A DNA stretch of 64,000 nt from Tetradesmus obliquus. Taxonomy: Eukaryota; Chlorophyta; Chlorophyceae; Sphaeropleales; Scenedesmaceae. The stretch is taken from assembly GCA_030272155.1 (NCBI GenBank), contig CP126202.1:248001-312000 (forward strand), in the 5' to 3' direction. Below the pieces are notes generated by a model. That model had not been told where the DNA came from. It was given only the letters and a program-made list of their open reading frames with translations, and did not search any database. Shown here piece after piece: positions 1 to 64,000 of this stretch. Within the stretch, counting starts at the first letter, position 1. Every line of letters begins with the position of its first letter. Made by a program: the position numbers and the translations under genes.

Positions 1-207
1 AGCATATGCCATGCATGGCTACTGCATGCATGGTCACATGCGCATGCGACACCAAGTGGTTCACCAGCACAATGCAACGGCAGCGTTGCATGCAGGATGA
101 ACAGCACCGCTCAGGTCCTCGTCTACCTGTGCTACATCGTGAGCTGCATGTGCATCACCCTGCAAGCTGCATGCCAGCTACAGCTCCGACGTTTTCCCTT
201 CTCGCAG

Positions 208-3200
208 GTACGCCCTTCCCTGCTGGACGCGAGGCAGCTCTTCTGAAGTCTGTGCTGCAGCTGCTGTTCAGTGGTACAACTGGCCAGCCTGCCGCTGCTG
301 CTGGCACATCTGCAGCAGCAGCAGCAGCAGCTGCTGCTGCTGCTGCACCCCTGCAGCCTGGGTGGATTGGCAGGCTGGTGGACCGGGCTATGCAGTGCCG
401 CAACATCACTGCAGCATCAGAGGCGCAGCAGGTAAGCAGTCCAGCAGGCAGTGTGACATCTGCATACACCAGCTCTACATGGCACATAATCCGTGTTGCC
501 GCAAGAAGGACCAGGTTGCATGGAGTCGCTAGGCAGGTCAAGCGTGCCTGAGCTGCAGCAGCCAAGCTTGCATGAAGATGAAGACGAGGCAATGCCAACA
601 CTCGCATGAGATAGCTTCTGGCGGGCCGGTGGGATGAGCTACAGAGTATTCACAAGTTTCTGCGGCGCTGAAACTGCATGGTGCTGCCACTGGCGCTGCG
701 CCTGCTGCAGGTGCTGAAACAGGTGCTGGCTGTGCTGATGATCCGCCGCACACGTGACGAGGTGGCGGCTGAGCACTACACCATCCCTCCACAGCGCCAC
801 AGCGTGGTGGAGGTGGCGCAGCGGCACTGCGATGCTTTCATGACGAGGCAGCTGCAGAAGACGGCTCGACAGGTGGGTGATTTCCCGCACTGCAAAGGCT
901 CCTGTACGCGATGCACAGACATGCGCTGAACGCAGCGAAACACTTTGTTGCTGATATGGTTGCAGACCGTGCGTTCACCCTGTCGTGGCTCATACCGTTT
1001 AAGAAGGTGCCAAGAAACGTTTTTAACTGCAACCTCTCCAACATGAGTGTACTTGACGACGTGAGGTAGGTGAAGCACGTTTTGCGTAACAGTGGTGGCA
1101 GGCAGCTCACACGCTGGCTGCTTGCTGCATCTCAGCACAACACCTTTCAGCTGAGTCGACACGGGCGGTTTGTTTCAACATGGTGATGCGAACCTGTTGC
1201 TGTTTCTACTACTAAGACAATCTTGGCATCGATGCCCCTCACTGTCGTTGCCACTAGGCGTTTGGGGAGGTGGCTGTTGGCGAGGAGCTGCCTGCCAAAA
1301 CTGCACAGACTCTGTTTGACCGGCTGGTGGGAGCCAGCCTTCACCCGCAGGTGAGAGGGGCGCTGCTGCCCCAATCAGCTCCAATCAACTGTGCTATCTT
1401 CAGGCAAGAGTTGTAGTTGATCTTGCCAGTTGGAGGCATGCATCCGAGGGTAGTTCTGGAATCTACATGTCATAAGCTTTCCAAAACTACCTGATCACAG
1501 CTGACATGGCTTGCACCATCTGTCAGCTCACGCAAGGCATCAGCTGCTGACACGTGAAGCTGTGCACTGTGTGCATGTCAGGCAGTGTGTGCGGGTGCAA
1601 GCAGCGTCACACAGTGTGATGCTGAGGCATGTATCCCCCAGCACGGTTGTGGCGCTCACAGAAGGTGCAACTTGCACGTTTGAAACTTGCCAGCGACCAT
1701 CGGTGCAGACCAAGAGGCGTGTGCAGCAGCTCTGGCGGTCGGCTTCTGCACACAGCGCTGCCTGTAAGTTTTCTACAATGAATTTTACATACTGCATGTT
1801 ATGCTGATGTGTGGCTGTGTGCAGATTGACCGCTGCCTTACGGGCGGCGAGCAGACGCTGGACAGGTTTGGGCTCTTCACTGACCCGCATGTGTGGCTGA
1901 GGAACAACTACAACATGAGAGATGTGCAGCCACAGGTTGGTGCACGGACACATTTGGACCTCCAACTGTGCCTGTATCAACCCTGCCATGCGACCACTGC
2001 AGCGTCAGCGGCCACGCTGTTGCCTTGCGACGCATGCTTCTGCGTAGAACAGCATCTTCGTGTTGCAAGTTGGGTTTTGACGATTGTACTGCAGTTGGTG
2101 CAACTGATCTGGCTTGCACCCATACGTTGCTGCAATAATCGTCATACTGGGCGTGTGTGGGTCCTGCAGGAGAGCTCTGCAAGCACAGCCTATGTGCACA
2201 TCCTGCAAGCACATCCTGCAAGCACATCAGCACGCCACAGATGCATGTAACCAGCACCAGGCTGCTAACATCGGCAGCTGGTCCTGCTGGGTGAACCTGC
2301 AGCAAGCTGCCGGACACTGCTAAGCAAACTGTGCCTGCTGAGCTTCTGAGAGGACCTTAGGGAAATTAATTCAAGCTTCCAAGCTTCACTGCTGACGCCT
2401 TGTGCACCATGTGGGCGCCATGCAGGATGTGCTGGCAGCCCTCATGCAGGACTCCCTTTGGCTGCACAGTGTCAGCAGGGCGGCAGACCTGGCAGCAGCG
2501 GCGTACCAGCTGGCCAGCCACTTGTGCAGCCAGGACAATGAGGGCGCCCCTGACTTTCCAGGCAAGAATCCCAACTGCCGCTGCAGTTCAAGGATATGCA
2601 GAGACACCCTGTGCACAGCAAGCAGTAGACAGATGGGCAGACGTCCGCTAGATTGATGCACATGTTGTGCTGCTCACCGAAGTGCTGGCCGTGTGCTGCT
2701 CCCTGCCAAACACCCTCTTGCATTTGACAAACGTCGAGCCGTGCTTGCGAGGTATGGCAAGCACGCCTGTCAATGGCCCTGCGTGCGCTGCGTCTCTGCT
2801 GCATCTGCAGGTGCGCGGCTGGTAGTGCGGCAGGCACTCGATCTGCTGCAGAGCAGCCTGCCCTTCTACCAGCCAGGCAGCAGAAGGCCCAGGACGCTAC
2901 ATGAGCTGGACTTGCTGAGAGGCTACCCGGATGCTGACAACCCCACAACAGCCAGCTCATATCCAGCGTCAGCATGGCTACACAAGCAGGACCAGGACTG
3001 CTTGCCAGATGTGGCGTTTGGAGGCATCTGCCGCACACGCGCTGCTTATGAAGCAGCAGCACAGGACTTGACCACCAACCTGGGCCACCTGCGCCTGCTA
3101 AGCAGCAGGTTGACTGCCCCTGCAGCTGCCGCAGCAGCGTATGGGGCTGCCGCTGCAGCAGCAGCAGCAGCAGCAGCAGCGGCGGCGGCAGCGCAGCAGC

Positions 3201-5186
3201 CAGGCCTGGCTGCCGCAGCCCCTGCAGGCACAGCCGGGCTGCAGGCAAAGCTGCAGCAGGCTGGGGAGGTGCTGCAGCAGAAGCTGCTGCACTACTTTGA
3301 AAAGGCGGTGCCAGCAGAGCAGGTGAGGGCGCCGCTTGCAGCCTGTAATATTTTTGACCGCAGGTCACAAGTATGCGCTTGCCAGAGATGCCGCAGGCAA
3401 AGCTGGTCATGTTTGCGAGAGGTGCTGCAGAGTGTGTTGTTGCGGTGTGCAGGCTGCGCCGTTGTTGCCCCGTGCGTTGCACTGTCACGTCGATGTTGTG
3501 TTACATTGCATTGTTGCAGTGTGCAGTCCATGCGATAGCCAGCTGCTGGGCCTCAATGGTCAGAGGCTGGGCTTGGAGTGTGTGATGCATGGCACCTCTT
3601 GCACCTACTGTGTGGTGCATGGCACCTACTGTGTGATGCATGGCACCTACTGTGTGATGCATGGCACCTACTGTGTGATGCATGGCACCTACTGTGTGAT
3701 GCATGGCACCTACTGTGTGATGCATGGCACCTACTGTGTGATGCATGGCACCTACTGTGTGATGCATGGCACCTACTGTGTGATGCATGGCACCTACTGT
3801 GTGATGTATGGCACCTACTGTGTGATGCATGGCACCTACTGTGTGATGCATGGCACCTCTTGCACCTACTGTGTTGCAGGTGGAGGCTCTGGGTGGCTCC
3901 CTGCAGGACTGGCAGGTGCTGACGCAGCAGGCAGAGCTGGACCTGGCCCCTGCAGAGCTGCATGGCTGGTTTGGGCAGCTCAAGCAGCAGCGGCGGCTGC
4001 TCACGCGAGCTGTGGAGGAGCTGCATAGGGTGCCAGCAGTTGAAGGTGCGACCTGCTGCTCACACGCTTTTATAGTTGCCGTAGGAATAGCTGTAGATTG
4101 GACACACAACAGCAGCAGCAGCGGCAGGTGTAGCAGCAACGCCTAACAGCAATTACAGACGCGGGCTGACAGCTGACGACTGAGTTGCTGAGACCGCACA
4201 TCACACTGCGATGCCCACGACGCTGCACAGCTTGCTCAACCTGCATCGCATACCATGGGATCTGCACGTTGTGTTGCTTGCAGGCGAGCAAGGCGTGCTG
4301 CCAGGTTCTGAGTCAGCACGCTACCAGCAGCTGCTGGGTGAAGCTAGCTCTGCCCTGCTCAGCTACGGCAAGAGCTCACCGTCAGCGCCGCCGCCGCACC
4401 TGCTGCGCAAGGCGATGCTGGAAGCCGCAGCCAGGGCTGGCCTGAAGTGGCATGGGCAGGGCGTCATGTGGCAGGGCGTCATGCGCATGGATGGCTTGCT
4501 GGACATGCTGCTGCCGCTGTTTCCGGTGCGCTTGCTGTGATGATGCAAGCTCATGACCAGGCAGCAGCTACTTTTGTACCTATGGCTTGAAGCTGAGGCA
4601 AAGCTGATGTGTCTGGGGCCCCAAATTCAGCACGCTGCATTGTTGTGTGAAATTAATAAACTCAAGTTACAACATTGCTGCTAATCACTCGTGTGGCAGT
4701 GCCATGCATAGCTCACATGACATACCAGTATCTCCTGACTCCCCTGACCGCTGCAGGATGGCGAGCGGCAGCAGCAGGTTGTGTGCTGGATCAACACGCT
4801 GAGGCAGCTGTGCGACGAGCACGCAGCTGCCAGCGCAGTGGAGAAGGCAGCAGAAAAGCTGATGGCTGCTGCCAAATGGCTGGCGCCACGTGCAACCCGG
4901 CGGCCGGCACACGAGTTGCAGGTGAGAGGAAAGGCAGTACATTTTCGTGTTGGACACCTGTCGCTCACTGCTTGAGGCTCTGCCCTGAATGACCTGGTAG
5001 CTGTACATTGAACGCACACTGCCCTCTGACGCCCTCGCATGGTGTATTGCATTGGTGTGAATCGCAGCACTCGCCTGAGCGGACGTCCTACTCCTACAGC
5101 TGCAGCAGCTGGCAGAAACTGCGCATGTATTCTGCTTGCCCACTGCGCTTTCACCCGGTTCAGCAGTCCAGCACAGGAGCTGTTGT

Positions 5187-5240
<54 letters not shown>

Positions 5241-8200
5241 GATACTGCCAATCTTCTGGAGACCATGCCTGCAGTAATCACCCTGCTGAGCGACGGCTTG
5301 CTGCCTGTTGATGTGCCGTGCTGCTGCAACTGCAGCGCGAGGTCGAAAGGCTGCAGGCAGAGCTGGCGGAGCTGTGTGGCAGAACCAGCGCAGAGGTGGC
5401 GCAGCTGCTACGGGACACACAGCAGCTCAAGCAGTGAGTGTTCCTGGGGCAGCTGCTGCGGTCACCTGAGTCATCAAGTGACGATGCGCAATAACATTGC
5501 CAGTCGCTGCTGCATTTTGCGTGCTGATTGACCAGCTTTTCCGCTCGCAAGTGTGAGGTGCCACGACAATCAGAGATTCCCCAGCTTATTTATCAGTTGT
5601 CTTGTCAGGGGCTTGTACCTGGCACCCACCTTGCTGCCGCTGGAGGTTGTGCATCATGGTCGTACCATAAGTGATTAAATGCACATGCACAGCCAGCACC
5701 AGCCTGTCGCTGCCGGTGTCTGCAGCACTTGCGCCATACCTACAATGCTGGGCTCCGCTCCATTGGGGCGCGAGGCCGATGGCGTTGATGCTGGCTTGAT
5801 GGGTAACATGATGATGATGAATGCTGGGCTCCGTGCCTCGCACCTGCAACCTGCGAGAGCTGACACCTGCACATGTGGACTTCAGCATCAGCTGGAAACC
5901 AACAACCTGCTTTTTGAGCTTGGGCTTGCGTGTTGTGTGGTTGCATTGTTTGCCGCATGCGGGTCTGCTGCAGGCCGGCCAGTCAGCCAGGACGCTGCTG
6001 AGCTGTCTAATACTGCTGAGCTGCCTGGTATGGAGTGACTAATGCCTGCAGGTCTGCTGCAGGCCGGCCAGTCAGCCATGAGGCCGCTGAGCTGCTTGCT
6101 ACTGCTGAGCTGCCTGTTTTTGTGTGACTGACGCCTGCAGGTCTGCTGCAGGCCGGCCAGTCAGCCAGGACGCTGCTGAGCTGCCTGCGTTGCCAGCCGC
6201 CTGTGTTTGTGTGATTTGACGCCTGCAGGTCTGCCAGTCAGCCATGAGGCTGCTGAGCTGCCTGCTACTGCTGAGCTGCCTGTTTTTGTGTGACTAATGC
6301 CTGCAGGTCTGCTGCAGGCCGGCCAGTCAGCCATGAGGCCGCTGAGCTGCTTGCTACTGCTGAGCTGCCTGTTTTTGTGTGACTGACGCCTGCAGGTCTG
6401 CTGCAGGCCGGCCAGTCAGCCAGGACGCTGCTGAGCTGCCTGCGTTGCCAGCCGCCTGTGTTTGTGTGATTTGACGCCTGCAGGTCTGCCAGTCAGCCAT
6501 GAGGCTGCTGAGCTGCCTGCTACTGCTGAGCTGCCTGTTTTTGTGTGACTGACGCCTGCAGGTCTGCTGCAGGCCGGCCAGTCAGCCAGGACGCTGCTGA
6601 GCTGCCTGCGTTGCCAGCCGCCTGTGTTTGTGTGATTTGACGCCTGCAGGTCTGCCAGTCAGCCATGAGGCTGCTGAGCTGCCTGCTACTGCTGAGCTGC
6701 CTGTTTTTGTGTGACTGACGCCTGCAGGTCTGCTGCAGGCCGGCCAGTCAGCCAGGACGCTGCTGAGCTGCCTGCGTTGCCAGCCGCCTGTGTTTGTGTG
6801 ATTTGACGCCTGCAGGTCTGCCAGTCAGCCATGAGGCTGCTGAGCTGCCTGCTACTGCTGAGCTGCCTGTTTTTGTGTGACTGACGCCTGCAGGTCTGCT
6901 GCAGGCTGGCCAGTCAGCCGGGAGGCTGCTGAGCTGCCTGCCACTGCTTTCACGTTGACCGCCGCCTGTGTTTGTGTGATTTGACGCCTGCAGGTCTGCT
7001 GCAGGCCGGCCAGTCAGCCAGGACGCTGCTGAGCTGCCTGCGTTGCCAGCCGCCTGTGTTTGTGTGATTTGACGCCTGCAGGTCTGCCAGTCAGCCATGA
7101 GGCTGCTGAGCTGCCTGCTACTGCTGAGCTGCCTGTTTTTGTGTGACTGACGCCTGCAGGTCTGCTGCAGGCTGGCCAGTCAGCCGGGAGGCTGCTGAGC
7201 TGCCTGCCACTGCTTTCACGTTGACCGCCGCCTGTGTTTGTGTGATTTGACGCCTGCAGGTCTGCTGCAGGCCGGCCAGTCAGCCAGGACGCTGCTGAGC
7301 TGGGCTACGGGTCACTGCTGGGCCACGTGGCAGGCATGCTGCTGGGGCAGCTCAAGGATCACAAGGTGAGCGCGGTGCTGCCAGCATCACATGAACACAC
7401 ATTTGAACTCACATTTTGGAAGTTACAAGAGTAACCTCACCCGTTGGGGAGCCAATGACAGGCTCATTGGGCAGAGAAAAAAGCAACCTTAACCGGTCCT
7501 TTGAAAGGGAAGACACTACCAAATCTCATCACTTGAACATACAATTTGAACTGCACAGCTTGGTCACTGCTGGGCCACGTGGCAGGCATGCTGCTGGGGC
7601 AGCTTAAGGAACACAAGGTAAGTACTTTGAGCATGGCTGCCAGCAGCATTCGCTTACGCAGTGTGCACAGCAGAGTGTGGTCTAACAGTGGCTAGGCTGT
7701 GCTCCTGCTCCAAATGCACGTCTTCCGCACTATGGCCTTCTCCAAATGTGTGCTATTTGCTCTGACAGATGGAAGTGGTATTGGCCAGACAGTCCGGATT
7801 CAATGCATGCATGGCAGGGAGCTGCTTAAGCAGTGGCTGTACTGCTGGCCGGTGCTGTAAGTGTGTGGGCAGCCATTCTTGGTCCTGAAGAGCTGGCTGC
7901 TATGCTCCTGCTACAGGCGCGTTCCATCAGACCTTGTACGCGCCAATTGACTCCAGCACTACAATGTGTGTTGTGCCAGGTGGTGCTGGTGACGGCCAAC
8001 AACGCCAACTGACTCCAGCACTGCAAACTTGCTGTGTGCTGTGCCAGGTGGTGCTGGTGACGGCCAACAAGGTGCTGTATTGGGAGCTGCTGCGGCTGCT
8101 CATGAAGCTGGACATAGACTATGAGCACCTGGACCCAAAGGATTGGGTGGCATGCAAGCGGCTTCCGGGCAAGCTGCGGGAGGTGCCGCGCAACAGGCGC

Positions 8201-8635
8201 GAGGGGCTGGACAGGTTTAGGCAGGCGCAGGGCGGCGTGCTGGTGCTCAACGTGCTGGTGAGCGGCGGTTGCGCACCAGGCACTGGCCAGAACCACTGCT
8301 GTGAAGATTCCACCTGGATGGGAATGCCAACTTCAAAGTGGTTGCGTGCTACGTGTTGGTTGCGTCTTGCTGTGTGCAGCCGTACGTTTTTGGCAGTATA
8401 CCGTGCATGTTCATCCGTTGCGGCTGATGTGGTGGATGGTGCGAGGAGCCACAGTACTATCGTCTTGATATTCCCCTGGTGCTGTGCACGACCTGATACT
8501 GAATGCCACATCACGCCACAGCTTGACATAAAAAAAGTGTGTTGCTGCTGTTGCTGCTGCTGCGTCTTGCAGGACCCCCAGCAGGCCGTGGGCCTCACGC
8601 TGATGTGTGCGCACCACAATCTATGGTTTCAAGCA

Positions 8636-8677
<42 letters not shown>

Positions 8678-9902
8678 GCGTGTCTTACAGGACCCCCAGC
8701 AGGCTGTGGGTATCACGCTGACGTGTGCGCACCACATGTTGGTGCTGGACCCGCTGCTGGAGGAGGCCACGCTGCACCAGGTGCGCAGCGGTCGTGACAG
8801 GTTTCACCTGGATGTTTTCTATCGCTGTGTGCGCCTATCAAATAGCCAAAGCCGCAGCTGCAGATGTGGCCTTTGTTGAGGTTTGACCACATAATGCACA
8901 AGGCATGCAGCAGTCTTGAAAAGCTTGGCCTCAGACAGTTGACTGCTGCTGTTGTGATATTTGATAGGTTTGACTATATGGTAGGTCCATTGACAGCTCC
9001 GCCTGGATCTGGTCAACCTATGTTATTAACACACGTTAATTTTTTTCCCACAGACAGTTTACTGCTGCTGCATCACCGTTTGACTGCTTTGACTGGTTTG
9101 ACTGGCTGATGTGTCATCACCTGCTTCACTCCATCAATGCAGAGAAACATGGAAGGATGCTTGTTGCGCATGTCGGCCACATGAACGATGCAATTGGCTG
9201 CAAACAACTTGCTTTTTTCTGCAACTCTGATTGCAGGTTCTGAGCCGCATCCATCGGTACGGCCAGAAGCATGAGCAGCACGTGACTTTCCTGGTGGCAG
9301 CTGGCAGCATCAACAAGCTGCTGCACAACAGGTGGGCGGGCACACGCACCTGCTGATGTGGCAACGGTTTTAAGTTTTGCAACCCAGGCTTGGAATGCCG
9401 CAAATATAAACAAGTGCTTCCAGCACTTGTGTTGTCAGTGTTTACTGTCACAAGGCGTGGTCCTGCAAAGAGGGCTGGGGAGAAGCCGCATGAGCTGTGC
9501 TGTTCACCTGACTCATACAATGATACTGGTTGGTAGGCTGGCAGCGACCTCTGCAGACACAAGCCATGCATTCTTCTGTGATAACAGGCAGTGCTGTAAT
9601 TTTACTGCCGTGGCACTTGCAGGTATGTGCCCCCTGCGCTTCAGCGCTTTATGCAGCAGGGCCAACAGCAAGAGCTGCTGGAGCAGCCCGAAGCAGCAGC
9701 AGCAGCAGCAGCAGCAGCGGCAAATCCGGATGAGGCAGCAGGTGCTGCTGAGCAGCCTGCTGAAATGCCGGCAGCAGCAGCGGCTGTTGCAGCTAGAGGC
9801 CCTGAAGGGGCGGCCGTCTGCCGCAGCAGTAGGGGGGCTGGGCAGGAGCTGCCAGCAGCGCAGGTGGTTGCACTGCTGAAGCAGCACCTCGGGGTGCAGT
9901 GA
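208..9902 (+). CDS. SHPRH: SNF2-family helicase, SHPRH-like, C-terminal part (5' end outside window)
   Basis: Fifteen exons join in phase: 208-431, 711-872, 1258-1350, 1825-1935, 2426-2561 (GC donor), 2811-3322, 3880-4045, 4284-4525, 4757-4921, 5336-5433, 7260-7365, 8048-8257, 8691-8780, 9237-9331, 9623-9902, giving about 895 residues. Exon 1 holds a motif III-like GTP; exon 2 carries LMIRRTRDEVAAEH, the SNF2 motif with paired Arg. The long middle is helical and matches the insert between the two helicase lobes of plant and animal SHPRH (WINTLRQLCDEH, QQKLLHYFEKA, a coiled coil at 5336-5433). The C-lobe follows: VVLVTANKVLYWELLRLL, DPQQAVGITLTCAHH, then the motif VI-like RIHRYGQKHEQHV. The tail is Ala/Gln-rich. 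SHPRH proteins are DNA-dependent ATPases and E3 ubiquitin ligases acting on stalled replication forks. I see no RING finger in the phase-continuous chain. Family assignment is strong for SNF2 and moderate for SHPRH. Confidence 0.8.
911..1069 (+). other. Unassigned open stretch inside the first helicase introns
   Basis: A 52-codon open run starts at ATG 911 and closes with TAG at 1067-1069, directly after a good donor (GTG AG|GTAGGT). Its composition is protein-like and free of homopolymers (FKKVPRNVFNCNLSNMS). It lies between helicase exons 711-872 and 1258-1350, which join in phase without it. It could be a mobile-element scrap or an alternative exon; I recognise no family. Confidence 0.2.
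3580..3879 (+). repeat. 21-bp minisatellite ending at a 3' splice site
   Basis: About 13 near-perfect copies of a 21-bp unit (core TGTGATGCATGGCACCTAC) fill the end of the helicase intron before the exon at 3880. The real acceptor, CACCTACTGTGTTGCAG, is itself a variant of the unit, so the array seems to have grown from the intron's 3' end. The unit length is a multiple of three and one frame stays open through the array, but that frame does not join the exon chain. Confidence 0.9.
5188..5239 (+). repeat. (GCA)17 microsatellite in an intron
   Basis: An uninterrupted run of about 17 GCA/CAG triplets lies in the helicase intron between exons 4757-4921 and 5336-5433. It is one of the longest pure runs in the window, with those at 14377-14424, 30135-30183, 36631-36684, 41970-42026 and 58834-58886. 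Confidence 0.95.
5960..7259 (+). repeat. Tandem array of intron-end/exon-start junctions (two alternating monomers of ~80-90 bp)
   Basis: About 14 monomers of two types alternate, with higher-order spacings near 171 and 258 bp. Type A reads CTGCAGGTCTGCTGCAGGCC... through GACGCTGCTGAGCTG; type B is a shortened form beginning CTGCAGGTCTGCCAGTCAGCC. Each monomer repeats the acceptor (GCCTGCAG followed by GTCTGC) and the first ~45 nt of the exon that is completed only after the last copy, at 7260-7365. After those ~45 nt each unit runs into intron-like sequence (TGTTTGTGTGATTTGACGC) leading to the next acceptor. The array is therefore made of duplicated splice junctions. Confidence 0.9.
7566..7617 (+). 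pseudogene. Second copy of helicase exon 7260-7365 (3' part plus donor)
   Basis: The stretch repeats the last ~52 nt of the 7260-7365 exon with two or three changes (GATCACAAG becomes GAACACAAG) and keeps a donor, GTAAGT, that is stronger than the original. It lacks the exon start. Using both copies would duplicate GHVAGMLLGQLK, so I treat the first as the real exon and this one as an extra or alternative 3' end. Confidence 0.6.
7970..8012 (+). pseudogene. Partial copy of acceptor and start of exon 8048-8257
   Basis: The acceptor and first codons of the exon (GTGCCAG, then GTGGTGCTGGTGACGGCC) appear here about 71 bp upstream of the real exon, then diverge into a TGA. It is a decoy junction. 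Confidence 0.7.
8573..8618 (+). pseudogene. Partial copy of acceptor and start of exon 8691-8780
   Basis: GACCCCCAGCAGGCCGTGGG after a CTTGCAG acceptor duplicates the start of the DPQQAVG exon 118 bp upstream of the full copy. It diverges after about 46 nt, just before codons for the conserved MLVLDPLLEEA part, so it cannot replace the real exon. Confidence 0.75.
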
Positions 9903-11062
9903 GTTGTGCGTCTTTTTCCTGGCACGTTGCTGGGAGTCATTGTCTGGCAGGCCCTGCCAGGCTGCCGGGCAGCTGCAAGAGCCACAGTGACGCAATGATG
10001 TAGCGACTCTATGCGTTTGCAGGTACCTGTAGGGTTGATGTCGAGTACAACCCAACGTTTGTTCCACGGTTTCTGTGCTAGCTGACTCAGCTAGGGACTC
10101 GAAGTGCAGCTCTCAAGCTTGATCAGATCTGCCTGCAAAGCGCCACCGGCTATTGCGTCATAAGAAGATCTTCTTACTGTCTAGACAGTGTTGCCAACAC
10201 TACGGTGTGGCTGGCGACCAACCATGATCATGGTCACACAAAGACTGCTGACTCGGCAATCCATTGCGACTTTGGTCGCACAGCATAATAACTAATAGCC
10301 TACTACTAGTAGCCGGACGCCTCTGCAGACGCCGTTGTAGCAAGATGTGGTGACTCAAGCCATTAACTCCAGTGAAGTCACCACCCAGCGGTTGCCACAA
10401 GCATGCATGGCATATAGCTGCATGGCAGTCGTTGGTCTCAACTTCAGTTGAAATCCTGGTGCATTAGGGGAAGCCTGGTTGGTACCTTGCATGGACATCA
10501 TACATTGCACATAGAGGCTTCAAGGCACCAATATTGTTGTGCACATTGTCCCGTACGCCGTGGGAAACACAGCACCCAGCTTGCGCACTAGAATCAAAGA
10601 AAGTTACAGGCAGCACAACCACACAAAGCCATGAATTAGGCAGCCACTTGCATGCCTCGTATACTGATGGGCTCTGCACCCTACCATCAAGCACCAGCAA
10701 GTACGAGCTTACCATGTGCATGCACTACACAGTGGCAGCATGCTGTCACAGTGTCCCATCATCACGACAACACTATGTTGCCAGCAAAAAACGGCAGCTG
10801 CTCCCATCCACAACACGACACATCTGCACTATGACTATGCAATGGCACTGCCGCAACAATGCCTGAAGCACAAAGATCCAATACGCTTGCTGCTGCTGCT
10901 GCTGCTGCTGCTCTGCTGCTGCCGCAGCATTGTGATCGGCTTGCTGCTGACAGCTCTGACCAAGTACCAGCTCAAACAAATGCCACCAGTGCCTGCTCCA
11001 CAGCTGCTGCGCTGCTGCTGCCCCTGCGGCAGCTGAAGAGTGCTACTGCCGCTGCTGCTTAT
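9903..11062. other. Intergenic region between helicase and UMP1
   Basis: This holds the 3' flank of the helicase gene and no exon chain I can support. It contains short dyads around 10290-10316 and a CTG run at 10888-10920. The nearest gene to the right is on the opposite strand, so the genes converge here. Confidence 0.5.
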
Positions 11063-11501
11063 AACATGGGCCGTGTCAGTGGCTTGGTCGCCATGCCCAG
11101 CCTCGCCTCCATCTGCGAGTGCAGCTCCACGGGCTGATCCACACTGTGCTCAGGCAGGCCCAGGTAGGACTCAAACCCAAAGGCATCCAGCTCCCCTGTC
11201 ACGCTGCTGCTGCTTCCATCACCGCCACTGCTGCCACATCTACCACCGCCGCTCCTGTCACTGCTGCTGCTGCTCAGGGTGCAGCTGCTGCCACTGCTGC
11301 CAACTAGAACATGGGCCGTGTCAGTGGCTTGGTCGCCATGCCCAGCCGTGCCTCCATCTGCGAGTGCAACTCCACAGGCTGAAGCCAGCTGCTGCCGTTG
11401 CTGCTGCTGCCGCCGCCGCTGCCAACTAGAACATGGGCCATGTCAGTGGCTTGGTGGCCACGCCCAGGCGCGCCTCCATCTGCGAGTGCAGCTCCACGGC
11501 T
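11063..11501 (-). pseudogene. Three truncated copies of the UMP1 C-terminal coding end
   Basis: Segments at 11063-11198, 11308-11381 and 11429-11501 each repeat the end of UMP1 exon 3, beginning at the same boundary beside the stop codon (AACATGGGCC...GTGTCAG...CTTGG on the plus strand). The first copy extends ~135 bp into the exon, the others ~72 bp. They lie 3' of the functional stop at 11590 on the UMP1 strand, separated by CTG/CCG-rich filler. Confidence 0.85.
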
Positions 11502-11589
11502 GATCGCTGCTGCTGCTGCTGCCGCTGTTGCTGCTGCTATGCCGCCACCACCGGCTGTTGTCAGCTACTGCTGCTGCTGCCGCTGCTGC

Positions 11590-12843
11590 TCAGAACATGG
11601 GCCGTGTCAGCGGCTTGGTGGCCATGCCGAGCCGTGCCTCCATCTGTGAGTGCAGCTCCACGGGCTGGTCCACGCTGTGCTCAGGCAGGCCCAGGTAGGA
11701 CTCAAACCCGAACGCATCCAGCTCCCCAGTGAGGCTCTCAAGGCCCAGCCTGCTACTGGGCAGGCCAGGCAGGCGCGTGAACTTGCCCAGGATCTGGCGC
11801 TCGATGGCCATGCGGGCGGGGAAGGCCAGGCCATACAGGTCCCGCAGCACCTGCGGGTTCATCACCAGCACCAGATTCATGATACCATTGCCATGAGGGT
11901 GGTGGTTGTTTGCTATGTTGAAGCAGCAAGCCTGCAAACCCCTGACAACCATCTAGCATAGTAACAGCAGCCAGGAAACCCCAGATGCAATGCGATGGCC
12001 ATGCGGACGAGGAAGGCGAGGCTGTACATGTCCCAACGCAGCACCCGCGGGTTCATCACCACCACCAGATTCATAATAACGAGTTGAGCTACAAGGGGGA
12101 GGGAATTTGCTAGAGCAGCAGACCTGCAGCAGGCCTGCAAACGCCTAACGCCCATCACCATCATGTTGCCATCTAGCATAGCTGTAGCAGCCAGCCCCCA
12201 AACCCCAGATGCTGAACCCCCAAATCAGAGGCAACGTGTACCTGGGGGTTGGCTGCAGGCACGCCGGGTGGGGCGGTGGCCTCCTGGATCAGCTGCACCG
12301 GGTGCCTCTGTGGTGGCATGTGTGATAGCAGCAGCGGTGAAACGTATGTGGGTTGGGGTGAGTGATGCGCGTGGAGCATGAGCAGTGCATGTGGTGTGAG
12401 CTGTAAAGTGTGAGCTGTTGCTGCGCTGTACCTGCTGATGGCCAGCATGATATAACAATGCAGTGATATGCACAGCGTGGAAATCAAACTGCTGATTAAG
12501 AGGATGGCTGGCTATGATGTACATCTCTGCTGCAGGAGGGGCTGCTGACAAGGTGAAGCAGCACTGCAAGCGGTTGCTGCACTCCCAGGGCATCATGGGC
12601 CCTGCTGAGCTTGGGCATGCATGTGCAGCCTTGCTGCGTGTGTTGGGTTTATGTCGTTAACTAAGCTTAAGATCACACACAGCCGGATGCTAGGTACGGT
12701 GCAGTGCCTCAAAGAAGGCATGCTGTTGCTCTACTGCTGTTGCAGCACTGTACCTGCAGGGCGTCCTCCTTGAGGCTGCACAGCCCATGCCTAAGGTTGT
12801 CGTGTGCTGCTGCTTGATATGGCAGGGTACAGCTTGGGTCCAT
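11590..12843 (-). CDS. UMP1: Proteasome maturation factor UMP1/POMP
   Basis: Three exons join in phase 0: 12754-12843 (ATG at 12843, 30 codons), 12242-12307 (22 codons) and 11590-11850 (86 codons plus stop), giving 138 residues, close to the usual ~140. Exon 1 holds the conserved HDNLRHGLCSLKEDALQ, exon 2 continues with RHPVQLIQEA, and exon 3 has LYGLAFPARMAIERQILGK, LPSSRLGLESLTG and FGFESYLG, all in the order seen in plant UMP1. UMP1 is the chaperone that joins half-proteasomes, checks beta-subunit maturation and becomes the first substrate of the new 20S particle. Donors are GTACAG and GTACAC. Partial copies of exon 3 lie on both sides of it (11063-11501 and 11986-12080). The model is complete; confidence is high. 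Confidence 0.93.
11986..12080 (-). pseudogene. Decayed copy of the UMP1 exon 3 start
   Basis: About 95 bp match the acceptor and first part of exon 3 (on the minus strand ATGAACCCGCGGGTGCTGCG) at roughly 85% identity, with extra bases that break the frame (MAIERQ becomes MAIALH). It sits inside intron 2, about 140 bp upstream of the real exon in gene orientation. Confidence 0.75.
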
Positions 12844-13846
12844 GGCTGCTACGCTGCGCTGCTGCTATGCTATGAACAGGGAAGGTGGTTCGTTCTGATG
12901 CAAAGCAGTGGGATGTGTATCGCACGGCTTGCTCCGACAGCGTTGCAAGTTTCGTTCAGCTTAACAATGTAAGAATCCACTGTTTGAAGTAGCGATCGAC
13001 GTGCGTTGTGCATATACGACATTTTCAGGTGAATGAGGTGAGAGGCAGGGTTTGCGTATTCGGAGTGTCCTCTCACTCACGAAAGCATCGATTATAACAG
13101 TAAGTTTGCTTATATTTACAGTATTGGCTAAAAGGCGAAGCCAGGACACATGCTTCACACAGCAGTACTGCCAACCTGTACTTGCCAGGCAAGAGCAAGC
13201 GCTCCGGTGGGACTGCACCATCCCGTGCTTCAAAACATTATGTTTATCGTGGTTCAAAGACACACTAGACAGCGCACTACCTTGCACTGAACAGCAAAGA
13301 CCCCAGCATGGCACCTGGCACAGCGCAACAAGCTGTGTCTGTGCCCAAGCCAGGTCACATGCCCCTAATACCTGCTGACCGCAAAGCAGCCAGATGCAGC
13401 AATACGAAACACAGCCATGCCAGTAGCAAATGCGTTTGAGCATCAATTTTCAACAGCACATGCATACGTGCCGGCACCATGTCACTGACTGGGCTGCGCA
13501 GGTGCAGCACAAAATTCCGTTGCTGCACACAGCCGAGCGCCTAGTGCATTGCATACCCGACTAGTGAAGCAGAATGCAACAATGCCAATGAAGATGTGCC
13601 TGCTTTCTCCGCGGCAAGGTATGTCTAGCACTACTTGTACACCACAATGCGGGCAGACTATGGCAAAACAAAGCAAATGCCACTTGCGCTGAAGTATCGA
13701 AAGGCCTGCCGTTGACATACACAACACCGCTGCCGTGACACATCAGCACCTGCGACACCACGCTGCACCACCAAACACGCCGCTTCTAAGTTTCATGGCC
13801 CCACAGTCGCGACGTGGCACATCAATAGCTGTGACACCTTTGCACG

Positions 13847-14373
13847 TCAAAGCCCGTGGTCAGCCCACATGCGCAGTGCCGCCCTGTGCAGTGCCATGTG
13901 CCGCTCAGCCAGCACTGCCAAGTCCTTTGCATAGCCGCCGCCCACGTAGCCCGCCACCGGCACGCTTGCCCCTAGGCAGGTGTCCAGCACCAGCAGCTCC
14001 CTGCGCATCAGCCCTGCAGCAGCAATAGAAGCAGCAACAGCGTATGTAGTTTTCAGCACAACTGCAACTCTAGAGGTGTCCAGCACCAGCAGCTCCCTGC
14101 GCATCAGCCCTGCAGCGGCAGCAGCAGCAACAGCAGGTGGAGCACTTTGAGTGCAGATCTGCATACCTCTAGAGGTATCACATGTGTGATTGAGAGCGCT
14201 GCGTCATAAACCGTGATGGGTGGATCGAGGCTGTGTCAGGTGTTGAGCACGGCCAGCATCATGCTGTGCGGCAGCATTAGTGGTTGTAGCTGACGCACCA
14301 ACTTGTCGCACATGTAACAACACCTTCAGCAGCTAGCTGCACAGTACACACAACACCAGCACCATCACCTTCT

Positions 14374-14426
<53 letters not shown>

Positions 14427-15710
14427 CCTCACCTGCGTCGCTGACTGCCAGCCGCCCCAGCTCATCGTCCACGTGGATGTCCACGCCAGCATCATACAGC
14501 ACCAGCTGTGGACGAAAGCTGCTCAGCACGCCAGGCAGCACCTGCACAACAAACAGCAATTGCAAGGATGCATTTGGCAGTAACATCAGCTTTGTCTGCA
14601 TGCCAGCATCGTACAGCACCAGCTGCGGCCTGAAGCTGCTCAGCACGCCAGGCAGCACCTGCACAGCATGGCACAGCACATGCGAAGATAAGATATCTTC
14701 GATGAATTCCAGCAGTATAAACAGCATTGCTTCCACGCCGCCATTTGCAGCACAAGCTGCCGCCAGAAGCTGCCAGCACGCCAGACAGCACCAGCACGGC
14801 ATGCACACACACAATGACACTGCGTTCAGACTCAGCACCACGCCAGCCACATGCAGAAGCTGCTGAACGCAGTACCTTCCATCCTAGAGCATAGACCTTT
14901 TTTACGCGCACAGCAGTCCATGCTTACATGTAGAATGTAAACTCTCCGTCAACCAGCACCATCATAACAACAATTCTTGCTCCGACGTGCCAGCAGCAGC
15001 AGGTTGTCACAGCAAACATACTCTGCACACACCTCAGCCACTGCCGCCAGGTAGGCATCGTCCTGCAGCTCGCCACGCGGACTGTAAGCATCAACCAAGA
15101 ACTTCAGCAGCAGCAACAACTGCTGTAGCAAACGTTGCATGCACCTCAGCTACTGCTGCCAGGCATACCTCGTCCTACAGCCATCCAGCAGCGCCACGTC
15201 TACTGTACTTCACAGCATCACATGGCATGCAAAGCATCCACACACACAGCATGCTGTGGGATCAGGAGACACACCTCAGCCGCTGCCGCCAGGTACGCCT
15301 CGTCCTGCAGCCCGTCATGCAGCAACACTTCAACTGCACTTCCTGACAACACACGCACAGACCACCATGCGCAGAGCATGCATTGCATCAAAGAAAACAC
15401 ACCTCAGCCACTGCCGCCAGATAGGCATCATCCTGCAGCCCGTCAGGCAGAGGCACGTCAAGGCTGCTGGTCTGCTTGCGGGCCGGGAAGTTGGAGGCGG
15501 CGTGCACGGAGAGCGTGAAGATGCCGGGACTGTTGGCGCACATGGCGGCAGTGCCATCACCCTGCAGCAGCAGCAGTAGCAGCAGCATCAGCAGCAGCAA
15601 CAGCAGCAACAAAGCAGGAGCAGGGAAGGCGGCGTGCACAGAGAGAGTGAAGATGCCGGGGCTGTTGGCGCACATGGGGGCAGTGCCATCACCCTGCAGC
15701 AGCAATGGCC

Positions 15711-15746
<36 letters not shown>

Positions 15747-17780
15747 CCCATGTCACCATGCATACTGCTGTTCAAGCATCTTGTCCCACATCCTATCGAC
15801 ACAGCCTCTCACATGGTGCACCTCCAGGTCCAGGATCGGCACCAACACATTACGCGCACCACAGCCTGAGGCTCACTTGCTATGGGTTACAGGACATAGC
15901 ATCTCACGCACCTGATGCAACACCAGGTCCAGTGTCAAGCACAACAAAGCGGCCACGCTTGGATAGCAGAAGCAGCACCGTATGTTACCCCGCGAGCAAA
16001 ACAAACTGTCCATAACACAGCATCACCCTGCGTCATCTCTCATCTCTCTCACCTGGTGCACGTCCAGGTCAAGGATCAGCACCCGCTGCAGCCCCCCATG
16101 CCACCGTGCATACTGCTGTTCAAGCAACTTGTCCCACATCGCATTGACACAGCCTCTCACCTGGTGCACGTCCAGGTCAAGGATCAGCACCCGCTGCAGC
16201 CCCCCATGCGCCAGCAGCCAGTGCGCGCTGTACGCCAGGTCATTCAAAATGCAGAAGCCGCTGCCGGCATCAGCAAACGCATGGTGCGTGCCGCCTGCAG
16301 TGCTGACAGCTAGGCCGTGCTGTAGCGCCAGCTGCGCTGTCAGCAGCGTGCCTGCCACTTCGGATTTTGTGCGGTCTACCAGTGTGGGTGTGCGGGTGAC
16401 GGCACCAAAGCCGATCCTGCAGGGAGAAAAAGATTGGTATGCGGCACAGTGTGGAGGGTGGAGTCAAGGCAACGTGATGCAGTCAGCAGTTTCACATCAG
16501 GAGTCCTGCCTTGTGAGGGTGCTGGCCGCGGTGCTGACTGCGTGCCTGCCACTTCGAATTTTGTGCGGTCTACCAGCGTGGGTGTGCGGGTGACGGCACC
16601 AAAGCCGATCCTGCACGGGGTGAGGGGTTGACGTGTGGGAAATAGCAGGGCATAAGGCGTGACACGGTCAGCGGTGTAAGCTGTGCGCATGCCAAATACG
16701 TCTTTGGGCGGTTGATGAGGGCTGGGGTGCGCGTTGCGCCACCAAAGCCGATCTTACAGGGAATAAGGGGGTGCGCCGCGAGCAACGGCAGGTTACAATA
16801 AGTGACGCGGGACAGTGCTGTCAGCTGCGGTTAACATGCAAGGTTGAAACGTGATGTGTACAAGCTGCTAACAAGGTTCCACACCATGGCAATGAGTCAA
16901 CATGGTTGCTGGCATTGCCTGATGCTCCTGCTGGCTCACTTGCTGGCGCACTCGCAAGCTGCAGTTAAAGAAGCCTGCCAGGTACCCGGGGCAGTGCACC
17001 ATGGGACTGCAGTATGCTGAGTCAGAATGACTGCTGGCATCAGTTGTTCACCTGCGCACTCTCTGGTCATCCAGCGTACAACTTGAGAAGGCTGCCAGGT
17101 ACTCGGGGCAGTGCACCAGTGCCAGCTCCTCATCAGTTGGTAGGCTGGGCGGCACATGCACCTGAAAAACAGCAACAACAACAACAACAACAAGGTAAAC
17201 CATGGCAAAGGCAAGCGCGCGTGTGGTGTTGGGATTGTTGTTGTGATGCAGCTCAGCTGTCATCGTGAGCTCAGGCTGATGGGCAAGAGCGGATTAAAGC
17301 CATACACCAAGCACTTCCATGAAGTGCAGCGTCACCCTGTAGGCATGAGTTGCTGCTGGCTGGCAGCACAGTAAACTGTCAGTGTTTAAGTGCTGCAACT
17401 GTTGTTGCAATGCAGCCAGCCTAGTGGGTGACCCCCTTGACGTTTACCACATCATCTGCCACATCAGCAGCGCACCTGGCTGGGCAGGATGAGCCGCTGG
17501 GCCAGCAGGCGCTCGTGGATCACACGGAACACCTGCGCGTGGGGAAAAAGGGATTACAACCGTGGGCCAAAGCAGCTGCACCACAGCATTGTTGAGACAC
17601 TATTAGCCTAGTCAGATACATCATTTGCCGACCACTTCCCTTGCATGTTTACATGCAAGTTGCAATCACTTGGTGAGCTAGCCAGCAATACAGCAGCACC
17701 TGCATTGGGAAGCGGTGCCCTGGCGGCAGCTGCGGCGCGCTATACAGCGGGTGGTGCACCACTGGCAGCGGCGGGATGGC

Positions 17781-17811
<31 letters not shown>

Positions 17812-17900
17812 AAGGTGCGGCAGCGCGGTGTCGCCCTTGGGGTTGCTGCTGTAGCTGCCATGTGGCGCAGGCAGCTGCGCCTGAGGCTGCTGAGCAGCAT
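13847..17900 (-). CDS. HDA2: Class IV histone deacetylase (HDAC11/HDA2-like)
   Basis: Seven exons join in phase: 17700-17900, 17476-17532, 17052-17161, 16161-16416, 15403-15561, 14433-14541, 13847-14013, for 352 residues (HDAC11 is about the same size). Conserved blocks run in order: HHPLYSAPQLPPGHRFPM; PEYLAAF; GTLLTAQLAL; the paired catalytic histidines in TAGGTHHAFAD; zinc ligands in LDLDVHQGDGTA (split by an intron after HQ) and DAGVDIHVDD; and the transition-state tyrosine in GGGYAKD. All catalytic residues are present. The enzyme removes acyl groups from lysines, with fatty-acyl groups preferred in animal HDAC11. The first ~40 residues are Arg/Ser/Ala-rich (MLLSSLRRS, then a Ser run) and resemble an organelle transit peptide. 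Every exon except the first two has at least one truncated copy in a neighbouring intron. Confidence 0.93.
14076..14115 (-). pseudogene. Copy of HDAC exon 7 start
   Basis: Acceptor plus codons for LMRRELLVLDT are repeated about 96 bp upstream (gene sense) of the true exon 7 and then diverge. Confidence 0.75.
14601..14795 (-). pseudogene. Two copies of HDAC exon 6 start
   Basis: 14601-14661 repeats the acceptor and the first ~60 nt of exon 6 (LPGVLSSFRPQLVLYDAG region), and 14755-14795 is a more decayed copy. Both lie upstream of the real exon 14433-14541 in gene sense. Confidence 0.75.
15028..15320 (-). pseudogene. Three copies of HDAC exon 5 end with donor
   Basis: 15270-15320, 15143-15180 and 15028-15075 repeat the last ~40 nt of exon 5 (LQDDAYLAAVAE) with its GTGTGT-type donor. 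They lie downstream of exon 5 in gene sense at spacings of roughly 110-135 bp and are progressively diverged. Confidence 0.75.
15625..15693 (-). pseudogene. Copy of HDAC exon 5 start
   Basis: The acceptor CTGCAG and the first ~60 nt of exon 5 (GDGTA, SPGIFTLSVHAA) are repeated ~132 bp upstream in gene sense with one changed codon (A to P), then run into CTG repeats. Confidence 0.8.
15803..16105 (-). pseudogene. Two copies of HDAC exon 4 end with donor
   Basis: 16043-16105 repeats the GLQRVLILDLDVHQ end of exon 4 and its GTGAGA donor almost exactly, and 15803-15843 is an older copy. Flanking intron sequence is copied too (GTGCATACTGCTGTTCAAGC near 15765 and 16110), so each unit carries exon end, donor and intron start. 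Confidence 0.8.
16553..16758 (-). pseudogene. Two copies of HDAC exon 4 start
   Basis: 16553-16616 and 16697-16758 repeat the acceptor and codons for IGFGAVTRTPTLVDRTKFE that begin the true exon 4 (high end 16416). The nearer copy is nearly identical, though its acceptor CAG is changed to CGTGCAG; the farther one is ~80% similar with the acceptor kept. Confidence 0.8.
16960..17002 (-). pseudogene. Copy of an internal piece of HDAC exon 3
   Basis: The VHCPEYLAAF coding piece is repeated as VHCPGYLAGF about 120 bp downstream of exon 3 in gene sense. Confidence 0.65.
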
Positions 17901-18405
17901 GGTGGTGCTGTTGCTGCTGGTGCTGCGGCTGCTGGCTGCCTTGCTGAGGCTGCAGGTGGTGGTTGCATGTGTGGTGCGCAGGTGCTGGTGCTGCAGGCTG
18001 GCACAACAGGATGAATTGCAATTGCTGCTGGACTTTCCAGGGTCGGCAGGTGCTTGGACAGATCAAAAGAGAAAAACACGGAGCGTTTTCAGCTTCAGGT
18101 CGTCAAATCCTTGCGTGCTGAAGGCACAAATGTCATCTTTGGCCGAAACCCTACATGACAGTTACTTACGAACTGCATGTGCGCTCCTGGCCGGTCTAAT
18201 GTGGGCAATGCGGTCTAGTTATGGCAGCCAAGTACGTTCGTCCTGTGCGGCGTGGGGGAGACAGCTGCAATCAGGTCGAGGCCCAACGGCAGTCTTGCAT
18301 TGGCTCGTTCTGTGCCGTGCTGTACGCTTGAGTCGTTCCGAACAGTGATACCAAAGAGGTTCCATACAGAAGCGAGGGGCCAACGGAGGATCTGCGAGGG
18401 GTGCG

Positions 18406-19497
18406 ATGGCCAACATACAGGCCAGTGATGTAGCTAAAGCCGTTCGAGCGGTGCTGCAAAAGCATGATGGCGAGGCTCAAAAGCTTAGCAAGGTGCGACA
18501 CTGGCATGCAGGGGCAGTGCACAGTAATTGGAGTAGTACTCTCCTGGCAGCAGCTCACTTGACTGCTGCTTCGACTGCTGCTTCGACTGCTGCTTCCTTC
18601 ACGGCTGCAGGTGCAGGGCAAGGTGTTGAAAAAGCTTTCGAAGAAGCACGGGGACGGTCTGGATGAGGCACACGTGGGCGAGCTGCTACAGCAGCTGCTG
18701 GCGAACAGCAGGCGCGCCTTGCAGGAAACACAGCAGCAGCAGCAGCTGCAGCAGCAGCAGCAGCCTGTATTGCAGCTCTGCAGAGAAGGTCATGATGCAT
18801 TCAACGTTGTTCAGGAGAGCCTGAACAGCCGCAAAGCCCTGAGCCTACGAGCACACACTCAGCATGCAGCAGCGCTGCTGATTGCCGCAGCAGTCAGGCA
18901 TCAGCACCTTGTGCAGGCACCGCTGCCACAACAAACTAGCCATGACAGCTCACACAAGGCTGCAGTGGGCCCGTTGGCTCCTGCTCTGCCAGCCCCTCAT
19001 GTTTTGTTGTGTGCTGCTTAATGCTGTGCCTGCAGGGAGTTCCATTTTGACGGCAGGAAGATCTCACTGCAGCAGCCAGCAGCAGCACCAGTGCCTCCAG
19101 CAGCAGCAGCAGCACCACCAGCAGCTGCAGCTCTTGATGCATTGGCAGACGCCGCAGCTGCAGCGGCAGCTTCAGAGCCAGAGCAGCGGAAAGACAAGCA
19201 CAAGCACAAAAGGGCAGCAGCAGCAGCAGCGGCAGCCGAAGCTTCACAACCAGAGCAGCAGCACAAGAACAAGCAAACGCACAGAAAAGCTGCAGCCCCA
19301 GCAGCAGCAGCAGCAGCAGCAGCACCGCCACCATCAGTGCCAGCTGCGGCACCAGCAGGCGAAGCAGCTGCTGCAGCGGCAGCTTCACAACCACAGCAGC
19401 AGCAGAGAGACCAGCACAAGCGCAGAAGAGCAGCAGCTGCTGCTGCACCAGAAGCACCAGGCGAGCTGCCTGCTGCAGTTGCTGCTAATCCGCCACT

Positions 19498-19538
<41 letters not shown>

Positions 19539-22173
19539 CACTGCAAGCTGGCCAGCAGCAGCAGCATCAGCAGCAGCGGCATCAGAGTGCGTCGCAGCAG
19601 CTACTGGCCCAAGCCATGCAGCGCACCCAGCAGCAGCGTCTGCAGCAGCAGCAGCAGCAGCAGCAGCCTTTGGCGAGGCCTGGCACAGGCAGGCACACAG
19701 TGCTCACTCGGGATGCAGTGCCACCGGCAGCAGCAGCAGCAGGTGAAGCTGGCGGTGCTGCTGCTGCACGCAGGGCTGGTGGTACTAGCAGCAGCGGCAG
19801 CGGTGGTGGTGGCGGTGGTGCTGCTGTAGAGAGGTAAGCATGCCTGCCTTGTTCAGACCCACAGCAGCATCAGTAGCAGCAGTAGCAGTAGCAGTTGCAG
19901 CAGCAGTTGCGGACCATCGGTGGAGGTGCTCATGCCAGCTGCAGTTAGGCCACTTTTTGTCTGCATTGCTGCCCAAGGAAAGCTGACTGCACGTCTGACT
20001 TGGTCCTGCTGCTGCTTCTGCTTCTGCTGTTGCAGCAGCTCCTGGCGCGCCGACTACAACCGCACCGATGTGAAGCACGGCCGCTTTGATGACGCTGAGC
20101 GTGCTGCAATCACAGCAGCCATCCGGGAGTATGCGGAGGAGCGCGGCCTGCCGTACGGCCTGGGTGAGTTGCACGCAATTCAGGTTGAGGTTTAGCAGGC
20201 GGCAAAGGTTGAGGTTTAGCAGGCGGCAAAGGTTGAGGTTTAGCAGGCAGCAGTTCAGGTTCGAGAGCCGCCCAGGAGTATGCGGAGGAACGCGGCCTGC
20301 CGTACGGCCTGGGTGAGTCGCACATTGTTTTATGTAGTAGGTGCCTGCGGGTCGGCACGGGGTACAAAGACACCTCAGGTTTAGCAGGAGCCTGAAGTCG
20401 TGCGTGCACTGCAGTTGCAGCTGCATAGCTTGCTGATGTTAGGGTGGCAGCTTGGTTGTTGGTACGGTTTGTTCTGGTGGCAAGCAAGCATTTGGGGCAC
20501 AGCGGGAACGCAGCAGCCATCCAGGAGTATGCGGAGGAGCGTGGCCTGCCGTACGGCCTGGGTGAGTTGCACGCAATTTAGGTTGAGGTTTAGCAGGCGG
20601 CAAAGGTTGAGGTTTAGCAGGCGGCAAAGGTTGAGGTTTAGCAGGCAGCAGTTCAGGTTCGAGAGCCGCCCAGGAGTATGCGGAGGAACGCGGCCTGCCG
20701 TACGGCCTGGGTGAGTCGCACATTGTTTTATGTAGTAGGTGCCTGCGGGTCGGCACGGGGTACAAAGACACCTCAGGTTTAGCAGGAGCCTGAAGTCGTG
20801 CGTGCACTGCAGTTGCAGCTGCATAGCTTGCTGATGTTAGGGTGGCAGCTTGGTTGTTGGTACGGTTTGTTCTGGTGGCAAGCAAGCATTTGGGGCACAG
20901 CGGGAACGCAGCAGCCATCCAGGAGTATGCGGAGGAGCGTGGCCTGCCGTACGGCCTGGGTGAGTTGCACGCAATTTAGGTTGAGGTTAAGCAGGCAAAG
21001 GTTGAGGTTTGGCGGGCGGGTTTCAGGTTCAACAGCGATCAACAGGTATGCAAGGCAGTGCGGCTTGCCATACGGCCTTGGTGACTTAGGCACGGTTCAG
21101 GTTGAGGTTTAGCAGGCAGGCAAGGTGATTGCAGCAGTTCAGGTTTGACAGCCATCCATGAGTATGCGGATGAGCGCGGCCTGCCATATGGCCTGGATGA
21201 GCCAAGGTTTACATGTGTTTGGAGTTTAGCATGCACTTCAGGTTTAGCAAGCGCTGCAGGTTAAGCAGGCGCCTTCAACTTCCTATACCTGCATGTTACC
21301 ACGCTGGGCGTGGTCGTGGCATCTGGTCTGGCGGTGTTGGGGCAGTGCCGATGCTGCAAGTGTGCCTACATGGGAGGGGCAGCGTGCGTGTGCTGCACAG
21401 GGCGGCAGCTGCGTGCGGCAACACAACCAGCACCTCATGAGTTTTGCTCACACGCACACCATGTGAACGTCTTGTTCACTTGCTTTACTTCATCTCAACT
21501 GCCGCCACACAGGCGAGTGCGACTGGCTGGTGGAGCGCGCTACGACTGGCCACAAGCGCGGCGCCATCACCGCCATCTCCGCACATGCTGCTTGCGCCCG
21601 CATGCTGCTCAAATGTGCCCTCATGCGCCCGCATGCTGCTCAAATGTGCCCTCATCATTGCAATCGCCTGCAGGTGAGTGCGACTGGCTGGTGGAGCGTG
21701 CCGCTACTGGCCACAAGCGCGGCGCCATCACCGCTATCGCGGCAGCGCTGCCGCAGCGTACGCGCAAGGCGGTGTGGCAGTTTGTACGCGGCAACTACAC
21801 ACCCACGGAGGTGCAGGTGGGCGCTGCTGCTGCTGCTGCTGCTGCTGAGGGCGGTGGGATGCGAGCAATGAAATGCGATCCTATGCATAGCGCTGCAGCC
21901 TATGTGCATAGCGTTGCAGCTCATGATGATGCAAGCAGGCATTGCGACAGCTGAGCTGAGCCTGGCCTTGGCCAGTGTCACTTGCTGAGGTGGAAATTCT
22001 GCTGCTGGATGGTCTCTGCTGTGCTATCTCCTGTTGTGGTTGCTGCTGTTGCTGCCTCTGCTGCCTCCTGTCACACAGCTCAAGCAGCAGAAGTCACACA
22101 GCCAACAGAGGTGCAGGCCAGGCAAGCATGGCGTAGGATTGCAGTGCTGAACGCACGGCTGAGCTGCTGCCAG

Positions 22174-22209
<36 letters not shown>

Positions 22210-23407
22210 AGGGCAAGTGGTCTGCCACTGAAGATGCGTGGCTGCTGGACTTGTGCCAAGAGCTGCGCCCCCAGTGGAAGGAGATCTGACACACTGCAAG
22301 TCCTCTTGCTGATGCTGATGCTGCTTCTTTGATTGTTGTACAGGGCAAGTGGTCTGCCACTGAAGATGCCAGGCTGCTTGCTTTGTACAACGAGCTGGGG
22401 CCCAAGTGGAAGGAGATCGGCAGCAGGCTGGGGCGGCTGGACAGGGCGGCAAGGGACAGGGCACGAGATCTGAACTATGGGCAGCCCCTCAACACAGGTG
22501 CGGCGCTTTCTTCTGTTGAATTTCTGTTGATTTTGGCTCGGCGCAGAAGGAAGTTGGCAGCAGGCTGGGGCGGCTGGACAGGGCGGCGCGCGACAGAGCG
22601 CGGGATTGGAACTACGGCCAGCCCCTCAACACAGGTGCGGCGCTTTCTTGTGTTGAGTTTGTGTTTATTTTGGCTGGCGCAGATGGAAGTTGGCAGCAGG
22701 CTGGGGCGGCTGGACAGGGCGGCGCGCGACAGAGCGCGGGATTGGAACTACGGCCAGCCCCTCAACACAGGTGCGGCGCTTTCTTGTGTTGAGTTTGTGT
22801 TTATTTTGGCTGGCGCAGATGGAAGTTGGCAGCAGGCTGGGGCGGCTGGACAGGGCGGCGCGCGACAGAGCGCGGGATTGAAACTACGGCCAGCCCCTCA
22901 ACACAGGTGCGGCGCTTTCTTGTGTTGAGTTTGTTTTTATTTTGGCTGGCGCAGATGGAAGTTGGCAGCAGGCTGGGGCGGCTGGACAGGGCGGCGCGCG
23001 ACAGAGCGCGGGATTGGAACTACGGCCAGCCCCTCAACACAGGTGCGGCGCTTTCTTGTGTTGAGTTTGTTTTTGTTTTGGCTGGCGCAGATGGAAGTTG
23101 GCAGCAGGCTGGGGCGGCTGGACAGGGCGGCGCGGGACAGGGCACGAAGTCTGAATTTATGACCTACCCCTGATCACAGGTGCGGCACGGCACGCAGCAC
23201 ACCATAGACAATTGACTGCTTGGCCAACTTGTGCAACCTCAAGTATGCGCGCTGGGACACATGTGCAATCGTTCTATCTGTTTGACTTTGGCCTTGGCTG
23301 CTGCTGCTGCTGCGGCTGCTGCCGCCACTGCAGCAGGCAAGTGGAATGATGATGAGGTTGACCTGCTGCAGAGCCTGGTGGACAGCTGCAACACTGCATC
23401 ATCTAAG

Positions 23408-23454
<47 letters not shown>

Positions 23455-24708
23455 GCTGCCGCAGGCAAGTGGAGTGATGACGAGGTTGACTTGCTGCAGA
23501 GCCTGGTGGACAGCTACCGGCAGGCACTGGAGCAGCAGGCGGCAACAGACGGCAGCGGCAGCGGCCCGCGCACCATCAGCAGCAGTCTGCTGCCCAGTGA
23601 GGCCAGTGAGGCGCGGCCTGTGGCTGTCACGGTGAGGGCCCGTGGGTTTGATGCTGTTGGGTGTACGGGAAGGTGATGCACAGCTGTTGTTTGATCGGCA
23701 GTCACGGTGAGGGCCGGGTGGTTTTGGTACCTGCAGCATGTCTTTTGCACCATCAGCAGCAGCCTGCTGCCCAGTGAAACCGCTGAGGCGCGGCCTGTGG
23801 CTGTCACGGTGAGGGCCGAGTGGTGTTGGCAAAGCTGTTTGAGTGGCAGTCACAGTGAGGGGCGAGTGCTTCTGGTACCTGCGAGCACATGGCTGTTGGG
23901 TGCAGTGGGAGGTGGTGGTGTACTGGGAGGTGGTGCAAAGCTGTTTGAGTGGCAGTCACAGTGAGGGGCGCGTGAGCGCTGCCGTGCACACTATACTTGC
24001 AGGATGCCTTTTTGCACGCATGGGGTCTGGGTGAGCAGCCTGCTGCCCAGTGAGACCAGTGAGGCGCGGCCAGTGGCTGTCACGGTGAGGGGCAGCAGTG
24101 CCACCTGAAGCACTGCATAATGGTGTGCTGCTGGTCGCTTAGGTTAGGTCGTTGCATTCATACAGAAACAGCATTGCCAACGTCTTCAATTTACACCCAC
24201 ACAGGAGCTGGCAGTAACTCACGCGCCTTCTGCTGCTGCCGCCGCCGCTGCTGCTGCTGCTGCTGCCGCCGCCGCCAGACGCTGGACAACATCGACTGGA
24301 CCTTTGTGGCGCGCCAGATGGGCACGCGCACCTCACGACAGGTGTGCAGCAGCAGCAATCACAAGCATATATCGCCACACTGCATCCCACAATCACAAGC
24401 ATATATCGCCACACTGCATCCCACAATCACAAGCATATATCGCCACACTGCATCCCACAATCACAAGCATATATCGCCACACTGCATCCCACAATCACAA
24501 GCATATATCGCCACACTGCATCCCAGCTAGCTTCACATACGTTGCGGCGGCACTCTTTGAACTGGCGCCGCGCTCACGCACGTGTTGTTCCCACAGCCTT
24601 GCACGCTATGCTGAATGGGCTTCGCAGCACCCTGATTCATCTAGCCGCTGTGAACTCACAGTGGTTGCACTGCACCTTCCTCCAGGGTTACTGCCACCGA
24701 CCTTGTCA

Positions 24709-24764
<56 letters not shown>

Positions 24765-24972
24765 GCAGTGTGCCGAGAAGTGGCACTCAGGCCTGGCGCC
24801 CAGCATGATCGAGTCCGGCCAGTGGGGCAGGGGCGATGACAAGCGGCTCATCACTGCCCTGGCGGCAGCGGCAGCAGCGGGGGCGGCTGAGTCGTACCAG
24901 GTGGACTGGGACGACCTGGTGCCTGGCCGCAGCGTGGAGCAGGTGAGGCTTGGGCGGATGACGTGGCACCCA

Positions 24973-25034
<62 letters not shown>

Positions 25035-25261
25035 CCAGCCTCAACGTGCGTTCTTAACACAGTCCCGACAAATACGAAGCTGCTTGATGGGCTAGGGCTT
25101 GCTGCTAGCTAGGTACTGTGAATACATGGGCTGAATGCAACAGTGTGGCAGCAGCAGCTGTCCGTACCAGCCTCTCAATGTCTGTTGAGGTGCCCAGCAA
25201 GCCACTTGTGCTGGGTGTGGTGCTGAACGCAACAGCTTTGTGTTGTGCATCCAATTGTGGC

Positions 25262-25293
<32 letters not shown>

Positions 25294-26018
25294 AGTGTCA
25301 GCGGCGCTGGCGCCTGGTGCTGAAGCACCTGCCTGTTGAGTCCCGTGCCTCCTTCTCTGCAGCAGTGGCAGAGGCTGTAGCGCGCGTGCAGCAGAGCGAG
25401 GCCAAGGTGGCCTCGGCAGCAGCTGCAGCAGCAGGTGGCAAGCCAAAGAGGAAACGGAAGCAGCAGCAAGCGGAAGAAGCAGAGGCCAGTGATGGTGGTG
25501 GGGCGGAGGCAGGGGCAGGGGATGCAGCAGCAGCAGCAGCAGCTGCAGCAGGCAAGCAGAAGAAGAAGCGGAAGCAGCAGCAGGCTGAAGCAGAGGCCAA
25601 TGATGACGCTGAGACAGCGGCAGCGGCAGGGGATGAAGCAGCAGCTGCAGCAGATGCAGCAGGAGCAGCAGCAGCAGCAGCACCAGGCAAGCATAAGAAG
25701 AAGCGGAAGCAGCAGCAAGCTGAAGCAGGGGCCAATGATGACGCTGAAGCAGCTGCAGCGGCAGAGGATGAAGCAGCAGCAGCTGCAGCAGCAGCAAGTG
25801 GCAAGCAGCAGAAGAATAAACGCAAGCAGCAGCAGGCTGAAGCAGAGGCCACTGGTGATGCTGAGGCAGCCGCAGCGGCAGGGAATGTCACAGCAGCAGA
25901 AGCAGAAGCAGCAGCAACAGCAGCAGCAGGTGGCAAACAGAAGAAGAAGAAGCGCAAGCAGCAGCAGGCTGAAGCAGAGGTCAATGGTGATCATGAGGCG
26001 AAAGCAGAGGCAGGTTTT

Positions 26019-26050
<32 letters not shown>

Positions 26051-26120
26051 TGCTGCTGCTGCAGCAGGTGATGGTGACAAAGAACCAAAGCAGAAGAGGA
26101 AGAAGCGGCATGCCCAGTAG
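18406..26120 (+). CDS. Myb-repeat protein, RNA polymerase I termination factor type (TTF1/REB1-like)
   Basis: Exons: 18406-18492, 18611 to about 18766, about 19036-19833, 20036-20163, 21674-21816, 22344-22497, 23465-23631, 24279-24341, 24769-24942, 25296-26120; phases join from 19036 on, while the end of exon 2 is unresolved. The N-terminus (SDVAKAVRAVLQKHDGEA) is a small helical domain, followed by a long Ala/Gln/Lys low-complexity part. Four or more Myb/SANT units follow: RFDDAERAAITAAIREYAEE to WQFVRGNYTP; GKWSATEDARLLALY; GKWSDDEVDLLQSLVDS; and NIDWTFVARQMGTRT-CAEKWHSGL, GQWGRGDDKRLI, VDWDDLVPGRS, CQRRWRLVLKHLP. This order and spacing match plant relatives of TTF-I/Reb1, which bind rDNA terminators, stop Pol I and block replication forks. 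The C-terminus has lysine-rich repeats. At least four of the exons are partly duplicated nearby. Confidence 0.85.
20126..21200 (+). repeat. 398-bp tandem repeat carrying exon-end copies
   Basis: The segment starting at 20126 (end of the Myb exon, its donor and intron start) recurs at 20524 and 20922, spaced exactly 398 bp. Each unit holds two copies of the exon end coding EYAEERGLPYGLG plus a GTGAGT donor (also 20276 and 20674), and decayed copies follow near 21040 and 21160, so there are about seven in all. A 26-bp subrepeat (TTGAGGTTTAGCAGGCGGCA) lies between them. Confidence 0.9.
21513..21582 (+). pseudogene. Copy of the start of exon 21674-21816
   Basis: Acceptor plus codons for GECDWLVERATTGHKRGAITAI are repeated 161 bp upstream of the complete exon. 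The frame and phase 1 entry are the same, so it could be spliced to but lacks the exon's second half and a matching donor. A 26-bp direct repeat (GCGCCCGCATGCTGCTCAAA) follows. Confidence 0.75.
22212..22288 (+). pseudogene. Truncated copy of Myb exon 22344-22497
   Basis: GGCAAGTGGTCTGCCACTGA after a CTG-tract acceptor begins a copy that reads GKWSATEDAWLLDLCQEL and then meets an in-frame TGA right after WKEI. Splicing to it would end the protein early. Confidence 0.8.
22498..23165 (+). repeat. 136-bp tandem array, each unit an exon-like cassette with splice sites
   Basis: After the real Myb exon (ends 22497), its last ~85 nt and donor recur at 22547, 22683, 22819, 22955 and 23091 with a strict 136-bp period. 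Each full unit reads acceptor (TTTTGGCTGGCGCAG), 88 nt coding GSRLGRLDRAARDRARDWN-type residues, and donor (CACAG|GTGCGG). Units are almost identical to each other but differ from the true exon at several places (GGCGCGCGACAGAGCGCGGG against GGCAAGGGACAGGGCACGAG), so they expanded after the first duplication. Because 88 is not a multiple of three, inclusion of one cassette shifts the frame. Confidence 0.95.
23337..23392 (+). pseudogene. Copy of the start of Myb exon 23465-23631
   Basis: Acceptor plus codons for GKWNDDEVDLLQSLVDS occur 128 bp before the complete exon; the copy then runs into a CTG microsatellite. Either copy starts in the right phase, but only the second has the full exon and donor. 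Confidence 0.75.
23696..24090 (+). pseudogene. Copies of the end of exon 23465-23631 with donors
   Basis: 23751-23812 and 24034-24087 repeat the exon end coding SSLLPSE-xx-EARPVAVT and the GTGAGG donor. Between them a short piece (TTTGAGTGGCAGTCACAGTG) recurs at about 23839 and 23942. Confidence 0.75.
24356..24525 (+). repeat. 34-bp minisatellite, 5 copies
   Basis: Five perfect copies of a 34-bp unit (CAATCACAAGCATATATCGC, then 14 more bases) lie in the intron just after the Myb exon 24279-24341. The unit is AT-richer than its surroundings and is unrelated to the exon. Confidence 0.95.
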
Positions 26121-27413
26121 CAAGAGGATGGCGCTGCTCAGCATGATGCAGCGGGTGCGGGTGAGCAGCAGCAGCAACAGCACTGCTGTGCTGGCAGCAT
26201 CATGGGGAGCGGCGCAAGAAGCACAGGGGAGTGTCTGCAGCAGCAGCTAACACTCCATCCACTTGTTAAAAGCAGCCCGCTTCCAGCTGACATCAACTCC
26301 GCATTGCTTGAAGGTGCACAGCTATGCATTTAGCATGGTTCTTCGCAGTCTAGAGCAGCGTGGTATTGTCATATGACATCAGCTGCCGCTGCGTTTGCAG
26401 GAGTCAGCTAGACGCAGTAGGCATGGAGATTTGGGCTGTGGTCCCGTAGTGTAACACACATCGTGGGCTGTGCATCAGGATGGACACATTGGGAATGCTT
26501 GTCATCACATTAGGTGCTTAAATTTGTAGAACTGCGCAAACACGCATGCTGCCACCACGGCAGATGCCTGGCAACTGGCAGGAACCCAGCAGGTGTTAAT
26601 GCCTCACTTGCGACCGCTGCCCAGCCGTCGCTCTCCATGCCGACGTAAACGACTGCAAGCAATGAAAAGGCTAGTCATCGTATGGCTGCCGTTACTGCAT
26701 GAGACTGCAATAATACGAACTTGGGTTACGCCTGTAGGTCTTGGGGGCTGCTTTGATCGGCCGCAGGTTCGCAGGAGTGTCAAAACGTCACATTGCTCAG
26801 TATCTCCCGAACGAACAGCAACACCACTCTATGAATCATCTTGCATCATTCGACGTTTGGCTTGAGCACGAAAGAAGCTAATCGCCGCATTTATTAGTCT
26901 AGTAGGACAAATATATTCACTTATAGGCTCAACCGTTTGCTCTGGTGGGAGCCTGGTGCTCAGCCCAAAAGTGGCCTTCAAGCCGGGTGCGAAGGCCAGC
27001 ACGTTTGCCTCCAGGGTAGCCCTGCAGCAGTTGCGGCCTATCAAATTAAATGAGTTTGAAGTTTGCATGTATCGAGTGAAGTAAACTCTCGCGGAAGTCG
27101 CTTCTTACCAGCACTGCTGCTGTAGCAGCAGCACCAGCAGCAGCAACTCACTCTTCCAGCCTGCGTATGTAGTGTGGACGACGCTCGATGAAACGACGAC
27201 CGGGCTGCACATAACAGATTGACTGACTGACTGGCTGCAGGTCCTGCACCTGACATTGAACATTCACAGTAGCAGAATCAGGCCAGGCTGACAGCAGCAG
27301 GCCAGGGCCCTCTGTCACACGAGTCGTGCATCTAACAACGGCACATAACCCGCAGCTGCTGTGCCGCAGCAAGCGCCAGAAAGTCAGCAGACGCAGCCAT
27401 CGGCAGCAGCGTT
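26121..27413. other. Intergenic region between the Myb-type gene and the two-TM gene
   Basis: No supported gene. Around 26830-27070 the composition loses the CAG bias and becomes AT-richer; a 79-codon open run on the minus strand there matches nothing I know. The right part holds the presumed promoter and 5' UTR of the gene at 27414. Confidence 0.4.
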
Positions 27414-29084
27414 ATGGCTAAAGATGGCGGCAAAGGCTGCTACTGGGGCTTCGGCACGCGTGGCAACCGCATTGCGTGGGGCCTCGTAGTGCTGGCAGTG
27501 GTGCTGGGCACCGCGTTTTGGATTCCCGGCGTGATTGAGGTCAAGAAGTGCATCAACAAGCACAGCGCGTGCGCCTGCTCCCCTATAGCAGGTGCGTTTG
27601 CTTTGGCGTCCAAAAAACATGCTGGCAATGGTGTGGGGTGCTTGGCGGCAGCGTGAAACAGCGGCGACAGCAGCTGCACGCCTAGCTGATGGCCGTGCAG
27701 CAGTGCACAACGACTTCAGGGATATGTTGGCAGCATCTAACAAACAGCAATCTGACGCGCAGCTGCTGCCTGCAAGTCACTGTCCCCAGCTATTGCACTT
27801 GCTGGTGCTGAAATTAAACTGTCAAGGTGCTCTCAAGTGCAGCCAATGCAGCTGCTGCATGCTGCAACTACTTGTGGCTCAGCCACATTACGCCCCTATC
27901 ACATGCTGATGCTGATGCTGTGTCTGCTGTGCTTGTTGCTGCTGCTGCGGCTGCTGTGGCTACTGCATCCATATCTGCACTCCAGGTGGCGGCTACGTGT
28001 GCCTCAACCGCACAGTCCCCTCAGAAGCGCCACGCGTGACAGCCTGCTACGAGCAATATCTGGTCTGCATGAAGCGCCCCATCGCAGTGTGGTCTGTGGG
28101 CTGGCTGTTCCTGGCAGTGTTGACCTGGCTGCCCTGCTGCTACTTCTGCTGCTGCTCGAGGAGCCCCAAGCACGCAGCGGGCGCGGCAGCCGCAGCGCCG
28201 GGCGCGCTGTATGGCGTGCAGGTGCGTTGCGGGGTGTGGGGCCAGCTGGCTTTGCTTGTTCAGTTGTTTTGCGGCTGATCAAGTGGGTAATGAATGAGAA
28301 GATGGTCACCACATGTCGAGCCTGGATGAATGTTTAAATCATGTTGTTGGGTGCTGCAGCGATCACCTGGTGGCTTGGGCAGCTCGAACGTCATTGCACG
28401 GTTGTGCGGCCCTTGCAATGTAAAATTTTGTGGTTGATGGCAGCCTTGTAGCAAGTTTTGGCTGGTGGCATTGTAGGGAGGTCGGGTGTACTACTAGGGC
28501 CAGCTGCGTCTTGCACACCTTCACTTGCGCATGTGCTATGCTGCTGCCTCTTTTGTTGCTGCTGCTCTACTGGTTGCCGTGTTCACCCTGTTGTGAACCC
28601 AGGCTTCATGCAGGCCCCTTGAGGCAAGCCTGTCGGTTGTCGCCCATCGCATTGTCATTCATTCAAACTATGTGTTCACCCTGTTGTGGCGCATGCTGCA
28701 AGATGTGCCTGGATCCACATGCAACTGTCTTCTCTCAACTTTTGAAACTCGTGCCTCTCCCACTAATGTCACCTTGCCTCCTTGCCATCCCTGCGATGTC
28801 CCTGCCTTGTCACCTTGCCTCCTTGCCGTCCCTGCGATGTTGTCACTTGGTGACAGATGGCTGCGCCAGTTGCTGGGGTACCGCCGTACAGCAATGGGCA
28901 GTACGGATATCCGCCCAGCTATGCAGCACCCCAGCCGCCGCCAACACCTGCTTACCCAGCAACAGCAGCTGGGGGGCAGCTGCCACCTGGCGGGTCAATG
29001 GCTGTCCCGCCTCAGCCTAGTGGGCACTACAACTTGTACCAGCAGCCATCGTATGACCAGAACGTGCCGGTGCACCGCTACTGA
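27414..29084 (+). CDS. Two-transmembrane protein with Cys-rich loop and PPxY tail
   Basis: Three exons join in phase (27414-27591, 27986-28221, 28857-29084) to give 213 residues. A short N-terminus leads to a first TM segment (IAWGLVVLAVVLGTAFWIPG), then a loop of about 50 residues with six cysteines (CINKHSACAC, YVCLN, ACYEQYLVC), then a second TM segment (WSVGWLFLAVLTWLPCCYF). It ends in a CCYFCCC cluster, a likely palmitoylation site, and a 90-residue Pro/Tyr/Gly-rich tail with YGYPPSY. The PPSY fits the PPxY ligand of WW domains as found in ubiquitin-ligase adaptors. The topology puts both ends on the cytosolic side and the cysteine loop outside. I do not recognise the family; function is unknown. 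Confidence 0.75.
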
Positions 29085-30133
29085 TGGGTGCTTGAGCGCT
29101 GAGAAGCGCTCGTGGTGAAGCAGCCCCATTACAAGCTATTTGGCTAAGCGGCTGGACGGCCGTGCATCTGACACTGCCAAGCGGATGGGCTGGTTGTTGG
29201 GGTATGAGGGGAGTATGCTGGCATGGCATGTGCTTGATACGCACGCAATGAGGTCATTTTGACGACGATGTGTGTTGTTGTATATATAATGTTGTTGGAC
29301 GCATGCAAGATGGCTAGCAAAGCATCTTGGTTTGACAAAGCGCAACAAGAGGTTATGCAAATTCAGAAGGTGTGAGATGTAGGCTCTGTTGTTTTTGCGT
29401 TCCATGGTCAAGGTCAGACATGCCTCTCTTATACACTATACTAGTGAGTCTACACCTTTATGGTCGCATGCATCTACTCTCTGTGTTAAAATGCATATCG
29501 CGCAAGGCGCTGGCATGGACGTGTGATGCGCCGCAACTGCATGGCAGCACTGCATATGTGGTCGTACTGAATGATTGAATGAGCTACAGTGACGATGAGG
29601 ATACCCCATGCGCCTTCACACCTCCTACCTGGGTGAAATGCAGGGCTTCAGCGGACCCTTGCGTTATGCCTGAAAGAATAACACAGCTGCTGTACATCTG
29701 CTGATGCAGCGGGTTATGTTCGTGTTGTTCAACATCCAAGATGTCTGTCAAAGTTTGAAGTAATCACAGCGTAAAAGTGTTTGCGGTCTGCAGGCCGTGC
29801 TGACCAACGATAGGGTTGTCCTGCCTGCTTAGCCAAGTAGCACGCTGGTGCTCTCTGGTCGCTTGCAAGCCATTAGAAGTTGACGGTACTAACCGAGTGG
29901 TCAAAAGGCTAACGTAATGGTGGAATCAAGTTCTGATACGGAGGTGTATTACAACCCACGGTGATTTGCCACGCGGAAAGGCAGCAGCAGCACGTGCCGG
30001 GATGCAGCAGCCATAAGGACCCTGCTGAGGCGAATTGTTGTTCCTTTATACAGGCCTGTGCCACGGGTTCCGCGAATATTAATAGAAGAAGCCTCCCCCA
30101 GGTGCGGCTGCTCAGCCATGCACTAGCTGGCTT

Positions 30134-30185
<52 letters not shown>

Positions 30186-30225
30186 GGGTACATTGTTGAG
30201 TTTTACTATTAGTTTCGAGTTGTCC
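29085..30225. other. Intergenic region before the amino-acid transporter gene
   Basis: 3' flank of the two-TM gene and upstream region of the transporter. A (CTG)16 run at 30135-30183 ends about 40 bp before the transporter ATG, probably in its 5' UTR. I see no gene. Confidence 0.5.
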
Positions 30226-31659
30226 ATGTCGGACAATGTCTTCAAATCAGCAGCAGCAGCAGCAGCAGCACCGAACAGTGCTGGAGTAGCAGCTGCCAAA
30301 GGCAGGGTTTCCAGCCTTCCTGTAAAGCGTGCTGCCCCAGAGCGTCCTCATCCACTGCCACAGCACTGCCTCTGCTACTGCTGGTTGTTGCTGCTGCAGA
30401 GCTGGCGTGCAGCAAGATGAGCAGCTGTCAGTGGGTGCTAGCAGCATATCTTCTGTCTTCACGTTGTGCAACACAGCCATAGGGGCGGGCGTGCTGGGGC
30501 TGCCTTTCGCCTTCAGATGCACAGGTGGGAAGGTCAGCTGGTGGCAGAAGGATGTAGTCTTACAAAAAAGTGCAAGCAATGCAGGCTGTGATGTGGCCCA
30601 GGGCCCAATCCGCAGCTGTAGGGCCTTTGCTGGATGTGGCGCCTGGCCTCTACATCAACCTATCCACTGTGTTGCGCAGCAGCGGCAGTGCCTGTCCAAT
30701 TCAAAGCCCACCACAGGCTGCCTTGCTGTGCCATTCCACGGACTCCGATCCCTGTGCTCTGTTACTTGAACTATTACCTGCTTGTTCCTGCTGCACTACA
30801 TTATGTAGGCCTGGTGGGTTCGCTCCTGCTGTTTGCGGCAGTGGCCAGCCTGGAGTCGCTCACAATGTACGTGCTGGCCAAGTTTGCGGAGCGATACGAC
30901 GCTGCTAGCTACGGCAGCTTGATCCGCCGCGCGCTGGGCCGCAAGACCGGCGCGGGGCTGTCTGCCGTGACTGTGCTGTACCTCTGGGGCTCGAGCGTGG
31001 CATACTTGGTGGGTTTGGGGCTTAGCATGCTTGCTGGTGTGTGTGTGTGTGTGGGGGGGGGTGCGTCCTTGATGGGTTGCTGGGCGCAAGACAAGTGCGG
31101 TGCGGTCTGCCATAACTGTGTTGTACATGTGAGGCTCGAACGTGGCCTACTTGGTGGATTGCTGGTTTGCATGGTGACTGGGGTTCACGTGCTTCCTTGG
31201 TGGCATTTTGGGCTACAGGGTTTTCGGGAGATGGGCAGTGAGCACATGTCATGGAAAGCAATTTGTGCTCATACTTGGTGGGTGCGGGGGTTTGCATGCT
31301 TGCTGGTGTGTTTGGAGGTTTGCATGCGTGCTTCGTGGGGTATGTGTGCGCGTGCTTACTTTGGTGGGTCCTGGGTTCAAATGCTTACTTGGTTGATTGC
31401 TTGCCGCAAGACTGGCGCGGGGCTGCCTGCCATGACTGTGCTGTACCTGTGGGGCTCCGCGTAGCCAACTTGGTGGATTGCTGGTTGCATGGTGACTTGG
31501 GTTCACGTACATCCTTGGCGGCATTTTGGGTTTGATGGGCTACAGGGTTTCAGGGAGATGGGCAGTCAGCACAAGTCATGGAAAGCAGATTGTGCTTGTG
31601 TATGTGTTTTTTGCTGCAAGCCCATGTTGGCGATCTGTCCACGGCCATGCTGCTTCTTG

Positions 31660-31693
<34 letters not shown>

Positions 31694-32071
31694 CGCTGCT
31701 TTTGTTGCCGTTCTCTGCAGGTTGTTGTTGCTGACACGTTCATCAGCCTGTCGCAGATGCACCTGGGCCCAGATGCCTGGCTCTCGCAGCGCGTGCCGCT
31801 GCTGCTGCTGGTGGGGCTGCTGCTGCTGCCGTGCTGCTTCCCTAGGAACCTGCAAGCAATGGGTGAGCAGCAGGACCTGCTGACAATGTGACAGGGTGCT
31901 GCTGGCATGCAATGGTGTTTGCTTTCACCAGCTGGCTGTTCGGGGTATTGATGTGTACAACAGTGTTGCTGCTGTTGATAGAACTGTATGTCAGTGATGC
32001 ACACTCAAGGCGCAGCGGACGGCTGTGCACAAACTGACGCCACACTGTGCTGTGTACTGAGAGTTTCTAAA

Positions 32072-32109
<38 letters not shown>

Positions 32110-34408
32110 GGCTGCTGCGGCTGCTGTGGCTGCTGGTGGCGTTGCTGCAGAGTACGTCAGTGGTGCTGCTGTGCTGGGCTTCCTGTACACTGCAGCAGCA
32201 GTTTCAACACGAGGCATACAGGTGCGCGGGCTGCTGCTGCAGCGCCGTCCAGCCAGCATTTGATTGTCTGTAGTCACGAGCAGTGCAGTAGTTGCGGAGC
32301 TCTGCAAGACTGTTTGAAGAGTGTTTAGCGACCCCCATCCCAACTTTTTTGACTGCTTCCTGCGCCCAGATTAATCCTGAGTGTCAGGTTAGTAGCCAGC
32401 ACAGATAGATATAGCATAATGACATGAACTGCACGTCAGGATTTGACACAATCACTGCCACACATGTGCAGCAGTTGGCCCATGGCCGACCCCATCACCA
32501 CTCATTATCAGGTGTTTGGCACATTGTGCATCATGCCCGCAGGCTGCTGCAGCGCGGCCAGACCCCATGGCAGGCATCTCACTCTTTAACGTGGACCTGC
32601 GGTCACTCTATTCCATCAGCATTGTGGTGTTTGGCTTCAACTGCCATGTGAGCAACTAAGACAGCTGCAGCCTTGGACTGGATGCGCGGCTGTGCAGCAG
32701 TGATCATGAAATATGCAGCAGCAGCATCAGCAGCAGGTGTAGGCATAATGCAGTCACCTGCTCGCAGGGCCTGCAGCTAAAAGCTGCTTTTAGAAAGCTG
32801 TTTTCAGCGTCAAGCATGATGCCACAGCACTGGGCAGCATGTGCCTGCCAGCTGCCGCTGACATGGCAGGGCAGTGAGTGGCGGTGCGATTAGATTTTTT
32901 GCTGATGTGCACATGCATCGCCTGTTAGTTCACCGTGCCCTGCTGGCATTCAGCCAAAGCACCGTTGCCATGTGAAACATGTTTAATGTGCTGCATGTGC
33001 TGCATGCGCTGCAGGCAAATGTTGTGGGCGTGTTCTGGGAGCTAGAGCACTACCCCAACAAGCTGATCCCACGCCTACCAAGCAGGTATGCCGGGACAAA
33101 TGGGTTGAGGTGATGGGGTCTTTGTGCAGAACGATCTGCAGCCGGTTCAGCATGTGTCCGTCAATCACAGTAGCAGCAGCAGCTGCATGACGGTGCGGTT
33201 TGCACAGCCAATCCTTCCTGCCATAACAATGGCTGCTGATGCAGTCCTGGTGCTGCAACCTGGTGCTTGCAACTAAGACACTGCGCACCCTTACCAGCAT
33301 CCGCTTTAACACTCGTATGCGCTCTTGCATGACTCACTAGTTCATGGTATGCTGCCGACCCACCTTCACCACTGCTGCTGCTGCTGCTGCAGCCCTGGCC
33401 ACTACAGCAGCCTGGGCCCGCTGGCGCCCAAGCCCTCCACCTACAAGCTGATCGGCATGCTGGGCGCCATCATCAGCTACATGAGCATCATCCTGCTGGG
33501 CTACACTGCTGTGGGCGTATCAGGTGAGGGTGTTTGTTTTCTCCCAATCCTAACAGCGCGTAAGGGCTGTTTGGCTCTGAGTGCCATCATCAGCTACATG
33601 AGCATCATCCTGCTGGGCTACACTGCTGTGGGCGTGTCAGGTGAGGGTGTTTGTTTTCTCCCAATCTTAACAGCACGTAAGGGCGGTTAGGCTCTGGGCG
33701 CCATCATCAGCTACGTGAGCATCATCATGCTGGGTTGCACTGCTGTCAGCATATCAAGTAGTTGCTGCACGATGGCAGTTTCTCTGGTTGATATCTGAAG
33801 TGGGTTTCAGCAGCACGCAACTACTGAATGCATTCATACGCCTGCCCTCCTGCATGTGTGTGCAGGCTACTTTGCGTTCCCCACCACAGTCAACAGCAAC
33901 GTGCTCAACTCCTTCCCTGCTGACGACGTTGTTATCCAGGTGCGCTCCCACTGCCGCTATGTGTTTGGCAGCAGCAGCAGCAGCAGCAGTAGAAGTAGAA
34001 AAAGAAGCAGCGGCAGCAGCAGCTGCTGCAGCAGAATTCAACTCGATTGCATTTGCTCAACGTCTGCCATTTTGACTGACAATGCTGTCATTTCCAGTGC
34101 GTACCAGCTGTGCAACACTCTGCAGCAACACTACGCAGAATGCTGCTCGCCAAGGCACTTGTCTCTGTTTCACTTTGCGAGCGGTGCATGTTGCATGCTG
34201 GTGACATCACCAAACCAAACAGTTGCGTGCTGGGCGCATGTGACGCCGCCACTTAAGATGCAGTCCTGGATTCAGCTCAGAACATCTACTGCGTTGTATG
34301 TTGGTGCGTGTGCATGCAGGTGGCGCGTGCTGCCATAGGTGGTGTGTGCATGGGCAGCTACCCGCTCAACCACCACCCGGCACGCAAGGCGTGGGAGGTG
34401 GGCAGCAG

Positions 34409-34446
<38 letters not shown>

Positions 34447-35594
34447 GGCAGCAGCAACAGCAGCTGGCCACAGCAGTGGTGCATGTGTGTCGCCCTGCAA
34501 GCTGCGGTGCTTACAACATCCAGCCGCTGCAGCATGCACTATCCCGCCATCTCAAAAAGTTGACCGCAACGTTCCTTGCTGCGAAGTGTAGTATGCCATC
34601 GTGCTTGCTTTGTGTCAAACACGTTGCTTTTCTAACCTCTGCCTGCAGGACCTGCTGGACGCCACGGCTGATGTGAGGGTGGTGCCGGGCTGGCTGTCGC
34701 GGCTGCTGACGTGCCTGTTTGTGGCCTCCACTGTGGGCACTGCCATGCTGGTGACAGACCTGGGGGCAGTGCTGCACATGATCGGAGGCACGGTGAGCTC
34801 GCCTATCGAGAGGGTTGTGCACAGGGTGCAATCATTTGTGGCTGCTGCTTGGTTTGTGCTGCTTGCGCGGCCTCCACTGTGAGCACTGCCTGGTGACGGA
34901 CCGAGGGTAAGTGCTGCACATGATTGGAGGCACGGTGAGCATTGAGCAGCACTTTTGTGGGGGATTCCAGTCGTTATCGCCCAGCTGTTGCTGCCTGGTA
35001 CTCCCACTGCTTGAATCGTGCTCTTGTAGCAAGCCTGAGCATGTGATTTAGCACATGATCAGTGGTACAATGAATCTGGTGTTTAGTTAGATGTGTGCTG
35101 CAGCATGTTCAAGTGCGTGCTGCTTTTGTGGCCTTCACTGTGGGGGCTGCCATGGGGTGTACTGCTCAACTCTACCAGCAGTACTCTCATGCGCACAACG
35201 CACACCCCTGATGCCGCTGTGTGTGCTGCAGGCTGCGGCGTTCATGGTGTTCCTGCTGCCTGGGCTGCTGCTGATGAACGCAGCCATCATCAAGCACACT
35301 ACTGCTGGCAGCACTGCTGCCACAGGCGACGCAGCAGCAGCAGCAGCAGCGCAGGCCTCTAGCGTCTGCTCAGGCCAGCAAGGTGCAGCAGGAGAAGCGC
35401 CTGACACAGAGGCAGCGGCAGCAGCAGATGGCCTTGCAGCGCCGCTGCTGGTGCCTGCAAGGATCAGCAGGAAGGCAGGGTTTAGGGATGCAGGGCTCAT
35501 CTTCACTCCCCGCAAGAGCTGGTGGGCAGGCCTGCTGCTGGTGGTGGTTGCTGGCGCGGTGATGGCGATCACATGTTTGACCGCGGGAGCATGA
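30226..35594 (+). CDS. Amino acid/auxin permease (AAAP) family transporter
   Basis: Twelve exons join in phase: 30226-30321, 30413-30524, 30809-31008, 31721-31862, 32151-32221, 32543-32647, 33015-33085, 33393-33523, 33866-33939, 34320-34397, 34649-34792, 35232-35594, giving 528 residues. The N-terminal signature SVFTLCNTAIGAGVLGLPFA is the first half-helix that binds the substrate amino group in AAAP/SLC38 proteins. Further hydrophobic segments follow (LLLFAAVASLESLTMYVLA, VTVLYLWGSSVAYL, VPLLLLVGLLLLPCCF, YSISIVVFGFNCH, GAIISYMSIILLGYTAVG, LLTCLFVASTVGTAMLVTDL, FMVFLLPGLLLMNAAI, WWAGLLLVVVAGAVMAI), about 11 in all as expected. An acidic Ala-rich loop precedes the last helix. It probably moves neutral amino acids with H+ or Na+ across the plasma or vacuolar membrane. 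The substrate cannot be read from sequence. Confidence 0.92.
31086..31540 (+). pseudogene. ~320-bp tandem duplication carrying copies of the end of transporter exon 3
   Basis: The exon end coding RKTGAGLSAVTVLYLWGS (real copy 30938-31008) recurs at 31086-31155 and 31404-31474. Both copies have in-frame stops (TGA after the LYM codons; TAG after GSA). The following intron piece, GGGCTACAGGGTTTTCGGGA, is also copied near 31212 and 31535, giving a ~320-bp period. Confidence 0.8.
33578..33757 (+). pseudogene. Two copies of the end of transporter exon 8 with donor
   Basis: 33578-33640 repeats the helix-coding end AIISYMSIILLGYTAVGVSG and its GTGAGG donor almost perfectly, exactly 117 bp after the original. 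33692-33757 is a decayed third copy that has lost the donor. Intron sequence TTTGTTTTCTCCCAATC travels with each unit. Confidence 0.85.
34876..34936 (+). pseudogene. Decayed copy of the end of transporter exon 11
   Basis: GCACATGATTGGAGGCACGG plus donor GTGAGC repeats the end of exon 34649-34792 (LHMIGGT), preceded by a gapped copy of the ASTVGTAMLVTDLG codons. Confidence 0.65.
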
Positions 35595-36091
35595 ATTTGG
35601 CGCCAGAACTTGATGCTTGAAGTCTGGTCAAACAATGTGCATGGGCAGGGTTGTTTGCTGACTAAGCTGTTGGGTGTGACTGTCACAGCCACATGGTGTG
35701 ATGCTTGCTAGGGTTGGGATCTTGCTGTTTCGGGGCCATCAGGGAAGCTGACACGGTTGCTTGATAAATCCTCTGTCATTGCTGCTTTTTCATTTGCTCT
35801 TGCGATTGATGTGCTTGCTGGTGCACAGCGGTGGTCATGTACACCTTCACGGCAACCCCCTACTCACAGGGGGTGTGAGTAGGGTTTCTGGTGCCGAAGC
35901 CACAGCAGACGCTGAACAGCCTCTTCAGAAACACACCGTGGATTTGATGATCGATATTGGTATGGAATCGGTCAATTTGTCCAGCACCGAGAATACATGA
36001 CCTGCTCAAGGGAACATTCGCTTTGCCTAAAATTGATCTTCCTCTGCACCGTCGCCTCCATTTTCAAGTTATAAGATCAATTAAAAAGCCA

Positions 36092-36628
36092 ATGATGTCG
36101 CATCGAGGCCTGGTTGTGCGCCAGCAGTATGGCTGTGCCTCGCTGCTGCACAAGCACAGCCTGTGCCACATCTCGCGGGCCTCAGGCAGCAGAAGAAGCC
36201 GCATTTATACGCCATGCAGCGTACCTAAGCAGCACCAGCAGCATATTCGGTTAGAGCAAGCAGTACTGGCAGACTACCCCACAGAGCAGTTGCTCCAGCT
36301 GCTGCACAAGCATGGTGAGCAGCTGGCAACATTGATGCGCACATTGCCACATCAGCGTTGCCTTACATACCGTGTAGTGGCTTTGTATTTCATAGCTATC
36401 TGCAGCCTGGTCAGCAACAGTTACAGCACCGTGCATGCATGCCTCATGCAGTACGAGGCAAGGATACTGCTGATGGCTGGCGGACTCATGCATACACAGC
36501 AGCATGCATGCTCACAAATGCAGGGAAGCACGCTGCACTGCAGGTAGTTACTTCAGATTTGTGTCTGCTGCATGACAGGTGTGCAAATACCTGAAGAAGA
36601 ACAGGAAGAGCCACAGCAGCGGAATTGC

Positions 36629-36686
<58 letters not shown>

Positions 36687-37139
36687 CAAAGCAAGTGCAA
36701 CAGCTTGCTGCAGGCTCAAGCAGCAGCAGCAGCAGTCAGCGGCAGCTAGAACAAGGCCTAACCAAGCAGCAGCAGCAGCAGCAACAGCTCTCCACGCAGG
36801 CCGCCTCGCGCGCCGCACGTGTCGCTGCCAGCAGCAAGCGCCGCTCCGCACTGCTGTCGCGCCTCGCTGCCGCACGCGTGGCAGCACGAGCCAAGATCGT
36901 GCGGCTGCCGCTGCGGCTGTGTATTGCTGGCAGGGCAGGCAGCCGGCGCTACCTGACAGTGCCAGTAGATGTGGAGGGTGTAGGGTTTGTGGATTTCCTG
37001 CTGGATGGGTCCAGCTACCTGTCGCGAATCACGCCTGGCCTGCGCAGCAGATTGGGCATGGGGCCGGCAGATGGAGTGGCGGTGGTGCTGGGGCGCAAAC
37101 CTGCAGCGCCTGGCAGCAGCAGCAGCAGCAAGGCCAGTG

Positions 37140-37174
<35 letters not shown>

Positions 37175-39366
37175 GAGGGTGAAGGGAACAGGGAGGGAAG
37201 TAGCAGCAGAGGCAGCAGCAGCGATGCAGTGGCAGGGAGTGGCACCAGCGGAGAAGGGACGAGCAGCAGCAGCAGCAGTAGCAACAGCAGCAGCAGCAGC
37301 AGCAGGCTGCGCCTGCGGCAGCGGGTGCAGCTGCCAGACATGTGGCTGGGTGAGTGGGCTGTGCCTGTTTTGTCTCTGCAGTGTCTTCATGCAGCTTTAT
37401 AACAGCGCAGATGCATACTCAAAGCACACCTGCATTGCACTCGCTGCATGAGCAGTTGTGGTGTGTGGTTCGCCACCCTGCTGCTATGTTGTGCGTTGAC
37501 TTCCAGCTAGCAGTTGACCAGACATGCTTGTCATCAGCCTCCCATACACCCGACACATATGCCAAAGTGCGTGGCAACTACCACCTGGCATGCGCTGATT
37601 TACCTACACACAGTCAACACGGTTGCTTGCACTTGTTGCTGCATTGGCTGCACCTGTTGCACTTGTTGCTGCATTGGCTGCACCTGTTGCACTTGTTGCT
37701 GCATTGGCTGCACCTGTTGCATCTGTTGCTGCTTTGGGCTGCAGGCACTGCCAAGCTGCCCCCGCAGCAGGCCTACGTGGCCTCACTGCTGCTGCCGCCA
37801 CGCCGCCAGCAGCAGCAGCAGCAAAAGCCAGGCAGCAGCAGCAGCAGCAGCAAGCCCCCTAACACCACCCAGCAGCAGCAGCAGCCACCTGCCAACAGCA
37901 GCGCCGGATCCGCTGCTGGAGCAGCAGCGGCAGCGGCAGCGGCAGCAGCAGTGCCAGCGGTTGGCGGCTTGTTGGGTGTGCAGGTGCTGCGCTGCTTTGA
38001 CCTTGATGTGGACGTGGCTGGCAACCAGCTGGCGCTGCACCCCGCAGGCCACGTTGAGCTGGGGCTGTGTGACGTGGCAGGCATGACGCCCGTGCCGTGT
38101 CGCTTTACAAAGAGTGAGTGACTGCTTCTAGTGTTACAAGTTTGCTGTTGCTGTCAACGCTGTCAGTCGCCTCTACTTTATGTGTCCAGTATCAAGTCTT
38201 CACTGGGCTGCTGGACCTATCAGCAGCCACCAGCATCCTCAACTGGGAGGCTGTAATGCACTCCACTTGCCTCATCTCACTGCCTCATGCCACTTGCTGT
38301 GACTACCCTGTGGCCAGGAGGTGCCTCCATACTGACCCTTACAAGCTGCTGCTGCCGCCTGCTGCAACCTGTCCATTCGTGTGCTTGCTGTGCAGGTGGT
38401 GCCATCGTGCTGCCAGTGTCCCTGGCAGGCAGCGCGCCTTTCACTGGGCTGCTGGACCTGTCAGCAGCCACCAGCATACTCAACTGGGAGGCCGCTGCAC
38501 TGCTGGGCATGAACTGCACAGAGCAACAGCAGGAGGAGCGCCAGTGGCAGCAGCAGCAGCAGCAGCAGTTGGCAAGTGACGGCAGCAGCAGCGGTGCCAC
38601 AGCAGCAGCAGGGAGCAGCACGCCGCAGGGGCAGGGAGGCAGCAGCAGCGGTGGCGGTGGGGCGGCCAACATGTATGGCTACTTTGGCAATATTGAGGTG
38701 CTGCCAGATGCAGAGCTGCTGCTGCAGCGGCCTAAGCTGCCTGGCAGCGGCAGCGGCAGCAGCAGCAGCAGCGCCCAGGTGGCTGAGCATCACCACAGTC
38801 ACCAGCAACAGCAGCAGCACGGACTGCATGTCAGCGGCCACAGCAGCAGCAGCAGCAGCAGCAGCAGCCATCTTGATGCTCTGAACCGGCAGCCACCAAA
38901 GATATCGCTGCCAGGCGGATTGGGGACAGGCAGCAGCAGCAGCAGCAGCAGCATCGGCGGCTGGCTGGAAGGCAATGTGCAACCATTTAGTAGCCCACAG
39001 AGCGCTAAGGGAGGCCGTGGCAGCAGCAGCAGCAGCAACGGCAGTGGATACAGTCCGCTGCGGGTGCAGCAGCATCAGGTGGCTGCCAGTGCTGTGAAGC
39101 TGGTGTTAGGCCATGCGAGGCTTGCAGCTGCGGCAGCAGCAACTGCAACCAGCACCACCAGCAGCAGCAGCAGCTCAGGTTCGCTGCTCCTGTCACCGCC
39201 TTCGCGGTTTGGCGTTGCGGGGTTGCGGGGTTTAGCGCAGCTGGGCCTGTCTGGGCAGCCCGCTATGGTGGTGGGCGCAGATGTGTGGGGCCGGCAGCGT
39301 GCAGTGCTGTGCCTCAAGTCTGGCTGGCTGTACCTGGCTGACAGGCCCCCTCAAGTGCACCAGTGA
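36092..39366 (+). CDS. Retropepsin-like protein with two aspartyl-protease-type domains, probably inactive
   Basis: Four exons join in phase: 36092-36314, 36579-37349, 37745-38113, 38396-39366, for 777 residues. After a Gln/Ser-rich start, residues of the first domain read RRYLTVPVDVEGVGFVDFLLDGSSYLSRIT, and a hydrophobic-hydrophobic-Gly block (GGLLGVQVLRCFDLDVD) closes it. A second domain begins IVLPVSLAGSAPFTGLLDLS, then AATSILNWEAAALLGM, and closes with MVVGADVWG plus a final strand. The pattern (strand, D-x-x, then S/T-x-I) is that of retropepsin-like folds in plant aspartyl-protease family proteins, but the catalytic D-T/S-G has become D-G-S and D-L-S. Ser, Gln and Ala homopolymers split both domains. 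No clear signal peptide is seen. The fold call is moderate and the function unknown. Confidence 0.6.
37622..37744 (+). repeat. 30-bp minisatellite ending at a 3' splice site
   Basis: Nearly four copies of a 30-bp unit (CACTTGTTGCTGCATTGGCT, then GCACCTGTTG) form the pyrimidine-rich end of the intron. The last variant copy, CTTTGGGCTGCAG, is the acceptor used at 37745. Confidence 0.9.
38190..38256 (+). pseudogene. Copy of an internal piece of exon 38396-39366
   Basis: The piece coding FTGLLDLSAATSILNWEA is repeated about 238 bp upstream in the intron, with a few synonymous changes, and then diverges. Confidence 0.75.
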
Positions 39367-40382
39367 CAGTGTGTTACTGTGTGTCGTAAAGATGGACAAT
39401 CTAGCATGAAAAGTGCAAATTTACGCACCTTCAAGCTTGTGTCGTGCTGCTGGCAGAGAGCTAGTGCCGAAGCAGTGATTACAGGTCAAGCATGTGGCAA
39501 GGTGTCAGCGCTGGTTGCGCACCGCTGCTGCTGCGTGTCCAGGTGTAGGATGTGGTATGGGATGTTGTCTCGAAGCATGTGTAAGGTAACCAATTGTATG
39601 TCATGGTGTGTTGCTGGGTCACCGGCATGCTCCGTGCTGTATTTGGTGTGTGGGCCGAAACCTGGTGGGGTCAGCTGGGTTGCAAAAACAATTACAGGAG
39701 AACCCGTGCTATTGCGGCCTTTTAAGGCTGTGGCAAGGTGCAGTGCATGCCACCCAGATGGCATCTGCTGCCAGCCCTGCACAATAGGAGTGTACTGCCT
39801 TTCCAGAAACAGGCAGCAGCAGCTGAAATGCGTTATCTGGCAAGATTGACGTTCGATTGGCCGTGAGAAGGCCAGCCAATCCTGTCCAAACGCGTGCAGG
39901 GGGCGTGGTAGGTCTGACCTGACGGTTTGAGGGGAGACATGCACAAACATACAACATGCATGTATTTTTAAAGTTTGTCACGGTGTGGTTGTGCTCAAGC
40001 TCAACGAACACGAAGGGTCGCCGCGCATTACGCAAGAACTGTTCGTGGTGTTCTGCACACCTAACTTCACAGGTGAATGCAGCATGAGCAGTAGGGCGAG
40101 CATAGCCTGCTGATCGTGCAGATGCGTTCTCTATGTATAGCGTGTGAATTCAAGTCTTGATATCTGCGAACGTTGAACATGCAACTCAGACCAACCATAG
40201 AAGTCGACCAGCAAGTAGCCTACATCGCTGCAACCAGATAACATCTTGCAAGCTATTACATTGTTGATCTTTTGCCATTACAGCGGTGGTCTGAAGCGGC
40301 TGTTGCAGCTCCTGGAGAGACCGTTCGTGCGCTGAGCCGCTTAGCAAAGCCAGTGGACACCACAAAGTTAAATACAACTTCA
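39367..40382. other. Intergenic region
   Basis: 3' flank of the retropepsin-like gene and upstream part of the next gene. I see no supported exon or RNA gene. Confidence 0.5.
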
Positions 40383-40729
40383 ATGGGCACTGGAGATGGT
40401 TTTGCAGCGGCCACGTCTGCTGCTGGGCGCGCCTGCCACTGCCCCACGCAGGCTGTTGAAACTCCGTGCAGCAACCAGCCCAGGCCGAAGCGACAGCAGC
40501 AAAAGATCGGCGTGCACAGTCTACGAAAATGCAGCGTAGTGCTTCAGCTGGTATTCCTGCTCCTGACGTATGCCACCTTGCCAGGTACGTGGCACCACAG
40601 CATTGTACGTAGTTCTGGTAGGGTCATACACCCTTGCATATGCACGTTTGGTTGTGGTGTATGCAACTAAGGTGAACGCAGCGCGAGCTGCAGCATCTGC
40701 TGTGAAGTGCTGCTGAGGCTTGGCCACAT

Positions 40730-40770
<41 letters not shown>

Positions 40771-41968
40771 CTGCTGGTATGATGCATCCGCAGCAGCTAG
40801 GAAAGGGAAGGCCGCCAGTTGCCTCTATGCAATTGTATTTCATTGTGCAGCTCCTCACTGGCGTGCCTCACGGGCTGTGCTCGCATAGCCCATTGGCGGT
40901 GCAGCAGCATTGCACTGCATTGCACTGGCGTGCAGAGAGCCGCTGCCATGCCATGCAGCACAGCTGCACTGTGCTGCAGCTTACGCTGGGAAAGTACACA
41001 GGCATGCAGTGCACCTCTGCAGTGCACAACATCATCGCACTGTGTCATCTTCTTCTCATATCAGCCACACTCACTAACACACGGCATAACATGCGACAGA
41101 TGCAGCATGGATGCTTGCATGCATGCAGATGCTCTCCTGCAGCAGCTGCCTTACACAGCTGTCGCTGCTGCTCACTCTGCTGCTCACACTGCTGCTCACA
41201 CTGCTGCTCACACACTGCTGCTGACACATGCCACTCGCAGCACACATCAGGCATGCCCCATTAGGCCCTAACCATCATGCACACAAACGTGCCCCTCCTG
41301 CAGTGCAGGGGTGATTGCTGACGACGTGTCCTGCCAGCAGCCGTCCAACCTCTCGCTTCCAGCACATGACATCTACCTTGCATGCCTGCACACACTAACA
41401 CCCACATGTGTGTCAACATGCCCCTCCTGCAGGGGTGACTGCTGACGACGTGTCCTGCCAGCAGCCGCCCAGCCTCTCGCTTCCAGCACATGACATCTAC
41501 CTTGCATGCCTGCACACACTAACACCCACATGTGTGTCAACATGCCCCTCCTGCAGGGGTGACTGCTGACGACGTGTCCTGCCAGCAGCCCCCCAGCCTC
41601 TCTCTTTGCTCTTGAGGCACATGATATGCAGCTTGCAGGCCTGCCGTTTATGCACATACTAACATCCACATGTGTGTTAACATGCCCCTCCTGCAGGAGT
41701 GCTTGCTGACGACGTATCCTGCCAGCAGCCGCCCAGCCTCTCAATTGAAGCCCAGAAGCCGGCTGACCAGTGCCAGGGCTCCCTGGACGGCTCCAGCACC
41801 CGCATCGTGACCAACCTCACATACACAGCCAGCATGACAGGCAACGGCGACATTGCGCCCACCTTTGAGACTTTCTTTGATGGAGAGGCCAGCAGCTGCG
41901 AGCCGGAGGTCGTAGGTGAGTTCCAATTTGCAGCAATGGTTGCAGCAGCAGGAGCAGTAGGAGCCAGC

Positions 41969-42027
<59 letters not shown>

Positions 42028-45000
42028 TGCTGCGAGCCGGAAGTTGTGAGTGATTGGCTGCAGGAACAGCAGCAGCATTAGCAGCCAGCGCAGCAGCAGC
42101 AGCAGCAGCTGCGAGCCGGAGGTTGTGAGTAAGTGGCTGCAGGCAGCACAGCATCAGCAGCTGCGGTAGCAGCAACAGACGTTAGCGGCAGGGATGGCAG
42201 CAGGAGCCGCTGCAATCAAGAAGCGACCTAGGGTGGTGTAGGCCCATCAGCATCAGGAGTGGCAGCAGAAGTGTCAGCAGCAGCAGCAGCTGACCTGTAA
42301 CGCAGCTGGTGAGAGGGGCCGAGACATCCCTGCAGCCGCAGCAGCAGTAGTGACATGCATCAGTCCAAAAACCCCATATGCGCTGACAGTTCTGCATACT
42401 GATCTGCTGCCGTCCCCGCTGCAATGACCCTCGCACCTGGCTGCCGGCATCGCTGTCGTACCCGTTACAAAAATAACAAACTGACAGTGGAGCGCTCCAT
42501 GGACGGCTTCACACAGTCTGGCGTGGTCGCTGTGGCCTGCCAGGGCTCCTTCAGCGAGGGCCCGCATTCACTGCAGGTCACAGCTATTTTCGACAACGGC
42601 ATGCCTGGCTGCGGTGGCGTGTTCAGAACCATCTCCACAACCGCAGTCGTCATCGGGCCCCCAAGCATCCGGCTCACCAAGGCGCAAGATGCCGAGCTGT
42701 GCTTCGGCAGCAAGCAGTTTTTGCTGAGCTTCCCGTATGAGAAGAGCGAGAGCGTGCGCGGGCTCGCGATGGGGTACACTGTGACGGTCAATGGCCAGGA
42801 CAGGAGCATGTGCAGCGCTGCTGAGTCGGGGGCAGGTGGGTGAGCGGGAGGCTCCGGTAGGTGCCATTTGCAGACAAAATGGGATGTAGTATACTCCTGC
42901 TTGGGCAGGCGCGCTGGTAGCAGCTGCTGCGCTGCAAAACATGCATGCAGGTTTGGCAGCAATGCAAGGTTGCTGCCAGCAGCAGAGGGAGGAGAGAATT
43001 GGCACCACAGCAGCAGCTGCCCATGTGTTGCATAATCACGGCTTACCAGGCGCAGCACTCTGCCTTACACCTTGTTGCCGGCCTCACCACTGCTGCTGCT
43101 GCTGCCACTGCTGCCGCTGCTGCTAGTCGCTGCTGTGTACAACAGGTGTGACGGTCACCTGCAGCACAAACGCCGCTGCTGGCTTTGCCTTGGGCACCTA
43201 CGACGTCACCACTGCTTGTGATGCTGCTGCTGCTGCTGCTGTTGCTGTTGCTGTTGTTAACTGCCGCTGTCTACAACAGGCGTAACCGTCACCTGCAGCA
43301 CAAATGACGCTGCCGGCTTTGCCTCCGGCACCTACGACATCACCCTTGCAGCCTACCTGATGGAGCAAGGTGCAGTGTCAGTCTGCAAACAGGAGCTTGC
43401 CACGACACCCGTAACCACGCGCATCAGCGTCAAAGCAAGGCCAATTGTCAACCTGAGGCACCTGGAGCCTGTGCCAGTGTGCTTGGGTGCTCGAACCGCA
43501 ACAGCGCAGTTTGAGTACTGGGTGGACAATGCGGGCAATGGAGCGCAGGTGGCTGCTATCAAGCCGCTGGGGCAGGTGGTGGCACCTGGCACGCTGGCGG
43601 CGCTGTCGACTGACTGCAAGTCGACACTAGAAGGTGGGTGGCTGTGATGTACAAAGTATTTGAATACCGAGAGGGAGGTAGTTGCGTGTGGTATTTGCAT
43701 GAAGCAGCACTAGATGATGAGTGACGGCAGCATAGCGTTCTGCTGTAGCACCATCATGGTGACGGATTAGTGGCTGCTGTGTACGACATAATAGCAGGAG
43801 CGGCAGCAGCAGCAGGATTGCGTTGCTGGGCCAGGTGGTGGCACCTGGCACGCTGGCGGCGCTGTCGACTGACTGCAAGTCGACCCTGGAATGTGGGTGG
43901 CTGCTCACACAGTGGTGTGTTTGACACACGGTGGTATGTTTGACACACATGTTCGACACACAGCAGTATGTTTGAGACACATGTTTGACACACAGCAGTG
44001 TGTTTGAGACACATGTTTGACACACAGCAGTGTGTTTGGCGCTGGAAGGTGGTCGGCCATGTGCTGTTCAGACATATCTGCATATCACAGCTTTGCTAAA
44101 CCTGGCTGAAAAGGCGCGAAGCACAACGTATAGCAGCGGTGTGGGCCAGTCTGTTGCAGGGTGAACAGCAAAGTAGAAGCAGCAGTGATGCCTCGCCTAA
44201 CTCAGTCAACTTATTATGCTGTCAACTTCCTGTCATCAGACACACAATGATGGTCATAATCTTGCTGCTGCGGTGCTCTGTTCACTATTTACTGCTTGCA
44301 GCGTCCAGCGCAACTACCGGCAAGCTCACCGTCACATGCGGGGGAAACTTTGGCTTTGTGAATGGCAAGTGGAACGTGAAGGCCTCCATTGCTGCAACTT
44401 GCAACGACGTCAGCGCCCTCAACAGCGCACCTGCCATGGCAGCAGCAGCAGTAGGAACAGATGCAGTGTCCGCCAACGCCACAGCTGCTGCTGGCAGTGC
44501 AGCTTCTACTGTGGAGCTGACTGCTGCTCCTGCCGCAGCAGTAACAGGAACCCTTGAGATAACAGTGCCGCTATCCTGCTGCCTAACTGGCAGCTCGGTA
44601 ATGGCTTTTGCCCGCAGCAAAGCCGGCGTGGCACCCGCCTCCCGCTGCTTCAGGCCAAAAGTGCCCGGATCCGGAAATCACAAGGTCTGCAGCCTAAACC
44701 ACGGGTTTTGGAACCGCGGGCCGATGCCACTAGGCCGCATGTGGGTGGTGCCACAGCCGCCAGCCAGCGTGAAGCAACCCACTTGCAGCAGGCCTGGAGG
44801 GTTCAAGGTTGGAGATGTTATTGCGGAGTGTGTGCTGCAGGGCGGGAAGCTGCCGGACCTGATGAACATAACACTTGTTACAAGCAAATATAACGACCCT
44901 CGCAGGCGCACATTTGTCTTCTCGTGCGATCCACCTGGAGCTGGCGGCTGCACCACAAAGTGAGAGCAGCAGCAGCAGCAGCAGCAGCGCCTGCAGCTTA

Positions 45001-45435
45001 TATGCAAACAACTAGATATGCGTGTTTGTAGCATTCATACTCAAGCTTGGTATAGCCGTTCATGTGTGACCTTTGGCATGCTGCTGCCTCGCCGCAGCTG
45101 GGCTAGCAGCTGCTGAGACCCTGAGATGAATTTCTTTGCTTGTTGTAGGTTTGCAGGGTGTATGGCCATTCATGCTGTTGCTTTTCTTAACGCGCTACAA
45201 CACTGCTGGTGCTGCTGCTGCTGCTGCTGATTCTGTGCTGTCCCGCAGGTGGGAGTCTCCTGAATTTATACCCAGCTGGGTGGATGAGGAGAGCGGCTTG
45301 AAGATCAGCTCCTTCCAGACAGAGCCGCCAGCCAAGTGCAAGTGCAAGGACATGTACTGGGCCGTGCGGGAGCTGGGCGTGTACCGTGATAATGTGCCCA
45401 TGGGACTGTGCAAAGACACGGCACGGGCACCGTAG
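40383..45435 (+). CDS. Extracellular-type protein with three repeated Cys-containing domains
   Basis: Six exons join in phase: 40383-40584, 41697-41915, 42488-42835, 43280-43633, 44302-44959, 45249-45435, for 655 residues. A hydrophobic stretch near residue 50-65 (CSVVLQLVFLLLTYATLPG) is a signal anchor or late signal peptide. Three units of about 115 residues follow, each starting with a PPS/PPSI/RPIV strand, then a Cys-Leu/Phe-Gly or Cys-Gln-Gly turn, an intron, a V-x-C strand (VVAVACQGSFSEG, VTVTCSTNDAAGF, LTVTCGGNFGF) and a strand ending in Cys. This looks like an immunoglobulin-like or other beta-sandwich repeat, but I cannot name the family. The first four introns are all phase 1 and fall at equivalent places, as expected for a protein built by domain duplication. 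The C-terminus is Cys-rich (CKCKDMYWAVREL). A cell-wall or surface role is inferred. Confidence 0.7.
41286..41696 (+). repeat. 124-bp tandem array of acceptor plus exon 2 start
   Basis: The acceptor (CCCCTCCTGCAG) and first ~50 nt of exon 41697-41915 (codons for ADDVSCQQPPSLS) occur three more times upstream, at about 41295, 41425 and 41549, with 124, 124 and 140 bp spacing. The first copies carry GTGA right after the acceptor, giving an immediate stop in the used phase, so only the fourth is functional. Confidence 0.9.
43146..43230 (+). pseudogene. Copy of the start of exon 43280-43633
   Basis: Acceptor ACAACAG plus GTGTGACGGTCACCTGCAGC repeats the exon start (VTVTCSTN, AAGFALGTYDVT) 134 bp upstream. 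The copy has diverged at the protein level and then runs into CTG repeats. Confidence 0.8.
43822..44040 (+). repeat. Copy of exon 4 end, then a ~32-bp minisatellite
   Basis: 43822-43900 repeats the end of exon 43280-43633 (GQVVAPGTLAALSTDCKSTLE) and its GTGGGT-type donor, with one base changed so that the donor follows TGT. From about 43905 to 44040 a repeat of TTTGACACACAGCAGTGTG alternating with TTTGAGACACATG runs for about four units. Confidence 0.8.
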
Positions 45436-48400
45436 CTGCGGATGGTTTTGAAAGAGGTATATGGATGGGGTGAAATGGGTTCGGAGTGGGTTTTAGGGGT
45501 TTATTTGGTGTTGCGGGCAGGATAATGTTGCTGGACTGCATGCCCCAGCTGCAGCAGGCGTGCTGGGGCCTTGATACGTAGGGTATGCCTTCGCGTTGGT
45601 GTGGAGGTTGAACTGCTGCTGCACTTGTGTCAGGGGTTACATGTGTGGTGTGGGGGTGTTGCTCTGCCTGCCAAGAGCCTGCGTGGTTCCTGTCCATGGC
45701 TGCGGCGTTGATTGCCCAGCCATGATTATTATTGCGGTTTCCTTGTCCTTTACCATGCGTCCTGCAGCACAGCTGTGCTGCTGTTCACACAGCTGCGCCA
45801 CTGCTGCTGCTGCTGCTGCTCCTTTGTGTGTTGCACCTCTTTGCTCAACGCCTGTGTTTCACCTATTATTATACTTCTGGAATTGTGTTGCTATTGGAAT
45901 TGCGTCGCCGCTCAAAATAGGCACAGCCTCACTGCTGCATTTGGAATGTCACATGAGTGTGCTGCTGCTTGTCAGCAGCAGCAGCAGCAGCAGCAGTTGT
46001 TGCAGCCTTGCCAGCACGTTCAGTGTGCCCCTCAAAAACCATCCTTTTTGGAGGTCTGGCCGCGGAGCAGTCGTACGGCACTGCTGCCGAAAAACAGCTC
46101 AGCACCAGTGGTACCTCGATCGTCCTGGTTACACACTGCTGCTGCAGGTGGCTATTGCGTACACACACCGCACTTGGCAGCAAACCAACAATGCACCGGA
46201 ACCTTTGAAGCAACTGGATTGTTGTCCCTGCGTTGTGGTGCCTAGGCATATGGCCCGTCTGCACCGTCTCATTTGCCGTTTGCTCCTGTGCTACACCATG
46301 TGTCCTTATCACAAGCTGCAGTGCAGCCTTGTGTTGATGCTTGCAGCACCCTCAAACACAATGGTTGTGTTGCAGCGACAGCTGCGGTCATTTTTGGGGT
46401 GTGCTGGCGTCACAGGCCTTGATGCAGCCACGCTGCCGTTTACGGCAGAATGGGTGCTATTAATCAGCAGCTCAAGGCACTTGTCCCCATGCCCTTGAGC
46501 TGGGTGCTGCAGCTGCTGCTGCTGCTTGTGTACGTTGTGGTCAGATATGATGGTGTGGGTAGATGCGGCGTGGTGACTCTCTAGGCTTGAATCCTTTCTT
46601 TCTTGGTGTGTGTCAAGCTGCGGGTTGCAACATGGTGCTGTTCCCTCCATGCAAAGGGGTGCCGGCTTGCTTCATCGCCATCAAGAGGTGCTGAATTGCT
46701 TGCTATCATGTGTTGGGTACTCTGTCAAGAAGTGGGCTGATCGTGTGGCTCGGGTGCCTCAGCGGCGCCAGTGCTTCCTGTCACCGAGTCTCCTGCTGCC
46801 TTCCTGTCATCGTGTTTGTGTGATTGTGTTGGTTGTGGTGCCGTCCCCTGGCACTTTGACAGGCCTGGGCATAGCACAAAAACAGCATGCAGTTTGATAA
46901 ACAACCACTCCACGGACGAACATGTCTGCGGAAGTGGTTGAGTTTGATAAGCAGAGAATGGCTGCAGCAAGGCTGCGCAGCAAGCAGCACCGAGGTTGTG
47001 AGCACCCTTCCGCCAGCAGTAGCATGCATACATTACATTACATTACATTACATGCTCCACTCAACGAGGAGTGGGAACCCCAGTCAGGAGCCAACGAGAG
47101 GCTCATAGGGGGTGAACCCCAGTCAGGAGCCAACGAGAGGCTAATAGGGGGGCATGCATGTTGTGGGCGATAGCTTGTTTGTTCCGAGAATCTCAGGCAA
47201 AGAACTAGTGGCGGCATTACGCACTACGTTTTCTAGTTATGCTGCTGCTGATCACCCTGCTACGCACAGTGAAAACACTTGCTGTGCCTATCCTGCCAGT
47301 GTTTTGAAACATACCAGCACTGCAGCGTGGTTTATGTACGACAATTGGTGCAGAGTCAGGCTGTGGTGTCTATCTGGGGCAAGGCACAGCCAGCGCTGAA
47401 ACCTTGCTGCACCAAAACCACTCTACGAGGCAGAACATGAGTGTGGTTTCGCTGTTGCTGCTTGTGTCGGCAACTGTTATCCAGGTTGCGTTGCTCGGCA
47501 TTCTCAGCTATGCATAGGCACAAATCCAACCTGGAGTGTGGCTGCGGCCCTGCAGGATGGCAGCTCAGCCACTGTGCAGTGTACGGCGCGTTGTGCCGTC
47601 ACGGCAGTGATTGTCGATCGCGGCATGAAAACCTGCAGCACAGGCAGTGAGTGTCCTGCATCTGGCGACATGCACATTGACTGTGTGCATGAGATGAGAT
47701 GCATGCGCAGCTGCGCGCGCATGCTTCAGTTTGGCGAGCACGCTGCATGTTTAGCTTGTCGTCGTTCTATGCTTGTAGCGGCATAAATTGTTACATCATT
47801 AAGTTTGCGGCCCCAACAAATGGGCACACACAGCAGGAACCAGTAACAGGAGCCGAGTACACTTTCTTTTGTAGCCTCATCGTCACTCCCTGAACTGTTC
47901 AGCTGTACAAGCACTGCTGCGCACAAGCACTGGCTGCCACATAACTTATATCTGCCAAGAATGGCCAACAGGCCAGATTGCATTGTCAATGCCAGTCTGT
48001 GACACTGACTGCATCCCTTATGTCACCATGTGACACCCGTCGTCTTCTGCCTGACAGCTCCCAACACTGTACAAGTACACACCTATGTGCCAACTGCACA
48101 GTCATGTAACTGCCCTCATGCTGTACAGAGGTACCGACAGCACTGCTACTGCTGCTCCAGTACTGCAGCTCTTCTTCCTCACATCCTGACACTGCCTGCA
48201 ACACTGCTGCTACCGCCGCACCATGTGCAAGGCTGCGTGACTACATAGCTGCCACCACCGCACCATGTGCATGGCTGCATAACTGCATTGCTGCTTGGCA
48301 ACATCCTTCTTTCGCCTTCATCCAGGCCTTCTGCTGCTTCCAAGACACTGCCGCTGCACATGTGCTGAGAAGCACTAGGTGCATTGCTGCACAGCTGTCT

Positions 48401-48676
48401 AGCAACAATCTCCTAATACTGCCGTTGACCTCAGCCAACGCGATCACAAAGGCACGCCATCAGCGGCCACACTCTCCCCCCCCCAGAGGCGGGCTGAGAG
48501 CAACCAAAGAACACACACCAAACAAAAGCACAAACCCAGGCGGCACGCGCTGCACTGCAGTGGTAACATTTACGCCTAACTGCTGCACACCAGACACCCC
48601 TCACACACAAAACCGGAGACCCAACAGCGTGCAACAGCGCTGCCATCGCACAAGTGCCACGCCACGCCACAGCACA
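45436..48676. other. Intergenic region between the surface-protein gene and the retrotransposon
   Basis: No supported gene. It contains an (ACATT) pentanucleotide run at 47032-47051 and a two-copy ~35-bp direct repeat at 47077-47150 (CCCCAGTCAGGAGCCAACGA core). A 21-bp stretch at 47774-47794 is identical to the end of the retrotransposon reading frame at 48686-48706. A C9 run at 48476-48485 reads as a purine tract on the element strand. Confidence 0.5.
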
Positions 48677-50182
48677 CTACATGATGTAGCGGCATAAATT
48701 GTTACCACCACAGGCAGCCCAGAACCGGAAAACAGCGCAGAACCCCATATCAACGCCCACGCTGCAACTGCTGCTTGGAATAATACCGAGCCAGATTGCT
48801 GACGTGACGTTTGAACACCACAGGATCCTTGAATGCTGTGCCGCCTGTAGACAAACCGCAACCTGCTGATCATCAGCACGCAAACCAACTACGAGAAAAG
48901 GACCTTTCACCTGATCCTGCAAGACAGGCACAGGACCAGAAAGCATCTCCAACACCCAGTCACCAACCTGCAGCGGCTCACTACACAACCTGCCTTTGCG
49001 GGTGTCATGCCGCAGCGGCCATTATCGTGCATTTTTGTAGAACTGCATCCTAAAACGATCAAACACTCCAGCATCGTGCTCCATAAGCTGCTGCTGCAGA
49101 TTAGCAACATGCTCAAAAGGATTGAGACACTCATCAGGCACCACAGAAACCACAGGAGGGAGCCCACATGACTCCTGACCGCCAGCCTGCGCAGCCGCCA
49201 ACAGCAAGTCATTGCTACCAGGTAGCGCAGGGCGAGGCTGCCTGCCAAACACCATCTGATGCGGGGACATGCCCAGAGCCGCATGCACGCGCGACCAGTA
49301 CTGCATCCTGATAACAGGCAAGCTCTGCACCCAATGCTGCGGATGCGTACACAACATTGTTTTGAACGACTTCACCACACGTCCAACAGCGCCGTTACTG
49401 GCGGGATGCGCTGCTGTGGTCTGGATATGTTGCACACCCAGACAGAAGGACAGCATATGCACAAACTCGCTTGCGAATTCAGAGCCATTATCACTGGTAA
49501 CATACGCAGGCACGAAGTACCTGCAAATCCAACTGTAGTAGAACCCCTTAGCCACAGCAGCCGCCGACTTGTCATAAACAATCTCGAATTCTGCTGCTTT
49601 GCTGAAGTAGTCCACCATGATCACAACATGTGCCTTGAGCGGCTTGTCTGGAACAGACAAGCGGCCATGCACACTCACAACAGGAGCTGGAAAGGGCCCA
49701 CACAAGTCAATGTGCCCATGTTCAAACGGACCATGCACAACAGGCGGCTGCAACGGCGGCAATGCCGGCATAGCCAGCTTCCGTCGCTGACAATTGTCAC
49801 AGCAGCGCACCAAAGAAGCCACATCCGCACGCAGCCCCCCGCCAATGAAAATATTGCTGCATGTACACACATGTCTGCTGCACACCGGCATGCCCAAGAG
49901 CATCATGCATACAGCGGATGATATCCCACCTGTACTCCACAGGAGGACACGTAACCCATCGTAACACCCCACGCCTAGAGACACACACAACCAACCAGTC
50001 AGGCAGTCTAGGGTGCGGCCGCAGGGCCGCCGCACGCTTCTGCATAACTGCAGCGCGCCGACAGGGCAGTCCTGCAAGCAGAGCTGCATCACCTGAGCTG
50101 CGCACAAACGCCAACAGTAGCGGATCTTCGTAAGGATCACCCTCACGGTAAGACAAGACTGTTGCATCATCACGCAGTTCAT
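48677..50182 (-). pseudogene. Integrase region with frameshift and in-frame stop
   Basis: The HHCC zinc-binding start (MHDALGHAG) is in the RT frame, while CDNCQRRK and the core lie in another frame; the break is near a C6/G6 run at 49836-49841. The core has the first two catalytic acidic residues (HIDLCGPF, TSDNGSEF), but the third site reads NGAVGRVVKSF where the family has Glu. A TAA at 49022-49024 interrupts the frame, which then resumes in the same frame as WPLRHDTRKG and the C-terminal SH3-like domain (VGDWVLEML, QVKGPFLVVGL) to 48677. Confidence 0.9.
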
Positions 50183-52052
50183 CTAGATTTGTAAACACAG
50201 GATCGCAACCTGGGCAGTACCAGTCGCCACTGGGCACAGTGGACATAGCAGGTACAACACACCGTAAGTGAAAGCACTTACTGCATCCAGAACAAATCGC
50301 CATGTTGTCGCCACCGCCAGGGTCGCAGCAAACTTCACACACCACGCTGTCAAAATCTGCCTGTCGACGCGCCTGCTGAGGCCAAGCTGACCCTGCAGCC
50401 GCGTACACCTGCACAGCAGCGCCGGCCGCTGCTGCAGCTTGCGCGCGGCGCAGCCGACGAGTCAACAAAGGCACCTTAGCTGCCGCATAGTTGCAGTGCA
50501 ACACAACACAACTGCAAGAGCGTGACAGGTGATCAGCCACCACGTTGGTCTCGCCCTTTATGTACTCCACACTGAAATCATATTCCTGCAGGGCCATAGC
50601 CCAGCGTTCCAGCTTAGAGTTGCTGAAACGTGCAGAATCGAGCCACTTCAGCGCCTGATGGTCAGTACACAAAGTGAAACGACGGCCATGCAGATAGTAT
50701 CTAAACTTGTCAACAGCCCACTTCACTGCGAGGCACTCACCGTCAGTAGCACCATAGTTGCGCTCTGCTGAGGTCAAGGACCTGGAGGCAAACGCAACCG
50801 GGTGCTCATCACCTGACACAGGATCCAGCTGAGACGACACCGCGCCGATGGCGCCACAAGACCAATCTGTCGTCAAGATAAACGGTAAACTCCAGTCCGG
50901 CAGCGCGAGCACAGGCGCAGAACACAGCGCCTGCTTCATAGCTTCAAAAGCAGCAACTGCCTCCTCACTCCACTGAAACGCCAAGCCACGCCTCGTCATC
51001 GCATCCAGGGGTGCCGCAAGGAGTGCATAGTCTTTCACAAACTTTCTGTAAAAACTCATCATACCCAAAAAGCCTTTGAGAGCTCGAACAGTACGGGGCT
51101 GGGGCAGTTGCACAATCGCTGCCACCTTGTCACCTACAGGACGCACACCCGACGCATCCACCACGTGACCCAAACACACCACACGCTCCACACAGAACGA
51201 GCATTTGAAGGGCTGCAACAACAACCCATAGTCACGCACTCGAGCCAAGACCTGACGCAGCACCTCCAACTGCGCCTCAAAACCACGCGTGAAACAGAAT
51301 GTGTCATCCACATACGTACGTGCACCCTCCACACCTGCCAACATATCATTCATCAGCCGCTGAAAGGTCGAAGGCGAGGATACCATACCCATAGGCATGC
51401 GAGTCCACTCAAAATTGCCGAAGGGGGTGGTGAAGCCCGTCTTGGCAACATCCTCCTCAGCCACAGGCACCTGCCAAAACCCAGTAACAGCATCAAGCTG
51501 GCTCCACATAGTGCAACCAGCCATGGAAGCATGCATATCATCCACAGTCGGCAAGGGGTAGGGATCAGCAATAGTATGTTTGTTCACAACTCTGTAGTCA
51601 ATCGTCACACGCAACTTGCCATTCGGCTTTTTAACCATCACAACGGGAGACATCCAAGGACTACTGCTAGGCCGGACGACACCTAAGCGCAGCAGCCGCT
51701 GCACCTCGCACTTCAAGAACAGCCTCTCGTGCTGCAACAGGTTGTAACCACGCTGTCGCACAGGCCGCAACTCACCAGGCGTCGGAATACGATGGAAAAC
51801 GCCTTTCTCAACCGGCACACACCCAATAATCTCATCATCCAAAGCAAACACGTCATGGTAGGCACATAACAGTACCCGCAACTGCTCAAACTGACCAGAA
51901 CTCAAATGCGCATACTGCTCAGGCAGCAGGCGCAGCGCCTGCAGCAGCGCTGCCAGGCGCTCTGCAGACGCAGGCGGACCAGGCGACGGCGCCGCCGGCC
52001 CCTGCACCTCCTCACTCGCAACACCAGGGCTCACATTGGTAGGTTGTGGCAT
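49797..52052 (-). CDS. Reverse transcriptase / RNase H polyprotein part with PHD finger
   Basis: This 751-codon frame starts at 52052, 60 bp after the protease frame stops. The RT palm is complete: KLRVTIDYRVVNKHT, QLDAVTGFWQV, MPMGMVSSPSTFQRLMN and the catalytic RTYVDDTF. RNase H has its acidic residues in TTDWSCGAIG, GECLAVKWAVD and TDHQALKWL, and the tether ends VVADHLSRS. Between RNase H and integrase, about 50200-50347, lies a C4HC3 PHD finger: CEVC, CSGC, CFHLRC, and WYCPGC with the diagnostic Trp two residues before the last Cys pair. The frame is lost at 49797 just after the start of the integrase zinc-binding domain. Confidence 0.93.
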   Translation of the reverse strand: MPQPTNVSPGVASEEVQGPAAPSPGPPASAERLAALLQALRLLPEQYAHLSSGQFEQLRVLLCAYHDVFALDDEIIGCVPVEKGVFHRIPTPGELRPVRQRGYNLLQHERLFLKCEVQRLLRLGVVRPSSSPWMSPVVMVKKPNGKLRVTIDYRVVNKHTIADPYPLPTVDDMHASMAGCTMWSQLDAVTGFWQVPVAEEDVAKTGFTTPFGNFEWTRMPMGMVSSPSTFQRLMNDMLAGVEGARTYVDDTFCFTRGFEAQLEVLRQVLARVRDYGLLLQPFKCSFCVERVVCLGHVVDASGVRPVGDKVAAIVQLPQPRTVRALKGFLGMMSFYRKFVKDYALLAAPLDAMTRRGLAFQWSEEAVAAFEAMKQALCSAPVLALPDWSLPFILTTDWSCGAIGAVSSQLDPVSGDEHPVAFASRSLTSAERNYGATDGECLAVKWAVDKFRYYLHGRRFTLCTDHQALKWLDSARFSNSKLERWAMALQEYDFSVEYIKGETNVVADHLSRSCSCVVLHCNYAAAKVPLLTRRLRRAQAAAAAGAAVQVYAAAGSAWPQQARRQADFDSVVCEVCCDPGGGDNMAICSGCSKCFHLRCVVPAMSTVPSGDWYCPGCDPVFTNLDELRDDATVLSYREGDPYEDPLLLAFVRSSGDAALLAGLPCRRAAVMQKRAAALRPHPRLPDWLVVCVSRRGVLRWVTCPPVEYRWDIIRCMHDALGHAGVQQTCVYMQQYFHWRGAACGCGFFGALL

Positions 52053-52111
52053 ATATTAACAAACGGTAAAACGGGGGACAAAAGGACATATCACGCAGAC
52101 ACGGGCTGCAC

Positions 52112-52720
52112 TCACAGCCGGCTGCTGGCCACGCGCCACTCCTGCACAGTTACCGGGTAGGAGATGGGCACGCGCTGCTGCGGGTACCAGAACTCGGCGG
52201 CGCCAGGGGGCCGGCGGGGTGCCTCCACGCCGGGGCGGCACAGGGACGCCGTGAGGGGCAGCAGCAGGTAGTGGCCGGCCTGGCGGTCGCGGAAGTCGCG
52301 CGTCCAGGTGCGCGCCGCGTAGTTAAACGCGAAGTCGTTGCCCAGCACCAGGTTCAAATTGGCACCCGGCACGGCCAGCAGGTCCACCGTGTAGATGCCG
52401 TCGCCAATGAGCAGCTGCAGGCCCCGCACCACGTGTGCGATGCGCATCTGCTGCTCGCCTGCAAACATGCTGAGCTGCACTGGCGTCTCCAGCTCCACCA
52501 GCTCTGCCTTGCTGCCCGGGGCAAAGAACTGGTGCTGGCGCTGCCGCAGCAACACCTCGCTGATGCAGCTGCTGTTGCAGCCGTAGTCAAGCGACGTCAG
52601 CATGTTGCGCTTCACGCTGCCGTTGCTGTACACTCCAGCCTTGATAGTCATCATGCCGGCCAGGGTGATTTTGATCACCTCGCCAGCAGCAGCGTCCCGG
52701 TAGGGCGCTGCGTACGGCTC
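52112..52720 (-). CDS. Retropepsin (protease) part of the retrotransposon
   Basis: In the frame next to Gag, the region reads NMLTSLDYGCNSSCISEVLL, then MFAGEQQMRIAHVVRG, and VLGNDFAFNY near the end, the strand order of retroelement proteases. The catalytic site is D-Y-G in place of D-T/S-G. The frame overlaps the Gag frame upstream through the CAG-rich segment around 52795-52850, so a frameshift there would make Gag-Pol; it closes at 52112. Confidence 0.7.
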   Translation of the reverse strand, partial: EPYAAPYRDAAAGEVIKITLAGMMTIKAGVYSNGSVKRNMLTSLDYGCNSSCISEVLLRQRQHQFFAPGSKAELVELETPVQLSMFAGEQQMRIAHVVRGLQLLIGDGIYTVDLLAVPGANLNLVLGNDFAFNYAARTWTRDFRDRQAGHYLLLPLTASLCRPGVEAPRRPPGAAEFWYPQQRVPISYPVTVQEWRVASSRL

Positions 52721-55583
52721 ACCGGCCGCGCTGCTGCTGCTGCTGCTGCCTGCTGTTGGGGCTGCCCTGTCGGGCAGCAGCACCCTGAACGCCAGCCCAG
52801 CGCTCAGCACGGGCGCGCCGGCGCCAGAGCTGCTGCTGCTGCTGCTGCTGCTGCTGCGGGCCTGCTGCTGCTGCCGCGGCTGGCCTGACCAGCTGCACAG
52901 GCGTGGACGGCTGCTGCAGCTCCTCAGCCTGCAGCAGGTCATCGACTGCTGCTGCTGCCGCCAACACGTCCACCCATATGGCGCCACTGCTGGGCCGAGC
53001 CAACTCCTCATAGAGCTGCGCCAGCACGCTGCGCAGCTGCTCCGCCCGCTCAGACGCGCAGACCGTGGACAGCTCCTGCAGGTTGATGGGGATGAGCGCC
53101 TTGGCCAGCACCTGCTGTATGTGGGCCAGAGATCGCTGCTCTGATGACTGCCGCTGCTGCTGCTGTGCCCCGCCGGGCCCAGGCTGTGGCTGCTCATCGC
53201 CAGGCCCAATGGGCTCTGCGTTATGGGGGCGCCTGCCCCGCGCGGTGCTGTTCATAGCCCGCGCCAGCGCCTGCATGGCGCGGATCACTGTGATGTAGCA
53301 GCCGCCTGGGACTACAGCTACACCGCTGTCGCCACCGCGGTCAAGGCTAGCAGCTACACTGCTGCTGCCTGAGGCTGCAGCTGCACCGCTGCTGCCATTG
53401 TTGAGGCGAGCAGCTGCCCTGCTGCCGCCTGAGGCTGCAGCCGCACCGCTGCTGCCATTGTTGAGGCGAGCAGCTGCACTGCTGCCGCCTGTGGCTGCAG
53501 CTGCACTGATGCTGCCACCGCTGTTGAGGCTAGCAGCTCCACCGCTGCTGCCTGGGGCAGCAGCTGCTTTGCTGCTGCCACTGCTGATAGGGCAAGCAGC
53601 TGTGCCGCTGTCGCCTGTGGCTACAGCTGCACTGCTGCTGCCACCGCTGTTGGGGCTAGCAGCTACGCCGCTGCTGCCTGGGGCAGCAGCTGCACTGCTG
53701 CCGCTACTGCCGATGGGGCTAGCAGCTACGCCGCTGCTGCCTGGGGCAGCAGCTGCACTGCTGCTGCCACTGCCACTGCCGGAGACGCCAGCTGCCATGA
53801 GGGCAGCTGCCAACGCCGCTGCACCAGCCAGGTCATCGTCGCCCGACTCGCTGCTGTCACCATCGTCCCAAGCACGCTGCGCTCCGAACTTGGCGCCCAT
53901 CAGCACCACTGCCATGGCACCGTGGGGCCTGTCGCCTCCACCTGCCAGAGGGCCCAGGTCGCCCTCGTCATCTGCTGCTGGCTCAGGGCGGCCACCGCGG
54001 CCCCTACCGCGGCCGCCGTCACGTCCACCGTCACGGCCGCCACGGCCACCACGGCTGTGGCGACCGCCACCGCCGTAGCGGCCGCCACCGCCGCCGCCTG
54101 CCTGCCCAGCTGCTGCTGCTGCTGCTGCCCGCTCCTGGTGCAGCCGCGCATTCTCGGCCTGCAGCTGCTGGATCAGCTGCTGCTGCTCGTTGCGCTGCTG
54201 CTCCTCCTGCTCCTGTGCCACCTGGCTGTCGTAGGTGACGCACGCAGACTGCAGCAGCTGCATGTTGTGCTTGTCGTGGTCTGGCTGCACCTCGGACATC
54301 AGCAGCGGCAGCCGGTTCTGCATGCGCGCAGGGGAGAAGCGCAGCATGCGGCGCACGTCGGTGCCAGACGGCTGCGGCACCATGTACAGCTCGTAGTTGC
54401 TGACCAGGCTGTCGTACTGCCCGACTGCTGTGGCTGCTGGCTGCTGTAAGCACTTCTGGCAGGCCAGTTCCTGCAGGTCAGTGCGGGGCCGCAGAACCCT
54501 GCTGAGCTCCTCCAGCACCTCCGCTGAGGAGGTTGGCTCCCGCAGCACCGATTTGCCGGCAGCCCAAATCGCAAGCTGCTTGCTGGCAATGGCGCAGACG
54601 ATGAAGCTGGCTATGTCGCTGTCGCTCCACTGGTACTGATGCTCCTGCATGCGCTGCATGGTGCGCTTCACACGCCGCACAAATGCCTCCACTGGCGTGC
54701 GGCCATCATACCGCTCGCCCATTTCCTTCTCAAAGAAGGCGCGAGCATGCTGCAGGCGCTTGTGGTGCTGATCAGTGGACTCCGGCCTGCTGCCAGGGGC
54801 AGCAGGACGCGGCGCCACGGACTGCTGCTGCTGCTCTGCGCCAGAGGATGACTGCTGCAGAGGCGGCCCGAACCCCGGATGTGCGGCTGGCGGCTGTGTA
54901 TGCCACTGCGACGGCGCCACCGGTACAGGCCGCAGCATGTGCGGCGGGATGGTCGTAGGAGGTCCATTGTAGCCGGTGTCCACCGCCACACCCCAACCGG
55001 GCGGCGGCAGGAACACTGGCATGCCGTAAGGCGGCATGCCGGGAGGCGGCATGCCGTGAGGCGCTGACTGCTGTCCAAACTGCTGTGCCGGCGCTTGGCT
55101 GTAAGCTGCCGGTCCATAGCTGACGCCAGGAGGCCCCAGATGCGGTGGGGCGGACACTGCTGCTGCTGCTGGGCCTGCTGGCCCAGGGAACTGCTGCTGA
55201 GGGGGACCATGCACATAGGGAGGCATGCCTGCCGCTGGCGGCTGCCACGCTGCTGGCCCCAAGCCTGGTGGTTGCTGCTGTTGCGGCGGGCCTGCTGGCC
55301 AGCCTGCTGGCACTGCACCCTGCGGCTGCTGCTGCTGCTGAGAAGGGCCCGCGGCGCCTGGCACACTGGCGTGGCTGGCGGATGGCGGGTGCAGCACCGT
55401 GTGCACTGCTGTGTACCGACCTGCCTGCGGCCGCGGCACCTCGGGGAGCGCAGCACCAGGCGTTAGTACATGGGCAACGCTGCGCAGCCGCCCTGGCAGG
55501 GCCTGCTGCGCAGCGGGAGGCACATACTGCTGCTGTTCACTGGCATGCAACTGACTGGGTGTGGCCCCAGGCCCATCACGCAT
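52719..55583 (-). CDS. Gag-like protein with RGG box and Pro-rich N-terminus
   Basis: The reading frame from the ATG at 55583 encodes 954 residues; in-frame sequence extends to 55625 without an ATG. The N-terminal third is Pro/Gln/Gly-rich (PPPGMPPYGMPVFLPPPGW). A helical capsid-like domain follows (AFFEKEMGERYDGRTPVEAF, DIASFIVCAIASKQLAIWAA, VLEELSRVLRP). In place of a CCHC zinc knuckle there is a coiled coil and an RGG/GRG-rich segment (GGRGGRDGGRDGGRGRGRGG), a plausible RNA-binding part. Then come Ala/Ser/Gly repeats from a minisatellite and a Gln-rich end. Three ~20-bp repeats (GCGTCACTGCAGCGCT) precede the start. Confidence 0.8.
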   Translation of the reverse strand: MRDGPGATPSQLHASEQQQYVPPAAQQALPGRLRSVAHVLTPGAALPEVPRPQAGRYTAVHTVLHPPSASHASVPGAAGPSQQQQQPQGAVPAGWPAGPPQQQQPPGLGPAAWQPPAAGMPPYVHGPPQQQFPGPAGPAAAAVSAPPHLGPPGVSYGPAAYSQAPAQQFGQQSAPHGMPPPGMPPYGMPVFLPPPGWGVAVDTGYNGPPTTIPPHMLRPVPVAPSQWHTQPPAAHPGFGPPLQQSSSGAEQQQQSVAPRPAAPGSRPESTDQHHKRLQHARAFFEKEMGERYDGRTPVEAFVRRVKRTMQRMQEHQYQWSDSDIASFIVCAIASKQLAIWAAGKSVLREPTSSAEVLEELSRVLRPRTDLQELACQKCLQQPAATAVGQYDSLVSNYELYMVPQPSGTDVRRMLRFSPARMQNRLPLLMSEVQPDHDKHNMQLLQSACVTYDSQVAQEQEEQQRNEQQQLIQQLQAENARLHQERAAAAAAAGQAGGGGGGRYGGGGRHSRGGRGGRDGGRDGGRGRGRGGRPEPAADDEGDLGPLAGGGDRPHGAMAVVLMGAKFGAQRAWDDGDSSESGDDDLAGAAALAAALMAAGVSGSGSGSSSAAAAPGSSGVAASPIGSSGSSAAAAPGSSGVAASPNSGGSSSAAVATGDSGTAACPISSGSSKAAAAPGSSGGAASLNSGGSISAAAATGGSSAAARLNNGSSGAAAASGGSRAAARLNNGSSGAAAASGSSSVAASLDRGGDSGVAVVPGGCYITVIRAMQALARAMNSTARGRRPHNAEPIGPGDEQPQPGPGGAQQQQRQSSEQRSLAHIQQVLAKALIPINLQELSTVCASERAEQLRSVLAQLYEELARPSSGAIWVDVLAAAAAVDDLLQAEELQQPSTPVQLVRPAAAAAAGPQQQQQQQQQLWRRRARAERWAGVQGAAARQGSPNSRQQQQQQRGR
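53340..53790 (-). repeat. ~60-bp coding minisatellite in Gag
   Basis: About eight imperfect ~57-60-bp units encode a repeated pattern of roughly 20 residues (SGSSxAAARLNNG, PGSSGVAASP). All units keep the Gag frame open; in other frames they code Leu/Pro or Gln/Leu repeats. Confidence 0.85.
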
Positions 55584-55639
55584 CGGCCAGCGGCCTGCTG
55601 AGCTTCCCCCCCTGCAGTGACGCAAACAGCGCTGCAGTG

Positions 55640-58562
55640 ACGCAAATAGCGCTGCAGTGACGCAAACACAGCGATGTCACGCCACAGCACACTACATGCT
55701 GATGTTGTCGTCCGTGCATGCATACCAAAGAAACAGCCCAAGTAGATCAGCCCGTGTTGCGCATGTGTGGCACGGTTTTGAGGTAGCAGCTCAGCAGGCT
55801 GCCTTCGAATTGAACGTGATGGGTGACGCCTGCCGTTTGTCTGCATTGATTGAATTGGAGTGCACCAACTCCCTCTGCTGCACCATATTCTTACTCATTT
55901 CCTGCACATTTCTCTTGCTGTTCAGCAGATACTGCAGTCTGTTGTGTTGAGGAGGGTAGGCGACTCGTGCATTTAAACCCTAATTCTGGCAATCTGTGTT
56001 ACACACCATCATCACTTCATTGTATGTAGTGCATAAAAGCAGTGTTCGCAATAGCAAGTGCATTCAGGCAGACGTGCTGCCGCTCCACAACCAGACTCGA
56101 GCCTCAGAATCAGACTCATGCGCTCTGAGAGAGAAAGACATGCAGTGCACCACACCCACTACAGCCCAACAAAACAACGTTTCAGTCATCGCAACAACGC
56201 AGACAAGCTCTAAAAAGAGCAATAAACAATACCTTGGGCAGTGCAACTCGTAGCCAAGTGCGCTAGCTGGGCCCGGCTGTTGCTGCTGTTGAACATCTTC
56301 ACATTAAGTACGCTGCAGCACAGCCGGTAGCCGAGCAGCGCTGCCACAGTGCCAGCCCGCACAGAGGCAGCTTAAGTCAAGCTCCAGCTGTGGGGTATAT
56401 ACAGCCCATGAGTTGCTGTTGCACATAGGAACACTTGAATGCCGCGATTCTACGCATATACAACCCATCACTGCTGTTATTCATGGCATGGCGTCCCAGG
56501 TTGCAGGCATGAAAAAGGCCCTGACAACGAAAGCCACAAACACTACATGCATGCACAATGTGTCCCCAATCATGCAGTAAAATTTAGCACAGGCAGCACA
56601 GGCAGCAGCAACTGTGCAGCGCCTGGCTTGTCCCTGCTTATGGCAAGTGAGCGGTAGATCGGCTCGCTGGCCTTGTGCCTGAGGTGGGTCTGTCCCATAC
56701 TTTGATATTGGTATTGGTGTTGGTATTGGCAAGTCAGTGGTGCACAGCCACAGCCTGAGCAGTCACCCAGCAGAACAAACGGCCCCACAGTGATGCCAAC
56801 AGCAGACAGCCGCATGTGGCGCGCTGCTGCAATGTTCATGTGTTCATTGAGTTGTTGTTGGCACACCGCATGTGCTCATGCGTTGCAAGTCATGCGAACC
56901 TTGACAAAACACACAATAGTACACCCTTCACCCTCGCACAGAAGCAAACACCAAAAGCAGCAGTTTTGTTAAGCAGCAACTGGTGCCGTGTGTGTGCCCA
57001 GAAGGATGCTGGCAATCGCAGCAATCGCAGCAGCAACAGCAGCAGCAGCAGCTGTATGCATTGCAGCCATCGCCCCCCAGACTTCAGCATTGCAGCCTTT
57101 CCTGTCACCAACACACAAATGAGTTGCACCTGCTATGCCTGCCCTCCCACACCTCAGCACCTCTGCCGATATGCCCGCATCGCAATGCTACCCAAATGTC
57201 ATTTCACCAGCACAGCAGCGTGTGCCAGCACCCACACATCCCAACCACAGCAGAGCAACCAGCACCAGAATCAACCACACCAGAAGTCAGCGCATCTGAA
57301 GCACAGTTTGTGTGGCATTGCCTCAACTCCAGCACCATGTGACATGGAGGACGCACCAGCAGCAGCCCACCGGCCAATGGCGTCAGGCATACATGCTGCC
57401 ATACCTCCATGGCTTGACCCTGAACAGCTCAACTGGAAATGCACCCTGAACAGTTTGTGGGTGTGCGCAAGCCAGCGCCTCCTGCCTCTTGTGGTGTTTT
57501 TGCAACACCCACGCAATGCTGCGCGCTGGCATACTGCATGCGCATGCATCCGACAAACCCCGCCAAACATGTCCTAGAAGCACATGCGTTCAGGGCTGGC
57601 TGTTGCAGGCATGGCTGCATTGCGCTGCAGAGCCCTGCCCCACAGCCACGCATGCACTGGAGTCCTGCTGCTGACAAGCCCACTGCACAATGCAACCCAG
57701 ATGTCATTTCACCAGCACCGCGGAGCGTGCCAACACGCACATACTGGCATCACACCAGAATCAACCCCACTCACAAATGTGGCGCATGGAACGCTCATGC
57801 ACTTCCTCAATTGACCGGACCCCTCACCCCACCTGACAGCCACATCTCGCCAGCGCGCAGAGCTGCATGCTCTGCCTAAATACATGTGCTGTGCCTGTGC
57901 ACACTTTCTGTCACGCTTGTGTGCTGTGCATGTGTACACGTCGCTGCACCCCATCCTACTGCAAGCTCAACTGTATCAGAGACAAAGGCTGACAATCAAA
58001 AGGAGGCAATGCGCGGATACGGCCAACATGTGCTCGGCCTGTATGCACATCTCTGTGAGGCTGCAGCTGGCTTTCTGTGTTTTGCCAGCTAGCTGCTGCA
58101 CACTCTGACATACCCATTCAGGCACACACGCTCTTGACATTTGTTCAAAGTACCAGCTGTTGCGGGTGCAACATGAAACACCCAAGCCAGGGGAATGTGG
58201 GCTCCAAGGCACATACACAAAGGCCTTGCATCAAGGAGGAAATAAGCAGGAGCCACCCCAGCAGGAGCCACCATGCATTTGATCTGATGAGACCCTTTAT
58301 TTGCAGCCGGCCGCGGCACTGCACCAGTAAGACGGCTGCAGGCTCCACAAGAGGCAGCGGCATCAGACCAGTTGAGCAGAGCTGCACAGTGCCCTGCTTT
58401 TCAAGTCGAATCCATCCAGCACAGAGCCACAACTCAGCCCAAACAATCTCTATGTATGTCTCCACAAGGCCTGCAGCATACAGGGCAGTGGGGCATGCTT
58501 GAAGCTGCTGCCACTGCAGTTAGCAAGGCCTCAAAAAGGCTGCAGCTACAGCAGCGCAGCAG
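55640..58562. other. Region left of the bZIP gene, no supported gene
   Basis: 55640-56270 is AT-richer flank of the retrotransposon and could hold its 5' LTR. From about 56900 to 58100 the plus strand is rich in CCA/ACA; a piece at 57190-57250 (CATTTCACCAGCACAGCAGC) recurs at 57700-57760, including flanking CACCAGAATCAACC. A 253-codon open run at 56816-57577 exists but looks compositional. Confidence 0.4.
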
Positions 58563-58831
58563 CTACAGCTGCATGAGCTGCCTGTACTGCCGGCACTCCT
58601 GCTGCAGCGCCGCCAGCTGCTGCTGTGCCTCTGCCAGCAGCGCCTGCAGGCTGCCGTTGGCCTGGTGCAGCTGCTGGTTGGTGGCCACAGTGGCCTGCCA
58701 CTTGCGCGTCACGTCAGCCAGGCGGCCCAGCAGCGCGCTGTGGTCGGACGACAGCGCCGCGTGACGCGCCTGCAGCTCCGCGGCCTTCTGTGTGACGTGT
58801 GCGAGCTGTGATGGCGTCAGTGACAGCAGAT

Positions 58832-58889
<58 letters not shown>

Positions 58890-60055
58890 GGTTGTCAGTG
58901 AGCAGTAGTGTTGTTTGATGCTGTAGTCAGCCATCAGCATGTCTGCTGCATGTACTCTACATGCAGCAGCGCATGCTGCACACGCAGCAGCAGCAGCAGC
59001 ATTGTTGCGGAGCATCAGCCGCGTCCAGGCTGTGCCAGGCCTACGCAGCAGAGCAATACAGCAGGCACACATCACCCCTGGCGCCATGCAGCCCAACCAT
59101 CTGATGTTACAGCTGTATGTCTCCACACCACAATCGGACAGCCATCAACATGCGACACGCACATCATACATCGCAGCGCATGCACACTCCATACTAACCC
59201 TGGCAGGCAAAGGGTTGCTGTGCGCGGGTAACCTATGCTCACCGACTGCGTGGTGTCGTCCGCATCCTGCTGCCGCTTCTGCCTCAGCCGTCGCTGGTAC
59301 TGCCTGTTGGTCTCCTTGCGCTTGTCACCACGCAGCCCACCAGCCGGCGCTGCTGCTGCTGCTGCTGCTGCTGAGGGGCCAGGGGCACTGCTGAGGCCGC
59401 AGCTGGGCTCAGGATTGCAGAGGGGATCTGCTGCTGCAGCCCATTCCGCTGCTGCGGCCGGTGCTGCTGCTGCAGCAGCTGCTGTCAGCATTGAGGCAGT
59501 ACCGCACTCACTGCTCAGGCCACAGCCGGACTCGATACTGCAGAACACATCAGCTGCTGTCCATTCTACTGATGCTGAGGCTGTTGCTGCTGTCAGCGCT
59601 GTGGTAGCAGCAGTTCCCTGGCTGCCGCAGTCAGCGTTGCTTGCAGGACTGGAGACTGGGCCTGGCTGGCAGGGAGGGTATCCAAGCCCTAGTGTCTGAG
59701 TGCCAGCTGCGGCAGCTGCTTTCTCACTGCTCACTGCTGTCCGAGCTTGTAATTCGAAGTGGCTGTTTGTGTCGGGGCAGATGAAGCCGAGCCAGTTGCC
59801 GCTGGCGAGTGGCTGCCATGCAGCATCTTGTGCTGCCTGCTGCATGGGGCAAGGCTCGCCCAGGCCCAGCACTGCTGACAGCTGATCCGTGCTGCCCTCC
59901 GCTGAAAATGAAAGCATGTAGCTGTTTTCTGCCTCTTCCGTGGCTATATCGCTGTACGAGAGCTGCTCCAGCTCGACGTGGCTGGACGGGAGCGTGCTGG
60001 AGCGAAGGCAACCTTGAAGATGGGTGCCAGCGAAGGTGTGATGTAATACGTCCAT
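58563..60055 (-). CDS. bZIP-type transcription factor
   Basis: Two exons: 59243-60055 (ATG at 60055, 271 codons) and 58563-58805 (80 codons plus stop), joined in phase 0, for 351 residues. The N-terminus is acidic with Ser/Ala-rich activation-like sequence (SYSDIATEEAENSYMLSFS). The basic region is KRKETNRQYQRRLRQKRQ with the N-x7-R signature. From that Arg, heptad positions are Thr, Val, Leu, Leu, Leu, Val (LAHVTQKAAELQARHAAL, SALLGRLADV), followed by a long coiled coil (QLHQANGSLQALLAEAQQQL). The intron falls between basic region and zipper, and a (CAG)18 run (CTG in sense) lies 28 bp before the acceptor. It should bind DNA as a dimer in the nucleus; target genes are unknown. A near-identical zipper exon lies 5 kb upstream. 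Confidence 0.82.
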
Positions 60056-63000
60056 TTTGGTTGAAAAACGTAAATCAAGAATGTATGCTGCACCTGCTGC
60101 TGCACAGCAACCTGCTGTGGGCCTTCAGCAGATATTTGTTGGCGCCTGCATGCCTCTGCAGTTGAATAAGTGTAACTGAAGCAGCATAAAGCAGCATACG
60201 GCGGTTGCTGACTCGCCAATGAGCGACGAACAGTGTTGCAAAGATGAGCTTGTTAGAAGGCCTTGGGATTACCTTGTTCCAGCAGAGGCGTATCACTCAT
60301 GATATGCTGTGAACATGTTGAAAGTAATATTAAAGAAAGTTTTCCAGTGTCTGCTGGATGGCAGCGACCTTGTACAAGCAGCGTGACGTGCAAGAAGAAG
60401 GGGCGAGCTTCACATTTCTTACGCCAGCTTGTCTGAGCTTACCACGACGGCTGCTCATAACATGATATGCAGCAGCATTGTACGTAAACCGTCCTCCAGG
60501 TCGCGTTCAGAATCCACAGCAGAACTTCGTTAACTTGCCAGCTGGCTGGCAGGCTTAGCCGGTGACTTTGCCAGTCCAGCAGCAGCTGCTGCCCTGGCAT
60601 GTTGTTTGCAAGCTGCCTGCCTCAAAATCGCAATCAACCGCGCAACCCATGCATGCAAGGAACCGATGCACCTCAACTCCAAGGTGTACTACAAACTTCG
60701 TAATGCTGTACCTGTACCGCACCGTAGGCTACACTGGTGGATTGCATGCAGCCTGCTACAACGCATGCGGCTTGTGCATGCAGCAGATGCACACCTTGCC
60801 ACACATGCAAAGAGCTGCAGTATTATGGTGCACATGCGCACCTGTCCACAGGCAACATGCCGCTTGTTGGGCCATGTGTGCCACACCACAATCATTCCAG
60901 GCACTGCAGATCATGATGATGCAGCACCTGCCAAACGCGTGTGGCAAGCCACGTACCACTGCTGTCCGCCCTAAGGCACACACCACTGCTGTCCGCCCCG
61001 GGCCATGCCACAAACTACTGCTGTCCACGCCTAGCCAATTGCAATCTCACTGTCAACGCCACTGCTTTCCCCCCAAGCCACACACCGCCGTGTCCGCCCC
61101 AACTGCCACGCACAACTGTAAAGAAACACGCCGCCGACCGTCACACGTCCCTGGACACACATTCTGTTTTAATATCCAGTCATCATGCCCAGTTCAAAGG
61201 CAATCCTGGAAAGCCTGGTAGGCAGTAAAGCAGCTTCCAGATGCCACAGTGACTCATGGTACCAAACCACAACCCTAACTACAGCCCACTGTACGATCAT
61301 CAACTGTGCTGTCAGCCCTTCAACCAATAATTAAAAAGTTCCTACTCCAACACACAGCCTGCTGTGGTCATCCAGCAGTAGCCGTACTCCTGCAGGAACG
61401 ATAACTCCCAAGCCGTTGAAGGCTTCATACCTGCGCCGCGTTGAACAGCAGCGCAGCAAGCAGAAGGAACAACATGCTGATGTGACACCTGGCATTATGC
61501 CTCAAGTTGAGCTGCCAAGAACTGATCATCACTCTGCTGTAGAACTGATCATCCTCACTGCTGACAGGTATATCAACATGATGACGTGACACCATGGTTC
61601 AGGCTGTGTATCCGCATCCGCACATACAGCGTGGGCGATGTAATGCATGCCGCAGGCCAATCCGGCATGCTGGCAGCAGCACGAGATGCGTCACTGTTTT
61701 TGTGACATGCACAACACTGCGTCTCAGTCTGAGGACCCCAGGCACTGACTGCCCTATGCGAGGCTGGTGTGGTGATTCTGGCCACAACAACATGCATGCC
61801 TACACACCAGCTGACTACCCTGTGGTGTCAATCTGCATACTACACCATGCACACTACGCTGCACCAGACATGAGCATTCTGCTGAAAAAACACCCACTGA
61901 CCTGTGCGTCCACACACGCATGCTCGTGCTACTGTGCTACTGAGCATGACCTAGCTGAAATGAGCCCACTCCACAGCACATGAGATGTGTCCCATGTGCC
62001 AACAAGCGTTAGTGTGTGCCCTTGCTGTTCAGAGCTGGTGCAAGAGCAAGCAGATCATACCTGATTCACCAGCCAGTGCTGATGCAACTGGTAGGTTGCC
62101 AACCTTCCAGTGGAAGTGCACCACCAACTAGGCTGCCAGACAATGAATAGTCTGCCAAAGGCTGCTGCATCTGCAAACCATGCTGACTGGGTGTGTGAGC
62201 AGCGTGCCATGCGTAGAAGAACCATGTTTGCAGGAACCATGTGTTCTGAACACCCACCTTGCTGCAGGATGCAGGGCGGAGACCGCCCCGGCTGTCACTG
62301 CACAAGCATTATTCATGCACCTGCCAGTGCCCCAAGACACGCACCGCAACACAGGCTGTTGAAACACGTCTGCACCAATCAACATGATCGGATGTAGCTG
62401 CTGTGCTGCATACTGACCTATACGCCGTCAACGCAAATCATCAGGCCCTACAATCATCCTCTGAACAGGCAAAGTTGTTCTAAATGGAGGTATGCTGCTG
62501 CATTTCAAACACCGCAGCATGGTGGCCTACAGCACTGTACCAAAATGTATACCAAAGCACCAGTCCAACCATATGTTCAGGCACATCACACATGTTTACA
62601 TTGTGTGTGAAAGACAAACATCAGCGATGACACACTGTGGCGTGACAGACTTCACCACGATGCCTGTACCACACTGTTTTGTCGCACAATACAGCAGCAA
62701 CCACCCAGTGACCTAGCAGCGACCGCAAGGCAAGTAACAGAAAGCCCACAAGCCGCCAAACAAACAAGGGCTGCACTGTAGCACAACATGATGTAAGTGT
62801 GTGCACCTGACCGTGGCAAGTATTGTGTCCAGCACACCCTGCTAGAAAAAGGAAGAAACACCCAGCAAGTTGGCATAACAGGTGGCCCACAAACAACAGG
62901 CAGACCATCAACCAACCCACCGGATGTTGACCCCAACCACAGCAAGCAGTATTCTGTGGGGCTGGAACTACAAGCTACCGTGACGTTGCAAACCTGCTGC

Positions 63001-63266
63001 TAGACATCTGAGCTATCTGGAATGCATAGCAGATGAGGGCCACCAGACGAGCACGTGTAGCATGTGTCTGAGCCAGACGACTGCTTTGGTGTGACGCACT
63101 GGCTGCAGCGCATAGTCTGAAGACATCAAGACTCGTGCTGCCTCACAGGTTGGCAATGCATGTAGTGCATCAGTGCCCAAACTCAACTCATGTACTCGCT
63201 AATTGGACCTACTTGCTGACGACGTGTTAAATGACTACCTTGACAGCTGTGTAGGGTGCGGTGCAC
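60056..63266. other. bZIP upstream region and possible old retroelement debris
   Basis: 60056-60560 is the presumed bZIP promoter. 60560-63200 has no supported gene. On the minus strand near 62330-62480, fragments such as LPVQRMIVGPDD and MLIGADVFQQPVLRC, separated by a stop, resemble the C-terminal part of a retroelement protease, which suggests a decayed element. This is weak. Confidence 0.3.
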
Positions 63267-63743
63267 TCACTGCTGCTCACTGGCTGCCTGTTGCTCCAAT
63301 GCCACAGCAATCTGCTGCTGCCAACCAACAGGCCAGCGCCGCTGTTGCTGCTGCAGCTCACACGCTGCATCTGGCTGGAGCTCAGCTGCTGCATCTGGCT
63401 GCAGCTGTTGCCACATCTGCTGATGCTGCTGCTGCTGCCCTGATGCTGCTGCCATCTGCAGGTGAGAGTAACCATGCTGCTGCTGCTGCTGCTGCGGCGG
63501 CGGTGGCCCCACCAGCTGCCTGTACTGCCGGCACTCCTGCTGCAGCGCCGCCAGCTGCTGCTGCGCCTCCGCCAGCAGCGCCTGCAGGCTGCCGTTGGCC
63601 TGGTGCAGCTGCTGGTTGGTGGCCACAGTGGCCTGCCACTTGCGCGTTACGTCAGCCAGGCGGCCCAGCAGCGCGCTGTGGTCGGACGACAGCGCCGCGT
63701 GACCCGCCTGCAGCTCCGCAACCTTGTTTGTTGCTGCTGCAAG
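63267..63743 (-). CDS. Zipper exon of a second bZIP gene (partial, upstream exons outside window)
   Basis: The first ~215 nt (high end 63743, acceptor CTGCAG) match the bZIP zipper exon 58563-58805 with about five differences in the last 206 aligned bases. The protein start differs (LAAATNKVAELQAGHAAL against LAHVTQKAAELQARHAAL). Where the first gene ends MQL-stop, this copy continues through VGPPPP and a Gln-rich tail of about 90 residues to a stop at 63267. A basic region would lie right of the window on this strand. It may be a full paralogue or an orphan exon copy. Confidence 0.6.
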   Translation of the reverse strand, partial: LAAATNKVAELQAGHAALSSDHSALLGRLADVTRKWQATVATNQQLHQANGSLQALLAEAQQQLAALQQECRQYRQLVGPPPPQQQQQQHGYSHLQMAAASGQQQQHQQMWQQLQPDAAAELQPDAACELQQQQRRWPVGWQQQIAVALEQQAASEQQ

Positions 63744-64000
63744 CTGCAGCACAAGTAACGGAAGTGGCAGCAGTAGAGCAGCAGCAGCGCGTGAGCACTT
63801 GTGCCAACGTCCTGGCGTGTTCTAGCTGGCTGTTGCACACAATGTTGTGCGGCTGCTGTAGAGACTTCAGAGCTGATCTATGTTCTGTAACACTATCACC
63901 AGGATGACTGACGCGTCACAGCAAACCTTGCTGCAATAAGCAGCAGGCTTAACGAAGCAGGTAAGTAGTGAAGCTGTTGGCGATAGGTCGTTCACCTGTT
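63744..64000. other. Right edge, presumed intron of the second bZIP gene
   Basis: No exon is visible. It lies upstream (minus sense) of the zipper exon and would be intron if a full gene exists. Confidence 0.35.

Follow-up and report, generated by a model that had tools for sequence, protein, structure and literature searches.

In rice, duplications 10-1000 bp long, either tandem or 'partially tandem', have been described, and break repair was proposed as their origin (Vaughn and Bennetzen 2014, cited in the relevant passages of PMC7407515 and PMC8355091). Small tandem duplications also arise through fill-in by Pol alpha-primase at staggered breaks, according to the part of PMC8355091 that deals with this pathway. 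In the present study, we analysed a window of 64 kb (the whole stretch of DNA under study) from the green alga Tetradesmus obliquus, in which exon edges recur, together with their splice sites, in the neighbouring introns. These exon-edge copies are real and far beyond chance, and many genes of this alga carry copies of exon ends with the splice site.

Extent of the local duplications

The survey covered 84 kb, i.e., the window extended by 10 kb at either end, with microsatellites masked and a blastn score of at least 40. It yielded 142 same-strand pairs no more than 2 kb apart and 1 pair at 4-8 kb, with no inverted pair and no pair more than 8 kb apart at that score in the same 84 kb. Clusters numbered 44 in these 84 kb and 86 in 19 other 10-kb stretches (274 kb in total), at least one being present in 16 of the 19 stretches, or in 18 under soft masking. 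A sequence-only reading had listed 21 entries at exon edges, which become 22 positions when 5960-7259 is counted at both ends; each of the 22 had a local same-strand duplicate pair no more than 25 bp away (HDAC 14076 was also read directly). Its description of the copies as local, same-strand and of mixed age holds as well, the identity ranging from about 68 to 100%, and applies across the genome sample. Its count of seven affected genes out of eight is consistent with the gene at 27.4-29.0 kb, which has no pair at all.

In the SNF2-related helicase gene (forward strand), an array of units composed of acceptor and exon start, with a period of 77-89 bp and higher units, lies directly before the predicted exon 7271-7365 (5936..7302; TRF, self-blast, gene model and SNF2-rel_dom). 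An exon end with its donor (7310-7370) recurs 252 bp downstream in the intron at 7562-7622 with 95% identity (7310..7622), the 191 bp between the copies being mostly not alignable to the flank. Self-blast further revealed an acceptor and exon start with a tandem copy 62 bp upstream (7941..8070), and an acceptor with 46 bp of exon (8652-8736) copied upstream at 8540-8618, at a step of 112-118 bp (8540..8736). On the reverse strand, the UMP1 gene, supported by its domain match, has its acceptor and exon start (11802-11884) copied into the upstream intron at 11993-12078 (11802..12078), with amino-acid changes and 3 extra bases in the copy.

In the HDAC gene, also on the reverse strand, an acceptor with exon start, by direct reading, has a copy 96 bp upstream (13978..14179), in which the exon part is identical (36/36) and the intron part diverged and gapped; the remaining features were found by self-blast. 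Exon start and acceptor are copied into the upstream intron at a step of 117 bp (14482..14811), and an exon end with donor has copies at steps of about 110-130 bp (15027..15461), where the protein record P0052 fits the edge 15397-15451 as native. The acceptor and exon start at 15495-15561, whose residues are those of P0052, recur 132 bp upstream at 15627-15693 (15495..15743). Another exon end with donor has downstream-intron copies at steps of 108 and about 348 bp (15730..16209), and the acceptor and exon start at 16346-16424 are copied at 16540-16618 (96%) and about 16671-16773 (16334..16773). Finally, an exon-interior piece (17086-17118) was copied into an intron at a step of 117 bp (16969..17118), with two second-position differences.

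In the Myb gene (forward strand), an exon end with donor recurs in units of 149 bp and of 398 bp, the longer ones being 98% identical (20113..21201; TRF and self-blast). An acceptor with 71 bp of exon has a copy 161 bp upstream (21510..21744; self-blast), and an acceptor copy (22167/22294, step 127) is accompanied by an array of exon end and donor at a step of about 137 bp (22167..23182; TRF, self-blast and Myb domain). Downstream lie an acceptor and exon start at a step of 128 bp and 92% identity (23297..23515) and diverged copies of an exon end with donor (23570..24091; self-blast). The transporter gene (forward strand) shows exon ends with donors, detected by self-blast, at three places: at an edge whose donor the gene model predicts after 31008, with diverged copies at 31082-31156, containing a stop, and at 31403-31479 (30938..31596); as three copies at a step of 117 bp, a segment present once in protein P0001 (33460..33759); and with downstream copies, one of which carries a stop (34890-34940; 34718..35154).

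In the surface-protein-like gene (forward strand), acceptor and exon start are copied at a 129-bp step (41286..41742; self-blast) and, as a nearly complete tandem unit, at a step of 134 bp (43090..43344), and the exon end with donor at 43566-43644 recurs 259 bp downstream at 43825-43903 with 95% identity (43566..43903), blastn aligning none of the intervening sequence. Copies are not confined to junctions, as intron-intron, exon-to-intron and intergenic pairs occur too: an exon-interior piece without a splice site (38440-38492, forward strand) was copied 241 bp upstream into an intron at 38199-38251 (38199..38492; self-blast). The retrotransposon had been said to be free of copies, which is not quite accurate, its long open reading frame containing an in-frame tandem array without a splice site (53298..53774, reverse strand; self-blast). 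This array says little about splice sites, because the retrotransposon has no known ones.

Association with splice junctions

On junction classes taken from self-trained gene models, 76 of 130 clusters lay at splice junctions, against 51.7 by random placement. Two-copy pairs joining a junction to a copy within the adjacent intron numbered 26 against 7.9 by chance, EX/EX pairs 0 against 7.4 and intergenic pairs 3 against 11.2; at identities of at least 90%, junction pairs made up 12 of 17. A simulation of survivorship and detectability, composed of selection and decay at rates assumed by us, gave a junction share of 0.28-0.32, compared with 26/38 (68%) observed. The idea of a process acting at exon-intron boundaries is partly supported, in that junction copies exceed both random placement and simulation. 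In the window region alone the excess was not significant (21/44 versus 16.7, p = 0.09), and clusters at least 96% identical had no junction excess (7/21 versus 7.9). By splice motifs, without gene models, donors were enriched (19/58 and 22/58 versus 9.8 and 9.6, p ≤ 0.0013) and acceptors weakly so (16/58 and 15/58 versus 11, p = 0.06 and 0.12), with no acceptor enrichment at identities of at least 90% (4/25 versus 4.3). Across 20 sequences, cluster number tracked the density of introns (Spearman 0.58, p = 0.007).

Steps were most frequent at 110-140 bp: of 150 clusters, 58 fell at 110-139 bp, and of 58 two-copy pairs, 40 fell at 90-145 bp. Relative to the step, the unit was at least 80% complete in 11 of these 58 pairs, 50-80% in 16 and less than 50% in 31. 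Similarity to the flank that a tandem unit would predict exceeded the 99% null for 5 of 50 spacers and the 95% null for 12 of 50, and the weak mean similarity vanished against a same-intron control, so that plain head-to-tail duplication probably does not describe most of the spacered pairs. Spacers were also more A+T-rich than control introns (GC 0.489 versus 0.530). As for the suggested microhomology-mediated repair, microhomology of at least 4 bp was not in excess at the points where copying would return (55 pairs); the match at the exact ends averaged 1.0-1.1 bp versus 0.4 bp (same 55 pairs, MWU p = 0.13). Fill-in models, for their part, do not need microhomology. In 64 junction-to-intron copies, the median exon part was 33.5 bp for donors and 46 bp for acceptors, and the median intron part just 11.5 and 12.5 bp. 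The common piece was mostly exon-side in 20 spacered two-copy junction copies (mean 0.25, p = 0.0007), and without such weighting in 6 more complete ones (mean 0.54).

The explanation that we place first, at about an even chance, is recurrent short local duplication that starts preferentially at or near exons and is kept where splicing tolerates the duplicates. In T. obliquus, direct local duplication, tandem or 'partially tandem' and typically at a step of 90-145 bp, would occur repeatedly, its source, we infer, being most likely either the repair of breaks that lie close together or backward slippage over short distances during replication. A duplicate spanning a splice junction would be tolerated because the gene keeps one intact edge to splice, with the spare copy ending in the intron and often decaying, and duplicates within coding exons would be purged by selection. 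Such survivorship, junction-spanning copies being harmless, accounts for part of the junction association and not for all of it. What is left of the excess, roughly a doubling in the share of pairs, suggests a preference for events to begin in exons or at the exon edge. In favour of this explanation are the same-strand and almost wholly local pairs, the peaked step, the lack of EX/EX pairs, the junction excess over the simulation, the donors enriched by motif, the exon-side weighting of spacered copies, the broken copies and the single edges in two protein records. Less easily reconciled with it are the spacers unlike the expected flank and their A+T richness, the lack of excess microhomology, the third-position differences between exon and copy and the missing junction excess among the most similar clusters.

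A rather doubtful alternative is a transcription- or splicing-coupled process at exon-intron boundaries, in which copying would be provoked or templated by, e.g., R-loops or splicing intermediates, and the edge with its splice signal would form one unit. The excess over the simulation, the donors enriched without gene models, the long exon and short intron parts, the exon-weighted spacered copies and the correlation with intron density all speak for it. Nevertheless, exon-interior and intron-only copies share similar steps, acceptors are not significant by motif, the excess is absent at identities of at least 96%, and the same geometry is predicted by an exon-biased process combined with the need for a working splice site. 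We hold it equally improbable that a duplication process preferring a step near 120 bp (or near double that length) targets the boundaries, copying 30-70 bp of exon edge with the splice signal into the adjacent intron via transcription- or splicing-linked breaks or exchange between diverged homologous copies, and so supplying splice-site duplicates genome-wide.

Somewhat less probable still is pure survivorship, i.e., random short tandem duplications of unbiased origin, kept where splicing permits and visible for longer since one copy is a conserved exon. The depletion of EX/EX pairs, the missing excess among the 21 most similar clusters and the non-significant window region agree with it, as do the passages of PMC3887541 reporting that Chlamydomonas and Volvox introns are dense in tandem repeats, more so near their ends. 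Against it stand the junction share, about twice that simulated (at assumed rates), and the scarcity of intergenic pairs.

Fate of the copies and remaining explanations

It had also been proposed that the copies create alternative exons. In two genes a single copy is used: the T. obliquus HDAC record P0052 and the transporter protein P0001 each contain every edge once, with the extra copies skipped. Differences between exon and copy are coding-like and fall mostly on third positions (22, 18 and 68 by codon position), an excess that persists outside CpG and is not expected of a copy dead from birth. The dN/dS between exon and copy was 0.20 (0.13-0.30) for 33 two-copy pairs and 0.29 (0.24-0.37) for 114 pairs, GC3 was 0.80 for the exons and 0.79 for the copies of two-copy pairs, and the splice-site score exceeded 0 in 25/31 acceptor and 21/28 donor copies. 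These features favour the view that selection maintains many of the intronic copies as functional alternative exons or edges, which we nonetheless regard as improbable: apart from the single edges, the steps of the 33 two-copy pairs show no preference for multiples of three (13/10/10), and the junction copies are partial, without the rest of the exon. Several have changed residues or are broken by stops or frameshifts (two in the transporter, two in L016, and L018), and the coding signature could also mean descent from diverged alleles. Mutually exclusive tandem exons do not fit, since junction copies are not complete exons and, in the two genes compared, P0052 and P0001 contain every edge a single time.

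Coding-like differences are likewise what two alleles would show if haplotypes or mis-joined reads had been placed in tandem. Such an assembly artefact is very improbable, given 104.66 Mb in just 17 contigs, the broad range of identities, the many-copy arrays and the spread over 18 of 19 sampled stretches.

Intron gain, whether through an exon piece with AGGT duplicated in tandem or through introner-like insertion, has the slightest chance of all. An intron lying shortly beyond the window (C12, about 317,249-317,344, L024) has ends matching in register and a step equal to its length of 96 bp, a second (L023) has step and length of 101 bp, and in 14 of 100 intron/pair rows, including 4 from the helicase array and 2 from long repeats in L020, step and intron length differ by no more than 10 bp. 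Yet the register test (at least 30/50 matches) was passed by 1 of 373 introns, with a mean match of 15.17 versus 14.99 of 50; as a general explanation this route was rejected, a clear fit being limited to 1-2 of the 373, and the same counts bear on the suggestion that introns are moved, the step exactly equalling the length in 2. For insertion, 10 of 48 spacers had non-local matches at E ≤ 0.01 in the 274 kb, the 40 matches listed all coming from one repetitive-looking spacer. The regions holding the spacers of three young pairs (L016, L009 and L011) matched only their own neighbourhood genome-wide, with no paralogue found for these three loci. A mobile element, for which a many-copy insert is expected, is thus not supported at the three loci compared with the genome.

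Implications and comparison with known systems

Should the junction bias and the step near 120 bp extend to the whole genome, the alga would offer a natural system to count and date the supply of duplicated splice sites, which are proposed raw material for new introns, for alternative edges and for the sliding of introns. Mutation-accumulation lines would then allow a direct test of break repair at the edges of exons. For annotation there is a warning: gene finders readily take intronic copies for extra exons, as our self-trained gene models did in HDAC and the transporter.

The rice duplications of Vaughn and Bennetzen reportedly show a 31-bp bias, whereas the alga has a step near 120 bp and an excess at junctions. 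The two are alike in being short, local and direct, including non-tandem cases with inserts of nearby DNA (passages of PMC7407515 and PMC8355091). Pol alpha-primase duplications resemble those of the alga as tandem duplications of tens of bp, formed at breaks with 3' overhangs, but differ in their exact adjacent copies, the relevant part of PMC8355091 describing no spacer or splice-site link. Chlamydomonas and Volvox share introns that are repeat-rich near exon-intron junctions, although the top motifs in the pertinent passages of PMC3887541 are short simple repeats and not exon-edge copies. The direct repeats near splice sites treated in part of PMC11782384 are also located at exon-intron borders, yet measure 4-30 bp and are shared between both ends of a single intron, whereas in the alga an exon edge is paired with an intron copy. 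Intron gain by tandem duplication, as outlined in parts of PMC2891723 (see also PMC4974935), likewise involves local duplication touching splice sites; there the intron ends would copy each other, whereas one alga intron in 373 is in register. In the Daphnia pulex neointrons, as far as the passages of PMC4202315 describe them, the stretches in common with the exon measure 4-12 bp and the insert is a new intron, whereas the copies in the alga are mostly 30-90 bp and lie beside existing introns. They resemble the alga in their A+T-rich inserts of about 78 bp, mostly of unknown source, in the direct repeats shared with an adjacent exon, and in the staggered breaks proposed as their origin (same passages of PMC4202315).

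Short local duplicates and their setting

The sequence examined, the 84-kb window region (the window with 10 kb on each side) together with 19 other 10-kb stretches (a twentieth, which read N, was left out), amounts to 274 kb, or 0.26% of a genome of 104.66 Mb in 17 contigs, of which C12, the contig that carries the window at 248001-312000, has 5,113,433 bases. When the window region was compared with itself (microsatellites masked, score at least 40), 142 same-strand pairs were found within 2 kb, one at 4-8 kb and none beyond, and not a single inverted pair. The one distant pair is probably a couple of very similar coding segments, coiled-coil-like in translation, on the same strand about 4.7 kb apart (window 58563-58769 and about 63500-63743). 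Grouped into clusters, the duplicates numbered 44 in the 84 kb and 86 in the 19 other stretches (0-11 per stretch, with none in 3 of the 19), and clusters per base rose with intron density over 20 sequences (Spearman 0.58, p=0.007). All 22 of the duplication positions listed in the sequence-only reading lie within 25 bp of a local same-strand pair. Its statement that the retrotransposon shows none has to be amended, since an in-frame array was found inside that element at 53298-53774. The retrotransposon itself (window 48900-55700, minus strand) carries long ORFs and, in translation, a cysteine-rich segment after the polymerase region, which presumably resembles a PHD finger.

Under soft masking, the smallest well-supported step (the offset between copies) was 110-139 bp in 58 of 150 clusters, and the median copy length was 60 bp. 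Among the 80 single-pair clusters, 58 clean two-copy pairs with a step below 400 were retained; their steps were 90-145 bp in 40, 146-229 in seven, 230-275 in six and less than 90 in five. As a tandem unit, the copied piece covered at least 80% of the step in 11 pairs, 50-80% in 16 and less than half in 31, the rest being spacer between the copies.

Repeats of other kinds were also observed. Two intronic minisatellites occupy window 3601-3858 (21-bp unit, 12 copies, 98%) and 24356-24525 (34-bp unit, five copies, 100%), and a short cagtcaggagccaacgagaggctcat-like motif, possibly a dispersed repeat, was seen by eye twice at 47050-47150 and in similar form in a helicase intron at about 7440-7475. 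Among the sampled loci, L020 holds long direct repeats of mobile-element-like appearance (about 5946-7934, 1395-bp step, 100%) and L018 holds 518-bp tandem units that are 96% identical (4382-5677).

Association with splice junctions

Junctions were taken from self-trained gene models (374 introns, 761 junctions), for which the splice matrices were set from 35 donor sites and 33 acceptor sites picked by eye within the window and left uncurated, one of the 35 donors being scored as not GT. The gene finder over-calls intronic copies as exons in the histone deacetylase (HDAC) and transporter genes, as comparison with the protein records P0052 and P0001 indicates, and the introns predicted inside the retrotransposon, whose junctions are kept among the 761, are probably false. 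With Pfam, these models support an SNF2-related helicase, the HDAC, UMP1, a Myb protein and an amino-acid transporter in the window; Pfam gave no match for the 27-kb gene or for the surface-protein-like gene, and a search with the protein of the latter found no homologue. The T. obliquus HDAC record P0052 (OEZ86_004398) matches our own model at 100% across 84% of the query.

The proposed clustering at splice sites holds against random placement for all clusters (76/130 touching a junction vs 51.7, p<=0.001) and for the 19 stretches alone (55/86 vs 34.6, p<=0.001), but falls short in the window region by itself (21/44 vs 16.7, p=0.09). Clusters at least 96% identical showed no junction excess (7/21 vs 7.9 expected). 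For the 58 two-copy pairs, the outstanding class was junction with intron (26 vs 7.9 by chance), along with junction with two junctions (5 vs 0.3) and junction with junction (3 vs 1.7). Intron with intron (12 vs 16.6), exon with intron (6 vs 6.3), exon with junction (2 vs 4.2), intron with two junctions (1 vs 0.9) and intergenic pairs (3 vs 11.2) followed, and exon with exon was absent (0 vs 7.4).

Some junction excess is to be expected, because a duplicate does no harm when it spans a junction but does when it falls within a coding exon. A simulation of survivorship and detectability (6,000 draws, score threshold as in the real data, with constraint, mutation and indel rates of our own assumption) predicts a junction share of 28-32% among junction and intron pairs, whereas 26/38 was seen (p about 1e-6 at 0.30) and 12/17 at identities of at least 90% (p about 7e-4). 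By share of pairs, the junction excess left unexplained by survival and detectability is about two-fold. Independently of gene models, strong donor motifs occurred in 19/58 first copies and 22/58 second copies (9.8 and 9.6 expected; p 0.0013 and 0.0003), and acceptor motifs in 16/58 and 15/58 (11 expected; p 0.06 and 0.12); at identities of at least 90% the counts were 9/25 vs 3.7 for donors (p 0.007) and 4/25 vs 4.3 for acceptors. A two-window version, in which copies were treated as independent, put donors at p 0.015-0.03 in three sets and at 0.07 for identities of at least 90%, with no significance for acceptors or for donors and acceptors together; since the copies of a pair are not independent, it was replaced by the one-copy test.

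The copy lay on the intron side in 26/26 junction-intron pairs, a result partly forced by the definition of the class. Exon sequence made up most of the shared piece in the 20 incomplete pairs, those with completeness below 0.7 (relative intron share 0.25 on average, p=0.0007), and in the remaining six the two parts were balanced (0.54). In a set of 64 junction-to-intron copies, which counts some junctions more than once, exon parts had medians of 33.5 bp (donors) and 46 bp (acceptors), and intron parts of 11.5 and 12.5 bp. The copy lay 45-142 bp from its junction in 35 cases, 158 in one, 170-275 in 16 and 298-342 in seven, and five copies were on the exon side.

Use, decay and coding signature of the copies

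The idea that the copies could create alternative exons finds no support in the protein records of two genes, the transporter protein P0001 and P0052 each holding every duplicated edge once. Mapped back, P0001 recovers the transporter exons except one short exon, and the spare copies fall in introns, two of them with stops; as its source contigs do not exceed 3,380 bases, less than the gene's span of over 5 kb, P0001 is probably RNA-derived. The mapping of P0052 missed the native HDAC exons for about residues 155-227, where the native edge would be the one suggested by comparing P0052 with the model protein, which carries both versions. Residues are changed in the copies at UMP1 and HDAC 16969, two copies at L016 carry a one-base gap and the copy at L018 has a stop.

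In 33 two-copy exon-intron pairs, differences at codon positions 1, 2 and 3 numbered 22, 18 and 68 of about 465 sites each, with dN/dS 0.20 (bootstrap 0.13-0.30) and GC3 0.80 vs 0.79. For the 41 pairs of an earlier set these counts were 32, 39 and 87 (of about 635), and 114 pairs gave dN/dS 0.29 (0.24-0.37), their differences being 129, 106 and 272 in 95 spacered and 16, 13 and 53 in 19 complete pairs. The third-position excess persists without CpG (0.038, 0.031, 0.101). In exon-intron pairs of the sampled loci, CpG sites were roughly three times as likely as other sites to differ between copies (0.37 vs 0.10 at third positions of two-copy pairs), as if CpG mutation were fast. By our reasoning, a copy dead from birth should show dN/dS of about 0.5 or more; the lower values therefore suggest either that some copies were once coding, or that the copies of a pair trace back to alleles that had already diverged, or that some real exons were mislabelled by the models.

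Origin of the duplicates and related cases

Most simply, short stretches would be duplicated locally and often, the duplicates surviving where splicing tolerates them, with the extra junction excess on top. Since exon sequence predominates in the spacered copies, the pattern is equally compatible with a process directed at junctions and with an exon-biased origin followed by filtering for an intact splice site.

Several sources for the spacer were rejected. The view that a spacer is generally what remains, in diverged form, of a full tandem unit had a type-matched null of p=0.0025 at 70 bp in its favour, but a same-intron control removes the signal; 5/50 spacers resembled the rest of the unit above the 99% null and 12/50 above the 95% null. 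Derivation from elsewhere in the genome was dismissed for three loci (L016, L009 and L011), where the spacer regions of three young pairs match their own neighbourhood only; non-local matches within the 274 kb were found for 10/48 spacers and, among the 40 matches listed, all came from one repetitive-looking spacer. Hairpin-forming or locally templated spacers find no support (58 spacers, z -0.31 vs -0.08, p=0.19; local exact matches no different), nor does a return guided by microhomology, there being no excess of at least 4 bp at the return point in 55 pairs, where exact ends matched over a mean of 1.0-1.1 bp vs 0.4 (p=0.13). In base composition, the spacers exceed control introns in A+T (GC 0.489 in 53 spacers vs 0.530, p=4e-5).

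Upstream sequence context did not tell the older copy apart, both contexts being acceptor-like without difference. Paralogues sought to polarise the events yielded, at the three loci, only the locus and its neighbourhood, and the surface-gene search was swamped by microsatellites. AGGT intron gain as the rule was rejected on a test of predicted introns. At L024, which adjoins the window, the ends of a 96-bp predicted intron (about 5249-5344; C12 about 317249-317344) match in register at 33/50, making this intron a candidate for gain through tandem duplication.

The open-licence PMC literature, taken mostly at title and abstract level, yielded no report of exon-edge copies with a step of about 120 bp, which is weak evidence of novelty. 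Related cases appear in published work: tandem and partially tandem duplications from break repair (PMC7407515, citing Vaughn and Bennetzen; PMC8355091), direct repeats at the borders of introns (PMC11782384), tandem duplication with novel intron positions in Drosophila (PMC2891723), introns with repeats close to their ends in Chlamydomonas and Volvox (PMC3887541), and Daphnia neointrons with A+T-rich inserts and repeats shared with the exon (PMC4202315).
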